Part shown: piece by piece, positions 1 to 64,000 of the stretch
How the letters are laid out: every line of letters begins with the position of its first letter
Position numbering within the stretch: position 1 is the first letter of the stretch
Assembly: GCF_006494815.1 (NCBI RefSeq)
Contig: NZ_CP041091.1
Span: forward strand, 1,577,001 to 1,641,000
DNA length: 64,000 nt
Direction: 5' to 3'
Source of the DNA: Nocardioides sambongensis
Lineage (GTDB): Bacteria > Actinomycetota > Actinomycetes > Propionibacteriales > Nocardioidaceae
The notes under the pieces: generated by a model
What the model was told of the DNA's origin: nothing
The model's input: the letters and a program-made list of their open reading frames with translations, nothing else
The model's database searches: none
Made by a program: the position numbers and the translations under genes

Positions 1-379
1 TCACCTCGACGCTGAGACGCTGCTCGGCCAGGGTGCGCACGGGGCCGTGCGCCACCGCCTCCTCGCGCAGCAGGGCGCCGCCGCCCACGGCGAGCGCGAC
101 CACGACCATCGCGGCGGTCCAGCCCAGCGCCGACCTTCCCGGCGCGGAACGTCCGCCGGCCGGTCGCCGGGGACCTTCACCGGATCGTCCACGGGCGTGC
201 CCGGGTCGCCGCGAGACGAGCCCGAGGGCCAGCACGCCGATCGCGGTCGCCGCCAGCGCCCAGACTCCCGCCAGCTGGGCCGCGAGCGCTCCGCCCCAGG
301 CCGACGCCCCGAGCAGGGCCATCCGTGGGTCGTGCGCCGGGGAGGCCGTCGCGGGCGGCGGCGTCGCCGCGGTGGTCAC
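1..379 (-). CDS. comEC: ComEC N-terminus (competence DNA channel), partial
   Basis: Only the first 126 codons are present; the gene runs off the left edge. The GTG start overlaps the comEA stop by 4 bp (GTGA), so the two are translationally coupled. The fragment shows two hydrophobic segments (about residues 21-52 and 88-101) separated by an Arg/Pro/Gly-rich loop, as at the N-terminus of ComEC, the polytopic channel that brings single-stranded DNA across the membrane. The ComEC catalytic and channel domains lie outside the window. The call rests mainly on position directly after comEA plus the membrane segments. Confidence 0.75.
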   Translation of the reverse strand, partial: MTTAATPPPATASPAHDPRMALLGASAWGGALAAQLAGVWALAATAIGVLALGLVSRRPGHARGRSGEGPRRPAGGRSAPGRSALGWTAAMVVVALAVGGGALLREEAVAHGPVRTLAEQRLSVEV

Positions 380-1311
380 ACCGACACGTGGGGTCGGATC
401 GTCTCCAGGGTCTTCTCTCCGATGCCGTCGACGTCGATCAGCTCGTCGACGCTGGTGAACCCGCCCCGCTCCTCGCGCCAGGCGACGATCGCGGCAGCGG
501 TCACCGGGCCGACCTCGGGCAGCGTCTCGAGCTGTTCGGCGGTCGCGGTGTTCAGGTTGACCAGCGGGGTCGCGGTCGACCCGCCCCCGGAGGGAGCCGG
601 CGCCGCCACCCCGGCCGGGAGTCCGACCAGGATCTGCTCGCCGTCGGTGAGCGGCCGGGCCAGGTTGATCGAGCTCAGGTCCACCCCGGCGCGGGCGCCG
701 CCGGCGGCCTCGAGGGCGTCGACCACGCGGGACCCCGCGTCGAGCACCTGGATGCCGGGGCGTCGTACCTTGCCGGCCACGTCGACGGTCACCTGCCCGG
801 TGCCCTCGGGGCCGTCCGGCGTCGCCTCGGCGCCGACCAGGGTCTCGCCGGCCAGGGTCGGGGCGAGCGCCTCGGGCGCGTCGCTCAGCGCGCTGGGTGC
901 GACCTGCTCGGCGCCGGCGTCCCTGCCGACCCACCAGGCGGTCGCGGCGAGACCGCCGGCGATGAGGAGTGCGACGACGGTCAGGTGGGCCGGTCCCCAG
1001 GTGAACCCGGTCATCGCCGGCGGGAGCGGGACCCGGCTGAGCAGCGGAACGCGCCGCCGGGCGGCGTGGCGGCCGGGGACGGGCAGCGGCGGGGGCGCTG
1101 CGGGTGCCGACGCCGGTGGCGTGCTCGGATCGGACGGCTGTCGTCGCGGCGCGACCCGGGTGTGGTCGGCCCACCACTGCTCCTCCGGCGGCTCTCCCGG
1201 GACCGTGGCGCCGTCCCGGTGCGAGGCGAGGTCGGCGGCCAGGGCGGCCAGCCGTCGGGCCGCGACGTCGGACCGTGGCGAGCGACCGGCGGGATCGGGT
1301 CGGGACGACAT
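376..1311 (-). CDS. comEA: ComEA-type helix-hairpin-helix DNA-binding protein
   Basis: A 311-residue DNA receptor of the competence machinery. A Pro/Ala-rich cytoplasmic N-terminus (1-105) is followed by one membrane helix (about 110-128), an SLBB beta-grasp domain (about 172-232, starting GQVTVDVAGKV) and a C-terminal double helix-hairpin-helix domain (about 250-311, VNLNTATAEQLETLPEVG and DVDGIGEKTLE). This order is the standard actinobacterial ComEA architecture. It precedes comEC with a 4-bp overlap and follows degV after about 110 bp. In many actinobacteria these genes are conserved although natural competence is unproven. Confidence 0.93.
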   Translation of the reverse strand: MSSRPDPAGRSPRSDVAARRLAALAADLASHRDGATVPGEPPEEQWWADHTRVAPRRQPSDPSTPPASAPAAPPPLPVPGRHAARRRVPLLSRVPLPPAMTGFTWGPAHLTVVALLIAGGLAATAWWVGRDAGAEQVAPSALSDAPEALAPTLAGETLVGAEATPDGPEGTGQVTVDVAGKVRRPGIQVLDAGSRVVDALEAAGGARAGVDLSSINLARPLTDGEQILVGLPAGVAAPAPSGGGSTATPLVNLNTATAEQLETLPEVGPVTAAAIVAWREERGGFTSVDELIDVDGIGEKTLETIRPHVSV

Positions 1312-1420
1312 GCCAGCACGCTAGGGAGCCGGAGCCCCGGCGTCCGGCCGACTGTTCCGGGACTGTGGACAGCGTGGTGCCGCAGCTCCGCTGGGGAGAC
1401 GGACCGGTCCGTCCCGGGGC

Positions 1421-2275
1421 TCAGGTGAGGACGGGGGCGATGCAGGTGGCGAGCATGCCGGGGCCGACGTGGGCGCCGAGCACCGCACCGATCTCGCGGC
1501 ACCGGACGTCGCCGACCAGGCGCTCCCCCAGCTCCTCGGCGAGCGAGGCGGCGAACGCCTCGGCACGCTCGGTGGCCGCGAGATGGGCCACGAACACCTC
1601 CACCCGCTGCTCCCCGGCCGCCTCGACGGCCAGTGCCTGCAGTCGGGCGATCGCCTTCACCGAGGTGCGCACCCGGGCCACCGGGACGATGAGGCCGTCC
1701 TCGACGCCGAGCAGCGGCTTCACCGCGAGGGCACCGCCGAAGAGGGCGGCCGCGTTGCTCACCCGGCCGCCACGCCGCAGGTACTCCAGCGTGTCGACGT
1801 AAAGCAGGGTCCGGCAGGCAGCAGCGCGTGCGAGGGCCGCGTCGTAGGCGTCGTCGAGGCTGCCCCCGTCGGCGAGGACGGCGGCGGCCGCCTCGGTCGC
1901 GAACCCCGTCGCCGGACCGATCTGCCGACTGTCCAGGCAGCGCACCGGGACCGGTGCCTGCCGCGCCCCGGCCTGGGCGGACTCGAAGGTGCCCGAGACC
2001 TGGCTGGAGACGTGCACCGAGAGGATCGACCCGGCGCCCTCCTCGGCCAGCCGGGCGTAGAGCTCGGCGAAGTGGGCGGGTGCCGCACGGGACGTGCTGA
2101 CCGGGCGCTTGTGCCGCAGCGCCTCGGCGATCCGCTCCGGAGTGACCTCCGGGGCACCCTCCTGGTAGGACTCGTCGCCGACGACGACCTGCAGCGGCAC
2201 CACGGTGACGCCGAGACCGGCGGCGCGCTCGAGGCCGAGCTCGGCCGTCGAGTCGGTCACCAGTGCCACGGACAC
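1421..2275 (-). CDS. DegV family fatty-acid-binding protein
   Basis: A 284-residue DegV protein. The N-terminal VALVTDSTAEL and the internal SVHVSSQVSGTF match the family motifs lining the bound acyl chain; in Firmicutes such proteins (FakB) present fatty acids to the kinase FakA. No FakA-like kinase is in view, so the cellular role here is unknown. The GTG start lies 12 bp after the leuS stop, suggesting co-transcription with leuS. Length is normal for the family. Confidence 0.9.
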   Translation of the reverse strand: MSVALVTDSTAELGLERAAGLGVTVVPLQVVVGDESYQEGAPEVTPERIAEALRHKRPVSTSRAAPAHFAELYARLAEEGAGSILSVHVSSQVSGTFESAQAGARQAPVPVRCLDSRQIGPATGFATEAAAAVLADGGSLDDAYDAALARAAACRTLLYVDTLEYLRRGGRVSNAAALFGGALAVKPLLGVEDGLIVPVARVRTSVKAIARLQALAVEAAGEQRVEVFVAHLAATERAEAFAASLAEELGERLVGDVRCREIGAVLGAHVGPGMLATCIAPVLT

Positions 2276-2287
2276 AGGGGTATCCGA

Positions 2288-4834
2288 TCAGCCCACGACC
2301 ACGTTGACCAGCTTCGGCGCGCGCACGATCACCTTGCGCACCGCCCGGCCGTCGATAGCCCGGACCACGGTGTCGTCGGCGAGCGCTGCCGCCTCCAGCT
2401 CCTCGGCGGTGATCTCGGGCGAGACCTCCAGCCGCGCCTTGACCTTGCCCTGGATCTGGACCACGGCGGTCACGGCGTCCTCGACCAGCAGGGCGGGGTC
2501 CACGACCGGCCAGGTGGCGTGCGCGACCGTCGGGGCGTGCCCGAGCCGCTCCCACATCTCCTCCGCGGTGTAGGGGGCGACCAGCGACAGCAGCATCGCG
2601 ACCACCTCGGCCGCCTCACGTACCGCCGGGTCGGCCGGACCGCAGCCCGCGTCGATCGCCTTGCGGGTCGCGTTGACCAGCTCCATCATCCGGGCCACGA
2701 CCACGTTGAAGCGGTAGGACTCGACCAGCTTCTCGGCGTCGGCGACGGTGCGCGCGGTGATCTTGCGCAGCGCCAGGTCGCCGGTGGTGACGTCGGCCCC
2801 CGGGGCCGAGGCGACGTCGCCGGAGAGTCGCCACGCCCGCTGCAGGAACTTCGCCGCGCCCGTCGGGGAGACGTCGGCCCAGTCGATGTTGTCCTCGGGC
2901 GGGCTGGCGAAGACCAGGGTCAACCGGACCGCGTCGACACCGAAGGCCTCCAGCTGCTCGCCCAGGTTGACGCCGTTGCCCAGCGACTTGCTCATCTTCC
3001 GGCCGCCGTTGATCACCTTGCCCTGGGAGAGGTACGCCGAGAACGGCTCGTCCCAGGTGATCAACCCGGCATCGCGCAGGGCCTTGGTGAAGAACCGCGC
3101 GTAGAGCAGGTGCAGCACCGCGTGCTCGTCGCCGCCGATGTAGAGGTCGACCGGCCCCCACGCCTCCGCCAGCGCGGGGCCGAACGCCTGGGTGTCGTCG
3201 TGCGGGGAGAGGTAGCGGAAGAAGTACCAGGAGGAGTCGACGAAGGTGTCCATGGTGTCGGTGTCCCGACGCGCGGCACCGCCGCACTCCGGACAGTCGA
3301 CCTCGACCCACTCGGTCGCCGCCCCCAGGGGCGAGCTCCCCTTCGGCTTCAGGTCCGCACCGCGCAGCTCGGGCAGCTCGACCGGCAGCTGGTCGGTGGG
3401 CACCGGCACCTCACCGCACTTCTCGCAGTGGATGATCGGGATCGGCGCGCCCCAGTAGCGCTGCCGCGAGAGCAGCCAGTCGCGCAGCCGGAAGTTCACC
3501 GTGCCGCTGCCGGAGCCGAGCTGCTCCAGGTGGTCGATGGTGGCGCGCTTGGCCTCGTCCACCGACAAGCCGTTGAGGGTGAGCCCGCACGCGACGCCCT
3601 CGGCGGGCGAGTTGATCGTCGGGCCCTCACCGGCGTAGGCCTCCCCCTCGAAGTCCGCGGGCGGCTCGGTGGTCCGCACGATCGGCAGGTCGAACGCGGT
3701 CGCGAACTCCCAGTCGCGCTGGTCCCCGCCGGGGACCCCCATCACCGCCCCGGTGCCGTAGTCGGCCAGCACGTAGTCGGTGGCCCAGACCGGGATCCGG
3801 TCGCCGGTGACCGGGTTGACCGCGTGGACACCGAGGAAGACGCCGGTCTTCGCACGGTCCGTCGCCAGGCGGTCGATGTCGCTGGCCTTGCGGATCTCGT
3901 CGCGGTAGGACTCGAACTCGGCGCGCTGCTCGTCGGTCACCAGCGCGTCGGCCAGCTTGGCGTCGACGGCGACCACCATGAACGTCGTACCGAAGACGGT
4001 GTCGGGGCGGGTGGTGAAGACCGTGATCGGGTCGTGCTCGGTCGCCCCGCCCTCGATCTCGAAGGTCACGTGGGCGCCCTCGGAGCGCCCGATCCAGTTG
4101 CGCTGGGCGTTGACGACCTTGCCGATCCAGCTGTCCTGCAGCCCGTCCAGGCTGTCGTAGAGCTCCTGGGCGTAGACGGTGGTGCGGAAGTACCACTGGG
4201 TCAGCTCACGCTTGGTGACGTCGGCACCGCACCGCTCGCAGGTGCCGTCGGCCAGCACCTGCTCGTTGGCCAGCACCGTCTGGTCCTGCGGGCACCAGTT
4301 GACCGGGGAGTTCTTCCGGTAGGCCAGCCCCTGCTCGCGCAGCTTCAGGAACAGCCACTGCGTCCACTTGTAGTACTCCGGGTCGGAGGTGTGCAGCCGG
4401 CGGGACCAGTCGAAGCTGACGCCGTACCGCTTCATCGAGGAGTACTGGGTGTCGATGTTGGCGTAGGTGTAGGTGGCCGGGTGCTCGTCGTTGCGGATCG
4501 CGGCGTTCTCCGCGGGCAGCCCGAACGAGTCCCAGCCCATCGGGTTGAGCACCTCGTAGCCACGGAACCGCCAGTAGCGGGAGATCACGTCGTGCAGCGC
4601 GAAGACCTCGGCGTGGCCCATGTGCAGGTCGCCGCTCGGATAGGGGAACATCGTCAGCGCGTAGCGCTTCGGCCGCTCCCCGGCCAGCACCGCGGCGTCG
4701 TCGGCGCGGAAGGGGTCGAGCCCGTCCCAGACCGGCAGCCACTTGTCCTCGACCGAGCGGGCGTCGTACGACGCCGGGGCGGTCTCGTCGGACGCCCGGT
4801 CGGCGTCGGTGGGCTGATGGGTCTGCTCGCGCAT
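2288..4834 (-). CDS. leuS: Leucyl-tRNA synthetase
   Basis: Class I aminoacyl-tRNA synthetase charging tRNA-Leu, about 848 residues. The HIGH-type motif HMGH sits at about 71-74 after PYPSGDL, and KMSKS at about 612. Zinc-ribbon cysteines (CPQD, CERCG) and the editing-domain TTRPDT are also visible. I chose the ATG at 4834 (MREQTHQP), preceded by a purine-rich GAGAGAG. Upstream in-frame starts at 4873 and 4888 would lie in or beside the attenuator hairpin. A leader peptide and hairpins upstream imply control by leucine or charged tRNA-Leu supply. Confidence 0.97.
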
Positions 4835-4875
4835 GGTGCTCTCTCTCGTGCTCCAGGGGTGTGCGCCGGACATGG

Positions 4876-4899
4876 AAAAGCCCCTCACGCAGGAGGGGC
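4876..4899 (-). terminator. Rho-independent attenuator before leuS
   Basis: On the minus strand a 7-bp perfect stem GCCCCTC/GAGGGGC with a 6-nt loop is followed at once by TTTT. It sits about 40 nt upstream of the leuS start and downstream of a short leucine-containing reading frame. A terminator before rather than after a gene points to attenuation. Confidence 0.8.
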
Positions 4900-4900
4900 G

Positions 4901-4926
4901 GCCGCGTCGAGGGGGCTCGACGCGGC
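4901..4926 (-). promoter_or_regulatory. Leader hairpin of leuS attenuator
   Basis: A perfect 11-bp inverted repeat GCCGCGTCGAG/CTCGACGCGGC with a 4-nt loop begins at the leader peptide stop codon. Its loop and 3' arm contain CCCCTC, the same six bases as the 5' arm of the adjacent terminator. It could therefore pair with GAGGGG of the terminator when a stalled ribosome opens this hairpin. The antitermination model is inference; the inverted repeat is seen directly. Confidence 0.7.
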
Positions 4927-4952
4927 TAGCTAAGGAGGGTCCGGGTGGTCAC
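4926..4952 (-). CDS. leuS leader peptide (8 aa)
   Basis: GTG ACC ACC CGG ACC CTC CTT AGC TAG encodes MTTRTLLS with two adjacent leucine codons just before the stop. There is no ribosome binding site. Instead a -10-like TATCCT lies 6 nt before the GTG, so the transcript probably starts at the start codon (leaderless). Stalling at CTC CTT would place the ribosome on the 5' arm of the following hairpin, the classical attenuation geometry. Translation itself is inferred. Confidence 0.65.
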
Positions 4953-4958
4953 CTGGCC

Positions 4959-4964
4959 AGGATA
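4959..4964 (-). promoter_or_regulatory. Putative -10 box of leuS leader (TATCCT)
   Basis: TATCCT fits the actinobacterial TANNNT -10 consensus and ends 6 nt before the leader GTG, the spacing typical of leaderless transcripts. No clear -35 is seen. Confidence 0.5.
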
Positions 4965-4978
4965 CCCCGTCCAGCCTC

Positions 4979-4984
4979 TACCCT
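4979..4984 (+). promoter_or_regulatory. Putative -10 box of SDR gene (TACCCT)
   Basis: TACCCT (TANNNT) ends 6 nt before the ATG at 4991, and no Shine-Dalgarno sequence lies in between, so a leaderless transcript is likely. Together with the opposite-strand TATCCT at 4959-4964 it forms a compact divergent promoter pair. Confidence 0.45.
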
Positions 4985-4990
4985 CGCCCC

Positions 4991-5761
4991 ATGACCGACT
5001 CCAACCAGTCCAACCTGTTCCGCCTGGACGGCAAGGTCGCCGTGGTGACCGGTGCGTCCTCCGGCCTCGGCGTCTCCTTCGCCCGAGCGCTGGCCGAGGC
5101 CGGGGCCGACGTCGCCCTCGGCGCGCGCCGGGTCGAGCGTCTCGCCGACACCGCCGCGCTGGTCACCGCCGCCGGCCGACGCGCGGTGAGCGTGGCGACC
5201 GACGTGGCCGACCCGGACTCGTGCAGCGCCCTGGTCGAGGCCGCGATGGAGGAGTTCGGCCGCGTCGACGTCCTGGTCAACAACGCGGGGATCGGCACCG
5301 CGGTCCCGGCGACCCGGGAGACCCCGGACCAGTTCCGTCAGGTGATCGACGTGAACCTCAACGGGTGCTACTGGATGGCGCAGGCCTGCGGCCGGGTGAT
5401 GCAGCCGGGCTCCAGCATCGTCAACATCTCCTCCGTGCTCGGCATCACCACCGCCGGACTCCCCCAGGCCGCCTACGCCTCGAGCAAGGCCGGGCTGATC
5501 GGGATGACCCGCGACCTGGCGCAGCAGTGGACCGGGCGCAAGGGCATCCGGGTGAACGCGATCGCGCCCGGCTTCTTCGACTCCGAGATGACCGACGAGT
5601 ACCCGCCGGGCTACCTGGAGCAGCAGCAGGGCCGGATCCCGATGGGCCGCAAGGGCGACCCCGCCGAGCTCGCGGCCACCGTGGTCTTCCTCGCCTCCGA
5701 CGCCGCCGGCTACATCACCGGGCAGACGCTGCCGGTGGACGGCGGGATGACCATCACCTGA
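4991..5761 (+). CDS. SDR family oxidoreductase
   Basis: A 256-residue classical short-chain dehydrogenase. The NAD(P) motif TGASSGLG is at about 19-26, NNAG at about 96-99, the catalytic Ser in NISSVLG and the Tyr-Lys pair in YASSK. The C-terminus TGQTLPVDGGMTIT is typical of the FabG-like group. Substrate is not deducible. The gene stands alone, divergent from leuS, with a leaderless-type start and a strong hairpin terminator after it. Confidence 0.9.
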   Translation: MTDSNQSNLFRLDGKVAVVTGASSGLGVSFARALAEAGADVALGARRVERLADTAALVTAAGRRAVSVATDVADPDSCSALVEAAMEEFGRVDVLVNNAGIGTAVPATRETPDQFRQVIDVNLNGCYWMAQACGRVMQPGSSIVNISSVLGITTAGLPQAAYASSKAGLIGMTRDLAQQWTGRKGIRVNAIAPGFFDSEMTDEYPPGYLEQQQGRIPMGRKGDPAELAATVVFLASDAAGYITGQTLPVDGGMTIT

Positions 5762-5787
5762 GCCCGAGCGGGCACGAACCAGCGCAC

Positions 5788-5828
5788 GAACGCCGAGTCG
5801 GTAGACAACTTCTGCCGACTCGGCGTTC
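5788..5828. terminator. Bidirectional hairpin terminator
   Basis: A 14-bp perfect inverted repeat (GAACGCCGAGTCGG/CCGACTCGGCGTTC) with a 13-nt loop lies between the converging SDR gene and phoX-like gene, 27 bp from one stop and 8 bp from the other. It can serve both strands. Confidence 0.8.
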
Positions 5829-5835
5829 TGCTCGC

Positions 5836-7965
5836 TCAGCGCTGCCGGTAGGCCACGCAGACCGAGGGTCGCGGGAAGTCGTCGGAGTGCGGCCAGGTGC
5901 TCGCCGGCTCCTCGAACGTCGCGCCCGACACCTCGCCCGGGTGCTGCGGGGCGAAGAAGAGCGACCGGTCGCCGTCGTAGATCAACGGGCCGCAGCACTC
6001 CGCGCCGCGCGGCACGGAGAGGAACTGCTTGACCTCGCCGCGCCGGGGGCCGGAGACCGGCACCCGGAACAGCCCGTCGTTGGCCCCCAGCGCATTGCCG
6101 TCGGTGGAGATCCACAGGTTGCCGCGGGCGTCGAAGGTGAGGTTGTCGGGGCAGCTGATCCGGCTGACCGACTCCTTCGGGAACCCGGCGAAGTAGGTCT
6201 CCGGCGCGTCCGGGTCGCCGCAGATCAAGAACAGGTCCCAGCGGAACGTGGGGCGGGTGTGGTCGCCGCCGGTGGCGGTCATCTCGAGCACGTAGCCGTT
6301 GCGGTTGCCACTCGCGGTGGTCAGCTCGCTGGCGGGACCGGAGCGGACCTGGGACGAGGTGATCGGGTTCGCCTCGTCGGCCGGGAAGGCCGACCCGCGG
6401 TTGGAGTTGTTGGTCAGCGCCGCGTAGACCTTGCCGTTGACCGGGTTGACCTCGACGTCCTCGGGACGGTCCATCTTGGTCGGGCCGACCTTGTCGGCCG
6501 CGTGGCGGGTGAAGATCAGCACCTCGGCGACGGTCATCCCGGGCACGAAGGAACGGGTGTCGGTGCAGAGCCTGATCCACTCGCCGGTGCCGTCGCTGAC
6601 ACCGTCCTCGGTGCCGTCGCCGGTGAGCTTGGCGACGTAGAGGGTGCCCCGGTCGAGCAGCGCCATGTTGTGGCGCTGGGCCCGCTTCGACCCGCGCGGG
6701 TCGTACCGGTCGGCGGAGACGAACTTGTAGAGGTAGTCGCCCCGCTCGTCGTCGCCCATGTAGACCACCGCGCGGCCGCGGGAGAGGGTCATGTTGGCGC
6801 CCTCGTGCTTGAAGCGGCCGAGCATCGTGTGCTTGCGCGGCGCGGAGTCGGGGTCGTTCGGGTCGACCTGCACGATCCACCCGAACCGGTGCGGCTCGTT
6901 GGGCTCGCTGGTCATGTCGAACCGGTCGTCGACGGTGTACCACTGGCGCGGGTCGCTCGGGTTGGCGCCGATCCCGTAGCGGCTGTACGACGTCTCCAGG
7001 GCGGTGCCGTCCGCGAGCGTCGGCCCGGCCGGCATCTCGCCGGACACGTTGAAGTACTGGTTGAAGTTCTCCTCGCCGGAGAGGATCGTCCCCCACGGCG
7101 TGAGGCCGCCGGCGCAGTTGTTCAGCGTGCCCATCACCCGTCGGCCCGAGCCGTCCTTGCCGGTCCTGAGCAGCTCGTGCCCGGCGGCGGGTCCGGTGAG
7201 GCGGAACCCCGTGTCGACGTTGATCCGACGGTTCTTCCGGGCCTTGGACAGGTTGCGCTCGCGGTACCAGGAGCCGTCCACCTCACCACGCCTGATCTGC
7301 ACCACGGAGAGACCGTGGGTGTAGAGCCCGAGCTCGGCGATCTCGGCCTGCGAGTAGCGCCCGGCCGGATACATCAGCCCCGGGTCGTCGTACTCGTGGT
7401 TGACCACCATCAGCGCGGTGTTGCGTCCGGTCGGCACCACGCCGACGTAGTCGTTGTTGTAGCCGAACTGCTTCTTGACCGCGTTCACGGTCAGGTTCGC
7501 CGGGTCGAAGGCCGGGGCGCCGGCGACGACCGGGTCTCCCCAGCGGATGATCACGTTGTGGTCGAAGCCGTCGGGCACGACCACCGCGTCGCGCTTGTTC
7601 GGCGGGACGGCACGGAAGTCCGCCGTGCCGAGCACGCCCTTGTCGAGCCGGTCCTTGCCGTTGCCCCTGCCCTTCTTGCCGGCCAGGTCGGTCGGGTCCG
7701 CCGCTGCCGAGCCGAGGCTGCCGGCGCCGATGACCAACGCACCGCCGCCCACGGCGGCGCCCCGGAGCACCGCACGACGACGCAGCGCCGAGCCGATCAC
7801 GTCCCGGACGTGGGCGTTGTCGGTGGTGTTGGGCTCGGGGTGGTCGCAGGCGTTGCCGCAGCGGTAGAGGCAGGTCAGGTAGGAACGCGAGCCGTGCCGC
7901 TGCCCGTCACGCTCCACGGGCGTGATCGGCAGCAGACGGCGGGGCTCGGGGGGCGCAGAGGTCAT
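5836..7965 (-). CDS. PhoX family alkaline phosphatase, Tat-exported
   Basis: About 709 residues of the PhoX/DUF839 family: secreted, Fe/Ca-dependent phosphomonoesterases releasing phosphate from organic esters. Export by the Tat route is shown by RRRAVLRG followed by a hydrophobic Gly/Ala stretch ending SAAA. Family blocks visible include NNCAGG, TPWGT, SGEEN, MGDDERGDYLYKF, RPEDVEVNP and CPDNL. I preferred the ATG at 7965 (MTSAPPEP) over an upstream in-frame start at 7998; neither has a strong ribosome binding site. No Pho-box was recognised upstream. Confidence 0.88.
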   Translation of the reverse strand: MTSAPPEPRRLLPITPVERDGQRHGSRSYLTCLYRCGNACDHPEPNTTDNAHVRDVIGSALRRRAVLRGAAVGGGALVIGAGSLGSAAADPTDLAGKKGRGNGKDRLDKGVLGTADFRAVPPNKRDAVVVPDGFDHNVIIRWGDPVVAGAPAFDPANLTVNAVKKQFGYNNDYVGVVPTGRNTALMVVNHEYDDPGLMYPAGRYSQAEIAELGLYTHGLSVVQIRRGEVDGSWYRERNLSKARKNRRINVDTGFRLTGPAAGHELLRTGKDGSGRRVMGTLNNCAGGLTPWGTILSGEENFNQYFNVSGEMPAGPTLADGTALETSYSRYGIGANPSDPRQWYTVDDRFDMTSEPNEPHRFGWIVQVDPNDPDSAPRKHTMLGRFKHEGANMTLSRGRAVVYMGDDERGDYLYKFVSADRYDPRGSKRAQRHNMALLDRGTLYVAKLTGDGTEDGVSDGTGEWIRLCTDTRSFVPGMTVAEVLIFTRHAADKVGPTKMDRPEDVEVNPVNGKVYAALTNNSNRGSAFPADEANPITSSQVRSGPASELTTASGNRNGYVLEMTATGGDHTRPTFRWDLFLICGDPDAPETYFAGFPKESVSRISCPDNLTFDARGNLWISTDGNALGANDGLFRVPVSGPRRGEVKQFLSVPRGAECCGPLIYDGDRSLFFAPQHPGEVSGATFEEPASTWPHSDDFPRPSVCVAYRQR

Positions 7966-8076
7966 GGCCGTCACCCCACCAGCGGCAGGTGAATCCACGC
8001 CCGCGACCAGGTGTCCGGCCGGTGAAGTGCGTCCGGGACGGAGCGTTCACTCGCCGGCCACCTCCACCCACCACGA

Positions 8077-8631
8077 CCGAACTCCACCGAGCTCGCGATC
8101 CACCTCGGCCACGACAGGGCGCGCTGGCGCGGGATGCTGGCGGCGGGCGTCTGCTTCATCGTGCCGGCCGCGCTGATGGTCACCGCCCTGGCCCGGCCCT
8201 ACGTCGAGAAGGGCACCACGCCCGCCTTCGACGGTCTCCTGTACGGCATGGTGCCGGTGGTGTTGGCGATCGTGGCCCGGGCCGTGGTCGGCCTCGCGCC
8301 GACGGTGCTGCGCAGCCGGCTGTCGACCGTGATCGCGGTGGCGGCGGTGGCGATCTTCGCGCCGTCGTTCGTCTTCGTCGGCCTGCTGACCCGGCTCACC
8401 GGGTGGTTGCGGGGCCGGCGGTGGACCGCAGCGGCGCTGGACGGCCTGGGCGCCACGTCGGTGGCGCTGATGGCCGGGGTGCTGGCTCGGCTGGCCGGCG
8501 ACGGACTGGTGGATCTGGTGACGCTGGCGCTCTTCGGGCTGACCCTGCTGGGGTTGTGGCGCACCCGGTGGAACAGCGCCTGGTTCATCGTCGCCGGAGG
8601 GGCGACCGGCGTTCTGCTGACCTGGTGGTGA
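8077..8631 (+). pseudogene. Chromate transporter (ChrA) remnant, 5'-truncated
   Basis: The reading frame from 8077 opens with PNSTELAIHLGHDRARWRGM and continues into FIVPAALM; these match the CHR domain of ChrA-type transporters, whose PNSTELA block normally sits some 50-60 residues in. The true N-terminus is absent: an in-frame stop lies at 8023-8025 and phoX begins just beyond. The first ATG (8134) lies after the conserved block. About 185 residues with several membrane segments remain, ending AWFIVAGGATG, so the second half of a full-length ChrA is also missing. A short expressed protein from 8134 cannot be excluded. Confidence 0.65.
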
Positions 8632-8641
8632 GACCGGCCGG

Positions 8642-9846
8642 TCACCGGCCGGCATCACCCGGGGCGGGGGTCACCCGGCCGCGCACCTCGCCGAGGTCGA
8701 GCAGACCACCGTCGGCCGCCGGCGCGGTGCCCGCGACGACCACCTCGTCACCGTCCTCGAGGAACCCTCGGGTGGCGCCGTCGGCGAGCCGCAGCGGGTG
8801 GGTGCCGTTCTCGGTGAGCTCGAGCAGGCAGCCGCTCTCGGCCCGGTCCGGACCGCTCACCGTGCCGCTTGCGTAGAGGTCGCCGGTGCGCAGCGCCGCG
8901 CCGTTCACGGTCAGGTGGGCGAGCTGCTGGGCCGCGGTCCAGTAGAGCGCGGCGGCCGGCGGCCGACTGATCACCCGGTCGTTGAGCCGGACCTCCAGGC
9001 GCAGGTCCAGGCCCCAGGGCCGCCCGTCCCCCGGGTGTCGTCGAGGTAGTCCGGCGGGATCGGGTCGCGCCGGGGCGGCGGGACCCGGGCGCCGTCCAGC
9101 AGCGCCAGCGGGACGATCCAGGGCGAGACCGAGGTGGCGAAGGACTTGCCCAGGAACGGGCCCAGCGGCACGTACTCCCATGCCTGGATGTCGCGGGCCG
9201 ACCAGTCGTTGACCAGGCACACGCCGAAGACATGGTCGGGCAGCGCCTCCATCGGCACCGGCATCCCGGGCGGCGAGGCGGCACCCACGACGAACCCCAC
9301 CTCGGCCTCCAGGTCGAGCCGGCGCGTCGGCGCGACCGAGATCCGGCCCTCGCCGTCCTGCTGCTGACCGCGCGGCCGCACCACCGGCGTGCCCGAGACC
9401 ACCACGCTCCCGGCCCGTCCGTGGTAGCCGATGGGGAGGTGCTTCCAGGCCGCCGGGAGCGCCGGCCCGTCCGGTCGGAAGAGGGCGCCCACCCGCGCCG
9501 CGTGGTGCTCGGAGGCGTAGAAGTCCACGTAGTCGGCGACGGAGAACCCGAGCACCGGGTCGACCCGGTCCATCGGCACCGGCTCGACGCTCCGCTCCCA
9601 GGAGAGCACCGCGTCGAGCACCTGGTCCCACACCGCCCGGCCGGCGGCCAGCAGCGGGTCCAGCCGCCCCACCCCCAGGTACGACGCGAGGCCGGGCGCG
9701 CGGGAGGCGGCCAGGGCGCCGAGGTCGAGCACACCTCCGCTGGTACGCCAGCCCAGTCGTCGTACGCGTGGCGCGTCGGGGGTGCGGAAGACCCCGAAGC
9801 CGACCGGACGCGGGGTGGCCGCGGCTTCCGGGGTCACCGCCGCCAT
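8642..9846 (-). CDS. fahA: Fumarylacetoacetase, frameshifted
   Basis: Last step of tyrosine/homogentisate breakdown, splitting fumarylacetoacetate to fumarate and acetoacetate. The N-terminal frame carries the family motifs SVADYVDFYASEHHA, PIGYHGRAGSVV, LEAEVGFVVG and VNDWSARDIQAWEY. At the C5 run 9028-9032 the frame changes; the rest (LRLEVRLNDRVISRPP to LDLGEVRGRV) continues in the next frame. One extra base in the run restores about 401 residues. The ATG overlaps the hmgA stop (ATGA), indicating an hmgA-fahA operon. Confidence 0.9.
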
Positions 9847-11050
9847 CACCGACGTCCGCCGGCCCAGGTCCAGGCGTAGGCCCCGTCGTCGCAGGCGCGA
9901 CCGCCCTCGCCGAGGTCCAGCGGCCGGAAGGTGTCCACCATGACCGCGAGCTCGTCGAACCGCTCGGCCCCAGGCTGGCCTCGATCGCCTCCGGCTGCGG
10001 ACCGTGCGCGTGACCGCCCGGGTGCAGCGTGATCGACCCGATCCCGATGCCGGAGCCCTTGCGCGCCTCGTAGTCCCCGGCGACGTAGAACATCACCTCG
10101 TCGGAGTCGACGTTCGAGTGGTAGTAGGGCACCGGGACGGCGAGCGGGTGGTAGTCGACCTTGCGGGGCACGAAGTTGCAGACCACGAAGTTGTGGCCCT
10201 CGAAGACCTGGTGCACCGGCGGAGGCTGGTGCACCCGGCCGGTGATCGGCTCGAAGTCCGCGACGTTGAAGACGTACGGGTAGAGGCACCCGTCCCATCC
10301 GACCACGTCGAACGGGTGCTCCGGCAGGACGTGCACCGTGCCGGCCAGCCCTCCGCTCGCGCCGGGACCGGAGCCGCGGTGCTTGACGTAGACCTCCACG
10401 TCGGCCCCCTCCACCTGGCGGGGCGGGGACGGCACCCGCAGGTCCCGCTCGCAGTACGGCGCGTGCTCGAGCAGCTGCCCGAACCGGGACAGGTAGCGGC
10501 GTGGCGGCGAGATGTGGCTGTTGCCCTCGATCGCGTAGAGGCGCAACGGCTCCCCCGCCACCACCCAGCGGTGCGTGGTGGCGCGCGGGATGATCGCGTA
10601 GTCACCCGGGCCGACCTCGAGATCCCCGAAGACCGTCTCCAGCCTCCCCTGCCCGGACTCGACGAAGGCGCACTCGTCACCGGTGGCGTTGCGGTAGTAG
10701 GGCGAGGTGCGCCCGGCGACCACATAGCTCAACCGCACGTCGCCGTTGCCGAGCAGCAGCCGGCGGCCGGTCACCGCGTCGACCCCGCCGGGATCGAGGT
10801 GGGCGAAGAGCTGGTGCGGCGCGAGGTGGCGCGGCAGCAGCGGGGAGTTCGGCACCGTGGCCTGGTCGGGCAGCTCCCATGCCCGCGCGTCGACCAGCGC
10901 GGACGGAACGCCCCGGTGGTAGAGCAACGAGGAGTCGGAGGAGAACCCCTCCTCGCCCATCAGCTCCTCGCGGTAGAGGCCGCCGTCGGGGCCCCGGTGC
11001 TGGGTGTGCCGCTTGGGGGGCACGTCTCCCATCCGCTGGTAGTGCGCCAT
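9846..11050 (-). CDS. hmgA: Homogentisate 1,2-dioxygenase, frameshifted
   Basis: Opens the homogentisate ring to maleylacetoacetate. N-terminal MAHYQRMGDVPPKRHTQ and the iron-site region (YYHSNVDSDEVMFYVAG, LHPGGHAHGPQPEA) are clear. At the C4 run 9968-9971 the frame breaks; the final 40 residues (AERFDELAVMVDTFRPLDL) lie in the neighbouring frame and one extra base joins them, giving about 401 residues. It precedes fahA with a 4-bp overlap and follows hpd on the same strand. Confidence 0.92.
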
Positions 11051-11133
11051 TCAGATCACCGCCGCTCGTGGAGGGCTGCGCGGCCCGTCACCGGCGCTCC
11101 TGGCACCGCGGGCCCCGCCTCCCGATCACCGTC

Positions 11134-12486
<1,353 letters not shown>

Positions 12487-12513
12487 CTACCGTTTGGCGA
12501 AGGAGATGCTCTC

Positions 12514-13008
12514 GTGGACCTCGACCAGCTCGACCTCGCACTGCTCACCGCGCTGCGGGACCATCCCCGTGCCGGCCCGCTCGAGCTCTCCCGGCTGACG
12601 AAGGTCGCCCGCGCCACCGTCCAGGCGCGGATCCAGCGCCTGGAGACGGCGGGCGTGGTCACCGGCTACGGCCCGGACATCGACCTGGAGGCCGCCGCCC
12701 ACCCGCTGGCCGCCTTCGTGACCCTGGAGATCGCGCAGGGGGCGCTGGAAGAGGTGGCCTCCGAGCTGACTGCGATCCCGACGATCCTGGAGGCCTACAT
12801 GACGACCGGTTCGGCCGACGTGCTGTGCAAGGTAGCGGCCGCCGACCACGCCGACCTGCAGGCCACGCTGCTGGAGCTGAACCACTCCGCCGCGGTGGTG
12901 CGCTCGACCAGCGTGGTGGTGCTGGGGACGGTGGTGCCGCCGCGGGTGCTGCCCGTGCTGGAGCGCGCCGCCGCGACCCGAGCCAGCCGCGCTCCGGCTC
13001 ATCGGTGA
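12514..13008 (+). CDS. Lrp/AsnC family transcriptional regulator
   Basis: A 164-residue regulator starting at GTG 12514, with AGGAG 9 nt upstream. An N-terminal winged HTH (about 1-55: LDQLDLALLTAL, SRLTKVARATVQARIQRLE) is followed by an Lrp-type alpha/beta ligand domain. It is divergent from hpd, a common arrangement for regulators of tyrosine catabolism, so control of hpd-hmgA-fahA is likely (inference). A possible -10 TATGCT lies at 12475-12480. Confidence 0.88.
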   Translation: MDLDQLDLALLTALRDHPRAGPLELSRLTKVARATVQARIQRLETAGVVTGYGPDIDLEAAAHPLAAFVTLEIAQGALEEVASELTAIPTILEAYMTTGSADVLCKVAAADHADLQATLLELNHSAAVVRSTSVVVLGTVVPPRVLPVLERAAATRASRAPAHR

Positions 13009-13023
13009 GCCCGCCGGACCGGC

Positions 13024-13989
13024 TCACTCGACGCGGCGGGCGGCTTCGCGCCACTCCCGCGGGGACATCCCGTAGGTGTCGCGGAACCGGTGGGTGAAGT
13101 GCGCGTGGCTGCGGAAGCCCCAGCGGCGGGCCACCGCACCGATGGTGCGGTGGCGCCCCGCGGGTCCACCCAGCTCGTGCCGCGCCGCCTCCAACCGTTC
13201 CGCGATGACCCACTGCTCCAGACGAAGGCCCGCCGCGGCGAAGACCGCGAAGAGGTGGCGCACGGAGACGCTGTGGACCGCCGCGATCCGGGCGATGTCC
13301 AGGTCGGGATCGCCGAGATGGGTGCGGACATAGGACTGCACCCGCAGCAGCAGGCTCTCCTCCAGTGCGTCGCCCGCGTCCCGGCAGCCGGCGGCCGAGG
13401 CGATCAGCGCCCGCGCCAGGGTGACGGTGGTCCTGCCCAGCAGCGCGGCCGCCGCGGGAGCGAGCTCGATCTCCTCGCCGTGGGCCGCCGCGTAGCGCTG
13501 GAGCTCACGCAGATGCTGGGCGAAGACACCCGCCACCGGCGAGGCCGACAGCCGGGGGCGGGCGCGTCGTATCGTGCCGGGGTCGAGACGCAGCTCGGCC
13601 AGCGCCACCTCGGCGCACCAGCCGTCGGTGCCTCCCGGGATCACCGTGCGGTACGCCCGGCTCAGGTCGATCAGGTCCACGGCGCCGGCCTGCTCGGCGA
13701 TCACCAGGTCGTCCTGCTCCCGGCACATGGCGGTGGTGAAGCCCAGTACCAGCGCGAGCACCGGCGCCTCGTCGGCGCGTGCCTGACGCTCGGTGCGCGC
13801 CGAGACCATCGGCGAGATCCGGGTGTGGAAGACACCGACCACCCCGAGCTCCCAGCGCTCCATGCGGAGCTGCGGCGGGGCCGCGCCCAGCGGCAGCGTG
13901 TGGCTGGCGTAGGCGGCGTCGGCCATGGCGCAGGACACGAAGTCGGCACGCTCAGCAGGCGCCACCGTGCCACTGTCCAGCACCAGCAT
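13024..13989 (-). CDS. AraC family transcriptional regulator
   Basis: A 321-residue protein with an N-terminal AraC_binding_2-like sensor domain and a C-terminal double HTH (about 218-318: DLDIARIAAVHSVSVRHL and ARRWGFRSHAHFTHRFRDTYGMSP). This resembles regulators of aromatic or alkane catabolism (AlkR/OruR type). It converges with the lrp gene, 15 bp apart. Its target is not evident; the hydrolase gene downstream on the same strand is one candidate. Confidence 0.9.
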   Translation of the reverse strand: MLVLDSGTVAPAERADFVSCAMADAAYASHTLPLGAAPPQLRMERWELGVVGVFHTRISPMVSARTERQARADEAPVLALVLGFTTAMCREQDDLVIAEQAGAVDLIDLSRAYRTVIPGGTDGWCAEVALAELRLDPGTIRRARPRLSASPVAGVFAQHLRELQRYAAAHGEEIELAPAAAALLGRTTVTLARALIASAAGCRDAGDALEESLLLRVQSYVRTHLGDPDLDIARIAAVHSVSVRHLFAVFAAAGLRLEQWVIAERLEAARHELGGPAGRHRTIGAVARRWGFRSHAHFTHRFRDTYGMSPREWREAARRVE

Positions 13990-14097
13990 CGCCCGACCTC
14001 CCGTGCGCCGTGGTCAGAGTCTGCGGACGGCGGCGGGCGGAAGGCAATACCCCGGGTAGGGGAAGCGCTCGGGTCGGGTGGCGGGTCGGGTATCAGG

Positions 14098-14930
14098 TCA
14101 GGCGTTGGTCAGCCAGGGGCGAGCGGGCTGGGCGTGGTCGAGGGCCCAGTGCAGGGCGTGGTCGGCGACCTCCTGCCAGCCGGGAGCACCGCACGTCCAG
14201 TGATCGCGCTCCTCGAACTCGTGGTAGTCGGTCACTGCCGGCGAGTGCCGGTAGTGCTTGGCGTTCGAACGGTTCACCGAGGGCGGCATGATGTGGTCCT
14301 TCCCGCCCGCGATGAAGAGCAGCGGAGCCCGGTCCGCCTTGAAGTCGACCCAGGTGTCCTGGTGCCCGGGCTTGAAGTTGGCGAAGAGGCCGTGCTCCCA
14401 GACCCAGTTGCCAGGGGCGCCGATCGCATAGCGCTCCCAGATCCGTTGCGACTCCTCCGCGGTCAACGTGTTGGTGAAGGCGTAGTGGAACTCCTCCGGG
14501 GTGAAGCTGACGGCCCGACGGCGGTTCGCCGGATTCTTCAGCGCCGGGAAGAGGGATCGTGCCTGGGAGACCGGGTTCACCCGGACACCCTCGGTGGGCG
14601 CCGAGTCGATCACCACACCCGCCGATCCGAGACCACGGGCGAGCAGCAGCTGGGTCAGCGTGCCGCCGAACGAGTGACCGATGATCACCGGCGGCGTGGC
14701 GACCGACTCCACCACCGACGCCAGGTGATCGACCGTGGCGTTGACGGTGAGGTCCGCGATGACCTGCGGATCCTCGCGAAGCGCCTCGACCTCGACCTCG
14801 AATCCCGGGTACGCCGGGGTCAGCACCCGCAGCCCCTTCGCCTCCAGGTGGGGCACCCACTCCTCCCAGCTCCGGGGGTCATCCACAGGCCGTGGACGAG
14901 GACGACGGTGTCGGGGGTGGCAGCGTTCAC
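14098..14930 (-). CDS. Alpha/beta hydrolase, frameshifted
   Basis: About 277 residues. The N-terminal piece VNAATPDTVVLVHGLWMTP (GTG at 14930, GAGAGGA upstream) supplies the oxyanion HG motif. The body lies in another frame, with the nucleophile elbow GHSFGG, acid region GGKDH and a terminal His in EERDHW. The two join if one base is added to the G5 run at 14874-14878. Substrate unknown. About 255 bp upstream, to 15185, shows no further gene. Confidence 0.78.
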
Positions 14931-15185
14931 GGCTGGGTCCTCTCGGTCGGTTCGGCGACGGAGCTCGACGGGTCTGGCGCCACGCTGCCAGCCTCCGGCG
15001 GGTCCGGCTTGCGTCACGCTGCACGGTGTTTGCCCGACCGTGCAGTCGTCGGGCCCACTCCCACTGCGAGGGACGTCCGGCCGCCGTCGTACCACCGGCG
15101 TTGTCAGGTTCCACGCCCTGCAGCTCACCGTCGCTAACCGGGCGGCTCGATCAGCACCTGCTCCACGATCCGCGCTGACCGGCGC

Positions 15186-16550
15186 TCAGTGGCCGGGACC
15201 GGTGACCACCTGCTGCCGCTCCCGTGGATGTGCGCCGCCCTTGGCCTCCAAGGTGCGGCAGGCGCCGTCGATGTCGGCGGCGAGGGTCTCCACGTGTTCC
15301 AGGGTCATCGTCCGCTTCACCAGGGCGCGCATGATCTTCACGTCCTGGGCGTCCGGCGGCAGCGTGTACGCGGGGACCATCCAGCCGCGCTCGGCCGAGA
15401 GCTGCCAGGCGATGTCGAACTCGTCGTAGTCCTGCTCCTCGCGCAGCTTGAAGGCGACCAGGGGCAGTTGCTCATCGTGCCGGCCGATGATCTCGAAACG
15501 ACCCAACGCCTCGATCCTGTCGGCCAGCGCCTCGGCATTGGACTGCATGTTGCGCATGACGAACTCGTATCCGGCGCGCCCGTAGCGGATCAGGGTGAAG
15601 TACTGCGCGACGACCATCGCCGATCCGGTGGAGAAGTTCAGGGTGAAGGTCCGGTCGGTCTTGCCGAGGTAGTTCTCCTCGAACACCAGGTCGTCCGCGA
15701 GATCGGCTGTCTCGCGGAAGACCAGCCAGCCGATGCCGGGATAGACCATGCCGAACTTATGGCCGGAGACGTTGATCGAGCGCACCTGCTCGAGCCGGAA
15801 GTCCCACGCCGTGTCGGGGTAGAGGAAGGGCCACACGAAGCCGCCGCTGGCGGCATCGATGTGGAGCGGTACGTCGAGCCCGCGCTCGGCCTTGAGGCGC
15901 ACCAGCAGGTCGTTGATCCCGCCGATGTCGTCGCGGTGACCGGTGAACGTCGTGCCGAGGACGGCGGCCACGCCGATGGTGTTCTCGTCGATGTGCGGCT
16001 CGACGTCCTCGGGGCCGATCGTGTACTTCTCCGGTCGCAGCGGCACCGTCCGCGGCTCCACGTCGAAGTATCGGCAGAACTTGTCCCAGACCACGTGCAC
16101 GTCGCCACCGAAGATCAGGTTGGGTCGGTCGGCGGGCAGCCCGGCCGCCTTCCGGCGCTCCCGCCACTTCCACTTCAGCGAGAGCGCGCCCAACATGATC
16201 GCCTCCGAGGACCCCTGGGTGCGGGCGCCGGTGGTCTCGCCGGGAGCGTGGAAGAGATCGGCCAGCATCCGGATGCAGCGCTGCTCGATCTCGGCGGTGC
16301 GCGGATACTCCGCATGGTCGATGAAGTTGCGGTGCAGGTTCTCGCTGATCAGCGTCTGCGCCTCGGGCTCCATCCACGTCGTCACGAACGTCGCGAGGTT
16401 GCGCGCCGGGTCGCCCTCCAGAGCGAGGTCGGACTCGATGAGGTACCGCGCGGCGTACGCCGGCATGCCCTCGACAGGGAAGGCGGCGCTGGGCACCTCG
16501 CGGGCGCTGAACCCGGTGCCGTAGAGGTCGTGCGGCTGCTGTGCGTTCAT
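15186..16550 (-). CDS. gadB: Glutamate decarboxylase
   Basis: A 454-residue PLP-dependent decarboxylase making GABA from glutamate. The PLP lysine is in INVSGHKFGMVYPG; HIDAASGGFVWPF and TQGSSEAIMLG are further GAD blocks. The ATG at 16550 has AGGAG upstream and overlaps the stop of the preceding membrane-protein gene by 4 bp. No GABA/glutamate antiporter is nearby, so the usual acid-resistance pair is absent here. Confidence 0.95.
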   Translation of the reverse strand: MNAQQPHDLYGTGFSAREVPSAAFPVEGMPAYAARYLIESDLALEGDPARNLATFVTTWMEPEAQTLISENLHRNFIDHAEYPRTAEIEQRCIRMLADLFHAPGETTGARTQGSSEAIMLGALSLKWKWRERRKAAGLPADRPNLIFGGDVHVVWDKFCRYFDVEPRTVPLRPEKYTIGPEDVEPHIDENTIGVAAVLGTTFTGHRDDIGGINDLLVRLKAERGLDVPLHIDAASGGFVWPFLYPDTAWDFRLEQVRSINVSGHKFGMVYPGIGWLVFRETADLADDLVFEENYLGKTDRTFTLNFSTGSAMVVAQYFTLIRYGRAGYEFVMRNMQSNAEALADRIEALGRFEIIGRHDEQLPLVAFKLREEQDYDEFDIAWQLSAERGWMVPAYTLPPDAQDVKIMRALVKRTMTLEHVETLAADIDGACRTLEAKGGAHPRERQQVVTGPGH

Positions 16551-17293
16551 GGTGCTCCTTCTCCGAATGCCTGGTGACGGGAAACCGTCGACTCTTCCGA
16601 TGGTGGTTGTTCGGGTCGCGCCGGCAGCAGGTCCTGTCGCCACGCCGGGAGGAGGAGCATGGCTCCGGCGAAGAAGCAGAGTGCGCCGACGAGCGTGCCG
16701 CCGTTGGCAACGACCGCGTCGGTCAGGCTGCCCGAGGGCAACACGTAGGCGCCGAGCGCGGAGGCCATGAACGCCACGGACCCGGCCATGTTCAGCCAGG
16801 CCGCCCACCACGCCCAGGAGCGGGGGCGCAGGGACAGCAGTCGGCCCACGGCGAGGAGGCCGAAGGTGCTGGCCACGAGGAACAGCACAGACCCGTAGAG
16901 GTCGGGGCGCCACACGATGCGGTCCTGCTGCTGCTCGGTGAGGTCTCCGATCAGCGCAGCGAAGGTGCTCACGTTGAACAGCAGCGTGCCGGGGAACTGG
17001 CTCGCGGCCGCCGACCATGCCGGGTCGTGCCACCCCCACCGCCACTGCGGCACACCGAGACGGTCGTGCTGGGTGGCTGCGCTCACCTGCGTCAGTCGCG
17101 GGTCCTGCGCCTGGACCAGCTGCACGAACGCCGCTGCGGTGAACCAGATCGATCCCACGGCGTAGGTCGCGGCCACGGCCCGCGGCCCGACGGCGTCCAG
17201 GTAGGCCGGCACCGACCCGACGACGAACAGAAGAGAGCCGATCGCGAAGAGCGCGCTGATCCATCGGGTGACGGTCACAGGCGCGAGCCGCAT
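16547..17293 (-). CDS. Membrane protein, YrhK-like, coupled to gadB
   Basis: A 248-residue multi-pass membrane protein, ATG at 17293 with GGGAGG upstream. Hydrophobic segments include SALFAIGSLLFVVGSVPAYL, GSVLFLVASTFGLLAVG and GALCFFAGAMLLLPAW. The repeated pattern of GS, LF and VGS residues resembles YrhK-domain proteins of unknown function, a tentative assignment. The stop overlaps the gadB start, so it is probably co-translated with glutamate decarboxylase. Confidence 0.65.
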   Translation of the reverse strand: MRLAPVTVTRWISALFAIGSLLFVVGSVPAYLDAVGPRAVAATYAVGSIWFTAAAFVQLVQAQDPRLTQVSAATQHDRLGVPQWRWGWHDPAWSAAASQFPGTLLFNVSTFAALIGDLTEQQQDRIVWRPDLYGSVLFLVASTFGLLAVGRLLSLRPRSWAWWAAWLNMAGSVAFMASALGAYVLPSGSLTDAVVANGGTLVGALCFFAGAMLLLPAWRQDLLPARPEQPPSEESTVSRHQAFGEGAP

Positions 17294-17568
17294 TGCGTAC
17301 CTCCCGGGACGCGGACCCTTCACCACACCACAGGCGGTGCGCGGCGCGCCAGAGTCGGCGCGGAACGGGTGACGCCCGCTTCCGCAGGGTGGCCGAGCTG
17401 GGCAGATGATCCGACTCCGACCATCGGGACGACGCCCACCCGACCAGGGTGGACGGTTGGCGGCAGGATCTCGCCAACGTCTCGTCACGAGGCAAGCGCC
17501 GCCCGGCCCCGGTCGAGCATGGCGTGGGCAGACGGAGGGGGCGCCTCAGCGGCCGAGCGCCGCGGCCA

Positions 17569-18690
17569 TCAGAGGACCACCACCGAGCGGAGCACGTCGC
17601 CGTGGTGCATCTTCTCGAACGCAGCCTCGATGTCACCGATCCCGATCTCCTCGGTCACGAACGCATCCAGATCCAACCGACCCTGACGATAGAGATCCAC
17701 CAGCATCGGGAAGTCACGAGAGGGCAGGCAGTCGCCGTACCAACTCGACTTCAACGCCCCACCACGACCGAAGACATCGATCAACGGCAGCTCCGGCACC
17801 TTCATCTCCGGAGTCGGCACACCGACCAGCACCACCGTCCCGGCCAGGTCACGGGCGTAGAAGGCCTGCTTCCACGTCTCCGGACGCCCCACCGCCTCGA
17901 CCACCACGTCCGCACCCTCGGCACCCTCATAGGTCTCAGCACAGATCCGCTTGATCTCCTCGACCGGATCCAGACCGGACCCGGCAGAGGAATCCACCGT
18001 GTGCGTGGCACCCATCCGCTTCGCGGCCGCGAGCTTGTTGGCGTCGATGTCCACGGCAATGATCGGCGAAGCACCCGCCAACGCCGACCCCGCGATCGCG
18101 GCCACACCCACACCGCCACAACCGATCACGGCCACCGACCTACCCCGAGTGACCCCACCGGTGTTGATCGCCGCACCGATCCCGGCCATCACACCACAAC
18201 CGAGCAGACCGACCGCGGCCGCACGCGCCTGCGGGTCGACCTTGGTGCACTGCCCCGCAGCGACCAGCGTCTTCTCCGCGAACGCACCGATCCCCAACGC
18301 CGGCGACAACTCGGTCCCGGCATCGGGCCCCTCGGCCAACGTCATCTTCTGGGTCGCGTTGTGCGTGGCGAAGCAGTACTTCGGCTCCCCCCGCTTACAC
18401 GCCCGGCACTCACCACACACCGCACGCCAGTTCAACACCACGAAATCGCCCGGCGCCACATCGGTGACCCCCTCACCCACCGCCTCGACCACGCCCGCGG
18501 CCTCATGACCCAACAGGAACGGGAACTCGTCGTTGATCCCACCCTCGCGATAATGCAGATCGGTGTGGCACACCCCGCACGCCTGGACCTTCACCACCGC
18601 CTCCCCCGGCCCCGGGTCCGGGACATTGATCGTGGTGAGTTCGACCGGTGCGCCCTTGGCGCGGGCCACAACGGCCCTGACCTGCTGCAT
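17569..18690 (-). CDS. S-(hydroxymethyl)mycothiol dehydrogenase
   Basis: A 373-residue zinc-dependent class III-type alcohol dehydrogenase. It oxidises the formaldehyde adduct of mycothiol. Catalytic-zinc motifs CGVCHTDLH and GHEAAG, structural-zinc cysteines [15 protein letters not shown] and the NAD motif GCGGVG are present; the overall pattern matches actinobacterial MscR. The ATG at 18690 has AGGAGG upstream. Divergent from iclR and next to a P450/reductase operon, it may remove formaldehyde from O-demethylation. Confidence 0.88.
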
Positions 18691-18791
18691 GGTTCCTCCT
18701 CGTCGACGGGTGCCGCCCCCTTCGGGGCCGACCTGGCTGTGGCGCCGGTCACGCACCTTCGCGCACAGGCGCAGGCAGGGACACCTCAGAA

Positions 18792-18802
18792 CCATTCAAT
18801 GG
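18792..18802. promoter_or_regulatory. Putative IclR operator, site 1 (CCATTNAATGG)
   Basis: CCATTCAATGG, an 11-bp palindrome with one central base, lies between the divergent mscR and iclR genes, about 40 bp before the iclR ATG. The same sequence, with one flanking G/C also shared, recurs before the reductase gene. Two copies flanking iclR suggest autoregulation plus operon control. Confidence 0.6.
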
Positions 18803-18842
18803 GCCACGCTCGGACGACAGGGCGAATGCCAGACTGTCGCCC

Positions 18843-19601
18843 ATGGCCAGGTCACCGTCAGGGGAGTCGCTGATCGAGCGGGTGGTGCGCATCCTGGAGG
18901 CATTCGACCCCGACACGCCGAGCCTCACGGTGGGAGAACTGGCCGCCCGGGCCGGTCTCCCCGGCTCCACGACCTCCCGCCTCGTCGACCAGCTCGTCTC
19001 CCACGGACTCCTGCGTCGTGACCCCTCCGGCGGCGTCCGCATCGGTGTCCGCCTCTGGGAGCTCGGGGCACGCGCGTCGCCGACCTTGGCCCTGCGCGAG
19101 GTCGCGATGCCGTTCATGGAGGACCTGCAACACATCGTGGGCCACCACACCCAGCTCGGCGTCCGCGAGGGGACCGAAGTCCTGTTCATCGAACGCCTCT
19201 CGACCCGCCACGCTGTCATCAACGTCACCAAGGTGGCCGGACGCCTCCCCTTGCACGCCTCGTCGGCGGGCCAGGTGCTGCTCGCCCATGCGCCGGCGTC
19301 CGTACGCGAGTCGGTGCTCGCCGGTCCGTTGCGGAGCTATACCGACACCACCATCACGGACGCCGGCACCCTCCGGAAGGTGTTGGCCGAGATCCGCCGC
19401 CAGGACTTCGCACTCTGTCCGGGAGCCATCGACCCCAGCGCGACCGGAATCGCCGTACCGGTCCGGGATCCGCGCGGCCGCGTCATCGCCTCGCTCGCAC
19501 TCGTGGTGCCGAACGACGGCAACGCACACGCCCACGTTCCGGTCCTGCGCACCGCTGCACGAGGACTCGAGCGCACGCTGCACCGCCCCCGCCCGGTGTG
19601 A
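18843..19601 (+). CDS. IclR family transcriptional regulator
   Basis: A 252-residue regulator with an N-terminal winged HTH (about 10-70: LIERVVRILEAF, ELAARAGLPGSTTSRLVDQL) and a C-terminal effector domain (LPLHASSAGQVLLA, ATGIAVPVRDPRG). The family commonly senses aromatic acids in catabolic operons. It lies between mscR and the reductase-P450-ABC operon, with a matching palindrome on each side. Confidence 0.92.
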   Translation: MARSPSGESLIERVVRILEAFDPDTPSLTVGELAARAGLPGSTTSRLVDQLVSHGLLRRDPSGGVRIGVRLWELGARASPTLALREVAMPFMEDLQHIVGHHTQLGVREGTEVLFIERLSTRHAVINVTKVAGRLPLHASSAGQVLLAHAPASVRESVLAGPLRSYTDTTITDAGTLRKVLAEIRRQDFALCPGAIDPSATGIAVPVRDPRGRVIASLALVVPNDGNAHAHVPVLRTAARGLERTLHRPRPV

Positions 19602-19619
19602 CCGCCGCAACATTCTCGC

Positions 19620-19630
19620 CCATTGAATGG
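19620..19630. promoter_or_regulatory. Putative IclR operator, site 2 (CCATTNAATGG)
   Basis: CCATTGAATGG sits 11-21 bp before the GTG at 19641 and overlaps its possible ribosome binding site GGAG. It is the reverse complement of site 1. Binding here would be positioned to repress the reductase operon. Confidence 0.6.
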
Positions 19631-19640
19631 AGCAGGCGTC

Positions 19641-20663
19641 GTGAGTGGCATCACACGAAGCGCATGCTCTCGCGCCATGAGCACAACAATGACGGCCGCC
19701 AGCGACACGGCCTCCCCCGCCGTCGGCGGCAAGGTCCGCCTCCGCGTCCGTCGCAAGCTCGCCCTCGCTGACGGGGTCTGCGGCCTGGAGCTGGTCGCGC
19801 CCGACGACGGTCGGCTTCCCGATTGGACCCCTGGTTCGCACATCGACCTGACCTTCGCCAACGGCCTCAACCGGCAGTACTCACTGTGCGGTGACCGATG
19901 GGATGCGCACAGCTACCAGGTCGCCGTCCTGCGCGAACCGGACGGGCGTGGCGGATCGGCCTTCGTCCACGACGAACTCGGCGAAGGCGACGTGATCGAC
20001 ATCGCCGGTCCGCGCAACAACTTCCCGCTGGCACCTGCCGACGCCTACCTCTTCGTTGCCGGCGGCATCGGCATCACTCCCATTCTGCCCATGCTCGAGC
20101 AGGCTGAGATGCTCGGCAAGCCCTGGCGGCTGCTTTACGGCGGTCGAACCCGCACCTCGATGGCGTTCCTCGACCGACTCACGCCTTGGGGCGACCGCGT
20201 CGACGTCTGCCCGCAGGACGAGAGCGGACTGCTCGACCTCGACGTGCTCGGCCGGCTGGAGGCGGGGACGAAGGTGTACTGCTGCGGTCCGGAACCGTTG
20301 CTGGCAGCCGTGCGGACCGCCGCCGTGGACCTGCCCTCGGGGAGCCTGCGCACCGAACGGTTCGTCGCAGCCGCCATGCCCGCCCCGGTGCGCACCACGT
20401 CGTTCGACCTGGAGCTGGCACGCTCCGGCGTGACGGTCACCGTGGCCCCCGGACAGAGCATTCTGGAGGCCGCCGCCGAGGCCGGCGCCCCGATCCTCGC
20501 TTCCTGCCGTCAGGGCATCTGCGGAACCTGCGAGACCGACGTGCTCGAGGGCACCCCCGACCACCGCGACTCGATGCTCGACGACGACGAGCGACAGCGC
20601 GGGGACCTCTTCTACCCCTGCGTCTCGCGCTCTGCCAGCGACCGCCTCGTCCTGGACATCTGA
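19641..20663 (+). CDS. Oxygenase reductase: FAD/NAD + 2Fe-2S (phthalate dioxygenase reductase type)
   Basis: About 340 residues. A flavin-binding barrel (RQYSLCGD) is followed by an NAD domain (FVAGGIGITPILPML, YCCGPEPLL) and a C-terminal plant-type 2Fe-2S domain with CRQGICGTCETD and a distant FYPCVSR. This is the order of vanillate O-demethylase and phthalate dioxygenase reductases. It probably passes NAD(P)H electrons to the P450 encoded 25 bp downstream. GTG 19641 has GGAG 8 nt upstream; ATG 19677 is the alternative start but lacks one. Confidence 0.9.
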   Translation: MSGITRSACSRAMSTTMTAASDTASPAVGGKVRLRVRRKLALADGVCGLELVAPDDGRLPDWTPGSHIDLTFANGLNRQYSLCGDRWDAHSYQVAVLREPDGRGGSAFVHDELGEGDVIDIAGPRNNFPLAPADAYLFVAGGIGITPILPMLEQAEMLGKPWRLLYGGRTRTSMAFLDRLTPWGDRVDVCPQDESGLLDLDVLGRLEAGTKVYCCGPEPLLAAVRTAAVDLPSGSLRTERFVAAAMPAPVRTTSFDLELARSGVTVTVAPGQSILEAAAEAGAPILASCRQGICGTCETDVLEGTPDHRDSMLDDDERQRGDLFYPCVSRSASDRLVLDI

Positions 20664-20688
20664 CCCCCGCCACTCCCAGGAGAAACCG

Positions 20689-21887
20689 ATGACCATCGCT
20701 CCGAGCCCGATCCCCCGCACTGACGCCGATCCCTTCGGCGACGAGGTGTTGGCCGACCCACACCCGTTCCACCGCGACCTCCGCGAGGCGGGTCCGGTCG
20801 TTCACCTCGATCGGTACGACGTCTACGCCATGGGCCGCTACTCCGAGGTCCATGCCGCACTGGTCGACTGGCAACGGTTCGAGTCGGGTGCCGGGGTCGG
20901 CATCAGCAACTTCCGCAAGGAGAAGCCCTGGCGTCCGCCCAGCCTCCTGCTCGAGACGGACCCGCCGCGCCACGACGCACCTCGTCACGTGCTGGAGCCG
21001 ATCCTGGCCCCCGGGCTCTGCGTCGCCTGCGCGAGTCATGGGAGGTCGAGGCCGCCGAACTCGTCGACGAGCTCATCGCCCGTGGCACCGTCGACGCCAT
21101 CGCCGACCTCGCCGAGACCTTCCCCCTCCGTGTCTTCCCCGATGCGGTCGGGATCCCGAAGGAGGGCCGGGAGAATCTGCTGCCCTACGGGGACCACACC
21201 TTCAATGCCTTCGGCCCGGACAACCACCTCGTCGAACGAGGCAAGGCGACCCTGCCGGAGGTGGCGGGATGGGTCAACGACCAGTGCGCCCGCGACATGC
21301 TCACCGCCGATGGCTTCGGAGCGCGGATCTGGGAGGCCGCGGACCGCGGCGACATCACCCACGAACAGGCACCCCTGATCGTGCGATCCCTGCTGACCGC
21401 CGGGGTGGACACCACTGTCCACGCGCTCGGGGCCGTGATCGAAGGCTTCCTCAGCGCTCCCGAGCAGTGGGACGTGCTGCGCCGGGATCCCGGCCGGGCG
21501 CGCATCGCCTTCGACGAGGCGATCCGCTGGGCCAGCCCGGTCCAGACCTTCTTCCGCACGGCCACCACCGACGTACCGCTCGGCGACACCGTCATCCCCG
21601 CCGGCCACAAGATCCTGATGTTCCTCGGCGCCGCCAACCGCGACCCTCGTCGTTGGTCCGAGCCCGATCGATTCGACCTCTCCCGCGACCCGTCGGGACA
21701 CGTCGGATTCGGGATGGGCCTGCACCAGTGTGTGGGCCAGCACGTCGCGCGCCTGGAGGCCGAGTGCGTGCTGCGTGCACTCGCCGAGCGGGTCCGTGCC
21801 ATCGAGCCCGCGGGCGAACCGCGACGCCACCTCAACAACACGTTGCGTGCCTGGCAGTCGCTTCCCGTGCGACTGATCACCGACTGA
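20689..21887 (+). CDS. Cytochrome P450, frameshifted (possible aromatic O-dealkylase)
   Basis: About 399 residues after repair. N-terminal blocks LLLETDPPRHDAPRHVLEP are in one frame; from the G3 run at 21013-21015 the rest is in the next. The rest includes the I-helix AGVDTT, the ExxR-type region FDEAIRWASP and the heme loop FGMGLHQCVGQ with the cysteine ligand. One added G joins them. Blocks such as FNAFGPDN recall CYP199/CYP255 O-demethylases; that family assignment is from memory and tentative. The paired reductase, mscR and importer support an O-demethylation role. Confidence 0.85.
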
Positions 21888-21952
21888 CCACCGACTCTCG
21901 CCTGCCGTCCGGCGACGTCACATTCACGCCCAACCTCGAGAAGGAATCAACG

Positions 21953-22909
21953 ATGATGCGCTTCACCCTGCCCTCCTCCGCCCGCAAGGGAGCACTCGCA
22001 CTCACAGCCGTCGCCCTCACCAGCACGCTCAGCGCGTGCGGCGGCGACGATGCGGAAGCTGCCGACCCGACGGTGAAGATCAGCTACTTCCCGCTGGTCC
22101 ACACGGCCACCGCAGTCAACGCCGAGGAGTCCGGCCTGTTCGAGGAGGAGGGGGTCGAGGTCGAACTGCTTCCGTCCGCCGGCGGAGCTCAAGCCATCCC
22201 GTCACTGATGGCCGGCGACTACGACATCACCTACACGAACTACTCTTCGGCGATCCTCGCCGCTCAGCAGGGCCTGCCGATCGTGTTCGTCGCCGGCAAC
22301 GACGTCGGCGCCTCCGACCACGGCATCTTCGTCGCCGCAGACTCTCCGATCAAGGACGTTGCCGACCTCGAGGGCGGAACATTCGCCGTCAACAACCTCC
22401 AGAACATCGGCACCGTCGCGATCAAGGCGCAGCTCGAAGAGGCCGGCGCCGACCCCGAGTCGATCGAACTGGTCGAGATGCCGTACCCCGACATGCAGGC
22501 CGCGCTGGACCGCGGCGACGTCGACGCCATCTGGCAGGTCGAACCGTTCCAGGCCAGCGCTGAGGCCGCGGGGATGCGCAAGATCGCAGACCTGTTCACC
22601 GGACCCGTCGCCGACATGCCCGTTGCTGGCTGGGTCACCACCCAGCAGTTCGCCCAGGAGAACCCCGACGCCGTCGCCGCGGTACAGGACGCTCTGGCCG
22701 CCTCTGCCGACGACCTGCGCGACGACCGCGAGCAGATCGTCGAGCTCGTGCCGACCTACACCGAGATGGATGCGGCCGTTGTCGAGAGCGTGGCGCTGCC
22801 GGAGTGGAGCAGCGAGCTCGACGCCGAGGTCCTGCAGGAGATGACCGACCTGATGGAGCAGTACGGCGTCATCGCCGAGGAGTTCGACGTCGAGACGATG
22901 ATGCCCTGA
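21953..22909 (+). CDS. ABC transporter substrate-binding lipoprotein (NitT/TauT type)
   Basis: A 318-residue extracytoplasmic binding protein. The signal peptide ends in lipobox LSACGG, so it is membrane-anchored. The body matches SsuA/NMT1-type proteins (ISYFPLVHTATAVNAEESGLF, DYDITYTNYSSAILAAQQ, AIWQVEPFQA). AAGGA lies about 9 nt before the ATG. Its stop overlaps the first permease start. Linkage with the P450 suggests the ligand is the P450 substrate. Confidence 0.9.
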   Translation: MMRFTLPSSARKGALALTAVALTSTLSACGGDDAEAADPTVKISYFPLVHTATAVNAEESGLFEEEGVEVELLPSAGGAQAIPSLMAGDYDITYTNYSSAILAAQQGLPIVFVAGNDVGASDHGIFVAADSPIKDVADLEGGTFAVNNLQNIGTVAIKAQLEEAGADPESIELVEMPYPDMQAALDRGDVDAIWQVEPFQASAEAAGMRKIADLFTGPVADMPVAGWVTTQQFAQENPDAVAAVQDALAASADDLRDDREQIVELVPTYTEMDAAVVESVALPEWSSELDAEVLQEMTDLMEQYGVIAEEFDVETMMP

Positions 22910-23730
22910 TGGCGGCAGCGACCACCTCAGCCGCCGCGGGCACCCGGCTCAGTCTGCGACTGCCGACCACCGCTGGGGCCCGCGGCGCCGCGGGGTTGCT
23001 GGGTCTCGTGCTCCTGATCGAAGGACTTCCCCGCCTCGGTGTCGTCGACGCTGCGTACTTCCCGCCCTTCACCGAGATGCTGTCCGCCCTCCGCGAGGAG
23101 GCCGCGACGTCGAGCTTCTGGTCCTCCCTCGGCGACACGGTCCGTGGCTGGGCTCTCGGCCTCGCCATTGCCGTGATCGCCGGATGTGCCGTCGGCATGG
23201 TCATCGGCATGTCCTCGTTCCTTCGGGCGGCCACCGCGACCACGATCGAGTTCCTCCGCCCGATCCCGTCGGTCGCGCTCATCCCGGTGGTCGTGCTCCT
23301 CTACGGCACCAGCATGGTCTCCACACTGCTGCTGGTCGTCTACGCGAGCTTCTGGCAGATCGTGGTGCAGGTGATGTACGGCGTGCAGGACATCGACCCG
23401 GTCGCCGCCGAGACTGCTCGCTCCTACAGGTTCAGCCGCATCGGCCGGACCCGGCATGTCGTGTGGCCGACGACCCTGCCGTATGCGATCACCGGCTTCC
23501 GGCTGGCGGCAGCGGTGGCGCTCATCCTGGAGGTCACCGGCGAGCTGGTGATCGGCTCACCGGGCCTGGGCAACGACATCGCTTTGGCCCAGTCCGCCGG
23601 TGCAGTCGACACGATGTACGCGCTGGTGCTGGTGACCGGTCTCCTCGGCGTCACCGTCAACCTGCTCGCGCGCGCTGTGGAGCACCGGGCGCTGCACTGG
23701 CACCCCTCGGTCCGGGGGGTGACGGCATGA
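22909..23730 (+). CDS. ABC transporter permease (NitT/TauT type) 1
   Basis: A 273-residue inner-membrane permease with about six helices. The EAA loop fits VAAETARSYRFSRIGRTRHVVWP. IEFLRPIPSVALIPVVVLLYG is typical of SsuC/TauC permeases. The ATG overlaps the binding-protein stop (TGATG) and its own stop overlaps the next permease start (ATGA), so expression is tightly coupled. Confidence 0.92.
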   Translation: MAAATTSAAAGTRLSLRLPTTAGARGAAGLLGLVLLIEGLPRLGVVDAAYFPPFTEMLSALREEAATSSFWSSLGDTVRGWALGLAIAVIAGCAVGMVIGMSSFLRAATATTIEFLRPIPSVALIPVVVLLYGTSMVSTLLLVVYASFWQIVVQVMYGVQDIDPVAAETARSYRFSRIGRTRHVVWPTTLPYAITGFRLAAAVALILEVTGELVIGSPGLGNDIALAQSAGAVDTMYALVLVTGLLGVTVNLLARAVEHRALHWHPSVRGVTA

Positions 23731-24512
23731 GAACGGTGACCGAGGTGGCGCGCCGCACGGCGTACGCGATCGCCCTTCCGCTCCTGCTGGTCACCGCGTG
23801 GTGGTTCGCCACGGCGGACAGCACCAGCTTCTACTGGCCGTCGCTGCAGAGCATTCTGGAGGCCTTCGTCGACACGTGGACCCTCGACCGAGTGCAGCAG
23901 GACGTGCTGCCCAGCCTCGGGCGACTGCTGGTCGGGTTCTCCCTCGCCGTGGTGATCGGTGTCCTGATGGGGCTTGCCATCGGAAGCTCCGACTGGCTGC
24001 GCGAGACGCTGGAACCCCCGCTGGAGTTCCTGAGGGCCATCCCGCCCCCCGTGCTGGTGCCCGTCATCATGCTCTTCGCCGGCATCGGCGACGGGATGAA
24101 GATCGCCGTCATCGTCTCCGGCTGCGTCTGGCCGGTCCTGCTCAACACAGTGGAGGGCGTGCGCGGAATCGATCCTGTGCTCCGCGAGACCGCAACCAGC
24201 TATCGGCTCGGCCGCCGTCGACGGATCACCTCGTTGCTGCTGCGCGCGGCGAGTCCCCAGATCGTCGCCGGTGCCCGTCAGGCCCTTGCGATCGGCATCA
24301 TCTTGATGGTCATCAGCGAGATGTTCGCCGCGACCAATGGCCTCGGCTTCACCATCGTGCAGTTCCAGCGCAGCTTCGCGATCCCCCAGATGTGGTCCGG
24401 CGTGCTGCTGCTCGGCCTCATCGGCGTCGCTCTGTCCCTGTTGTTCCGGCTCGTCGAGATCCGGGTCCTCGCGTGGTACCACGGGCACCGCGCGTCCCAG
24501 CGAAAGGCATGA
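23727..24512 (+). CDS. ABC transporter permease (NitT/TauT type) 2
   Basis: A 261-residue permease paralogous to its neighbour, with EAA loop VLRETATSYRLGRRRRITSLLL and the conserved LEFLRAIPPPVLVPVIMLFAG. Two different permeases imply a heterodimeric channel; most SsuC-type systems use a single permease gene. It ends 2 bp before the ATPase start. Confidence 0.92.
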   Translation: MRTVTEVARRTAYAIALPLLLVTAWWFATADSTSFYWPSLQSILEAFVDTWTLDRVQQDVLPSLGRLLVGFSLAVVIGVLMGLAIGSSDWLRETLEPPLEFLRAIPPPVLVPVIMLFAGIGDGMKIAVIVSGCVWPVLLNTVEGVRGIDPVLRETATSYRLGRRRRITSLLLRAASPQIVAGARQALAIGIILMVISEMFAATNGLGFTIVQFQRSFAIPQMWSGVLLLGLIGVALSLLFRLVEIRVLAWYHGHRASQRKA

Positions 24513-24513
24513 C

Positions 24514-25359
24514 ATGACTGTCGAGACCCCCGCGACCAACGCCGCGAACACCAACGCCCAGGACACGGTGATCCTGCAGATCACCGGGCTCGGCAAGACC
24601 TACACAGCTCGGTCCGGCCCGGTCCAGGCCGTCCGCGACATCACCGCCTCGATCCGAGCGGGCGAGCTGGTGTGCATCGTCGGCCCGTCGGGCTGCGGGA
24701 AGACCACGCTGCTGCGCTGCATCGCCGGACTGATGGCACCCACTGCCGGCGCGGTCGTACTCGAAGGCGCGGCGGTCAGCGGGCCACCCGCCGGAATGGC
24801 CGTCGTCTTCCAGGAGTACGGACGCAGTCTCTTCCCGTGGATGAGCGTGCGGCAGAACGTCGAGCTTCCTCTCAAGGAGAAGAAGCTCGCTCGTGACGAG
24901 AGGCGTCGTCTGGTCGACGAAGCGCTGGAGGCGGTGGGACTCGCTCATGCCGGCGACCAGTACCCCTGGCAGCTCTCCGGTGGCATGCAACAGCGGGTCG
25001 CGATCGCGCGGGCAGTGGCCTACGAGCCGCATGTCCTGCTGATGGACGAGCCGTTCGCCGCCGTCGACGCACAGACCCGCGCCGACCTGGAGGACCTGGT
25101 CCGCTCGCTGTGGCAACGGTTGGGCGTCACCGTGCTCTTCGTCACCCACGACATCGACGAGTCCGTCTACCTGGCCGAGCGCGTCATCGTTCTCTCCAGC
25201 TCCCCCACGGTGGTGCTCGAGGAGGTCGAGATCGACCTGCCGGCCGAACGCGACCAACTCACCACCAGGGCGCTCCCCCGGTTCAGCGAACTGCGCACGC
25301 ACGTGTGGGAGCGGGTCCAGGAGGCCAAGCTCAGCGCTCAGCACGCCGCAACCTCCTGA
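24514..25359 (+). CDS. ABC transporter ATP-binding protein (NitT/TauT type)
   Basis: A 281-residue ATPase: Walker A GPSGCGKTT, Q-loop VFQEYGRSLFPW, signature LSGGMQQR, Walker B VLLMDEPFAAVD and switch His in VTHDIDESVYLAE, as in SsuB/TauB. It is the last gene of the operon beginning with the reductase. A hairpin follows about 108 bp downstream. Confidence 0.95.
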   Translation: MTVETPATNAANTNAQDTVILQITGLGKTYTARSGPVQAVRDITASIRAGELVCIVGPSGCGKTTLLRCIAGLMAPTAGAVVLEGAAVSGPPAGMAVVFQEYGRSLFPWMSVRQNVELPLKEKKLARDERRRLVDEALEAVGLAHAGDQYPWQLSGGMQQRVAIARAVAYEPHVLLMDEPFAAVDAQTRADLEDLVRSLWQRLGVTVLFVTHDIDESVYLAERVIVLSSSPTVVLEEVEIDLPAERDQLTTRALPRFSELRTHVWERVQEAKLSAQHAATS

Positions 25360-25467
25360 GATTCCTGCGGCGGGTCCGCGCGTCGCTGTCGACCGCAGCT
25401 CGTCGGTCGGCGCGGATCATCGCCTGCACGGACGATCCCGCCGGGTGAAGGCCGCACAAATGCCGCC

Positions 25468-25511
25468 GGGCCATGATCCTGCACCTATCTCTAGGAGCCG
25501 GATCATGGCCC
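25468..25511. terminator. Hairpin after ABC operon
   Basis: A perfect 12-bp stem GGGCCATGATCC/GGATCATGGCCC with a 20-nt loop, 108 bp after the ATPase stop. No T-tract follows, so its efficiency as a terminator is uncertain. Confidence 0.5.
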
Positions 25512-25525
25512 TGGCCTGCATCTTC

Positions 25526-25560
25526 GGTGGAGCTGAGGGGACTCGAACCCCTGACCCTCT
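25526..25560 (-). other. tRNA/tmRNA 3'-end-like fragment (possible att site)
   Basis: On the minus strand a T-arm AGGGG-TTCGAGT-CCCCT is followed by CAGCTCCACC, as at the 3' end of a tRNA or, more closely, a tmRNA (AGCTCCACCA). The sequence further 5' does not fold into D and anticodon arms, so it is not a whole tRNA gene. Such fragments are left where integrases recombine into tRNA or tmRNA genes. Confidence 0.5.
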
Positions 25561-25782
25561 GTTACGGGCCCACCGGGGTCTGATCGACCGGTGAATCTCG
25601 CCTTACCTCGGCTCCATCCAGTCTGACCTGGGACGACGCGCTGGGTCGTGAACATCGTCGACGTCCAGGGTACGACGAAAGTCGGCCGACCTCGGCTGCA
25701 CTAGGCCCGATTCTGACGTCAAACTGCGCCATAAGTGCGCCTGAGCCGCGCTGCCGTCGTCGCCCACTCCCCCACTGGCCCC

Positions 25783-25816
25783 ACCAACCTCACGGCCCCC
25801 ACCAACCTCACGGCCC
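25783..25816. repeat. Two-copy direct repeat, 18-bp period
   Basis: ACCAACCTCACGGCCC occurs at 25783 and again at 25801. It is local, with only two copies, in the non-coding stretch; function unknown. Confidence 0.6.
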
Positions 25817-26099
25817 ACGCCCTACGCCACGAAGCCGTCCGCGGCCTCAGCCGCGTGGACCACGCGTCTGGGAACGGAGGGATCTCAAGGCAAGATGTCA
25901 CGCGACTGGGCAGGAATCTTCCCGGCTTACGCGCCAGCCCGTCCCCCAAAACCCGCTCTGACCTGCGGAAAAATATCTGTTGGGGTCTCAATCTGCCCCG
26001 CACTGTGCCCAAACTGTGCCCGCGATTTTCGCTTGCAGTCGGTGGCTGTCGGTGACCGCTGGTGGTCACCGCCGGGCTGATAATCATGGTGGAGCCATC

Positions 26100-26135
26100 G
26101 GATCGATGCCGGGCGCAGCGTCCCGACACCGATCC
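26100..26135 (-). terminator. Terminator of the aldehyde dehydrogenase operon
   Basis: In the minus-strand transcript a 14-bp stem GGATCGGTGTCGGG/CCCGGCATCGATCC closes with two G-U pairs and an 8-nt loop, starting 7 nt after the stop. The wobble pairs would be A-C mismatches on the other strand, so it is strand-specific. Confidence 0.65.
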
Positions 26136-26142
26136 GCGGTCG

Positions 26143-27603
26143 TCAGGCGTCCTCGTTGGCCTTGTCCAGATAGATCGTCTTGAGCTGCTGGAAGGCGACG
26201 AGCCCCTCCGGACCGAGCTCACGGCCCATGCCGCTGGCCCGGATGCCGCCGAACGGGGAGAACGGGTCGTTGCTGTAGTGGTTGACCCCGATGGTGCCGC
26301 TGCGGATGCGGCGGGCGAACTGCTCGCCGCGGTCGGGGTCAGCGGTCCACACCGATCCTCCCAGTCCGTAGTCGGTGTCGTTGGCGATGGCGACGGCGTC
26401 GTCCTCGTCCTCGTAGGGGATCACAGCGAGGACGGGGCCGAATATCTCCTCCTGCGCGATCGTCGCCTTGCGGTCGACGTCTGCGAACACGGTCGGCTGC
26501 ACGAACCAGCCGCTGTCGCGATCCGCCGGGCGAGCGCCACCGACGACCAGGCGGCCACCGTCGGAGATCCCCTTCTCGATGTAGCCCTCCACGCGCTGAC
26601 GCTGCCGCTCGGAAACGAGGGGACCGACTTGGGTCGACTCGACCAGCGGATCGCCGACGACCAGCGAGCCCGCGAGCCCGGCAACGGTGTCGACGACCTC
26701 GTCGTACCTCGCCCTTGGAGCAAGTACGCGGGTCCCGAGCCAGCAGATCTGGCCGTTGTTCAGCAGTGTTGCTGCGAAGAACGACTCGATCGTCTCCGAC
26801 AGGTTGGCATCATCGAGGACGACGGCCGCGGACTTGCCTCCGAGCTCGAGAGTGACTGGCCGGAGGAGCCGACCACACGTGGAGGCGATCAATCGACCCG
26901 CAGCCGAGGACCCGGTGAAGGACACCTTGTCCACGCCGGGATGCTCGACGAGGTAGGCACCCACCTCGCGACCGGCGGGTACAACGTTCAGCACGCCCGG
27001 CGGAAGACCGGCCTCGGCGGCGGCCTCGGCCATCAGGAACGCGTCGAGCACGGTCTCGGGAGCCGGCTTGAGGACGACGGTGCAGCCAGCTGCGAGGGCC
27101 GGGGCCAGCTTCAGGAAGGTGATGGCCTGCGGGACGTTCCACGGGACGATCGCCGCGACGACGCCGATGGGTTCGCGCAGGACGACCGCCTGCTTGCCCA
27201 GCATTCCCTGCCGACGTTCCTCCTGCCCGGCTTCGACCAGACCTGCGTAGTAGCGCAGCAGCACCGCCGGGAATCCTGCCTCGAACTGCTGCGCCAACCA
27301 GATCGGCATTCCGTTCTGGATGGTGACGCGGCGTGCTGTCTCCTCGCCACGCGCCTCCAGGCAGACGGCGAAGCGCTCGAGCACCGCGGTGCGCCGCGCA
27401 GGGCTCCAGGTCGACCATCCGGTCGGGTCATCGTACGCGCGGCGCGCAGCCAGCACGGCGGCGTCGATGTCGGCCTCGGTGCCCTCCGGGACACTGCCGA
27501 TCACCTGCTCGGTGGTCGGCGAGACGACCTCGATCCGCTGTCCGGTCGCCGGCGCGGACCAAGAGCCGTCCAGGTAGAGCTGCTCGTAGTCGATGGTGGT
27601 CAT
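26143..27603 (-). CDS. NAD(P)-dependent aldehyde dehydrogenase
   Basis: A 486-residue ALDH superfamily enzyme oxidising an aldehyde to an acid. Catalytic Cys is in NNGQICW, the general-base Glu in LELGGKSA and cofactor-binding FTGSSAAG is visible. ATG 27603 has AGGA upstream. It is last in the operon P450-reductase-ferredoxin-alcohol dehydrogenase-ALDH and would complete oxidation of a P450-made alcohol to a carboxylate. Confidence 0.93.
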   Translation of the reverse strand: MTTIDYEQLYLDGSWSAPATGQRIEVVSPTTEQVIGSVPEGTEADIDAAVLAARRAYDDPTGWSTWSPARRTAVLERFAVCLEARGEETARRVTIQNGMPIWLAQQFEAGFPAVLLRYYAGLVEAGQEERRQGMLGKQAVVLREPIGVVAAIVPWNVPQAITFLKLAPALAAGCTVVLKPAPETVLDAFLMAEAAAEAGLPPGVLNVVPAGREVGAYLVEHPGVDKVSFTGSSAAGRLIASTCGRLLRPVTLELGGKSAAVVLDDANLSETIESFFAATLLNNGQICWLGTRVLAPRARYDEVVDTVAGLAGSLVVGDPLVESTQVGPLVSERQRQRVEGYIEKGISDGGRLVVGGARPADRDSGWFVQPTVFADVDRKATIAQEEIFGPVLAVIPYEDEDDAVAIANDTDYGLGGSVWTADPDRGEQFARRIRSGTIGVNHYSNDPFSPFGGIRASGMGRELGPEGLVAFQQLKTIYLDKANEDA

Positions 27604-27617
27604 GGAGTTCCTACCTC

Positions 27618-28721
27618 TCACTCGTGGACGAGGACGACCTTGACGGCCTCCCCACGTGCTTGCGCCTCGACGGCGTCGTTGATCTTGGCGAACGGCATGG
27701 TGGTGATCAGCCGGTCGAACGGGAATCGACCCGCCAGATGCAGTTGGACCAGTTCGGGCAGGAACGTGTCCGGGTCACTGTCCCCCTCGACGATTCCCAT
27801 GAACCGCAGCCCGCGTGCCTGCATCTCGATCAGGCCCACCGACAGCACCGCCTCAGGGTTGCTGGGGACGCCGACCATGCCGAGCGTGCCCAACTGGGCG
27901 AGCGATGCGAGCACCTCGGTCAGTACTGCGTCGATCGCGGTGGTGTCGAGCGCGTAGTCAACGCCCTCGGGCACGATGGCGCGCACCTGCTCGGAGACGG
28001 CGCCGTCGGCCGGGTCGATCACGTGGGTGGCGCCCAACTCGAGCGCGAGGTCCCTGCGCGACGCGATCGGGTCCACCACGATGATCGTGGCGAGTTCGCG
28101 GACGACCGCGCCGAGAACGCCGGAGAGCCCGACGGAGCCGCCGCCAGTCACCAGCAGTGACGAGCCTGCCCGGCACGACATCGACCGCATGACGGCGCCG
28201 GCGCCGGTCTGGATGCCGCAGCCCAGCGGGCCGACGATGGCGAGGTCGATGCCTTCGGCGACCTTGACGACGTTGCGTTCCCGGGCGATCGCGTGGGTTG
28301 CGAACGTCGACTGCCCGAAGAAGTAGCTGCCGTAGGCCGTCGCGCCTTCGTGCAGCGTGCTCGATCCGTCCGGCCGGCCGCCGCCGAAGTTGCGTGCCAT
28401 GAACTCTGCGCAGTACGACGGGGTGCCGCTGGTGCACTGCGTGCACGCGCCACAGCTGTTGAACGTGGCCGAGACGCGGTCTCCGACGCCGACCTTCGTG
28501 ACCGCGGAGCCCACGGCAACCACGGTGCCGCTGCCCTCGTGCCCTACGACGCCGGGGAACGGGAACGGCAGGTGTCCGTGCTGGACTGCCAGGTCGGTGT
28601 GACAGAGCCCGACCCCGGCGATCTCCACGACCACCTCATCGGGGGCCGGATCGTCGAGTGTCAGGTTCTGGATGACGAAGTCCTGCCCCAGACCCTCCAG
28701 GACTGCTGCGGTGATCTCCAT
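27618..28721 (-). CDS. Zinc-dependent alcohol dehydrogenase (aryl/terpenyl alcohol type)
   Basis: A 367-residue medium-chain dehydrogenase: catalytic zinc motifs GLCHTDL and GHEGSG, structural cysteines CGACTQCTSGTPSYC and the dinucleotide motif GGGSVGLSG. It is closest in pattern to benzyl, geraniol and similar unsaturated alcohol dehydrogenases. It sits between ferredoxin and aldehyde dehydrogenase, consistent with oxidising the primary alcohol formed by the P450. Substrate is inferred from context only. Confidence 0.9.
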   Translation of the reverse strand: MEITAAVLEGLGQDFVIQNLTLDDPAPDEVVVEIAGVGLCHTDLAVQHGHLPFPFPGVVGHEGSGTVVAVGSAVTKVGVGDRVSATFNSCGACTQCTSGTPSYCAEFMARNFGGGRPDGSSTLHEGATAYGSYFFGQSTFATHAIARERNVVKVAEGIDLAIVGPLGCGIQTGAGAVMRSMSCRAGSSLLVTGGGSVGLSGVLGAVVRELATIIVVDPIASRRDLALELGATHVIDPADGAVSEQVRAIVPEGVDYALDTTAIDAVLTEVLASLAQLGTLGMVGVPSNPEAVLSVGLIEMQARGLRFMGIVEGDSDPDTFLPELVQLHLAGRFPFDRLITTMPFAKINDAVEAQARGEAVKVVLVHE

Positions 28722-28748
28722 GTGCTCGTACTCCTTCTTGGTGGTGAA

Positions 28749-29069
28749 CTAGCCGTTGGTGGCCGGGACGACGACTCGGACGCCCGCACAGGCCTCCGAG
28801 ACGATCAGCTGGCAGGAAAGGCGCGAGCGGTCGCACGCACCCTCGAGGAACTCGACCAGGTCGGCTTCCTCGGTCATCGGCTCGTCGAACAGCCCGACCG
28901 CGGCGTCGTCGACGAAGACGTGGCAGGTCGCGCACGAACAGCCACCGCCGCACTCGGCAACGATCCCCGGCAGGTTGTTGCGGACGGATCCGTCCATGAC
29001 GGACTGACCGACGGGCACGTCGACCGTCTCCTCGCGACCGTCCGGCAGGACGTAGGTGATCTGAGGCAT
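28749..29069 (-). CDS. 2Fe-2S ferredoxin (adrenodoxin/putidaredoxin type)
   Basis: A 106-residue ferredoxin. Cluster cysteines follow the C-x5-C-x2-C pattern in CGGGCSCATC, with the fourth in RLSCQL; this is the vertebrate-type spacing used with bacterial P450s. It should carry electrons from the adjacent FAD reductase to the P450. Confidence 0.95.
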   Translation of the reverse strand: MPQITYVLPDGREETVDVPVGQSVMDGSVRNNLPGIVAECGGGCSCATCHVFVDDAAVGLFDEPMTEEADLVEFLEGACDRSRLSCQLIVSEACAGVRVVVPATNG

Positions 29070-29087
29070 CTGCTTCTCCTTGGGTTC

Positions 29088-30320
29088 TCAGGCAAACGCG
29101 AGTTCGCGCAGCGGGACGGCCGGATCTGCCCACCGCTCTGCGTCGACCAGGTGGCCGGATGCGAGCAGGCGTCGTCCCGCCATGAAGTCGGCGTTGGCGT
29201 TGGCGGTCTCGATGGCGACAGGTGTGCCGTCGCGATGGTGCAGCAGAGCGAACGACCCGGCCCTGGGGTCACCGCGAAGCGCCGTGTCGTACGGCGGGGC
29301 GAGGATCCCTGCGATCTTCAGCTTCAGGTCGAACTGGTCGGACCAGAACCACGGAACCTCCGGGGCTGGCGGAGGAGCCCCGCAGATGGTGGCCACGGCC
29401 TGTTTCGCCTGCTCAGTCGCGGAGGGGATGCTCTCCATCCGCATCGGATCCCCGCCGAGGCGGGGACGGACGGTGACGTCTCCGATTGCCAGCACCCCGT
29501 CCATCGACGTCCGCGCCGCATCGTCGACGACGACGCCCCCTCCGGCAGCACAGACAAGTCCCGCACGACGGCCGAGTTCGTCGCACGGCTGCGCACCGAC
29601 CCCGACGACCACGACGTCCGCTGCGACGTGGGTGTTGTCGGAGAGCAACAACCGCTGGGCCCTTCCCCGGGCGCCCTCGACTGCGACGACCTCGACTCCG
29701 GTGCGGACCACCGTGCCGCGGCGACCGTGGTGCTCGGCCAGCACCCGCGCCAGCGGCGGACTGGCAACCCGAGCCAGCAACCTCTCCTCCCGCTCGACCA
29801 CCGTCACCGGCAGCCCACGCGAACGAGCGACCGCGGCGACCTCAAGCCCGACGAACCCGCCACCGACGACGGCCATGGTCCTTCCCGCTGCCACCTCGTC
29901 GCGGAGCCGGTTCGCGTCACTCAGGGTGCGAACCGTGAGGACGGCGTCGAGATGGGCGCCAGGCGCGATCAGCGGACGGGGCCGAGCGCCGGTCGCCAGG
30001 ACGACGACGTCGTAGCGCAGCTCCCGCCCGCGGTCGGTGCGCACCACCCGTGCCACCGGATCGAGGTCCACCGCCGATTCCGTGAGAGCGAGGGTGATCC
30101 GCTGCTCGTCGTAGAAGGCTGCCTCGCGGAGCCAACGACTGGCGTCGGCTGCCGGGTCCGCGAACTTCTTCGACAGCGGTGGACGGTGGTACGGCGGGTC
30201 CGGCTCGGCGCCCAGCATGACGACGTCGCCGTCGTAGCCCGCCTGACGGAGCAGGCCCGCGAACGTGCCGCCGGCGGTGCCGGCTCCGACCACGACGACC
30301 CGCTGGGCGGTGTGGTTCAC
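29088..30320 (-). CDS. NAD(P)H ferredoxin reductase (putidaredoxin reductase type)
   Basis: A 410-residue FAD protein. Two dinucleotide motifs are seen: [17 protein letters not shown] near the N-terminus and [11 protein letters not shown] in the NAD domain. [12 protein letters not shown] is typical of putidaredoxin and rhodocoxin reductases. The GTG start overlaps the P450 stop by 4 bp. Confidence 0.95.
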
Positions 30321-31648
30321 CGGAGTTCCAGACGCATTGGCAGCTTCCGGAGGCCGCCGACGAAGTTGGTCTGGACGACCTTGCGCTCTCCGGTCACCTC
30401 AAGCGCCGCGATCCGGGGAAGGAGCTCCTCGAGCATGATCCGGAGCTCTTGCTTCGCCAGGTGCTGCCCGATGCACATGTGCGGCCCGTACCCGAAGGCG
30501 ATGTGACGGTTGGGCCTGCGGTCGAGGTGAAACTCATCCGGGGCGTCGAACACGTCGGGATCGCGGTTGGCCGACTGGTAGAGCAGCATCATCCGGTCCC
30601 CGGCCTTGATGGTCTGGCCCCGCATCTCGTAGTCCTCGAGTGCCTTGCGGGTGAACTGCTTGACGGGCGAGGCCCATCGCAGTCCCTCGTTGACCAGGTC
30701 CGGGATCAGCTCGGGCCTCCTCTGGACCAGTGCCAGCTGTTCGGGGTGCAGCGCGAGTGCTTCGAGGATGCTGGCCATCGTGCTCGAGGTCGTGTCGTGA
30801 CCGGCGGTGGCGATGGCGATGAACCAGCCGTAGGCGACCTCCTTCGGGAAATACTCACCGGTCTCCGGGCTCTTGGCCCGCGCGATGATCGTCGCCAGGT
30901 CGTCCTGGGGCTCCTTGCGGCGCGCCTCGACGAGTGCGTCGAAGTAGGCGTAGAAGTCCTGGATGGTCGCCGACCACTGCTGTGCGGCGCCCTCGGGGGT
31001 CAGCGGCTCGACGTCCACGCGCTGGGTGTCGGGGTCGGCCGTGCCGAAGAACTCCTGCGTCAGCGCCATCATCCTGGGCTCGTCCTCGGCGGGCACGCCG
31101 AAGAGCGTCATGATGACGTGGAGCGGGTAGGTCAGGCAGAAGTCCTTGACGGCGTCGAGGTCGTTGGGGCCGACGTGCAACTGGTGCGCGATCGACTCAC
31201 GCGCGAGGTCACGGATCTGGTCCTCCCACTTCTTCAGTGAGGCCGGCCGGAACCACTCCGCGGCGATGTCCTTGACCATGGTGTGCTCGGGCGGGTCGAG
31301 GTAGGTGAGGGTCTCGAGGATCCGCAGGCTGCCGCCGGTCAGCGACTGGGTGAAGGCGTCGCCCGCCTGGTTCTGGAGGATGGGGTTGTGGGACCCCGGC
31401 TCGTCGCCCCCGCCGCTGGTGAAGATCTGCGGCTGTCGCTCGACCTCCATGATGTCGGCGTGCTTGACCAGCAGCCAGACGGGGTCGTACCCCTCGACTG
31501 CGACCTGGGCGAGCGGGGCGTTCTCTCGCATCCAGCGGTAGGCCTCGAACAGGGGCTCGTCCTCGCGGTGCCCTTCGGGGAGCACGATGCGACGGGCGAT
31601 CTCTTGCGGCACCTCGACGGTCGAGGTGGGTGTGGAGGTGAGGGTCAC
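30317..31648 (-). CDS. Cytochrome P450 of a class I terpene/alicyclic-type operon
   Basis: A 443-residue P450. The I-helix AGHDTTSST, ExxR-type region NEGLRWASP and heme loop [11 protein letters not shown] are intact. GTG 31648 has GGGAGA upstream. It heads an operon with its own reductase, ferredoxin, alcohol and aldehyde dehydrogenases, the layout of the P450terp (CYP108) and linalool (CYP111) systems, which oxidise terpenoids. Substrate not proven; a methyl-group hydroxylation is the natural reading. Confidence 0.92.
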
Positions 31649-31751
31649 GACGGTCTCCCGGATCTGTGATGGCGGTCACGAACTGCGTGGTCCCATCGTT
31701 CTCCGAGTGACGCCGGTCACTCATCTGCCGCGAGAGGGAGGTTTCTACCCC

Positions 31752-32813
31752 TCACCCCGTCCAGTGCTGGTGGTAGAGCGCGCCGGCATGCGCGCGGTTG
31801 TCGACCCCGAGCTTGCGGAGCAGGTTCTTGACGTGGGTCTTCGCCGTCCCCTCCGTGACGTAGAGGCGCTGCCCGATCTGCGCGTTGGTCATCCCGGCTG
31901 CCACCAGGGCGAGGACGTCCTCCTCCCGACGGGTGAGGGCTCGGCGCCATGACGGCTCGGGCGCCACGTCCGGCCTCAGGCGCCGTCGCACGACATCGGC
32001 CTCGTCGCCGAGGAGACCACTCATGGCGGCGGCTTGCTCGCCGATGCGCCGACGCAGCTCACCCAGCTCCTCGAGGACGGCGACGCGGTCGAGCGCGAGC
32101 GACACCCCCTCGGCGAACAAGTGGATCAGGTCTCGGTCGACCTCGTCGACGACATCGAGCTCGACGTTCTGGTCCGCGCTGACGAAGCCGACGACCTGCG
32201 CCCGACGGATCACGGGTGCGGCGACGTAGGAGTGGGAGTGCATCACGGCCTGGATGTCTTGGTGAACGCGTGGGTTGTCGAGTGCGTTGCGCACGAGCAT
32301 CGGTCGGCGATGGGTGATCATCTCGCCCTCCAACAGCCGGTGCAGGTCCCAGTACGGCGGCTGCCCGGCCTCCATGACCGCGCGCGCCTCCTCTGGGCCA
32401 GTCTCGGTGTGGAACGACACCGGGACCCATCGCGCCTGGTCGACCCAGGAGAACAGCACGCGCCTGAACCCGAGGGCGGCGACCTCGTCGGGCACCTGGC
32501 TGACCAGGTCGGCGGTGCTCTCGACCTGCTGGAGGTTGCGCAGTGCTCGCTGCAGTCGTTCGGTCACGTCGCGCCGCCGTACGACCTCCTCGGTGCGAAG
32601 ACGCAGCCGCGCGGCACGTAACTCGGTGATGACTTCAGTCGCTTCGGCGACTCGCTCGGGGTGCTGGTCACGCCACTGGCTCAACGAGGTGTCCGCGCTG
32701 TCGAGCAGGTCGTTGACCTGTGCCCGGGATCCCGCCATCGCGGACGTACCCAGCAGATCGCCTGCACGCTTCAGGACTTCGCAGGCTTCGTCACGGGACT
32801 GCTCGTCGGTCAT
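31752..32813 (-). CDS. GAF-LuxR transcriptional regulator
   Basis: About 353 residues. A helical N-terminus is followed by a GAF domain (about 130-250) and a C-terminal LuxR-type HTH (about 285-345: LTRREEDVLALVAAGMTNAQIGQRL, TVKNLLRKLGV-like helix). It lies 103 bp upstream of the P450 operon on the same strand and is its probable activator (inference). The ATG at 32813 is preferred over 32831. Confidence 0.88.
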   Translation of the reverse strand: MTDEQSRDEACEVLKRAGDLLGTSAMAGSRAQVNDLLDSADTSLSQWRDQHPERVAEATEVITELRAARLRLRTEEVVRRRDVTERLQRALRNLQQVESTADLVSQVPDEVAALGFRRVLFSWVDQARWVPVSFHTETGPEEARAVMEAGQPPYWDLHRLLEGEMITHRRPMLVRNALDNPRVHQDIQAVMHSHSYVAAPVIRRAQVVGFVSADQNVELDVVDEVDRDLIHLFAEGVSLALDRVAVLEELGELRRRIGEQAAAMSGLLGDEADVVRRRLRPDVAPEPSWRRALTRREEDVLALVAAGMTNAQIGQRLYVTEGTAKTHVKNLLRKLGVDNRAHAGALYHQHWTG

Positions 32814-32894
32814 TCCCCCACCTTCAACCACCGCCCTCGCGCCGTGAGGCGGAGGTCACATTTCGGTCATCCTAGTGGTCCGCCCGAGTGCCAT

Positions 32895-34073
32895 TCAGGC
32901 TCGTCGGAAGAGCGCAGCGAGCGCCTGGCCGCCACCGATGCACATCGTCACGATCCCGAACTCGAGGTCGCGGCGCACGAGGTCACGCGCCACCCGGAGC
33001 GAGAGGATGGCGCCGGTCGCGCCGACCGGGTGACCGAGAGCGATCGCTCCACCCCAGGGGTTGACGCGCGCCGGGTCGAGGCCGGCGTCCCGGATCACCG
33101 CAAACGCCTGGGAGGCGAACGCCTCGTTGAGTTCGATGGTGCCGATGTCTGTGGCTGCCGTCCCGGTTCGCTCGAACAGGGACCGCAGTGCGAGGACTGG
33201 CGCGTACCCCATCAGTTCGGGCTCCATGGCTGCGGTGGCGACGGCCACCAGTTCGACGAGCGGGTTGAGTCCACGTTCGGCGGCGGCCGCTTCGGTTGCC
33301 AGCACGACCGCGGCAGCGCCGTCGTTGATGCCGGACGCGTTGCCTGCCGTCACCGAGCCGCCTTGCTGGAAGGCGGGTCGCAGTCCGGCCAGTGTCTCCA
33401 AGGTGGTGCCCGGCTTCGGGTGCTCGTCCTCGGCGACGGTGACCGGGCGGCGGCCACCGATCTCGACGGGTGTGATCTCCTCCGCGAACACAGCCTTGGC
33501 TTCCGGACTCGCGGCCCGGCGCTGTGACTCCACCGCGAACTCGTCCTGCTCCACGCGGGAGACGCCGTACTTCTGCGCCACTCGTTCGGCCGTGACGCCC
33601 ATGTGGAAGCCGTGGAACGGGTCGGTCAGCATCATCACGGTGCCGTCGACGAGCGACCTGTCGCCGAGCTTGTATCCGTTGCGCGCCCCGAAGTCGTAGA
33701 ACGGCATCCGGGACATCGACTCGTCTCCACCCGCAACCGTGATGTCCAGGTCGTTCCAGCGCATCTCCATGGCAGCGGACCAGATGGCCTGGAGTCCGGA
33801 TCCACACAGCCTGTTCACCGTGTAGGCAGGAACGTTGACCGGCAGCCCCGCAGCAACCGCCACACGACGGGCGTTGTAGGCGTCGGGGCCGACCTGGCCG
33901 ATGCACCCCATGACCACTTCTCCGACGTCCGTGGCGGCGACCGCCGAGCGTTCGAGTGCTGCCGTGACTGCCGTCGCCCCGAGCTCGAAGCCCGGGACGT
34001 CGCGGAAGGCGCCCCCGAAGCTCCCCACGGGCGTGCGTGCGCCGTCGACCAGGACGATCCGCTGGCTGTTCAC
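32895..34073 (-). CDS. Acetyl-CoA acyltransferase (thiolase)
   Basis: A 392-residue thiolase with the acyl-accepting Cys in NRLCGSGLQAIW, His in GHPVGATG and second Cys in TMCIGGGQ. GTG 34073 follows GGAGGG and overlaps the stop of the small upstream gene by 4 bp. It performs the thiolytic step of beta-oxidation in this region. Confidence 0.93.
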   Translation of the reverse strand: MNSQRIVLVDGARTPVGSFGGAFRDVPGFELGATAVTAALERSAVAATDVGEVVMGCIGQVGPDAYNARRVAVAAGLPVNVPAYTVNRLCGSGLQAIWSAAMEMRWNDLDITVAGGDESMSRMPFYDFGARNGYKLGDRSLVDGTVMMLTDPFHGFHMGVTAERVAQKYGVSRVEQDEFAVESQRRAASPEAKAVFAEEITPVEIGGRRPVTVAEDEHPKPGTTLETLAGLRPAFQQGGSVTAGNASGINDGAAAVVLATEAAAAERGLNPLVELVAVATAAMEPELMGYAPVLALRSLFERTGTAATDIGTIELNEAFASQAFAVIRDAGLDPARVNPWGGAIALGHPVGATGAILSLRVARDLVRRDLEFGIVTMCIGGGQALAALFRRA

Positions 34074-34360
34074 CGCCCGCCCTCCTTCACCAGCAGGAGG
34101 CAGGCGGGACACATCGCGGCCTGCGTTCGGCCTCGGCGCAACGGGAAGGGCAGGTCCATCATGGTCCTCCAGGAGTAGGTCCACAGCCCGCAGGCCGTGT
34201 GCGTCGTGCCGGCCTCCTTGGCATGGGCCACGGACGTCGGCCAGAGCACGATCCCGTCCTCGGTCATCCGTTCCTCGGTCGCTGCGGCGGTGGCGTACCA
34301 GCGACGTGCGCGCCCGAGCCGTCGCCGCCCCGCCGTCACGGGCCGTTGAGTCATCGTCAT
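34070..34360 (-). CDS. Small Cys/His-containing protein, unknown
   Basis: A 96-residue basic protein, ATG at 34360 with AAGGGA upstream; its TGA overlaps the thiolase GTG. The C-terminal part has THTACGLWTYSW and MCPACLL, a His/Cys arrangement that could bind zinc. I do not recognise a family. Coupling to the thiolase suggests an accessory role in the same pathway. Earlier in-frame starts overlap the neighbouring hydratase and are less likely. Confidence 0.6.
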   Translation of the reverse strand: MTMTQRPVTAGRRRLGRARRWYATAAATEERMTEDGIVLWPTSVAHAKEAGTTHTACGLWTYSWRTMMDLPFPLRRGRTQAAMCPACLLLVKEGGR

Positions 34361-34370
34361 GGTCCCTTCC

Positions 34371-35150
34371 TCACCGCATCTGCCACTGGGGCGAGCGCTT
34401 CTCCCGGAAGGCCGCAACGCCTTCCTTGATGTCCTCTGTCGTGAAGGCCAGTGCCAGCTGTGACTGCAGCGCGGCCAGGGCGCCTGTGAGCGGTAGGTCC
34501 CGCGTTGCATCGACCGCGTCCTTACCAAGTCGCATGAGCAGGGGCGACTTGGCCGCCAGGCGGTGGGCCCACTCGCGCACGGTGTCATCGAACCTCTCCG
34601 CCGGCACCACGGCGTTGACGATGTCGAGGCGCTCGGCCTCGGCGGCGTCGATCGGGTCGCCGAGCATCATCATCTGGTTGGCGCGCATCCGAGGCACATT
34701 GCGGTAGATGAGTGCAGAGATCATGAAGGGGAAGACCCCGACGTTGATCTCCGGGCAGCCGAACCGCACACCCTCCTTGGCGATGATGAGGTCGCAGGCG
34801 AGCGCGAGGCCGAAGGAGCCGGCCAGTACGTCGCCGCCCGCCGCGCAGATCGCTGGCTTGCCGAGACTGCCCAGCAACGCATAGAGCCGCGGGAAGCGGT
34901 CCAGCCCGGCGTACTTGGTGACCGTGGGGGCGTCGCTGGCGAACGCCTTGAGGTCGCCGCCGGCGGAGAACACCCGCTCATGGGAGGAGCCCAGCACGAC
35001 GACGCGGATCGCCTCGTCGGCTCCCGCGCGCTCGATGGCAGCGATCAACTGGTCGAGGAGCTCGTCACTGAGCGCGTTGCGCGTCTCCGGCGAGTCGAGC
35101 GTCACGAAGGCGACGCCCTGCTGGTCGGTCTCATAGCGGACAAGACTCAT
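34371..35150 (-). CDS. Enoyl-CoA hydratase/isomerase family protein
   Basis: A 259-residue crotonase-fold protein: substrate loop FSAGGDLKAF, oxyanion region AAGGDVLAGSFGLALACDL and a Glu in GCPEINVG. The first catalytic Glu position is not conserved, so isomerase or hydrolase activity is possible. It ends in FREKRSPQW, a common crotonase tail. Confidence 0.88.
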   Translation of the reverse strand: MSLVRYETDQQGVAFVTLDSPETRNALSDELLDQLIAAIERAGADEAIRVVVLGSSHERVFSAGGDLKAFASDAPTVTKYAGLDRFPRLYALLGSLGKPAICAAGGDVLAGSFGLALACDLIIAKEGVRFGCPEINVGVFPFMISALIYRNVPRMRANQMMMLGDPIDAAEAERLDIVNAVVPAERFDDTVREWAHRLAAKSPLLMRLGKDAVDATRDLPLTGALAALQSQLALAFTTEDIKEGVAAFREKRSPQWQMR

Positions 35151-35165
35151 CGTGGTTCCTCGTCG

Positions 35166-36149
35166 TCAGATCTCGAGGACGACCTTGCCGAAGCCGGCGC
35201 CGGACTCGAGGTGGGTGTGGGCGTCGGCGGCACTGTCCAGAGGGAACGTGCGGTCGATCACCGGTGGAGGCACGTCGTGCTCGGCCATGAACTTCAGCAG
35301 GCCGGCGAAGTCCCGGGGGCTACCCATCGTGGTGCCGAGGAGGTCGTACTGGCCGAAGTAGAAGGGGCGCACGTCGAGGGTTGCCTGCTCGGCGCGGTTG
35401 GCGCCCAGGACGACGAGTCGTCCGCCGGGCCGTAGGGCTCGGATCGCTTCGGGCCAGGACCCGACGGCGTCGAGCACGACGTCGAAGCCGTTGCCTCCGT
35501 TGGCTGCACGTGCACCCTCGGGCCAGGTGGTGGTTGAGGGTCCGTCGTAGCGGACGCCTGCGGTCGCGCCGAGCGCAACGGCCTGCTCGATCTTCGCGTC
35601 GGCTGACGAGGTGACCACGACCCGCGCCCCCACCGCGCGGCCGAGGGTGACGGCCATCGTGGCCACGCCTCCCCCGGCGCCCAGCACGAGGAGACTCTCG
35701 CCGGGCCCGAGTCGCGCCCTCGAGAAGAGAGCGCGATAGGTCGTCAGTCCGACGAGAGGCAGCGCGGCCGCCTGCGCCCAACTGAACCCTGTGGGCTTGG
35801 GCGCGATGCATTCGGTCGGCACTGCGACGCGCTCCGCGTAGGTGCCGGGGCGGTGATCGCCCAGGATCTCCCAGTTGCTTCCGGGAGCGGCCTCGTCGTC
35901 ACCCCAGTCGAGGGAGGGGAGCACGACGACCTCGTCGCCGGTGGCCGTGTCGATCCCTGCGCCGTCGGCGCCCGGCGTGTGTGGAAGGGGCGAGGAGTAC
36001 GTGCCCTGGCGCACGAGCACGTCGTGCCAATTGAGCGCAGCGGCGCGCAACTCCACCACGGTCCATCCCGGCGCGGGCACAGGGTCAGGTCGGCCGCCGA
36101 GGCGCAGTACGTCGGGCCCGCCGTAGGACTGTTGCAGGACGGCCTTCAC
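35166..36149 (-). CDS. Zinc-free MDR oxidoreductase (quinone oxidoreductase-like)
   Basis: A 327-residue medium-chain reductase without the zinc cysteines. The NADP motif GAGGGVATMAV and LKFMAEHDVPPPVIDRTFPL place it with NADPH:quinone or enoyl reductases. Starts at GTG, overlapping the stop of the upstream LLM gene by 4 bp, so the two are co-translated. Possibly a 2-enoyl reductase in the pathway (inference). Confidence 0.88.
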   Translation of the reverse strand: MKAVLQQSYGGPDVLRLGGRPDPVPAPGWTVVELRAAALNWHDVLVRQGTYSSPLPHTPGADGAGIDTATGDEVVVLPSLDWGDDEAAPGSNWEILGDHRPGTYAERVAVPTECIAPKPTGFSWAQAAALPLVGLTTYRALFSRARLGPGESLLVLGAGGGVATMAVTLGRAVGARVVVTSSADAKIEQAVALGATAGVRYDGPSTTTWPEGARAANGGNGFDVVLDAVGSWPEAIRALRPGGRLVVLGANRAEQATLDVRPFYFGQYDLLGTTMGSPRDFAGLLKFMAEHDVPPPVIDRTFPLDSAADAHTHLESGAGFGKVVLEI

Positions 36150-37099
36150 GACGCGGGGACCAGTGAGGTCAGCCGATCACGCACCTGGCCCGAGAGTTGG
36201 ATCGCCGTCTCCGGTGACTCGGCAACCGGGATCAGGGTGATGGTCCGCGCGCCGCCTTCGACGTACGGCGCGATGAAGTCCGCGACGTCGTCGGGCGTCC
36301 CCGCCGCGCTGATGTGCTGGAACTTCTCCGGAGGCAGGTTGTAGAGCGAGGACATCTGCTGCCCGAGTGCGGCGCGGGCGGAGGCAGCGTCCTCCCCGAG
36401 ACCGACCCAGATGTTGAGACCAGCGAAGGCCGGCCCCTCCCGGCCTGCGGCAGCGAAGCCGTCCACGATCGACTGATGGGTGGCCGCGTAGCGTCGCGCG
36501 GAGCACCACATGCCGAGCCAGCCGTCGCCGTACTCAACTGTCCGCCGGACCGCGACATCGCCGCCACCGCCGATGACGATCGGCACGCGGACCTCCGGCG
36601 CCGGCAGGATGCTGGCCCCGTCCAAGGTGAAGAACTCACCGGAGTGGTCGATCACGTCGCCCGTAGCCAGGCGGCGGAGCAGGCCCAGGGTCTCGTCCAT
36701 CCGGCGTCCGCGGGATGCCGGATCGACGCCCATGTTGAGGACCTCGCGGCGATCCTCCCCCGCCACGCCGACCCCCAGGATGAGCCGGCCGGGCGCCAAC
36801 TGGCTGAGCGTCGCGATCTGTCGGGCCGTGCCCATCGGGTGTCGCAGGCCCGCCAGATAGACGCCCATCAGGACCTTGAGGGATTCGCTGGCCGTGAGCG
36901 CCGCGGTGGCCGCGACGAAGCCGTCGAACCCGACCCCGCCGTGGAAGCTGATGTGATCGCCCACGGTCAGGTGGTCGAGGCCGACCTCCTCCATGCCCGC
37001 CAGAAGTGCACGGCGGCGCCCGGTATCGGGCACCAGGAAGTGGTCGTTGAGCGCGATGCCGACCTCGATGTTCGTGTTCACCTCACGATGCTCCGTCAC
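36146..37099 (-). CDS. LLM-class flavin/F420-dependent oxidoreductase
   Basis: About 317 residues of the luciferase-like monooxygenase fold (LTVGDHISFHGG, TLSQLAPGRLILGVGVAG, VPIVIGGGG). GTG 37099 has GGGAGAG 7 nt upstream. Whether it uses F420 or FMN cannot be told. It leads an operon with the MDR reductase, hydratase, small protein and thiolase, with a TGGTCAGACCA palindrome 23 bp upstream. Confidence 0.88.
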   Translation of the reverse strand: MTEHREVNTNIEVGIALNDHFLVPDTGRRRALLAGMEEVGLDHLTVGDHISFHGGVGFDGFVAATAALTASESLKVLMGVYLAGLRHPMGTARQIATLSQLAPGRLILGVGVAGEDRREVLNMGVDPASRGRRMDETLGLLRRLATGDVIDHSGEFFTLDGASILPAPEVRVPIVIGGGGDVAVRRTVEYGDGWLGMWCSARRYAATHQSIVDGFAAAGREGPAFAGLNIWVGLGEDAASARAALGQQMSSLYNLPPEKFQHISAAGTPDDVADFIAPYVEGGARTITLIPVAESPETAIQLSGQVRDRLTSLVPAS

Positions 37100-37121
37100 G
37101 CCGATCTCTCCCCACAACTAT

Positions 37122-37132
37122 TGGTCAGACCA
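37122..37132. promoter_or_regulatory. Operator-like palindrome TGGTCAGACCA
   Basis: A perfect 11-bp inverted repeat with one central base, 23 bp upstream of the LLM gene start. It fits the FadR/GntR-type consensus TNGTNNNACNA. The same sequence recurs at 52536 and in degenerate form before other operons here. Confidence 0.6.
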
Positions 37133-37135
37133 GAA

Positions 37136-37151
37136 CTGGAGATGTCTCCAG
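37136..37151. promoter_or_regulatory. Inverted repeat CTGGAGA-N2-TCTCCAG
   Basis: A perfect 7-bp inverted repeat with a 2-nt centre, 12 bp after the CoA ligase stop and 3 bp from the palindrome above. The identical half-sites recur at 52566-52581, also beside TGGTCNGACCA. It could be a weak terminator or a second operator. Confidence 0.45.
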
Positions 37152-37163
37152 CCTGCTTCCGCA

Positions 37164-38831
37164 TCAGCCGTTGGCGGATTCGAGCTTCGCGGCGATGTCG
37201 GCGCGGAGCAGGTGCTTCTGCACCTTGCCCGTGGCCGTCATGGGCAACGAGTCGACGATCTCGACCCGCTCGGGCAACTTCTGGGTAGCGACCTCGTGCT
37301 CACGCAGGTAGCTCGTGATCTCGTCGAGGACAACGAGCCGATCGGGGCTCGTGGGGACGACGTACACGCACACCTTCTCCCCCAGTCGCTCGTCGGGCAT
37401 ACCGACGACTGCCACGTTCGCGATGTCAGGGTGTGCGAGGAGGTGCTCCTCCAGTTCGCGCGCGCTGATGTTCATGCCGCCGCGGATCACGATGTCCTTG
37501 AGGCGCCCCGTGACCCGGACGAATCCGGACCCGTCCATGCGGCCGAGGTCGCCGGAGCGAGAGAAGCCGTCGGGCGTGAAGAGCGCCGCGGTCTCCTCGT
37601 CGTTGTGGAAGTACTCGATCATGTGACTTGGTCCGCGATAGGCGATGTCACCCTCCTCGCCTCGCGGAACCTCGCGGCCCGCGCTGTCGACGATCTGCAC
37701 CTGGGCGCCGTCGAGAGCAGATCCGTCCGACGTCGCCGAGCGCGAGGCGTCGTCGCGGACCGTGCACATGGTGGTCAGGAAGTTCTCGGACCGTCCGTAG
37801 AGGGACAGCGTCTGGCAGCCGGCGAACAGCTCGCGCGACGCCTCGACGACGGACCCGGGGATCGGGGATCCGGCACAGACCCACAGCCGGAGACTGGAGG
37901 CGTCATGCCGCTCGGGGTCGTAGGCGCCCATGAGCATCTGCAGGAACGGTGTTGCCGTCACCGCCGCAGTGCAGGCGTGCTCCTTGATGATGTCCAGACC
38001 GGCGGCGGGGTCCCACGCCTCCATCAGATATGACTTGGCGCCTGCCAGCAGCGGGAGGAGGACGCTGGTGACCAGGCCGGTGCTGTGGGTGATGGGCGAG
38101 GGCCCGAACTGCACGTCGGCTGCGGTGTAGTCGAGGCTCTTGGCAATGGCGGCCGCGCTCGCCCTGATCGTGTTGAAGGTGTGGAAGCAGCCCTTCGGTC
38201 GTGACGTCGTGCCGGAGGTGTAGACGATCAGGAACGGGTCGTCGGGCGACGAGTCCGGCCCGAGTTCGGCCTCGAGCTCCCCGAGGTCGCCAGCGACGAA
38301 GAGCTCAGCGAGCGGCCGGCCGGTGCCATCGCCACTCGCGTCGGCGCGCGCGACGAACAGCTCGCGCAGTTCCGGCGCGTCGGATCGGAGCTCGGCGAAC
38401 ATCGCGGCGTGGTCGAAGCCGCGGAAGTCACCACACGTGACAGCGAACGAGGCGCCGGAGTGCTGGAGGACGTAGCCGACCTCGTCGCCCCGGTAGATGG
38501 GCATGATCGGCACGAGGATCGCTCCGAGTCGGGACGCCGCGGCGGCGATCACGGGGAACTCGACCCAGTTGGGCAGCTGGACCGCGATCCGCTCCCCTCG
38601 CTGTAGGCCGGCGCGGGCGAGACCCGCGGCCAGCCGCACGACCTGCTCGGCGAACTCGGCGTACGAGAGGCAGATGGTGGCATCGACGAGGAACGGCGCG
38701 TCCGGCGTCGCCTCCGCCTGCGCGGCCGCCAGGTCGTAGAACGACGTGGGCTGCCAGTAGCCCTCGTCGTAGTAGGACGCGATCTCGATCTCGGAGTACC
38801 GATCGCGCACCGACTTCAACACATCCACCAT
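37164..38831 (-). CDS. Acyl-CoA synthetase (AMP-forming)
   Basis: A 555-residue ANL-family ligase. The P-loop IVYTSGTTSRPKG, A5-type block SLYGRSE (where most relatives have YG-TE), GFSRSGDLGRMD and the C-terminal RLKDIVIRGGMNISARELE with lysine in ATGKVQK are present. ATG 38831 has AAGGAAGG upstream, preferred over 38864. It would activate a carboxylic acid made by the upstream oxidation genes; substrate unknown. Confidence 0.92.
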   Translation of the reverse strand: MVDVLKSVRDRYSEIEIASYYDEGYWQPTSFYDLAAAQAEATPDAPFLVDATICLSYAEFAEQVVRLAAGLARAGLQRGERIAVQLPNWVEFPVIAAAASRLGAILVPIMPIYRGDEVGYVLQHSGASFAVTCGDFRGFDHAAMFAELRSDAPELRELFVARADASGDGTGRPLAELFVAGDLGELEAELGPDSSPDDPFLIVYTSGTTSRPKGCFHTFNTIRASAAAIAKSLDYTAADVQFGPSPITHSTGLVTSVLLPLLAGAKSYLMEAWDPAAGLDIIKEHACTAAVTATPFLQMLMGAYDPERHDASSLRLWVCAGSPIPGSVVEASRELFAGCQTLSLYGRSENFLTTMCTVRDDASRSATSDGSALDGAQVQIVDSAGREVPRGEEGDIAYRGPSHMIEYFHNDEETAALFTPDGFSRSGDLGRMDGSGFVRVTGRLKDIVIRGGMNISARELEEHLLAHPDIANVAVVGMPDERLGEKVCVYVVPTSPDRLVVLDEITSYLREHEVATQKLPERVEIVDSLPMTATGKVQKHLLRADIAAKLESANG

Positions 38832-38882
38832 CCCACTTGCCTTCCTTGATGAGACGTAGGTCACGCTCGTCGAACAATAGAA

Positions 38883-38893
38883 TGGTCAGTCCT
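38883..38893. promoter_or_regulatory. Degenerate TGGTC operator-like site
   Basis: TGGTCAGTCCT matches the shared palindrome in one half-site and part of the second. It lies between the divergent CoA ligase and LLM genes, where a control site would be expected. Weak on its own. Confidence 0.3.
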
Positions 38894-38984
38894 TTCAATC
38901 AAGAGGAACGCGGGATTCGCTCAATGACGTCGATGGTGGAATCTCCATCTCGCCACCGGTCCGGCCGTTGCGGGTGATCTCGCG

Positions 38985-40016
38985 GTGGGCGACAGTGGCG
39001 CGGTGACGACACGAGGCATCACCGTGCTGGCCGGCGGGCTGGCGGAGACGGTTGAGATCACCAAGGCAGCCGACCGTGCCGGATTCGACGGCGCCTGGTC
39101 AGGAGAGTTCCTGAACCGGTCCGCGGTCGTGTCGGTGGCCGCGATGGCGGCCGCCACCGAGCACATCGGTGTCGGCACCGCGATCGCGTACGCCGTCGGA
39201 CGCTCACCCCTCGTGCTGGCCAACGACGCGCGTTTCCTCGACGAGATGAGTGGAGGTCGCCTCACCCTCGGCCTCGGCACCGGAACGCGCGGAATGATGG
39301 TGGGCTGGCACGGCGTGAAGGACCCGGACGGCCCAGCGACCCGCATGGAGGAGCTCATCCCCCTGCTCCGGCGGCTGTGGCACCTCCACGAGGAGCCCGT
39401 CAAGCACGAGGGCCGCTTCTACTCGTGCGACATCACACCGACCGCGGACATCCAGCCGCCCACGCGGCCGACCATCCCGATCTACACCGCCGGCGTGAAC
39501 GCTCGGATGATCGAGGTCGCGGGGCGTGTCTCCGACGGCCTGATCTGCCACCCGACCCTGACGGACCGCTATCTCGAGGAGATCGCCCGCCCGGCCATCG
39601 AGCAGGGCGCCGCCAAGACCGGCCGCAACGCCTCGGACGTCCGGCTCAAGGGCGTCATCATCACCTCCATCCACGACGACCCGGCGGTGGCGCGGCGCGA
39701 GGCCGCCGCCCAGATCGCCTTCTACGTCGCCCCCAGGGCCTACGGCCCGGTCATGGAGGCATCGGGCTTCGGCGACGAGACAGCAGCGATCCAGAACGCC
39801 TTCCGCGCCAAGGACCACGACGCAATGGTCGCTGCGGTGTCGGACCGGATGATCGACGAGATGGCGGCCGCGGGCACGCTGGACGAGGTGCGGGACCGGG
39901 TCGCACTGCTCGAGAAGCGCTATGACCACGCGGCGCTCTACTCCCCCAGCTTCACCATGGCCCCCGAGCGGGTCACCGAGAACACCTTCGCCATCATCGA
40001 GGCATTCCGTCGGTGA
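38985..40016 (+). CDS. LLM-class F420-type oxidoreductase
   Basis: A 343-residue luciferase-like protein: FDGAWSGEFLNRSAVV, GVGTAIAYAVGRSPLVLA, GRLTLGLGTGTRGMM and AGRVSDGLICHPTL are typical of actinobacterial F420-linked members. GTG 38985 is used; GTG 39003 is possible and no clear ribosome binding site marks either. It overlaps the following SDR gene by 4 bp. Confidence 0.85.
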   Translation: MGDSGAVTTRGITVLAGGLAETVEITKAADRAGFDGAWSGEFLNRSAVVSVAAMAAATEHIGVGTAIAYAVGRSPLVLANDARFLDEMSGGRLTLGLGTGTRGMMVGWHGVKDPDGPATRMEELIPLLRRLWHLHEEPVKHEGRFYSCDITPTADIQPPTRPTIPIYTAGVNARMIEVAGRVSDGLICHPTLTDRYLEEIARPAIEQGAAKTGRNASDVRLKGVIITSIHDDPAVARREAAAQIAFYVAPRAYGPVMEASGFGDETAAIQNAFRAKDHDAMVAAVSDRMIDEMAAAGTLDEVRDRVALLEKRYDHAALYSPSFTMAPERVTENTFAIIEAFRR

Positions 40017-40774
40017 CCGCCACGGGTGACCTGACCGGCACCGTTGCACTGGTCACCGGCGCCACCAGCGGGATCGGCCGCGCAGTCGCGCAGGCACTGG
40101 CGGACCGCGGAGCCCGGATCGCCGCCGTCGGCCGTCGCCAGGATCGCCTCGAGGACCTGGTTCGGCGTCTGGGGCCCGAGAGCTGCTTGGCGGTGCCTGC
40201 CGACCTCACCTCCCGTTCGGGGTCGGCGGGCGCCGTCGAGTCTGCGGTGGACACGTGGGGTCGTCTGGACATCGTCGTCAACAGCGCCGGCGTCATGCTC
40301 AACGGCCCGACGCCCGATGCCCACCTCGACGAGTGGGACGCGATGGTCGACCTCAACCTCAAGGGCCTCATGTACGTCGCGAAGTCGGCCTTTCCCCATC
40401 TCGTCGACGCCACAGCCTCCGGGCCACGCCGGGTGGCCGACCTGGTCAACATCTCCTCGATCGCGGGCCGCTTCGCCAACCGCAACGTCGCCGTCTACAA
40501 CGGCACCAAGTTCGGTGTCACCGCGATGTCGGAGTCGTGGCGCCAGGAGTTCTCCCCCCGGGGCGTGCGCGTGTCGGTCGTCGAGCCGGGTGTCGTCGAG
40601 ACCGAGCTCTTCGACCACCAGCAGGAGCCCGTCAGGGACCACTACGACCGACTTTTCGCGGGCGTCGAGCGCCTCCGCCCGGAGGACGTGGCCGACGTCG
40701 TGGCGACGATCGTCACCGCCCCACGTCGCGTGGCACTCGCCGAGGTCGTCGTACGCCCGACCGATCAGGTCTGA
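40013..40774 (+). CDS. SDR family oxidoreductase
   Basis: A 253-residue short-chain dehydrogenase with TGATSGIG, NSAG in place of NNAG, the catalytic Ser in NISSIAGR and YNGTK. Start GTG overlaps the LLM stop. Likely a 3-hydroxyacyl-CoA or alcohol dehydrogenase in the pathway, from context only. Confidence 0.9.
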   Translation: MTATGDLTGTVALVTGATSGIGRAVAQALADRGARIAAVGRRQDRLEDLVRRLGPESCLAVPADLTSRSGSAGAVESAVDTWGRLDIVVNSAGVMLNGPTPDAHLDEWDAMVDLNLKGLMYVAKSAFPHLVDATASGPRRVADLVNISSIAGRFANRNVAVYNGTKFGVTAMSESWRQEFSPRGVRVSVVEPGVVETELFDHQQEPVRDHYDRLFAGVERLRPEDVADVVATIVTAPRRVALAEVVVRPTDQV

Positions 40775-40793
40775 CGAACTCCGGGCAACCGGG

Positions 40794-41254
40794 TCAGGCC
40801 CGAGCATAGGTCAGGTAGATCGACTCCCCCACCATCGCGGGTCGGTTCTGCCCACGGATCTCGACCTTCAGGGCGACGCGGTACTGCACACCACCGTCCT
40901 CACGACGCACGCCCTCGGGATCGAGGCGCTCAACCGGATCTCGGCGTCGACCGGAACGGGTGCGGTGAACCGCACCTTCTCCAGGCCGTAGTTCGTGCCG
41001 CGGCCGTGGTCGGTGATGACCATCAGCTTCTTCAGCATCGAGGGCACCAGTGAGAGGGTCAGGTAGCCGTGGGCGATGGTGCGGCCGAAGGGCCCATCGG
41101 CAGCACGCTCGGGGTCGACGTGGATCCACTGGTGGTCGTCAGTGGCGTCGGCGAAGGTGTCGATCCGCACCTGCTCGACCGGCTGCCACGGCGACGAGCC
41201 GAGATCCAGGTCCTTCGCATCGGCCAACTCAGCGACCGTGATCTCCAGCGTCAT
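40794..41254 (-). CDS. MaoC family dehydratase, frameshifted
   Basis: About 153 residues after repair. The hydratase-2 motif DDHQWIHVDPERA and GRTIAHGYLTLSLVP are in the first frame. The C-terminal strand region YRVALKVEIRGQNRPAMVGESIYL is in the next, the switch lying around 40921-40945; one base is missing. ATG 41254 has AGGAG upstream. It likely hydrates an enoyl-CoA (R-specific). Divergent from the thioesterase gene. Confidence 0.85.
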
Positions 41255-41406
41255 CGACACTCCTTCTCATCCTTCGACCGTGGAGCCCCAACGTCGCCGA
41301 TCGTCACGTCGCCGGTCAACGCAGCGACGAGGCCCCACTGTCGCGGCCCACAGTGGTCCCGGCCGGCCGACTCCCCCGTACTCGAGCCACGGCCTAGGTT
41401 TCCGAC

Positions 41407-41916
41407 ATGAGCTCCACGACCCTTCCGTCGTACGACCAGGTTCTCGCGCTGCCCTGCGTTCTCGAGGGCGAGGTGACGCCGGACTTCATCGACGCGAACG
41501 GTCACATGAACATCCGCCACTACTTGGATGCCGGTGCGATGGGCGCCGACGTGATCTGCCGACGGATCGGCATCGACGACGACTACCGTGCGATGCGCAG
41601 GTTGGGCGTGTTCACGGCAGAGCACCACATCCGCTACTTCTCCGAGATGCACCTGGGCGGGAAGTACTCGACGCACACGGTCGTCGTCGAGCGTTCCGCC
41701 AAGGCTGGCCACGTGCTGTCCTTCATCCTCGACCGGACCGACCAACGCTTGGCGTGCACTGTCGAGATCGTGCTCGTCGGCGTCGGAATGGACACGCGCC
41801 GTCCGGCCCCGTTTCCGGACGACATCGCCGCCAAGTTCGACGAGCTGATCGACGCGACCAACGAGCTCACCTGGGAACTCCCCCTGTCCGGGGCGATGGG
41901 GATCCGGCGCAGCTGA
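41407..41916 (+). CDS. Hotdog-fold acyl-CoA thioesterase
   Basis: A 169-residue single hotdog protein with FIDANGHMNIRHYLD, in which NGHMN matches the 4HBT/thioesterase active-site segment, and HHIRYFSEMHLGGKY. It may release CoA from pathway intermediates. Converges with the AMP ligase gene 8 bp away. Confidence 0.85.
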   Translation: MSSTTLPSYDQVLALPCVLEGEVTPDFIDANGHMNIRHYLDAGAMGADVICRRIGIDDDYRAMRRLGVFTAEHHIRYFSEMHLGGKYSTHTVVVERSAKAGHVLSFILDRTDQRLACTVEIVLVGVGMDTRRPAPFPDDIAAKFDELIDATNELTWELPLSGAMGIRRS

Positions 41917-41923
41917 CTTCAAC

Positions 41924-43601
41924 TCACCCGAGCTTCTCGCGAAGCTCATGCTTGCGGATCTTGCCACCAACAGTTTCCGGCATCGCATCGACCACAACGA
42001 CCCGCTTCGGCGTCTCGAATCCCGCGAGGCGTTCGCGGCCCAGCCGATCAACTCCGACTCGACGACCTCGGCGCCGGGCACAGGGAGCACGACTGCAGTG
42101 ACCAACTCGCCCCAGGCGTCGTCCGGCAGTCCGATCACCGCGACCTTCTCCACCGATGGGTGGGCGGCGATCACGCCTTCCACGCGGACACTCGACACGT
42201 TCTCCCCGCCCGTCTTCACCACGTCCTTGAGGCGATCGAGCATCACCTGCGATCGATCCGGTCCGCCGACGTACGCGCAGCTGTCGCCAGAGTGGAACCA
42301 GCCGTCGCGGAAGGCCTCGGCGGTCGCCTCTGGGTTGCGGTAGTAGCCCTGCGTGATCACCGGGCTGCGGTACACCGCCTCGCCCGCCTCCCCCACGGTC
42401 CCGGCGAGACTCCGCCCGTCGGGTGCGTGGATGTCGGCGGCCAGGAGCGGGACCGGGAGGCCCACGTGGTTGACGCCCCGGTACGACTCGGTCGCGCGGT
42501 CGGGGTGTGCATCCGGCCAGAACCGGAAGCAGCACTGCGACTCCGTCTGCCCGAACACCTCGACCGGCTGGACATCGCCGCCAGCGACGGCTCGAAGACG
42601 TGGGAACAGGTCGGGGGTGATCGCACCCCAGGAGAAGAGAGCCACGGTCACCGAGGTGAGGTCGATGTCAGCCGGTCGCTCCTCGGCCACCTCGACGAGC
42701 TTGCGCACCCACAGTGGCGATCCGGCCCAGACGGTCGTGATCCGCTCTCTGGTGATCGCCTCGGCGAGCGCGACGTCATCAGGGCGCCGCCCGATCACAC
42801 ACGTTCCCCCGCTCAGTGCCGCCGGCACCACGGTGGCGTTGTGGCCGCAGTGATAGACGATCGGCAGGAACGTGCCGACGACGAGGTCGGTCTCGTAGGA
42901 CAAGCCGCGGGAGAACGACATCGCGTACGTGTAGCCGCTGAGGTAGGAGTACGAGTGCGCGGTCATCGAGGCCTTGGGCATCGAGGTCGTGCCCGAGGTG
43001 AACAGCAGTGCCCAGATGTCGTCACTGTGGATCCGGACGTCCACCTCGTGGGTTGGCATCTCATCGATCCAGCGGTCGAAGGCGGCGGCCCCGCCACTGG
43101 CGGTGCCGCCGATCTCGATGACCACGTCCGGCTCGAGGTCCGCGGCTGCGAACACCTCGGCTCCGCGTGGGGCGAGCGCAGCGTCGGCGATCACGTACGA
43201 CGCGCCGACGTGCTCGACGGCCCAGGCCAGCACGTCCGGGGCCAGCAGCGAGTTCACGGGCACCACCACCATGCCCGCTTTCGCGATGCCGACCATGGCG
43301 ACCACGGCCTCGACCGAGTTGTCGCAGTAGAGAAGAATCCGGTCTCCCGGCTGTCGCCCGGCGGCAAGGAGGGCATGCGCGACCTGATTGGCTGCGAGAT
43401 CTGCCTCGAGGTAGGTCATGCGCTCGAAGCGCGGCGACGAGAAGGCACCTTCCCAGCCCACCAGAGCCACCTTGTCGGGGTGGCCCAGGTGACGCGCTCC
43501 CAGATGTCGCCGACGGACATCCGGTTCCATCGCCGGTCGGCACGGCGGCCGCGGAGGGTCTCGACGTCGAACTCGAACGCAGTCACCGTGCGAGTGTTCA
43601 T
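41924..43601 (-). CDS. Acyl-CoA synthetase (AMP-forming), two frameshifts
   Basis: About 559 residues after repair. The start region MNTRTVTAFEF to MSVGDIWERVTW is in one frame and joins GHPDKVALVGWEG if one base is added at the C3 run 43484-43486. The central frame has LLFTSGTTSMPKASM, VEVFGQTE, FHSGDSCAYV and DRLKDVVKTGGENVSS. A second missing base near 42037 separates the C-terminus (AGFETPKRVVVVDAMPETV, GGKIRKHELREKLG). A fatty- or aryl-acid CoA ligase by family. Confidence 0.87.
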
Positions 43602-43667
43602 CGACGGCGAACGGGCGAGAAGGCTCAGCGCCGGCCGCACTGTGGACTTCGACAGCGAGCCGCACGG

Positions 43668-44432
43668 CTATGCCTCAGCCGTGATGGTCGCCGTCGTGCA
43701 GACCTTGCCCTCCACCGCGCCCACGACGTCGGTGACCCACAGGCTACGGCCGGCGTACCGAGTGTCGAACCTGAAGGCGATGTCCGCGCCCACTGGTACG
43801 CCGCGGGTGTGGACGATGTGTACGGAGGTCGTGCGCAGATCGGAGTCTGCGGCCAGCCGGCTGCGGATCGCGACGACCTCGGAGGCGGCAAGCGACACGC
43901 CGCCATGCAGCATGCCGAGGGGATTGGCGATGTCGTCGGTGACGGCGAGCACCCAGCCGCCGTCGGCCCGCCGCATCCCGAGGACCGACTCGAGGTCATG
44001 TCCCGGCGGCGCGCCCGATGCTGCCGGCGACGCCACGTGGCGATCGGGCGGAGCGGCGTGCCTACCGCGCTGGCGACACGTCACGAGCAGGCGCCCGGCG
44101 CCGTCGCGCAGTTCCCCCGCTGCATACGACCCGGCCTGGACGGGGACCGCATGCCCGACGACGCTCTCACCTGCGCGCGGAAGTTCGCCGACCAGGTCGA
44201 GCCAGATCTCCGTGCTGATCGACCACGACCCATGGGGCAGCGACGCCATCAGGGCATAGCCGAGCACCTCGTCGGCCAGCACGGCCGTGGCGCCCAGCGC
44301 CGGACGCCCGTCCGGGCCCGTCGCCCAGGCTCCCAGGGTCATCCGGCCACCCACGCCGTCGGAGCACTGGCGCATGCCGTCGACCCGAAACATCGCTTCC
44401 GGCCGACTCGCCTGGATCTGGAGTTGCTGCAC
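43668..44432 (-). CDS. Double-hotdog thioesterase-like protein
   Basis: A 254-residue protein with two hotdog halves: GATAVLADEVLGYALMASLPHG in the first and NPLGMLHGGVSLAASEVV, a PaaI-type HGG motif, in the second. This suggests an acyl-CoA thioesterase. It is divergent from the BadI-like gene, with a TetR-type palindrome in the shared upstream region. Confidence 0.75.
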   Translation of the reverse strand: MQQLQIQASRPEAMFRVDGMRQCSDGVGGRMTLGAWATGPDGRPALGATAVLADEVLGYALMASLPHGSWSISTEIWLDLVGELPRAGESVVGHAVPVQAGSYAAGELRDGAGRLLVTCRQRGRHAAPPDRHVASPAASGAPPGHDLESVLGMRRADGGWVLAVTDDIANPLGMLHGGVSLAASEVVAIRSRLAADSDLRTTSVHIVHTRGVPVGADIAFRFDTRYAGRSLWVTDVVGAVEGKVCTTATITAEA

Positions 44433-44450
44433 TCTGTCTCCTCAGGGGTT

Positions 44451-44466
44451 GTGAACGATCGTTCAC
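44451..44466. promoter_or_regulatory. 16-bp perfect palindrome GTGAACGATCGTTCAC
   Basis: A fully symmetric site between the divergent thioesterase and BadI-like genes, 18 bp before the thioesterase start. It has the form of a TetR-family operator. No TetR gene lies in the window. Confidence 0.65.
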
Positions 44467-44483
44467 GGGCCTATTGTTACAAA

Positions 44484-44494
44484 TGGTCAGGCCA
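44484..44494. promoter_or_regulatory. TGGTCAGGCCA operator-like site
   Basis: One base differs from TGGTCAGACCA. It sits 48 bp before the BadI-like start in the same divergent region as the 16-bp palindrome, so this promoter may be under two controls. Confidence 0.5.
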
Positions 44495-44542
44495 ATGATC
44501 ACGTATACCCGCCAATGACGGCACGACGACGAGGAACCCAGC

Positions 44543-45337
44543 ATGGACAACTTCACCGACATCACCTACGAGGTCGAGAACGGCCTCGCCTGGATCACCA
44601 TCAACCGCCCGGAGCGCTTCAATGCCTTCCGTGCCCAGACGGTCGACGAGCTGGTGCTGGCCTTCAAGCGTGCGTGGGCGAGCCCCGAGGTCGGCACCAT
44701 CTGCCTGACCGGCGCCGGCGACAAGGCGTTCTGCGCCGGCGGCGACCAGAAGCAGCGGATGGAGACCGGCGACTACGGTCCCTCGCAGAGCGGACTGTTC
44801 GAGGTCGAGGCCCTCCACCGCGTCATGCGTGACGTGCCCAAGCCCGTCATCGCTGCGGTCAACGGCCTCGCCATCGGTGGCGGCCACGTACTCCACGTGC
44901 TCGCCGACCTGACGATCGCCGCGGACACCGCCAGCTTCGGCCAGAACGGCCCCCGCGTCGGCAGCTTCGACGCCGGTCTCGGATCGGGCTACCTCGCTCG
45001 CGTCGTTGGCGAGAAGCGCGCGCGTGAGATCTGGTTCATGCTGCGCCGCCTCTCGGCGAAGGAGGCCGAGGACTGGGGTCTGGTCAACAAGGTGGTGCCC
45101 GCGGCCGAGCTCAAGGACGAGGTCCGGCGGTGGGCCGACACCATGAACTCCTACTCCCCCACCGCTTTGAAGGTCCTCAAGCAGTCCTTCAATAGCGACA
45201 CCGAGCACTTCGTCGCTGTCGGGCAGATGGCGATCACCACGCTCAAGATGTTCGGCGAGACCCCAGAGGCCCAGGAGGGGATCACCGCCTTCAACGAGAA
45301 GCGTCAGCCCGACTTCTCCCAGTACCGCGGCAACTGA
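44543..45337 (+). CDS. Crotonase-family ring hydrolase (BadI/MenB-like)
   Basis: A 264-residue crotonase protein of the MenB/BadI branch: [66 protein letters not shown] and EKRQPDFSQY. BadI opens 2-ketocyclohexanecarboxyl-CoA to pimeloyl-CoA; MenB closes the naphthoyl ring. The absence of other menaquinone genes and the CoA-catabolic setting favour a ring-opening hydrolase (inference). The acyl-CoA dehydrogenase follows after 10 bp. Confidence 0.8.
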   Translation: MDNFTDITYEVENGLAWITINRPERFNAFRAQTVDELVLAFKRAWASPEVGTICLTGAGDKAFCAGGDQKQRMETGDYGPSQSGLFEVEALHRVMRDVPKPVIAAVNGLAIGGGHVLHVLADLTIAADTASFGQNGPRVGSFDAGLGSGYLARVVGEKRAREIWFMLRRLSAKEAEDWGLVNKVVPAAELKDEVRRWADTMNSYSPTALKVLKQSFNSDTEHFVAVGQMAITTLKMFGETPEAQEGITAFNEKRQPDFSQYRGN

Positions 45338-45347
45338 GGCAACTCCG

Positions 45348-46483
45348 ATGCACCTGGACGACGACCGGGTCGAGTTCGCCCACGCCATCGAGGCGTTCTG
45401 CCAGCGCGAGTACGGCACCCCCGCCCAGTGGAACGAACTGACGGAGAACGACACCGTCGCGACCAACCAGGTGATCCTGGACAAGATGGCCGACCTCGGC
45501 TGGCTCGGCGTCTCGCTGCCCGAGGAGTACGGCGGCGGGGGTGCCGGATTCGTCGACGAGTGCGTGTTCATCGAGGAGGCACACCGTGGCTTGACCCCGG
45601 GGATCCTCGCCTACACGACGGGCCTGACTGCCGCACAGACCTACCTCAAGTGGGGCAGCGACGAGCAGAAGAAGACAATCGTCTCCAACCTCGTCGCCGG
45701 CCGAACCGAGGCCATCGCGCTGTCCGAGCCAGGCACGGGCTCAGACCTCGGCGCAGTGCGCACCAAGGGCGTCCGTGACGGCGACGCCTACGTGATCGAC
45801 GGCCAGAAGACGTGGATCTCGGTCGCTCACATCGCCGAGCACATGCTGGTCCTGGTGCGGGAGGACGCCTCCGGCCCGAAGCACGACGGCCTCACCCTGC
45901 TGATGGTGCCCACCGACACCCCGGGCATCGAGATGCGGGAGGTGCGGACGATGGAGGCCCGCACCTGCAACGACGTCTTCTTCAGCCAGGCGCGGGTGCC
46001 TGCGTCCTCCGTGGTCGGCGAAGCCGGGCAGGGTTGGAAGCAGCTCATGCGCGGCCTCAGTGTGGAGCGGATGATCATTGCCGCCTTCAGCATCGGTGCC
46101 GCACGGCGCTCGGTCGAGGATGCGATCGCCTACATGCAGCAGCGCGACGCGTTCGGCCAGTCGATCAGCGGCTTCCAGGCGCTCCGGCACCGCGTCGCCG
46201 ACCTCGCCACCGACATCGCCGTGACCCGGTCATTCGTCTACGACGTGGCCCAGGCCATCGACGAGGGCCGCGAGGACACCCTCAATAGGGAGTCCGCCAT
46301 GGCCAAGATGCGCGCCACCGAGGTCGCGAAGAACGCCGCACTCGAGGCCATGCAACTCATGGGGGTGCAGGCTACGCCCGCGAGTACGGCATGGAGTTCC
46401 AGGTCCGTCGGGCCCTGGCGCCGCCGATCTTCGGCGGGACGAACGAGATCCAGCGCGAGATCATCGCCAAGTCGATCTTCTGA
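45348..46483 (+). CDS. Acyl-CoA dehydrogenase, frameshifted
   Basis: A 378-residue FAD enzyme after repair. EPGTGSDL, DGQKTWIS, VERMIIAA and QQRDAFGQSISGFQALRHR are in the first frame. The catalytic C-terminal segment (ALAPPIFGGTNEIQREIIAKSIF) is in the next. The G5 run at 46361-46365 needs one more base. It introduces the alpha-beta double bond in an acyl- or cycloalkanoyl-CoA. A strong hairpin terminator follows. Confidence 0.93.
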
Positions 46484-46500
46484 TCGGCGCCGTACACACG

Positions 46501-46533
46501 AGTGCCGGCGGACCTCGGAGGTCCGCCGGCACT
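46501..46533 (+). terminator. Hairpin terminator after acyl-CoA dehydrogenase
   Basis: A perfect 15-bp stem AGTGCCGGCGGACCT/AGGTCCGCCGGCACT with a 3-nt loop starts 17 nt after the stop. No T-tract, as is common in actinobacteria. Confidence 0.75.
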
Positions 46534-46614
46534 GTCGCATTCTCCAGTTCCGCGTCCGCACCAAGGACGTCGACAGTGGGAGCATGAGCCGCACTCACCG
46601 ACGAGGAGGCCCAC

Positions 46615-47474
46615 ATGCCGACCACCGCCCCGTTCATCTCGCCAGTCGACGCCACGTCTATCGCTACTCACACTTGGGGCGATGATCTGTCCGCCCCTCG
46701 TGGCGTTGTCCAGATTGCCCATGGCATTGCGGAGCACGGCCTCCGCTATCGCCGCCTCGCCGAGGCGCTGGTCGCCGCCGGCTACCGTGTCCATGCGGTG
46801 GACCACCGTGGACATGGCCAGTCCGTCGACTCGGCCGACCAACTCGGCAACTTCGACTTTGCTGCCCTGGTGGCGGATGTCGCGGCATTCGGCAAGGACC
46901 TGGCCGACCGATCACCCGACCTTCCACTCTTCCTCATCGCCCACTCGATGGGGTCGTTCGCCGCACAGGAGGTCATCCTGGACCACTCCGACCAGTACGC
47001 CGGCGCGGTGCTGTCCGGTTCGACGGCGCTCGACGTCCTCGGTGCCGAGCTCGCCAAGGCCGAGGGACCGGTGGGTCTCGATGCCTTCAACGCCGGTTTC
47101 GAGCACCGCACCGGGTATGAGTGGCTCTCGCGCGACGAGGCGGAGGTCGATGCCTACGTTGCCGATCCGCTGTCGGGGTTCGAGCTGCCGGACAGCGCTG
47201 TCCCCCAGCTGTTCGGCGGCGCCTCCCGGCTCGGCGACCCGGAGGCTCTGGCCGGCATCCGCAGGGACCTGCCAGTGTTGCTGGTCTCAGGGGACGCAGA
47301 CCCGATCTCCGGCGCGGGCAGCTGATCGAGTTGCTGGGCCAGCGCTACCGGGAGGCGGGGTTGGTCGATGTCACGGTCACGCTCTACCCCGAGGCACGCC
47401 ACGAGATCTTCAACGAGACCAACCGCGATGCCGTGACCGGCGACGTCATCGCCTGGCTCGAGGCGCGTTCCTAG
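46615..47474 (+). CDS. Alpha/beta hydrolase (monoacylglycerol lipase-like), frameshifted
   Basis: About 286 residues. IAHGIAEHGLRYRRLAEAL, VDHRGHGQS and nucleophile elbow AHSMGSF resemble lysophospholipases and monoacylglycerol lipases; the acid is in SGDADP. Near 47311-47318 a base is missing, producing a false stop. The C-terminus with the catalytic His (YPEARHEIFNE) is in the next frame. It converges with the next minus-strand gene. Confidence 0.82.
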
Positions 47475-47531
47475 GGTCGCTGGGCCCACAGCTGGGGGCC
47501 CGCAGAACGCCTCCCGCTGGCCCCCAACGGG

Positions 47532-48560
47532 TCAGTCGAGCGTCGCCCGATAGGCGTACGACGACGAACGGGTCAGCGCGAACTCGAAGATCCCCGAGCC
47601 CGGGCGGCCGTCCCAGTCGAACGCACACAAACGGTCGGTGAGCGAGGAGTCGAGCGTTCGCTGGGTGACGGTGCCGTCGAGCGGGTAGACGTCGCTCTCC
47701 ATGTGGTCGCGGCCCAGGGCCTTGCCGTGGTGGCCGCCGTAGCCGCCACCGGCCATGTAGCCGCCGCCGGCCGAGGCGTCGGTGTCGATCGGGTAGACCG
47801 CCCCCGACGCCGTGGTCACCTGGACCCGGCCGGAGCGGAGGTCGAGTTGGTCGTCGAAGGCGAGGGCGTGGCGCACGTCGACGATCTCGTCGAGCGTGCC
47901 GTCGGCGTGCATGACGGCTCCTTCGAGGAGGATCCGGCCACCATCGCGCGACTCGACCAGTAGGAAGCCGACGGAGCGGTCCTCGAACTGGGCCTGGTAC
48001 CAGATGTGGAGCCCCTGTCCGCCCGCCATGGTGCGCACACCACGCGATCGGTCGCGCTGGCTGTACCAGCGCTCGACCTTCTGCTCCTCGCCGTCGATGT
48101 TGACAGTTCCGGACACCCAGCCGGACTGAAAGAGGTGGGAGAAGGAGGTGGTCTCCCCGGAGCTGTTGGTGACGTCGATGTCGCCCCACCAGGCGGGTGT
48201 GCGGGCCTCCCACTGCAGGTCGAAGGTCAGGCCGGTGGGGTTGTCCGCCAGCGACACGCGCCAGGTCTTGTTGGGCTCAAGCACGGCATAGCTGAACGGG
48301 CCGCACGTGCCCCGCTCGGTGGCTGAGAGCTCGGTCGAGTAGCGGACGTTGCGTTGCTCGGTGGCCGTGGAGAGGATCGTGAATCCGTCGACGGTGTCGC
48401 GCACCGGGTGGAGTCCCAGTCCGAAGATGATGGATGGCGTGGTCGCGTCGGTGCGGTGGACGTTGAAGACGAAGCGGTCGAAGAAGCGCTCCGGCAGGCC
48501 GTCGGCCTCCTCGGGCCGGATGACCTCGTCGTGGAACTCTTCGTAGGAACGGTTGCTCAA
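47532..48560 (-). CDS. Conserved hypothetical protein, possible lipocalin/CrtC-like fold
   Basis: A 342-residue beta-rich protein with TTG start overlapping the stop of the upstream kinase-like gene (TTGA). Trp/Tyr-rich segments such as WWGDIDVTN, HIWYQAQFED and DGTLDEIVDV recall AttH/CrtC-like lipocalin domains found beside CoA-catabolic genes; that assignment is tentative. A Gly/His-rich insertion (SAGGGYMAGGGYGGHHG) interrupts the C-terminal part. No signal peptide is seen. Confidence 0.6.
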   Translation of the reverse strand: MSNRSYEEFHDEVIRPEEADGLPERFFDRFVFNVHRTDATTPSIIFGLGLHPVRDTVDGFTILSTATEQRNVRYSTELSATERGTCGPFSYAVLEPNKTWRVSLADNPTGLTFDLQWEARTPAWWGDIDVTNSSGETTSFSHLFQSGWVSGTVNIDGEEQKVERWYSQRDRSRGVRTMAGGQGLHIWYQAQFEDRSVGFLLVESRDGGRILLEGAVMHADGTLDEIVDVRHALAFDDQLDLRSGRVQVTTASGAVYPIDTDASAGGGYMAGGGYGGHHGKALGRDHMESDVYPLDGTVTQRTLDSSLTDRLCAFDWDGRPGSGIFEFALTRSSSYAYRATLD

Positions 48561-49618
48561 CGGGACTCCTCGGATTGTGGTGCTGGAGGTGGCGGCGGGA
48601 GGCCCGCCGATCGGTGCGCGTCGTCCAGGAAGGCCTGCACGAGACGTTGGTCGGCGTAGTAGGGATCACCGACGCCGCGCACCGCGCGGCGACGGCCGTA
48701 CTCGTAGAGCACGGCGAGCTTCCACAGCGCAAGGGTGGTGTACCAGTCCAGGTTCCTGAGGTCGGCCCCCGTGCGGGCGGCGTACCGCGCTGCGAGCTCG
48801 TCGCGGCTCGGATATCCCTCTTCCAGCATGGCCAGTCCGAAGCGCTGGGTCGGGTTGTACGGCGCTAGGCCTGGGACCGACGCGAGGAAGTAGCCGAGGT
48901 CGAACAGTGGGTCGCCGAGCGTCGCCAACTCCCAGTCGAGGACCGCCTCGACCCCACCCGGTCGGTCGGCGGAAAGGACGACGTTGCCGATCCGGAAGTC
49001 GTTGTGCACGATCGTCGCGCCCGACTCGGCCGGGACGTTCTCCTGCAACCAGGCGTCGACGACCGCGAAGTGTGGTGGCGGGTTGCCGTCCGCATCGGCC
49101 ACCAGACGCGCCATCCGAGCGCGGTGCCGGGTGTTGAAGCCCTCGGGCCTGCCAATGTCGGACAGTCCGGCGGCGACCCAGTCGACGGCATGGAGGTCGG
49201 CGAGGGTGTCGACGAGCATCTCGCCGATGGCGCGGCGCGTCGTGGACGCGTCGAGTGGCGCCGGGGTCGAGGTCGTGACCACGGGGCCAGACGCAAAGCT
49301 CATGACGTAGAAGTGGACGTCGATGACCTCGCCCGCCTCTGCGGTTGCCAGCAAGTCGGCGACCGGCACGGCCGTGTCCCCGAGCGCGCCGATGAGACGT
49401 GCCTCGCGGAGCATGTCGTGTGCACCCGGCGGCGTGGGCGGCGGCGGTGGACGACGTACGACGACTTGACTGCCCTCGGCGTCCGAGACGAGGAATGTCA
49501 GGTTCGAGTGCCCGTCGCCGATGGCCTTGGTGACGATGTCACCAGACGTGATCCCTCGCTGCTCGAGGAACGCGCCGAGCCGAGCGCGTTCCTCCGGGCT
49601 CCAGTCCCAGTCACTCAT
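48557..49618 (-). CDS. Phosphotransferase (APH/ACAD10-like kinase) family protein
   Basis: A 353-residue aminoglycoside-phosphotransferase-fold protein: Brenner motif IVHNDFRIGNVV and metal motif LDWELATLGDPLFDLGYF. Such proteins in fatty-acid gene clusters resemble the kinase domain of ACAD10/11, which phosphorylates 4-hydroxyacyl-CoAs in animals. Together with the nearby acyl-CoA dehydrogenase this hints at hydroxyacyl-CoA processing (inference). Confidence 0.88.
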   Translation of the reverse strand: MSDWDWSPEERARLGAFLEQRGITSGDIVTKAIGDGHSNLTFLVSDAEGSQVVVRRPPPPPTPPGAHDMLREARLIGALGDTAVPVADLLATAEAGEVIDVHFYVMSFASGPVVTTSTPAPLDASTTRRAIGEMLVDTLADLHAVDWVAAGLSDIGRPEGFNTRHRARMARLVADADGNPPPHFAVVDAWLQENVPAESGATIVHNDFRIGNVVLSADRPGGVEAVLDWELATLGDPLFDLGYFLASVPGLAPYNPTQRFGLAMLEEGYPSRDELAARYAARTGADLRNLDWYTTLALWKLAVLYEYGRRRAVRGVGDPYYADQRLVQAFLDDAHRSAGLPPPPPAPQSEESR

Positions 49619-49622
49619 GAGG

Positions 49623-50462
49623 TCACTCCCCCGTGAAGCGTGGCGCGCGCTTCTCCTTGAAGGCAGCCAGCGCCTCGGGCATGTCGGCCGTGCGGGTCAT
49701 CAGCGCCTGGCCGCGGTTCTCCAGCTCGAGGGCCGCCGCATAGGAGGTGATCTCCATGTTGCGCTGGATGGCACGCTTCGACATCCGGACGCCAGCCGGT
49801 GAGTTGCGGGAGATCTGCTGGGCCAGCTCGAGGGCGGCCTCGAACAGCTCGTCGGTCGGCACGACGCGGTTGACGAGGCCGATCTGCTCGGCCTCGTCTG
49901 CGCCGACGATCCGGGCGGTGTAGCCGATCTCCGCCGCCTTGGCGGGCCCGACGAGGCGGGTCAGGTGGTAGGAGGTGCCGAGCTCGCCGACGGACAGGCC
50001 GACCTTGACGAAGGCGGCACTGAACTTCGCGGCTGGATCGCAGAGCCGGATGTCGGCGGCCAGCGCGAGTGCCAGGCCACCTCCGGTCGCGGGACCGTGA
50101 ATGGCGGCGATGACGGGGAAGGGGAGGAAGTGGATTCCCTGGATGCCGCCGGTCGCGGTCTCTTGGAACTTGAGGAACTCGCGCACGCCCATCTCGGTGA
50201 TCTGGTGGATCTCGTCGAGGTCGAATCCGGCGCAGAAGGCCCGGGTGCCGGTGCCGGTGACGATCAGTGCCCGCAAGGGCGCGTCGCGCAGCGCGAAGGC
50301 GGCCTCGCCGTACTCGCTGAACATCCGGATGGTCTGACTGTTCATCCGGTCGGGACGGTTGATCCGCAGCACGCCGATGTCGCCGGGCAGCACCTCGAAG
50401 GTGAGCTCCTCGAGCTCGGGGAAGTCGATCTGCACGGTCGGGCTCTCCTCGGTCACGGTCAT
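49623..50462 (-). CDS. Enoyl-CoA hydratase/isomerase family protein (paralogue 1)
   Basis: A 279-residue crotonase-fold protein. FCAGFDLDEIHQIT and HGPATGGGLALALAADI supply the CoA and oxyanion sites. The usual hydratase glutamates are absent (ALAL in place of LELA; AAFVKVGL in place of the PE motif), with GELGTS following. So it may be an isomerase or a non-hydratase. ATG 50462 has GGGGGAG upstream. Closely similar to its upstream neighbour, a tandem duplication. Confidence 0.85.
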   Translation of the reverse strand: MTVTEESPTVQIDFPELEELTFEVLPGDIGVLRINRPDRMNSQTIRMFSEYGEAAFALRDAPLRALIVTGTGTRAFCAGFDLDEIHQITEMGVREFLKFQETATGGIQGIHFLPFPVIAAIHGPATGGGLALALAADIRLCDPAAKFSAAFVKVGLSVGELGTSYHLTRLVGPAKAAEIGYTARIVGADEAEQIGLVNRVVPTDELFEAALELAQQISRNSPAGVRMSKRAIQRNMEITSYAAALELENRGQALMTRTADMPEALAAFKEKRAPRFTGE

Positions 50463-50467
50463 CGTGG

Positions 50468-51280
50468 TCACTCCCCCTTGAAGACGGGGCGGCGCTTCTC
50501 CTTGAAGGCCGCCAGAGCTTCGGGCATGTCGCTGCTGCGGGTGAGCAGCGCCTGGCCGCGGTTCTCCAGCTCGATGGCGGCGGCATAGGAGCCGACCTCC
50601 ATGTTGGCGTGCAGGGCCCGCTTCGAGAGCTGTACGCCGCCAGGACTGTTGTCGACGATGCGGCGGGCCAGCGCGAGGGCGTCGTCCATCAGCTCGCCGG
50701 GTGCGCTGAGGTCGTTGGCCAGGCCGATGCGCACCGCCTCCTCGGCGTGGATCATCCGGCCGGTGAAGGCGATGTCGCTGGCGACGGCGGGGCCCACCAG
50801 CCGGGTGAGCAGCCATGAGGTGCCGAGGTCGCCTGCGGTGAGCCCGATCCGGACGAAGGCGGCGTTGAACTTCGCCTCGGGCGCGGCAAGGCGGATGTCT
50901 GCCTGGAGCGCGAGCGCCAGGCCACCGCCGGCGGCCGCACCGTTGATCGCGGCGATGACCGGGACGCGGACGGCCCGGATGGCCTGCAACGCTCGAGCTG
51001 CGCGCTCCTGCTGGTTGAGCATTTCCACTGCCCCGAGGTCAGCGAGGTGGTCCGCGTCGGCGAGGTCGTAACCGCCGCAGAATGCCGCGCCGGCACCGGT
51101 CATCACGATCACCCGGAGGTCGTCCTCCTGGTCGAGGTCCAGGGCGGCACGCTCCAGCTCGTCGAACATCTGGTTCGTCATCGCGTTGTAGCGATCGGGG
51201 CGGTTGAGGGTCATCACCACGACCCCCGGAGTCACCTCCTCGAGTGTCAGGGTCTCGAACTGTCGATCAAGGCTCTTCAT
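50468..51280 (-). CDS. Enoyl-CoA hydratase/isomerase family protein (paralogue 2)
   Basis: A 270-residue paralogue of the downstream gene; the C-terminal thirds are nearly alike (YAAAIELENRGQALLTR, MPEALAAFKEKR). It too lacks the canonical glutamate pair (LALALQADI; AAFVRIGLTAGDLGTS). The ATG overlaps the stop of the CoA-transferase gene, so the three form one operon. Confidence 0.87.
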   Translation of the reverse strand: MKSLDRQFETLTLEEVTPGVVVMTLNRPDRYNAMTNQMFDELERAALDLDQEDDLRVIVMTGAGAAFCGGYDLADADHLADLGAVEMLNQQERAARALQAIRAVRVPVIAAINGAAAGGGLALALQADIRLAAPEAKFNAAFVRIGLTAGDLGTSWLLTRLVGPAVASDIAFTGRMIHAEEAVRIGLANDLSAPGELMDDALALARRIVDNSPGGVQLSKRALHANMEVGSYAAAIELENRGQALLTRSSDMPEALAAFKEKRRPVFKGE

Positions 51281-52498
51281 CGGGCCTGGCTGCCTTTCTG
51301 TGGTTCCTCGGAACGGGTCGGGTCGATCTGGGCGATCGCACCGACCGCCTCCCACTCGACGATGCGGTCGGTCGTGACGCCCCACGCCGCGAGGGCGTGT
51401 CTGGTGTGCTCACCGGGTGCCGGGGTGGGCCGTCGACCTCTGCGGGACTCCTGCTGAATCGTGGTTGCGGCGCCGGCTGGACGACACCGGCGATCTCGAC
51501 GAACGTGCGTCGCGCGGTGTTGTGGGTATCGGTCCACGCCTCGCGCACGTCGAGCACGGGCGAGATGCAGCCGCGTCCTGCCGCGCGCTCCACCCACTCG
51601 TCCCGGGTGCGTGAGCGGACGACGTCCGCGATGACCTTCTTGGTCTGCGGCCATGCGCTGCGGTCGTTCTGGTCCGGCAGCGTCGTGGGGTCGAGTTCGA
51701 GGATCTCGAGGAGGTCGGTGTAGAAGTGGGGCTCCATCGCGCCGACCGCGAGCCACTTGTTGTCGGCGGTCTCGTAGGTGTCGTAGAACGGAGCGCCCGA
51801 GTCCACGATGTTCGTGCCACGCTCGGTGTCCCAGGTCCCGTTGCTGACGAAGCCGTGGAAGGCTGCGGCCAGCAGGGCGGAGCCGTCCACCATCGCTGCG
51901 TCGACCACCTGCCCCCGCCCGGTGCGCTGTGCCTCCCAGACCGCCGCGAGCACACCGAGTGCGAGGATCATGCCGCCGCCGCCGAAGTCACCGGCGAGGC
52001 TCAGCGGCGGGGTCGGCGGCTGTCCGTGGCGGCCGACCAGGGCGAGGAGTCCGCTCTGGGCGATGTAGTTGATGTCGTGCCCGACCGCTTGGGCCAGCGG
52101 CCCGTCCTGCCCATAGCCGGTCATCCGGCCGTAGACGAGTCGTGGGTTGACGGCCGCACAGTCGTCGGGGCCGATGCCGAGTCGTTCGGTGACGCCGGGC
52201 CGGAAGCCCTCGATCAGTATGTCGGCGCTCGCGACGAGATCGAGGACGACCTCTGCCCCGCGGGATTCTTGAGGTCCACCGCAATCGAGTGTCGTCCCCT
52301 GTGCATGACTTCCGTGCGGAAGTCGGCATTCGGGCCGACCAGCGCAGCACCGCTCGTGCGGTCGATGCGCACCACGTCCGCGCCCAGGTCTGCGAGCAGC
52401 ATCGCGCAGAACGGTCCCGGACCGATACTGCCGATCTCCACCACTTTGAGACCGACCAAGGGTCCCGTGAGCGTCCGTTCCGTCGTTGTCGACGTCAT
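51277..52498 (-). CDS. CaiB/BaiF CoA transferase, two frameshifts
   Basis: About 407 residues after repair, family III CoA transferase. The N-terminus (LKVVEIGSIGPGPFCAMLLADLGADVVRID) is in one frame. The middle (ADILIEGFRPGVTERLGIG, VYGRMTGYGQDGP, GHDINYIAQSG) follows a missing base in the C4 run 52256-52259. The C-terminus (PAPGEHTRHALAAWGV) follows another in the G4 run 51422-51425. It moves CoA between acids, activating the substrate without ATP. A perfect TGGTCTGACCA lies 38 bp upstream. Confidence 0.9.
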
Positions 52499-52535
52499 CT
52501 CCACCACCTCCACGGGAATCCAAACATCGGTTGAA

Positions 52536-52546
52536 TGGTCTGACCA
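52536..52546. promoter_or_regulatory. Operator-like palindrome TGGTCTGACCA
   Basis: A perfect inverted repeat identical in its arms to the site at 37122-37132, upstream of the CoA transferase-hydratase operon. Confidence 0.6.
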
Positions 52547-52552
52547 TAACAT

Positions 52553-52594
52553 AGGAGCGGGTTCGCTGGAGAGATCTCCAGCGAACCCGCTCCT
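52553..52594 (-). terminator. Long hairpin after livF
   Basis: Two 20-bp perfectly complementary arms separated by 2 nt (AGGAGCGGGTTCGCTGGAGA and its complement), 8 nt after the livF stop. Likely the terminator of the liv operon. Its core repeats the CTGGAGA half-sites seen at 37136. Confidence 0.75.
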
Positions 52595-52601
52595 GTCGTT
52601 C

Positions 52602-53303
52602 CTAGAGTGCGATCAGCTCCTGCACAGCCCGGTCACCAAGTTGGGAGACCGGCCCCTCGCCCACGACACGGCCCTTGCGCAGGGCCAGGTAGCGGTCGGC
52701 GAGTTTCTGGATCATGCCGATGTGCTGCTCGACCAGCAGGAGGGCCGTCCCGCGGGACCGGATCTCCTTGAGTGCGTCGATGATGGCGTCGATGATCACT
52801 GGGGCCAGACCCTCGGTCGGCTCGTCGAGCATGAGCAGGGACGGCCCTGACATCAGCGCCCGCGCAATCGCGAGCATCTGCTGCTCGCCTCCCGAGAGCG
52901 AGGTCCCGTGGCGTTTGCGGCCGCGCGCGAGGTTCGGGAACAGCTCGTAGAGGTCCGGCAGGGTCCACGACGCTTCCCGGCCGGATGCCCGTCCGAGCAG
53001 GATGTTCTCCTCCACGGTGAGATTGCTGAAGATCCGCTTGCCCTGCGGCACCAGCGAGACCCCGCGGGCGGTCGGTACGTGTGCCTTGCGACCGATCGGT
53101 TCGCCGTCGACCAGGATCTCACCCGTGACGGTCGGCACCGCGTAGACCGACATCAGCGTGGTGGTCTTGCCGGCGCCGTTGCGGCCGACCAGGCCGACGG
53201 TCTCACCGGCTGCGATCGAGAAGGAGACGTCTTGGAGGATGACCGATCCGGCGTAGCCGGCGGTGACCCCACGGAACTCGAGGACGGGCACGGTGGAGGT
53301 CAT
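52602..53303 (-). CDS. livF: Branched-chain/carboxylate ABC transporter ATPase LivF-type
   Basis: A 233-residue ATPase: Walker A GRNGAGKTT, SLVPQGKRIFSNLTVEEN, signature LSGGEQQM, Walker B LLMLDEPTEGLAP and VEQH switch, all LivF hallmarks. Overlaps the livG stop by 4 bp. In this catabolic setting the imported compound may be an aromatic or alicyclic acid rather than an amino acid. Confidence 0.93.
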   Translation of the reverse strand: MTSTVPVLEFRGVTAGYAGSVILQDVSFSIAAGETVGLVGRNGAGKTTTLMSVYAVPTVTGEILVDGEPIGRKAHVPTARGVSLVPQGKRIFSNLTVEENILLGRASGREASWTLPDLYELFPNLARGRKRHGTSLSGGEQQMLAIARALMSGPSLLMLDEPTEGLAPVIIDAIIDALKEIRSRGTALLLVEQHIGMIQKLADRYLALRKGRVVGEGPVSQLGDRAVQELIAL

Positions 53304-54001
53304 GCTGCACTCCCCAGGTAGGCACGGATGACGTTCTCGTCGGCGCGCACGTCGTCGGGCGTGCCGCTGGCGAGGACCTTGCCGAGGTCCAGCACCGTGA
53401 TGGTGTCGCACGTCCTGAACACGCCCTCGACGTCGTGCTCGACGAGGAGGACGGCGACGTCCCGCTCCTGGCAGATGTCGCGAACGTGCTGGAGCATCCG
53501 GACCGACTCGTCGTGGACAAGGCCCGCGCACGGCTCGTCGAGCAGGACGACCTTCGGCTTTCCGATGAGGGCGATCGCGAGGTCGACGGAGCGTTGCGTG
53601 CCGTAGGCGATCTCCGAGCAGACCTGGCCACGGACGGCGTCCAGGCCAAGGGTCGAGATGATTCCGCCCAGATCGGGCTCATCATTGCGACGCGCGACCA
53701 TCTCCAACTGGTCCCCTACTGTCATGGACCCGAACACACTGGTGCGCTGGAACGACCGCGCCAGCCCCCTGCGCCGGCGCCACCGCGCCGAGCGGCGGGT
53801 GATGTCGTCCCCCTCGAAGGTAACGGTCCCGGTGGTCGGACGCTTCCTGCCCGACAGCGCATCGATGAAGGTGGACTTCCCGGCGCCGTTGGGGCCGATC
53901 ACCCCATGCACTACCCCGGGTAAGAGTTCGATGTCGACCGTGTCCAGCGCCACGTGGGCGCCGTACCTGACAGTCAAGCCGCGGCCCTCGAAGATCGTCA
54001 T
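53300..54001 (-). CDS. livG: Branched-chain/carboxylate ABC transporter ATPase LivG-type
   Basis: A 233-residue ATPase with Walker A GPNGAGKST, the LivG-type segment RGLARSFQRTSVFGSMTV and Walker B VVLLDEPCAGL. The signature is degenerate: EIAYGTQRSVDLAIAL where LSYGQQR is usual. VEHD is the switch. Coupled to livM upstream and livF downstream by 4-bp overlaps. Confidence 0.92.
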   Translation of the reverse strand: MTIFEGRGLTVRYGAHVALDTVDIELLPGVVHGVIGPNGAGKSTFIDALSGRKRPTTGTVTFEGDDITRRSARWRRRRGLARSFQRTSVFGSMTVGDQLEMVARRNDEPDLGGIISTLGLDAVRGQVCSEIAYGTQRSVDLAIALIGKPKVVLLDEPCAGLVHDESVRMLQHVRDICQERDVAVLLVEHDVEGVFRTCDTITVLDLGKVLASGTPDDVRADENVIRAYLGSAA

Positions 54002-55038
54002 CGGCGTGCCTTTCTGATGCGGTGATAGAGCTTCTGGATCGCACCCGTAATCCCGCCCGGCATGAACACCAGGACCAGGATCAGGGTTAGGCCCGTGTAG
54101 AGGTGCAGGTTGCCGCCGAAGTTGAAGTTGGCCTGGGCGTAGACGAAAAGGAAGGTGCCGACGATCGGACCGATGACGATGCCGAACCCGCCGATCAGGG
54201 CGGCGATCAGCGAGTCGCCAGCACGCCCGAAGCCCAGGATGTCGGGCGAGACGTAGCCCGCGTTGATGGCGAAGAGCGCTCCGCCCAGCGCGGCGACCGC
54301 ACCAGACAGTACGAAGGCCAGGAGGCGCGGCAGGAACGTGTCGTAGCCAGAGAAGCGCATACGCTCCTCGTTCTCGCGGATGCCCTCCAAGGTGGTGCCG
54401 AATCGTGAGCGGCCGATAACCCACAGCAAGGTCGTGCAGGCAGTCAGCGCGATCCAGGCGATCGGCCAGAACAGCCCAGGGTTCATCACGTCTGCCTGGG
54501 TGAGGCCGAGGAAGGTCGCATCGCGGTCGTAGGTGAGCAGCTTTCCATCGTGGGCGCCGGTCAGCGAACGCATCGAGGTGAGCACGTTGAGGGCGTAGAG
54601 AGCCTGAGACAGCGCCAGCGTGAGCATCAGAAACCCGAATCCCGAGGCACGCACGACGAGGATCCCCATCACGAGGGCGAACCCGGTTCCGACTGCGATG
54701 CCGAACCCGACAGCGGCGCCCGGCGCCCACCCCCAGTTGGTCGTGGCAATCGCCACGCCGTAGGCCGATGCCCCGAAGAACGCACCGTGGCCCAGACTGA
54801 TCAGACCAAGGTGCCGAGCAAGGAAGCCGATGCCGATTGCCATCAGGCTCAAGATCGTGGCCTCGACCAGGATGCCCATCCGGTAGGTGTCGGTGACGAT
54901 GTAGGGCACAGCAAGGCCGGCTAGGAGGACAAGTACGCCCACGCCAGCACCGATCAGGGTGCCACGCAGCCGTGGCTTGGTGAGCGGAGCCTCCATCATC
55001 GTCTCGGTGACGTCGTCTGTGGTGGTCGTCATGGTCAT
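53998..55038 (-). CDS. livM: Branched-chain/carboxylate ABC transporter permease LivM-type
   Basis: A 346-residue polytopic permease: ARHLGLISLGHGAFFGASAY, ASGFGFLMLTLALSQ, the EAA-like GIRENEERMRFSGYDTFLPRLLAFVLSG and GRAGDSLIAALIGGFGIVIGP are LivM features. The ATG at 55038 overlaps the livH stop, preferred over upstream starts. Confidence 0.93.
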   Translation of the reverse strand: MTMTTTTDDVTETMMEAPLTKPRLRGTLIGAGVGVLVLLAGLAVPYIVTDTYRMGILVEATILSLMAIGIGFLARHLGLISLGHGAFFGASAYGVAIATTNWGWAPGAAVGFGIAVGTGFALVMGILVVRASGFGFLMLTLALSQALYALNVLTSMRSLTGAHDGKLLTYDRDATFLGLTQADVMNPGLFWPIAWIALTACTTLLWVIGRSRFGTTLEGIRENEERMRFSGYDTFLPRLLAFVLSGAVAALGGALFAINAGYVSPDILGFGRAGDSLIAALIGGFGIVIGPIVGTFLFVYAQANFNFGGNLHLYTGLTLILVLVFMPGGITGAIQKLYHRIRKARR

Positions 55039-55889
55039 GACACTCTCTTTCCGGCGAGTCCGGTAGGCCGCCACAGCAGGACGATGGTCAAGGCGGCGTA
55101 GGGCACGATGACCGCAAAGGCCGGGGACCACACGGTTGCGACGGTCTGGATCACGCCGAGGCCCATGCCGGCGATCATCGCCCCGCCGATGCTGCCGATG
55201 CCGCCGACGACGACGACGATCAGGACGACGATCAAGAACGCGTTGCCCATCCCCGGGTCGAGCGCGACATACGGCGCTGCGAGGGTTCCGGCGAGTCCGG
55301 CAAGCGCCGACCCCAAGGTCACGACGACCGTGCTGACCCGGTCCACATTGATGCCCATGATCGAGGCGGTCTCGATATCCTGACTGGCCGCACGGATGTG
55401 CAGGCCGGTCTCAGTGTTCCGGAGCCAGAACACAAGGCCCGCTGCCAGGCAGAGCGCGATCACGATGATCGCCAACCGGTAGCTGGGATACTCGATGCCG
55501 AAGAGAGACGTTGTGCCCTGCAGAAACTCAGGTGGCGTGACGCGGTGCGTCCGCTCGCCCCAGATCAGAACGACGACCCGCTCAAGCACTAGGGCGACAC
55601 CGAAGGTGATCAACCCGAGCTCGATGTGAGACCGGTGCTGCAGCGGGCGAAAGAACACCAGCTCAAGCACCGCGCCGACTGCCGCGAGCACGAGCGGTGC
55701 GACGATCAGCGCCAGCCAGAAGCTGACCTTGTCAGAGACGGAATAGGCGATGTACGCCCCCGACATGTAAAGGGCTCCGTGGGCAAAGTTGGCCACGCCC
55801 CGAAGGCCATAGATCATCGCCAGTCCGGAGCTGAGCACCATTAGCAGGGAGCCGAGAGCGACTCCATTGAGCAGTTGCGCTGCGTCCAC
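55035..55889 (-). CDS. livH: Branched-chain/carboxylate ABC transporter permease LivH-type
   Basis: A 284-residue permease: LLNGVALGSLLMVLSSGLAM, YGLRGVANFAHGALYMSGAY, ASQDIETASIMGINVDRVS and IVVVVGGIGSIGGAMIAGM are LivH hallmarks. GTG 55889 has AGAGGA upstream. A hairpin lies between it and the binding-protein gene. Confidence 0.93.
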   Translation of the reverse strand: MDAAQLLNGVALGSLLMVLSSGLAMIYGLRGVANFAHGALYMSGAYIAYSVSDKVSFWLALIVAPLVLAAVGAVLELVFFRPLQHRSHIELGLITFGVALVLERVVVLIWGERTHRVTPPEFLQGTTSLFGIEYPSYRLAIIVIALCLAAGLVFWLRNTETGLHIRAASQDIETASIMGINVDRVSTVVVTLGSALAGLAGTLAAPYVALDPGMGNAFLIVVLIVVVVGGIGSIGGAMIAGMGLGVIQTVATVWSPAFAVIVPYAALTIVLLWRPTGLAGKRVS

Positions 55890-55908
55890 GTTTCCTCTTC
55901 TCGTGGGG

Positions 55909-55951
55909 TCCACAGTGCGGGCGCGCTCAGGGCGCCGCCCGCACCGTGGAC
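55909..55951 (-). terminator. Intercistronic hairpin between binding protein and livH
   Basis: A stem of about 15-16 bp with one mismatch (GTCCAC-A-GTGCGGGCG pairing CGCCCGCAC-C-GTGGAC), just after the repaired stop of the binding-protein gene. It would stabilise or partly terminate the message so that more binding protein than permease is made. Confidence 0.65.
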
Positions 55952-55954
55952 GAC

Positions 55955-57168
55955 TCAGAAGGAGCAGTCCGAGCTGGACTGGGGGTCGTGACGTCGGGCG
56001 TGGAGTTCGACAGCACGTCGAATGCCAGTCCGCCGTCGCCCTCGGCGACCTGTCCGAGGTAGGAATCGCGCAGGACCTGGTGATCCTCGGCCCGCACGGT
56101 GACCTCGCCGACGATGCTGTCGAGGCTCAGGTCAGCGATCGCCTCGGAGACGTCCGCGGGATCGGCCGACCCCGCCTCCTCGATGGCGGCGAACAGAGTC
56201 TGGGCGGCGAGGTAGTTGTCGGCCGGCACGTAGTACGGCGCTTCACTGTGATCCGCCGTGTAGGCCTCGACGAACTCCTGGTTCGACTCGTTGTCACCGG
56301 CCACGTCGTAGCCCACGTTGTTGTAATAACCCACGATGGTGTCGCCCAGGGTCTCGAAAAGCGGCTCCGAGACCATGTTGAACCCGAGGACGGTCTCGAG
56401 CTGCTTGTCGAGGTTGAACTGGTCGGCTTGCTGGACGAAGGCCACGCCGTCGGCGCCGTACTCGACGGCGAAGACGGCGTCTGCACCACTGCTCTTGATC
56501 TTAGTGATGTAGGAGCCGAAGTCAGTCGTGTTGAGCGGCGCGAACTGCTCGAGGACGATCTCTTTGCCGGCCGCCTCAGCCGCGTCGCGGAACTTCTCGG
56601 CGGCACTATGTCCGGTGGCGTAGTCGACCGCCTGGATCGCCCACTTCTCACCGGGCAGCTCGTCGAGGGAGTTGGCCAGGCCGTTGATGTCCATGCTGCT
56701 GCTCTGCACGACGTGCACCGCGTATGGCGAGCACTGCTCTCCAATGAGAGCGTCGTCCTTGCCGAGCGAGTTGAACGACATCGCGCCGAGGCCTTCGAGC
56801 TGTGCATTGAGCGCCGCATGCTCGGGCGATGTCATCACAGCGCCGATGTACTGCGCACCATCCTGGGTCACTGCCTCGCGAGCGACGCGAAGTGTCGTCG
56901 CAGGGTCGGCGTCGGTCGACTTCACGACCAGCTCCACCTCGCGGCCGTCGATGCCGCCGTCCTCATTGACAAGTCGGACGGCGGTCTCCCAGCCCTTGAC
57001 TGCATCCGTGCCGAACTGGGCCAGGGCGCCGCTGGTCGGCGGGATGAGCGCGACCTTGATCGTGCCGCCCTCACCCTCTCCCCCCGAGCTGTCACTGGCC
57101 GAGCCACAGGCGGCCATCGTTGTTGCCAAGGCGACGGCACTCGTGGCCGCCAGCAGTCGTCGCTTCAT
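55955..57168 (-). CDS. LivK-type ABC substrate-binding lipoprotein, 3'-frameshifted
   Basis: About 404 residues. A lipoprotein signal ends MAACGS, then a type I periplasmic-binding fold (KVALIPPTSGALAQFGTDAVKGWETAV, NEDGGIDGREVELVV). As written the frame runs to 55927 through the hairpin region. Adding one base to the G5 run 55981-55985 gives an ending SSSDCSF and a stop at 55955, ahead of the hairpin, which I prefer. ATG 57168. Ligand: probably a carboxylate catabolised here. Confidence 0.85.
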
Positions 57169-57228
57169 GCGAATGATCCCTCGGGTGTCGGGAACACCGA
57201 CCATCGGTGTGTCTCACGTCACTGATTA

Positions 57229-57239
57229 TGGTCCGACAG
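57229..57239. promoter_or_regulatory. TGGTCCGACAG operator-like site
   Basis: A degenerate copy of TGGTCNGACCA, about 60 bp upstream of the binding-protein gene, in an AT-richer promoter region. Confidence 0.4.
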
Positions 57240-57334
57240 TTAGATCAATACGACCCTACTTAGGGGGGTTTCGGCCTACCCCTTTGGAGATAGTGGTGCC
57301 CGCCACACTTGGGCCGGAGAAGCGGCTGGCTCGC

Positions 57335-58294
57335 TCAGCCCGGTGCGACGTTCTCCGGGACGCGCTCCTCGACGACAGCGCGCCGCTCTGAGCTGATGAT
57401 GAGCACCACCGCGCCGACCACCGCACCGCCGCCGACGAGCACCCCGGCCCCGACGGGCTCCGCGAGCACCAACCAGCCCAGCAAGACGGCCACGACCGGG
57501 TTGACGTAGGCGTGGGTCGCGGTCAGTGAGATCGGCACGTTGGCCAGCAGCCATGCGAAGGCGAGGAACGCGACGATCGAGCACGCCACCACCAGCCACG
57601 CAAGCGCGAGCCAGCCTCGGGTCGAGTAGTCCATGCTGAAGGTCTCGCCCGTCGACAGGGCGAGGGTCGTCGACGTTCCGGCAGCAACCAGCTGCTGGTA
57701 GGCAGCCACCACCACGATGTCGCTCGGGATGGCCATCCGCCCCTGGAGGAAGGATCCGACCGTCCAGCTGAGGCTGGCGAGCAGGCAGCAGAAGGCGGCC
57801 AGCAGCGGCACCGCCTCGCCGGTCCGCTGACCGAGCCCCACCAGAGCGACCAGGCCAGCAAAGCCGACGGCCACCCCGCACAGGGTCAACCTCGGCGGAT
57901 GGTCGCCGGTGGCGAGCCTGATGAGGACCGCCCACGCAGGCACGGTGGCGACGATGAGTGCAGCAACGCCCGAGGGCAGGCCGCCGACCTGGGCGAGCGC
58001 CTGGAACCCGTTGCCGAAGCCGAGGAGCAGGACGCCGGTGACCAGCAGCCCGAGGCCCTCGGCGCGGGTCACCCGCAAGGCGGCCGGGCCGCGCATCGCG
58101 ACGGCGAGGCCGGCGAGCGCGAGCCCTGCGACGACATAGCGCTGGGCCATGGCCTGGAACGGGTCCACCTCGTTGACCACCAGTCGGATCGCGAGGTACA
58201 CCGAGCCCCAGAGCAGCCAGACGGCGCCGAGGCAGAACACGAGGGTGGCACGCCCACCGCTGCGCGAGGGCGCGAGGGAGTGCCGGCCGCTCAC
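57335..58294 (-). CDS. EamA/DMT family transporter
   Basis: A 319-residue membrane protein with about ten helices in two EamA repeats (AVWLLWGSVYLAIRL, SLSWTVGSFLQGRM, ATHAYVNPVVAVLLGWLVLAEP). Drug/metabolite exporters of this type move small metabolites. GTG start overlaps the hydratase stop by 4 bp, so it is last in the BadHIK-like operon and may export a pathway intermediate (inference). Confidence 0.9.
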   Translation of the reverse strand: MSGRHSLAPSRSGGRATLVFCLGAVWLLWGSVYLAIRLVVNEVDPFQAMAQRYVVAGLALAGLAVAMRGPAALRVTRAEGLGLLVTGVLLLGFGNGFQALAQVGGLPSGVAALIVATVPAWAVLIRLATGDHPPRLTLCGVAVGFAGLVALVGLGQRTGEAVPLLAAFCCLLASLSWTVGSFLQGRMAIPSDIVVVAAYQQLVAAGTSTTLALSTGETFSMDYSTRGWLALAWLVVACSIVAFLAFAWLLANVPISLTATHAYVNPVVAVLLGWLVLAEPVGAGVLVGGGAVVGAVVLIISSERRAVVEERVPENVAPG

Positions 58295-59067
58295 GCGAAG
58301 TTCGGCGGGCGCTTCGCCACGAAGGCCGCGATCCCCTCGGCCGCCTCCCCCGTCTCGAAGAGGCCCTGCTCCTGCTTGGCCTCGAACGCGAAGCCCTCCT
58401 CGAGCGGCATCTCGAACGCAGCGTCGACGGTGCGTACGACGGCCAACTGGGCCGGGAGCGAGGAGCCGGCGAGGTCAGCCGCCAGGTCGAGGGCGGCCTT
58501 GAGGGCGTCGCCGTCCGTGAGTCGGTCGACGAGGCCGATGCGGAGCGCTTCTTCGGGCTCGACCTGGCGGGCGGTCAGCATGATGTCGAGCGCGCGGCCG
58601 CGTCCCACCAACTGCGGGAGCCGCTGGGTGCCACCCGCGCCAGGGATCAGACCGAGCTTCACCTCTGGCAGGCCGAGCCGGGCGCGGGGACCGGCCACCC
58701 GCATCGTGCAGGCCATCGCGAGTTCGAGTCCGCCGCCGAGCGCCACGCCGTCGACCGCAGCGATCGAGATCCACCCCGCCGCTGCGAGCCGGTCGTTGAC
58801 GGCGCGCATCTTGTCGCCGTAGGCGAGGAAGGAGCCAGCGTCGATAGTCGACATGTGCTTGATGTCGGCTCCAGCTGCGAAGAAGCCTTCTCGGCCCGAC
58901 GTGAGGACCATGACCTTCACGTCGCCGGCCGTCTCGGCGGCGTCGATGGCGGCATGCAGGCCGTCCAGCAGGGGGATGCCGAGGGCGTTCGCGGGCGGGC
59001 GGTCCATCGTCACCACGACGACGCCGGGCGATTCGGTGGTCCAGGTGACGACAGAGGTCTCAGACAT
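58291..59067 (-). CDS. Enoyl-CoA hydratase (BadK-like position)
   Basis: A 258-residue crotonase protein with both catalytic glutamates in place (GGGLELAMAC and LPEVKLGLIPGAGGTQRL) and FFAAGADIKHM. A true hydratase by these residues. In the operon with BadI- and BadH-like genes it fills the BadK role, hydrating a cyclohexene-carboxyl-CoA (inference). Confidence 0.88.
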   Translation of the reverse strand: MSETSVVTWTTESPGVVVVTMDRPPANALGIPLLDGLHAAIDAAETAGDVKVMVLTSGREGFFAAGADIKHMSTIDAGSFLAYGDKMRAVNDRLAAAGWISIAAVDGVALGGGLELAMACTMRVAGPRARLGLPEVKLGLIPGAGGTQRLPQLVGRGRALDIMLTARQVEPEEALRIGLVDRLTDGDALKAALDLAADLAGSSLPAQLAVVRTVDAAFEMPLEEGFAFEAKQEQGLFETGEAAEGIAAFVAKRPPNFA

Positions 59068-59110
59068 GGGTGCTCATTTCGGAGAGTGGGTGATGGATCG
59101 TGACGCCAGG

Positions 59111-59959
59111 TCAGGGGCGCCGAGGGAAGCGGGTGAAGTCGGGAGTTCGACGGGCCTTGAAGGACTCCCGCCCCTCCTGGGCCTCCTCGGTGCCGTAGAA
59201 GAGGAGGTTCGCATCGTGGGCCAGCTGCTGGATCCCCGCGTAGCCGTCCTCGTGGGCATGGAAGCTCAGCTTCGACATTCGCAGGGCGCGGGGAGACAGC
59301 TCGAGCATCTCCCGGCACCACCGGACCGTCTCTGCTTCCAGGTCGGCCAGCGGCACGACCGTGTTGACCAGTCCCATTGCGAGCGCCTCGTGGGCGTCGT
59401 ACTGACGGCACAGGAACCAGATCTCCTTGGCCTTCTTCGGGCCCACGAGGTCGGACAGGATGCTCGATCCGTATCCGCCGTCGAAGGAGCCGACCTTGGG
59501 CCCGACCTGTCCGAAGACCGCGTTGTCGGCGGCGATCGTCAGGTCGCACACCAGGTGCAGCACGTGGCCACCCCCGATCGCCCACCCCGCCACCATCGCG
59601 ACGATCGGTTTGGGGCAACGGCGCATCGCGACGTGCAGGTCGGTGACGTGGAAGCGGCCGGTCGCGGCGTCGTCGAGCTTGTAGCCGGAGTCCCCGCGGA
59701 CGCGCTGGTCACCGCCGGAGCAGAAGGCGCGGTCGCCGGCCCCGGTCAGGATGATCGCGCCCACGGACTCGTCCTCACGCGCTGCCATCAGGGCACGGTC
59801 GACGTCGACCAGGGTCTGTGGCCGGAAGGCGTTGTGCACCTCGGGCCGGTTGATCGTGATCTTGGCGATGCCGTCGGGGCTCGTCTCATAGACGATGTCG
59901 TCGTAGCTGCCGCTCGCGGTCCAGTCGACGGCCGCGGCGGGAGTGCTCGTGAGGGCCAC
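59111..59959 (-). CDS. BadI/MenB-like ring-opening hydrolase
   Basis: A 282-residue crotonase protein: [67 protein letters not shown] and [13 protein letters not shown] are MenB-like almost throughout. Automatic naming would give DHNA-CoA synthase. No other menaquinone gene is near, while the BadH-like SDR lies 1 bp upstream, so cleavage of a 2-oxocycloalkane-carboxyl-CoA is the better reading. GTG start. Confidence 0.82.
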
Positions 59960-59960
59960 G

Positions 59961-60722
59961 TCAGGCCATCGTGAGGCCGCCGCTGACCGACAGCGTCTGG
60001 CCAGTGACGAACCCGGCGCCGTCGGAGGCGAAGAACGACACGGCGGGGCCGACGTCCTCGGGGGTGCCCAGGCGCTTCATCGGGACCGCGCTCGTCATCC
60101 CCGCGATCACCTTCTCGGCGTCTCCGCCGCCCGCGCCGTCCGCGAACTTGCGCAGGGCCGGCGTGTCGGTCGGGCCGGGGCACACGGTGTTGGCCGTGAC
60201 GCCCTTGCGAGCGACCTCACGGGCCAGCGTCTTGGTGAACGCGATGATGCCGCCCTTGGCGCCTGAGTAGACCGCCTCCATGGAGGAGCCGACACGACCG
60301 GCGTCGGAGCCGATGTTGATGACGCGGCCGAAACCTCGTTCCATCATGCCGGGAACGACGGCGTGGATGACGCGGAGCGCACCCTTGTAGTTGATGTCGA
60401 GGATCTTGTCCCAGAAGTCCTCGGTGGTCTTCACGAACGGCATGAAGTCGTCCCACCCGGCGTTGTTGACGACGACCTCGATCGGGCCGAGCTCGTTCTC
60501 GATCGCAGTGACGGCCGCCTTGACCGACTCGGTCGAGGTCACGTCGATCTGGACAGCGATGGCCTCGCCGCCCGCGGCGCTGATCTCCTTGGCGGTCTCC
60601 TCCGCCACCGAGAGGTTGAGGTCGGCGACGGCGACGCGGAATCCGTCGCGGCCGAGGGTGGTGGCGATGCCCTTGCCGATGCCCTGGGCACCGCCGGTGA
60701 CGAGTGCGACGCGGTTGCTCAT
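59961..60722 (-). CDS. BadH-like 2-hydroxycyclohexanecarboxyl-CoA dehydrogenase (SDR)
   Basis: A 253-residue [57 protein letters not shown] and [14 protein letters not shown]. The blocks NNAGWD, SDA-RVGSS-EAVY and LSVSGGLTM are shared with Rhodopseudomonas BadH, as I recall that sequence. It would oxidise a 2-hydroxycycloalkane-carboxyl-CoA to the ketone, the substrate for BadI. A ribosome binding site AAGGAGAG precedes the ATG. Confidence 0.85.
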
Positions 60723-60749
60723 GGTTGTTCTCTCCTTGGTGGGTGGTGG

Positions 60750-61712
60750 TCAGACGCTCGGGGACCAGATGACGGGCCCGGCGACGATCGAGTGGCTGGT
60801 CAGCTTGCGTCCGAGCGTGCTCTGGGCGTCCCTGGCCGCTTCGATGAGGACGTAGAGGTCGAGGCCGGTGTCGACGCCCATCTCGTGGAACATGGACACG
60901 AGGTCCTCGGTCGCGATGTTGCCGGTGGAACCTGCTGGGACCGGGCATCCACCGAGCTCACCGAAGCTGGACTCGAAGCTGCGGCAACCGGCCTCGAGGG
61001 CGGCGTACGCGTTGGCCAGGCCTTGGCCCCGGGTGTTGTGGAAGTGGGCAGTGATCTCGACCTCGGGGAGGCGCGCGACGGCGGCGGCGAAGAACCGCGA
61101 GGCGTACGACGGATTGCACATGCCGGTCGTGTCGCCGAAGCCGATCTCGGTGGCCCCGGACTCGGCGAACTGCTCGGCGAGGTCGAGCACCCGGTCCATC
61201 GGTACGGCGCCCTCGAACGGACAGCCGAAGGACGTCGCGACAACGGCGCAGTAGGTGAGTCCTTCGTCGACGATGCGCTTGCCCATCTGACGCACGTCGT
61301 CCATGGTCTCCTGGACGGTGCGGTTGATGTTGCGCTTGTTGTGGGTCTCGCTGGCGCTGACGAAGAGGGCGACCTCCTCGAAGAGGTCGCGATGGGTGAG
61401 GGCGTTGTCGAGGCCCCGGCTGTTGGGGACCAGGACCATGCGTGCGACGTCGTCGGGGACGTCGATCCCTTGGAGCACGGCCACGCCGTCGGCGAGTTGC
61501 GGGATGACGTCAGGACGCACGAAGCTGGCGACCTCGATCCGCTTCAGGCCCGCGCGGCCCAGAGCGTTGATGAGGCGGATCTTGTCGTCGGTGGCGATGG
61601 TCTCGGGCTCGTTCTGGAAGCCGTCGCGTGGCCCGACTTCACGGATGTGGACGGTGCGTGCCTCGCCCTCCGAGCTGTTCGGGAACGCCGCGTTGGTCGT
61701 GGGGTGGTTCAT
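60750..61712 (-). CDS. HMG-CoA lyase family protein
   Basis: A 320-residue TIM-barrel lyase. REVGPRDGFQNE, SFGCPFEG, GFGDTTGMCNP, HFHNTRGQGLANA and the catalytic loop GGCPVPAGSTGNIATED are family signatures. It cleaves 3-hydroxy-3-methylglutaryl-CoA or a longer 3-branched analogue. Within a ring-degradation operon a 3-branched dioyl-CoA is plausible. Confidence 0.93.
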   Translation of the reverse strand: MNHPTTNAAFPNSSEGEARTVHIREVGPRDGFQNEPETIATDDKIRLINALGRAGLKRIEVASFVRPDVIPQLADGVAVLQGIDVPDDVARMVLVPNSRGLDNALTHRDLFEEVALFVSASETHNKRNINRTVQETMDDVRQMGKRIVDEGLTYCAVVATSFGCPFEGAVPMDRVLDLAEQFAESGATEIGFGDTTGMCNPSYASRFFAAAVARLPEVEITAHFHNTRGQGLANAYAALEAGCRSFESSFGELGGCPVPAGSTGNIATEDLVSMFHEMGVDTGLDLYVLIEAARDAQSTLGRKLTSHSIVAGPVIWSPSV

Positions 61713-62956
61713 GGGGTCTCCTGCTCTGCGATGCTTCGTTGGAGGTGCTCACGGTGTTCGGGGGCCGCCACCTCGATGAGGCGCAGGGCACGTTCGGCCA
61801 CCGTGCAGCCGGTCAGCATGGCGACGCCGTGCTCGGTGACGACGGCGTCGACGTCGACGCGCGCGGTCGTCACGACGCCGCTGGCGAGCGTCGGAACGAT
61901 GGTGGAGTGGCACCTCTCCCCCGTTCCAACCGTCGATCGGAGCGCGATGATCGACCGGGCACCGGTCAGCGAGGCGGCACGACTGAAGTCGACCTGTCCG
62001 CCGACCGCGCCGATGTGGACGCCGCGGGCGAGTTCGGCGCCGACCTGGCCGAGCAGGTCGACCTCGATGGCGGAGTTGATCGAGACGAGTGACCCGAGGC
62101 GAGACAGAACCGCTGGGGCGTGGGTGTAGCTGGCCGGTCGGAACTCGACGGGCTGGTCTGCGATGCGCTGGTAGCCCTCGGTGCTGCACAGCGCGGCGCC
62201 CGTGACGGCGATTCCAGGATCGATCTCCTTGTGGGCGCCGGTGATGACGCCCTTCTCCACCAGGGTCAGCACCCCGTCGGTGAGCATGCCGCTGTGGAAG
62301 CCCAGGTCGGTGTGGCCGGCCAGCGCGTCGAGTACGGCGGCCGGGAGTGAGCCGACTCCGATCTGGATCGTCGACCTGTCGCGCACGATGCTGGCCACGT
62401 TGGCCGCGATCGCCCGGTCGACGGCGTCGGCGGGCCTGGAGGGAGCTTCGCGCAGGGGTCGGTCGGTCTCCACCACGGCGGCGAAGGTCGAGATCGGGAG
62501 CTGCGGGCCGCCGACCGTTCGGGGCATCTGGTGGTTGATCTCGGCGATGAGGGTGCGGGTGTGGCGCAGTGCGTCGGCGACGTACTCCACGCCCGTGCCG
62601 AGGGAGACCAGACCGTCCGGGCCCGGCGCAGAGACCTGGACCAGACCCAGGTCGTTGGGCAGTTGGCCCGTGGCGAACATCCGCGGGATCGCGGAGTAGT
62701 GGCACGGGACGACGTCGAGCCGTCCGTGTCGGCTGAGGGAGCGGAGCTGGCCGAGTCCGCCGTAGGAGAGGACGGTCAGCTTCTCGGGGAGGTCGCCTGC
62801 GAGGCGCTCGTTCCAGGTGAGTCCGGAGAATGCCCGGATCGGGCCGACCCGGTCCACGGCATCGAGGACCTGGTTGACGAGGGGCTCCGGCTCGGCGCTG
62901 CCCTGTCCCCACCACACGCCGTCTCCTGGATCCAGGAAGTCGGCCACGTCGAACAT
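61709..62956 (-). CDS. Acetyl-CoA hydrolase/4-hydroxybutyrate-type CoA transferase
   Basis: A 415-residue family I CoA transferase. GVGSLPAAVLDAL, DLGFHSGMLTDGVL and SINSAIEVDLLGQV, with the likely covalent Glu, are family features. ATG 62956 is chosen; its stop overlaps the lyase start by 4 bp. It could exchange CoA between the incoming acid and acetyl-CoA or succinyl-CoA. Confidence 0.9.
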   Translation of the reverse strand: MFDVADFLDPGDGVWWGQGSAEPEPLVNQVLDAVDRVGPIRAFSGLTWNERLAGDLPEKLTVLSYGGLGQLRSLSRHGRLDVVPCHYSAIPRMFATGQLPNDLGLVQVSAPGPDGLVSLGTGVEYVADALRHTRTLIAEINHQMPRTVGGPQLPISTFAAVVETDRPLREAPSRPADAVDRAIAANVASIVRDRSTIQIGVGSLPAAVLDALAGHTDLGFHSGMLTDGVLTLVEKGVITGAHKEIDPGIAVTGAALCSTEGYQRIADQPVEFRPASYTHAPAVLSRLGSLVSINSAIEVDLLGQVGAELARGVHIGAVGGQVDFSRAASLTGARSIIALRSTVGTGERCHSTIVPTLASGVVTTARVDVDAVVTEHGVAMLTGCTVAERALRLIEVAAPEHREHLQRSIAEQETP

Positions 62957-62963
62957 GGCGGCC

Positions 62964-64000
62964 TCACACCCGCTGGACCAGGGTCGCGGTGCCCAGCCCG
63001 CCACCGCAGCACATGGTCACCAGACCGATCTCGACGTCGCGGCGCTCCATCTCGGCGAGCAGGGTCGCGAACAGTCGGGAGCCGGAGGCTCCGACCGGGT
63101 GGCCGAGTGCGATGGCGCCGCCGTTGACGTTGACGCGGTCCATGTCCGGCTTCAGTTCGCGCTCCCAGGCCAGCGCCACCGAGCTGAACGCCTCGTTGAC
63201 CTCGAACAGATCGATGTCGTCGATGGCCATCCCGTTGCGCTCGAGCAGCTTGCGGGTGGCCGGGATCGGGCCGGTCAGCATGATCAAGGGATCGACGCCA
63301 ACGGTGGTCTGGTCGAGGACTCGCGCCCGCTTCGTGAGGTCGTGGCGCTCGACAGCCTCACTTGAGGCGAGCAGCACTCCGGCGGCCCCGTCCGTCAGCG
63401 GCGAGGACGAGCCGGCAGTGACGACGCCGGTGTCCGGGCGGAAGATGGTCTTCAGCTCTGCAAGGCTCTCGAGGCTCGTTCCGGGGCGGACGCTCTGGTC
63501 GCTGGTGCGTACGGCACCGTCGAGCTCCATGGCGATGATCTCGCGGTCGAACCGTCCCGCCTCGATGGCAGCCGCGGCCAGCGTGTGGGAGCGGACGGCG
63601 AAGTCGTCCATCTCGTGTCGACTGATGCCCCACTGCTCCGCGATGCGTTCGGCGCTCTCCCCCATCGTCGGGAAGTCGTAGAGCTCCTTGAGTTCGGCGG
63701 GCCACGCGGCGCCGTACAGCTCCTCGATCTTGACCACGGCGTCCATCGGGACGTGGCCCATGTTCTCCACGCCGCCGGCGAGGACGAGGTCGTGGGTGCC
63801 GGAGGCGATCAGCGCCGCGGCCATCTCGACGGCTGTCTGTGCGGAGCCGCACCGTCGGTCGAGTACGGTGGCGGGGACCTCGGCTGGGTAGCCGGCCTGG
63901 AGCCAGGCGTTGCGGGCGACGTTGCGAGACTGCTCGCCGAACGGTGCGGTGCAGCCGACGACGAGGTCCTCGACGTCGCCCGGCGCGATCCCGGTCGCGT
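62964..64000 (-). CDS. Acetyl-CoA acyltransferase (thiolase), N-terminus off window
   Basis: The frame enters from the right edge and runs 345 codons. The nucleophilic Cys is in VLDRRCGSAQTAVEM, His in GHPVGASGSRL and second Cys in TMCCGGGLGTATL. The first methionine at 63824 is internal, not the start. It begins the visible part of the operon with CoA transferase, lyase and BadHIK-like genes. Confidence 0.93.
   Translation of the reverse strand, partial: ATGIAPGDVEDLVVGCTAPFGEQSRNVARNAWLQAGYPAEVPATVLDRRCGSAQTAVEMAAALIASGTHDLVLAGGVENMGHVPMDAVVKIEELYGAAWPAELKELYDFPTMGESAERIAEQWGISRHEMDDFAVRSHTLAAAAIEAGRFDREIIAMELDGAVRTSDQSVRPGTSLESLAELKTIFRPDTGVVTAGSSSPLTDGAAGVLLASSEAVERHDLTKRARVLDQTTVGVDPLIMLTGPIPATRKLLERNGMAIDDIDLFEVNEAFSSVALAWERELKPDMDRVNVNGGAIALGHPVGASGSRLFATLLAEMERRDVEIGLVTMCCGGGLGTATLVQRV

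Follow-up and report, generated by a model that had tools for sequence, protein, structure and literature searches.

A Nocardioides gene island joining a CYP108 P450 unit to a putative ring-opening operon, a probable route for aerobic breakdown of a para-substituted methylcyclohexene

Main finding

In this soil-type actinobacterium, an island of catabolic genes spans about 26-73 kb and extends beyond the window, by which we mean the whole 64-kb stretch of DNA that was analysed. It contains both a P450 half and a ring-opening half. We propose, with a probability of roughly 0.64, that its genes degrade a methylcyclohexene with a para substituent under aerobic conditions; limonene, alpha-terpineol or another p-menthane monoterpene is the likeliest substrate. 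As far as can be judged from the genes, it is best read as an actinobacterial variant of the mrc and lrc routes. The gene families, their order and conservation, the clades of the encoded proteins and the shared palindromes are direct observations.

Among plant volatiles, limonene and its relatives are abundant. In a partial literature search, gene-level accounts of the opening of the perillyl-CoA ring were found only for Castellaniella and methanogenic Syntrophobacteraceae, and no actinobacterial study of perillate ring opening was found. The accessible part of PMC4109377 cites aerobic biochemistry from Pseudomonas and Geobacillus. The aerobic island supplies named test enzymes, including homologues of HMG-CoA lyase and MenB outside their usual pathways.

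The P450 unit

The earlier note had described a P450, an FAD reductase, a ferredoxin and alcohol and aldehyde dehydrogenases at 26.1-31.6 kb, and all were recovered with Pfam and NCBIfam models.

26143..27621, minus strand: aldehyde dehydrogenase, proposed to convert the aldehyde to the acid (Pfam Aldedh, 524 bits)
27618..28721, minus strand: zinc alcohol dehydrogenase, proposed to convert a perillyl-type alcohol to the aldehyde (Pfam ADH_N/ADH_zinc_N)
28749..29069, minus strand: [2Fe-2S] ferredoxin (Pfam Fer2)
29088..30320, minus strand: FAD ferredoxin reductase (Pyr_redox_2 and Reductase_C)
30317..31648, minus strand: CYP108-type cytochrome P450, candidate ring-methyl hydroxylase
31752..32831, minus strand: GAF-LuxR regulator (Pfam GAF and GerE)

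The nearest solved P450 was P450tol (70% identity). P450s are named into a family when they are more than 40% identical to a member, and the island's enzyme was 46% identical over 428 columns to P450terp, which we take to be CYP108A1; on this basis we call it CYP108-type. These identities support methyl oxidation as the first step, as had been suggested. The AGHDTT motif and a second P450 motif are present, both presumably with their recognised roles. The alcohol dehydrogenase scored 209 bits with the NDMA-dependent subfamily model, below the cut-off of 440. In most relatives that possess the aldehyde dehydrogenase it lies close to CYP108, and a gene similar to the regulator (39%) adjoins CYP108 in Kribbella and Amycolatopsis.

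According to the accessible part of PMC11279926, CYP108N12 and CYP108N14 convert limonene to perillyl alcohol and also hydroxylate p-cymene, and CYP108N14 hydroxylates terpineols as well, at C7. Because the CYP108N enzymes also accept aromatics (p-cymene, p-xylene; same source), the substrate cannot be read from the P450 alone.

The putative ring-opening operon

The consecutive order of hydratase, MenB/BadI-like and BadH-like genes at 58.3-60.7 kb was verified with the same model collections. The operon carries on as far as a divergent GntR gene (67320-68147); this extension and the lyase, CoA-transferase and thiolase genes had been overlooked.

58291..59067, minus strand: enoyl-CoA hydratase (ECH_D), candidate for the BadK role
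59111..59959, minus strand: MenB-type crotonase (BADI1) within the catabolic operon
59961..60722, minus strand: BadH-type 2-hydroxyacyl-CoA dehydrogenase (BADH)
60750..61712, minus strand: HMG-CoA-lyase-like C-C lyase
61709..63004, minus strand: acyl-CoA:carboxylate CoA-transferase (AcetylCoA_hyd_C, 138 bits)
62964..64136, minus strand, the window ending at 64000: 3-ketoacyl-CoA thiolase, 390 aa

Counterparts of the hydratase were found at 61-83% identity in 11 mapped regions and at 54% in Prauserella. BADH scored 316.6 bits with the BadH model (TIGR03206), the highest of all models listed (FabG, 223) and below the cut-off of 431.2. In the tree it grouped with SDRs that adjoin BadI-type genes, apart from the FabG-like SDRs (100/98). 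This group held eight of the nine SDRs found beside BadI-type genes, and seven of these eight lie beside a BadI above its cut-off. The SDR half of the phylogeny check proposed in the earlier note therefore came out in favour of a BadH-like enzyme.

The lyase exceeded the cut-off of PRK05692 (325.4 bits; cut-off 246). Its motifs PRDG, HFH and GGCP..GN, which we take to be catalytic, were retained in all 13 close copies, and a second HMG-CoA-lyase-like protein in the genome was 38% identical to it. The CoA-transferase had 12 orthologues at 59-81%. A truncated or frameshifted thiolase was ruled out, as the gene continues past the window end. The lyase, transferase and thiolase together make best sense with a para-substituted ring rather than a plain cycloalkane.

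Two crotonases

A second BadI/MenB-type gene, BADI2, had also been overlooked.

44543..45337, plus strand: BADI2, BadI-side crotonase and leading candidate for opening the ring by hydrolysis

BADI2 remained below the cut-offs of the BadI model (TIGR03210; 317.5 bits, cut-off 467.6) and of both MenB models (303.9, cut-off 342.7; 333.1, cut-off 380). In the tree it fell on the BadI side (100/99) as the sister of the BADI2b group (99/96). In the residue comparison BADI2 had no counterpart of the Tyr that E. coli MenB carries at position 258, a point against the proposed reading. In relatives BADI2 was kept with the operon more often than BADI1.

BADI1 had been proposed as the BadI of the pathway, and this identification was rejected. 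The protein exceeded both MenB cut-offs (PRK07396, 442.4 against 380; TIGR01929, 387.5 against 342.7), stayed below that of BadI (285 bits) and grouped within the MenB clade, with E. coli MenB as its neighbour (99/92). This grouping was one half of the refuting condition set in the earlier note. The equivalents of E. coli MenB R91, G156, S161, D163, W184 and Y258 were retained, of which R91, S161, D163 and Y258 are, we assume, active-site residues. The first crotonase tree, which included two hydratase outgroups and long rows, already placed BADI1 with MenB and did not resolve how BadI, BADI2 and the MenB side relate to each other. For the second, four rows (the two outgroups, L153 and L154) were removed and two MenB sequences added. 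The tree tool gave a long-branch warning for all trees, the SDR tree included.

A tentative idea, which we hold to be possible rather than probable, is that BADI1 is a MenB-type enzyme recruited in Actinobacteria to open a substituted 2-oxocyclohexanecarboxyl-CoA ring by hydrolysis, in reversal of the Dieckmann chemistry of menaquinone synthesis, alongside the BadI-side enzyme; the branched glutaryl-CoA would then be finished by a lyase, CoA-transferase and thiolase like those of leucine and ketone-body metabolism. The MenB label that most named records of BADI1 orthologues bear may mislead.

Genes between the halves

The two CoA ligases, the CaiB-type transferase and the acyl-CoA dehydrogenase of the earlier note were all found again with Pfam and NCBIfam.

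32895..34184, minus strand: thiolase, BktB-like
34371..35150, minus strand: enoyl-CoA hydratase (ECH_A; Pfam ECH_1), counterparts at 62-80% in 8 mapped genomes
35166..36149, minus strand: zinc-type quinone/enoyl reductase-like protein
36146..37117, minus strand: F420-type luciferase-like oxidoreductase
37164..38864, minus strand: AliA-like acyl-CoA ligase that may activate the acid
38985..40016, plus strand: F420-type luciferase-like oxidoreductase
40013..40774, plus strand: SDR
40868..41260, minus strand: MaoC-like hydratase
41251..43665, minus strand: second acyl-CoA ligase, with about 250 additional C-terminal residues in open frame without a Pfam match
45348..46685, plus strand: acyl-CoA dehydrogenase, adjoining BADI2
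47532..48560, minus strand: Rv3169-family protein (DUF7064; 204.6 bits, above the cut-off of 150)
48557..49618, minus strand: APH-type protein, conserved within the island
49623..51385, minus strand: tandem pair of enoyl-CoA hydratases, start positions uncertain
51267..52547, minus strand: CaiB-type (family III) CoA-transferase
52602..57204, minus strand: branched-chain-type ABC importer (two ATPases, two permeases, binding protein)

The ligase at 37164 stayed below the cut-offs of the cyclohexanecarboxylate-CoA ligase model (404 bits, cut-off 792) and the medium-chain ligase model (424, cut-off 736). The importer was present in the congeners G033 and G008 and partly in N. halotolerans. Among the proteins scanned, no gene set for a steroid-type ring pathway was noticed.

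Conservation in relatives

The comparison set comprised 12 named genomes in which the island's CoA-transferase has a close orthologue. The order dehydrogenase-SDR-thiolase-CoA-transferase (ACAD2-SDR_B-THL2-CoAT) was found at all 12 loci, as was BADH, which followed directly in 11, whether or not the lyase gene intervened. This recurrence of gene order is beyond chance. The stretches read from Gordonia and a Frankiales MAG showed no lyase gene. With variations, the island recurs in Nocardioides, Kribbella, Amycolatopsis, Frankia, Gordonia, Pseudonocardia and Mycolicibacterium.

The earlier note had seen the link between the two halves as its weakest point, and the relatives strengthened it. Close CYP108 orthologues (65-79%) occurred in 8/12 operon-bearing genomes and in none of 395 other sampled genomes of the phylum. 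In five of the 12, CYP108 lies 5.6-17.5 kb from the CoA-transferase gene, and in Frankia only two hydratases separate the operon from the P450 set. CYP108 was absent from the other four operon-bearing genomes (two of them MAGs) and from G008; the core can therefore exist without it.

A shared palindrome

Side-by-side reading of the regions brought out a candidate operator, a palindrome that precedes the operon, BADI2 and ACAD2 and is also found at the CaiB and 36146 units.

37122..37132, no strand: exact TGGTCNGACCA, just upstream of 36146-37117
44484..44494, no strand: one mismatch, in the BADI2 promoter region, 59 bp upstream of 44543
52536..52546, no strand: exact TGGTCNGACCA, overlapping the listed CaiB start

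The BADI2 site recurred at a similar position in 5 of the 11 regions with BADI2, this region counted. Exact TGGTCNGACCA occurred at nine places genome-wide against 12 for the reversed control, a total not above chance; three of the nine fall in the island, one of them (29335) inside the reductase gene. The one-mismatch pattern was weakly enriched in the window (6 against 3.2 expected, 10 of 100 shuffles being equally high), and a matrix scan of the window, the operon site aside, gave best scores of 16.8 and 15.2, barely higher than the best shuffle (14.3). The top motif of an exact half-site palindrome screen occurred in no more than 2 of 10 regions. No palindrome lies upstream of the window's P450 unit, and one was found within 250 bp of CYP108 in only 2 of 11 CYP108-bearing regions.

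Alternative explanations

The core might serve alicyclic (naphthenic) acids in general, for instance imported cyclohexanecarboxylate, with the P450 set as an occasional add-on. N. halotolerans and G008 have most of the island without CYP108, and the importer adjoins the operon in G033 and G008. Yet five of the 12 genomes (G060, G064, G065, G066, G069) have a separate BadI-side gene of the BADI2b clade next to an SDR and an acyl-CoA dehydrogenase, as in chcpca, the cluster for cyclohexanecarboxylate reported in the accessible part of PMC5906575, and a plain ring would probably not need the lyase/transferase/thiolase trio. We consider this explanation unlikely.

That BADI1 is a second DHNA-CoA synthase for menaquinone, and no ring-opener, would agree with its MenB scores, clade and residues. 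The genome, however, encodes another MenB, of the actinobacterial type, at 3.06 Mb (391 bits), and its menD lies at 3.96 Mb. In 4 of the 12 named loci and in two congeners, BADI1 orthologues have BADH on one side and ECH_D on the other. We consider a menaquinone role quite improbable. We give even less credence to a P450 set that acts on p-cymene- or toluene-like aromatics as a mere neighbour of the operon. P450tol is the closest solved enzyme, and p-cymene breakdown in R. globerulus begins with CYP108N12 (accessible parts of PMC11889516 and PMC11279926), but the Pfam scan found no ring-hydroxylating dioxygenase domain in 30 proteins of 26-58 kb, and CYP108 and the operon recur together although each is rare.

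Proposed pathway for a p-menthane-type substrate

From the gene content we infer the substrate, the order of the steps and the identity of the ring-opening crotonase. CYP108 with its ferredoxin and reductase would hydroxylate the ring methyl group, and the alcohol and aldehyde dehydrogenases would yield a ring carboxylic acid of the perillate type, from which the 37164 ligase would form the CoA ester. Water would be added by the 58291 hydratase, the BadH-type SDR would give the 2-oxo ester, and BADI2, perhaps with BADI1, would hydrolyse the ring to a 5-substituted pimelyl-CoA. One round of beta-oxidation would lead to a 3-substituted glutaryl-CoA, and dehydrogenation and hydration to a tertiary alcohol. 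The remaining steps would follow the leucine style: the lyase would release acetyl-CoA and a free beta-keto acid, the CoA-transferase would re-activate the acid, and the thiolase would produce acetyl-CoA and methacrylyl- or isobutyryl-CoA.

Comparison with known systems

In the mrc system of Castellaniella defragrans, perillate is converted to perillyl-CoA, on which hydratase, BadH-like and BadI-like enzymes act (accessible part of PMC4109377); the island has candidates for the same steps. According to that part of the source, limonene is activated in mrc by a dehydrogenase without oxygen, whereas a P450 would do so here; the mrc hydrolase is of the BadI type (88% to an Azoarcus BadI), whereas the island's candidates are actinobacterial BadI-side and MenB-type proteins. 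In the island a lyase/transferase/thiolase trio follows.

The lrc operon of methanogenic Syntrophobacteraceae serves anaerobic limonene ring cleavage and begins by fumarate addition. Candidates for all of its roles (hydrolase, hydratase, dehydrogenase, C-C cleaving enzyme, CoA-transferase, thiolase) are present at 58-67 kb together with 44543, a likeness by role. For the cleaving enzyme the parallel is one of role only, because the lrc paper places LrcC in the HMG-CoA synthase superfamily and the island's enzyme, compared by description, belongs to the HMG-CoA lyase family; this difference slightly lowers our confidence in the proposed pathway. The lrc cleavage product is drawn directly as a CoA ester, whereas we propose a free beta-keto acid that is re-activated by the transferase.

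Hydration, oxidation and hydrolysis of a 2-oxocyclohexanecarboxyl-CoA ring are shared with bad/ali of R. palustris and Aromatoleum and chcpca of Rhodococcus aetherivorans BCP1 (accessible parts of PMC9795900 and PMC5906575). As described there, these pathways take an unsubstituted ring to pimelyl-CoA, whereas the island would take a substituted one; the chcpca genes listed there include no HMG-CoA-lyase-like gene, which the island has. BADI2 itself is only a sister to the group whose gene neighbours resemble chcpca. The CYP108 P450s (P450terp, P450tol, CYP108N12/N14) are described in the accessible parts of their sources singly or with redox partners, whereas the P450 of the island shares its locus with ring-opening genes.

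Gene content of the island

Every gene named in the earlier note was borne out by Pfam and NCBIfam. The source genome is a single contig of 4.43 Mb with the window at positions 1577001-1641000, and coordinates above 64000 extend the window numbering into the adjoining genome stretch (L009). The island contains the following features:

26143-31648: P450 set (aldehyde and alcohol dehydrogenases, ferredoxin, reductase and CYP108 P450)
44543-45337, plus strand: BadI-side crotonase
58291-60722: ring-opening genes, including a MenB-type crotonase (59111-59959, minus strand) and a BadH-like SDR (59961-60722, minus strand)
continuing this run on the same strand, thiolase ending at 64136: HMG-CoA-lyase-like gene, CoA-transferase, thiolase
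64138-67242, same-strand run beyond the thiolase: SDR and two acyl-CoA dehydrogenases
67320, divergent, after the acyl-CoA dehydrogenases: GntR-FCD regulator

The proteins of the window have their nearest matches in Nocardioides, the 59111 product matching a protein of Nocardioides sp. WS12 at 94% and the 44543 product one of N. nitrophenolicus at 96%. The only tRNA gene found in the window, tRNA-Arg (gcg) at 6803-6879, lies 19 kb ahead of the island. Two F420-type luciferase-like oxidoreductases (36146-37117 and 38985-40016) and a zinc-type reductase (35166-36149) are also encoded, and an F420-dependent reduction without an assigned step is possible within the pathway. The genes for an Rv3169-family and an APH-type protein (47532-49618) occur together with two hydratase genes in the island of several relatives. 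The second CoA ligase (41251-43665) is an 804-aa frame with about 250 C-terminal residues without Pfam match; its matching pieces lie apart in the congener G008, and in N. halotolerans a piece stands beside a MaoC gene.

Conservation of the ring-opening operon

The CoA-transferase was used as query on named genome contigs, which gave at least 80 loci. Among the matches listed, 12 loci showed 59-81% identity and the next at most 44%; five of these 12 genomes are MAGs. The order acyl-CoA dehydrogenase, SDR, thiolase and CoA-transferase was kept in all 12 close loci listed, and a BadH orthologue (61-92%) was on the same locus in all 12, directly downstream in 11. The HMG-CoA-lyase-like gene was present in nine of the 12. 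The Prauserella copy is some 13 kb away from the operon, on the other strand, and no copy was found in the stretches read from Gordonia and the Frankiales MAG. Among the CoA-transferase loci of lower identity, the 35 listed (L026-L060) had no lyase match. Gene order in the congener G033 is nearly that of the window; its CYP108 is at 411.7 kb and its operon spans 451-460 kb, and the P450-set genes are rearranged. One in-frame TGA was seen within the CoA-transferase match of this congener (G033:C10:454723-456000, L138).

Link between the P450 set and the operon

The earlier note had joined the P450 set to the ring-opening genes, and this link was strengthened by their recurrence. Among the matches listed, CYP108 (65-79% identity) was found in eight of the 12 operon genomes, in five of them on the operon's own contig at 5.6-17.5 kb from the CoA-transferase and in three on another contig; it was absent from four, two of which are MAGs. 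In Frankia the operon is followed on its own strand first by two hydratase genes and then by the P450, reductase, ferredoxin and alcohol and aldehyde dehydrogenase genes. In Kribbella the operon and the P450 set are separated by one luciferase-like, one thioesterase-like (other strand) and one GAF-LuxR gene. Amycolatopsis echigonensis and Pseudonocardia halophobica are examples of cultivable strains that carry the island together with an intact CYP108.

With the best four candidates per genome scored, neither a close CYP108 (E 1e-150) nor a close CoA-transferase (E 1e-120) was found in the 395 other genomes of the phylum sample. Among 58 relatives, own genome included, three had a close CoA-transferase, two of these with CYP108 (E 1e-100), and at that threshold CYP108 was found in none of the 55 others. 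A chance neighbourhood is unlikely because both are rare and close together. The co-occurrence could be inflated by large catabolic genomes as a class.

The Kribbella CYP108 (G059:C10:275670-276985; L103, L158) matched in two overlapping pieces, probably due to a frameshift in the gene or the assembly. Candidatus Frankia californiensis (G062) has three CYP108-like genes (54-78%) besides the ring-opening operon, which is striking if this organism is a plant symbiont. Aromatics are also reported as substrates of CYP108 P450s (PMC11279926).

Candidate ring-opening enzymes

The 59111 product had been proposed as the BadI-type ring opener; we no longer assign it to BadI. It scored above both MenB cut-offs and below the BadI cut-off. 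In a 48-row tree, which carries a long-branch warning chiefly for actinobacterial MenB, a single branch (100/99) separated MenB and 59111 from BadI and 44543. There, 59111 and its orthologues clustered (99/92) with E. coli MenB and a single other protein. The sister of 44543 (99/96) was a group termed BADI2b. The source genome also encodes an actinobacterial MenB and menD.

We take R91, S161, D163 and Y258 to be active-site residues of E. coli MenB, the numbering of which is used here. Both crotonases kept G, S and D at positions 156, 161 and 163. In 59111 R91 and Y258 were kept, in 44543 K89 and R91 were present and position 258 was Gly (Ser in some orthologues), and in the nine BadI rows of the alignment R91 was absent and Y258 kept. 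Among the matches listed, a 44543 orthologue (76-90%) occurred in nine of the 12 operon genomes, eight times on the operon's contig, and a 59111 orthologue (70-86%) in five, four times within the operon. The assignment of the 59961 SDR as BadH-like was upheld, as it grouped (100/98) with eight of nine SDRs standing beside BadI-type genes and not with the FabG-like SDR that the operon also encodes.

Six BADI2b loci were read. In four, the gene has an SDR, CoA ligase and acyl-CoA dehydrogenase as neighbours; a fifth has an SDR and a dehydrogenase, and the sixth just a CoA ligase and a luciferase-like gene. Five of the 12 operon genomes had separate clusters (L211, L212, L213, L215 and L216) with a BadI-side gene, an SDR and acyl-CoA dehydrogenases, four of them with a CoA ligase; these have the look of cyclohexanecarboxylate clusters. 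The BADI2b neighbourhoods resemble the chcpca cyclohexanecarboxylate cluster as reported (PMC5906575). Judged by this likeness, several island-bearing organisms seem to carry a plain cyclohexanecarboxylate route in addition to the island.

Regulation

The GntR gene adjoined the first dehydrogenase gene in 10 of 14 loci tried, and nine of these ten gaps shared the site GGTCNNACC in a nearly identical context. The operon site in the window scored 34.2 with a matrix built without the window or G033 site, and the best of 10 shuffles scored 14.3. With at most one mismatch, TGGTCNGACCA was found in the 100 bp preceding the 44543 orthologue (5/11 regions) and in the 100 bp preceding the orthologue of the acyl-CoA dehydrogenase ACAD2 (8/15), the window included in both. 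This suggests that one regulator is common to the 44.5-kb and 58-67 kb units. The P450 unit of the window had no upstream TGGTCNGACCA site (2/11 regions in all), and its regulatory tie to the operon is weak. An exact operator-like palindrome at 29335-29345 within the reductase gene is probably a coding coincidence, since similar ones recur inside the reductase genes of relatives.

Proposed chemistry after ring opening

We infer from the gene set that the island acts on a para-substituted ring compound. Hydrolytic opening of a para-substituted 2-oxocyclohexanecarboxyl-CoA would give 5-substituted pimelyl-CoA, and one turn of beta-oxidation would convert this to 3-substituted glutaryl-CoA. Here ordinary beta-oxidation would stall because the carbon bearing the substituent receives the next hydroxyl. 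Leucine breakdown meets the same obstacle, which is overcome by HMG-CoA lyase. The HMG-CoA-lyase-like enzyme of the operon may likewise free a beta-keto acid, which would then require a CoA-transferase and a thiolase. These are the next two genes after the lyase, each overlapping its neighbour. The lyase motifs were intact in all 13 close copies (window, two congeners and ten named genomes), and the operon lyase shares 38% identity with the other HMG-CoA-lyase-type gene of the source genome. The succession of lyase, CoA-transferase and thiolase appears suited to a para-substituted ring.

In the 2025 paper on the lrc operon of Syntrophobacteraceae LiM6, the same cleavage is drawn for limonene in an anaerobe (PMC12583861). 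A CoA-transferase and thiolases are listed in that operon, but the cleaving enzyme is assigned to the HMG-CoA synthase superfamily, whereas the candidate in the window is HMG-CoA-lyase-like.
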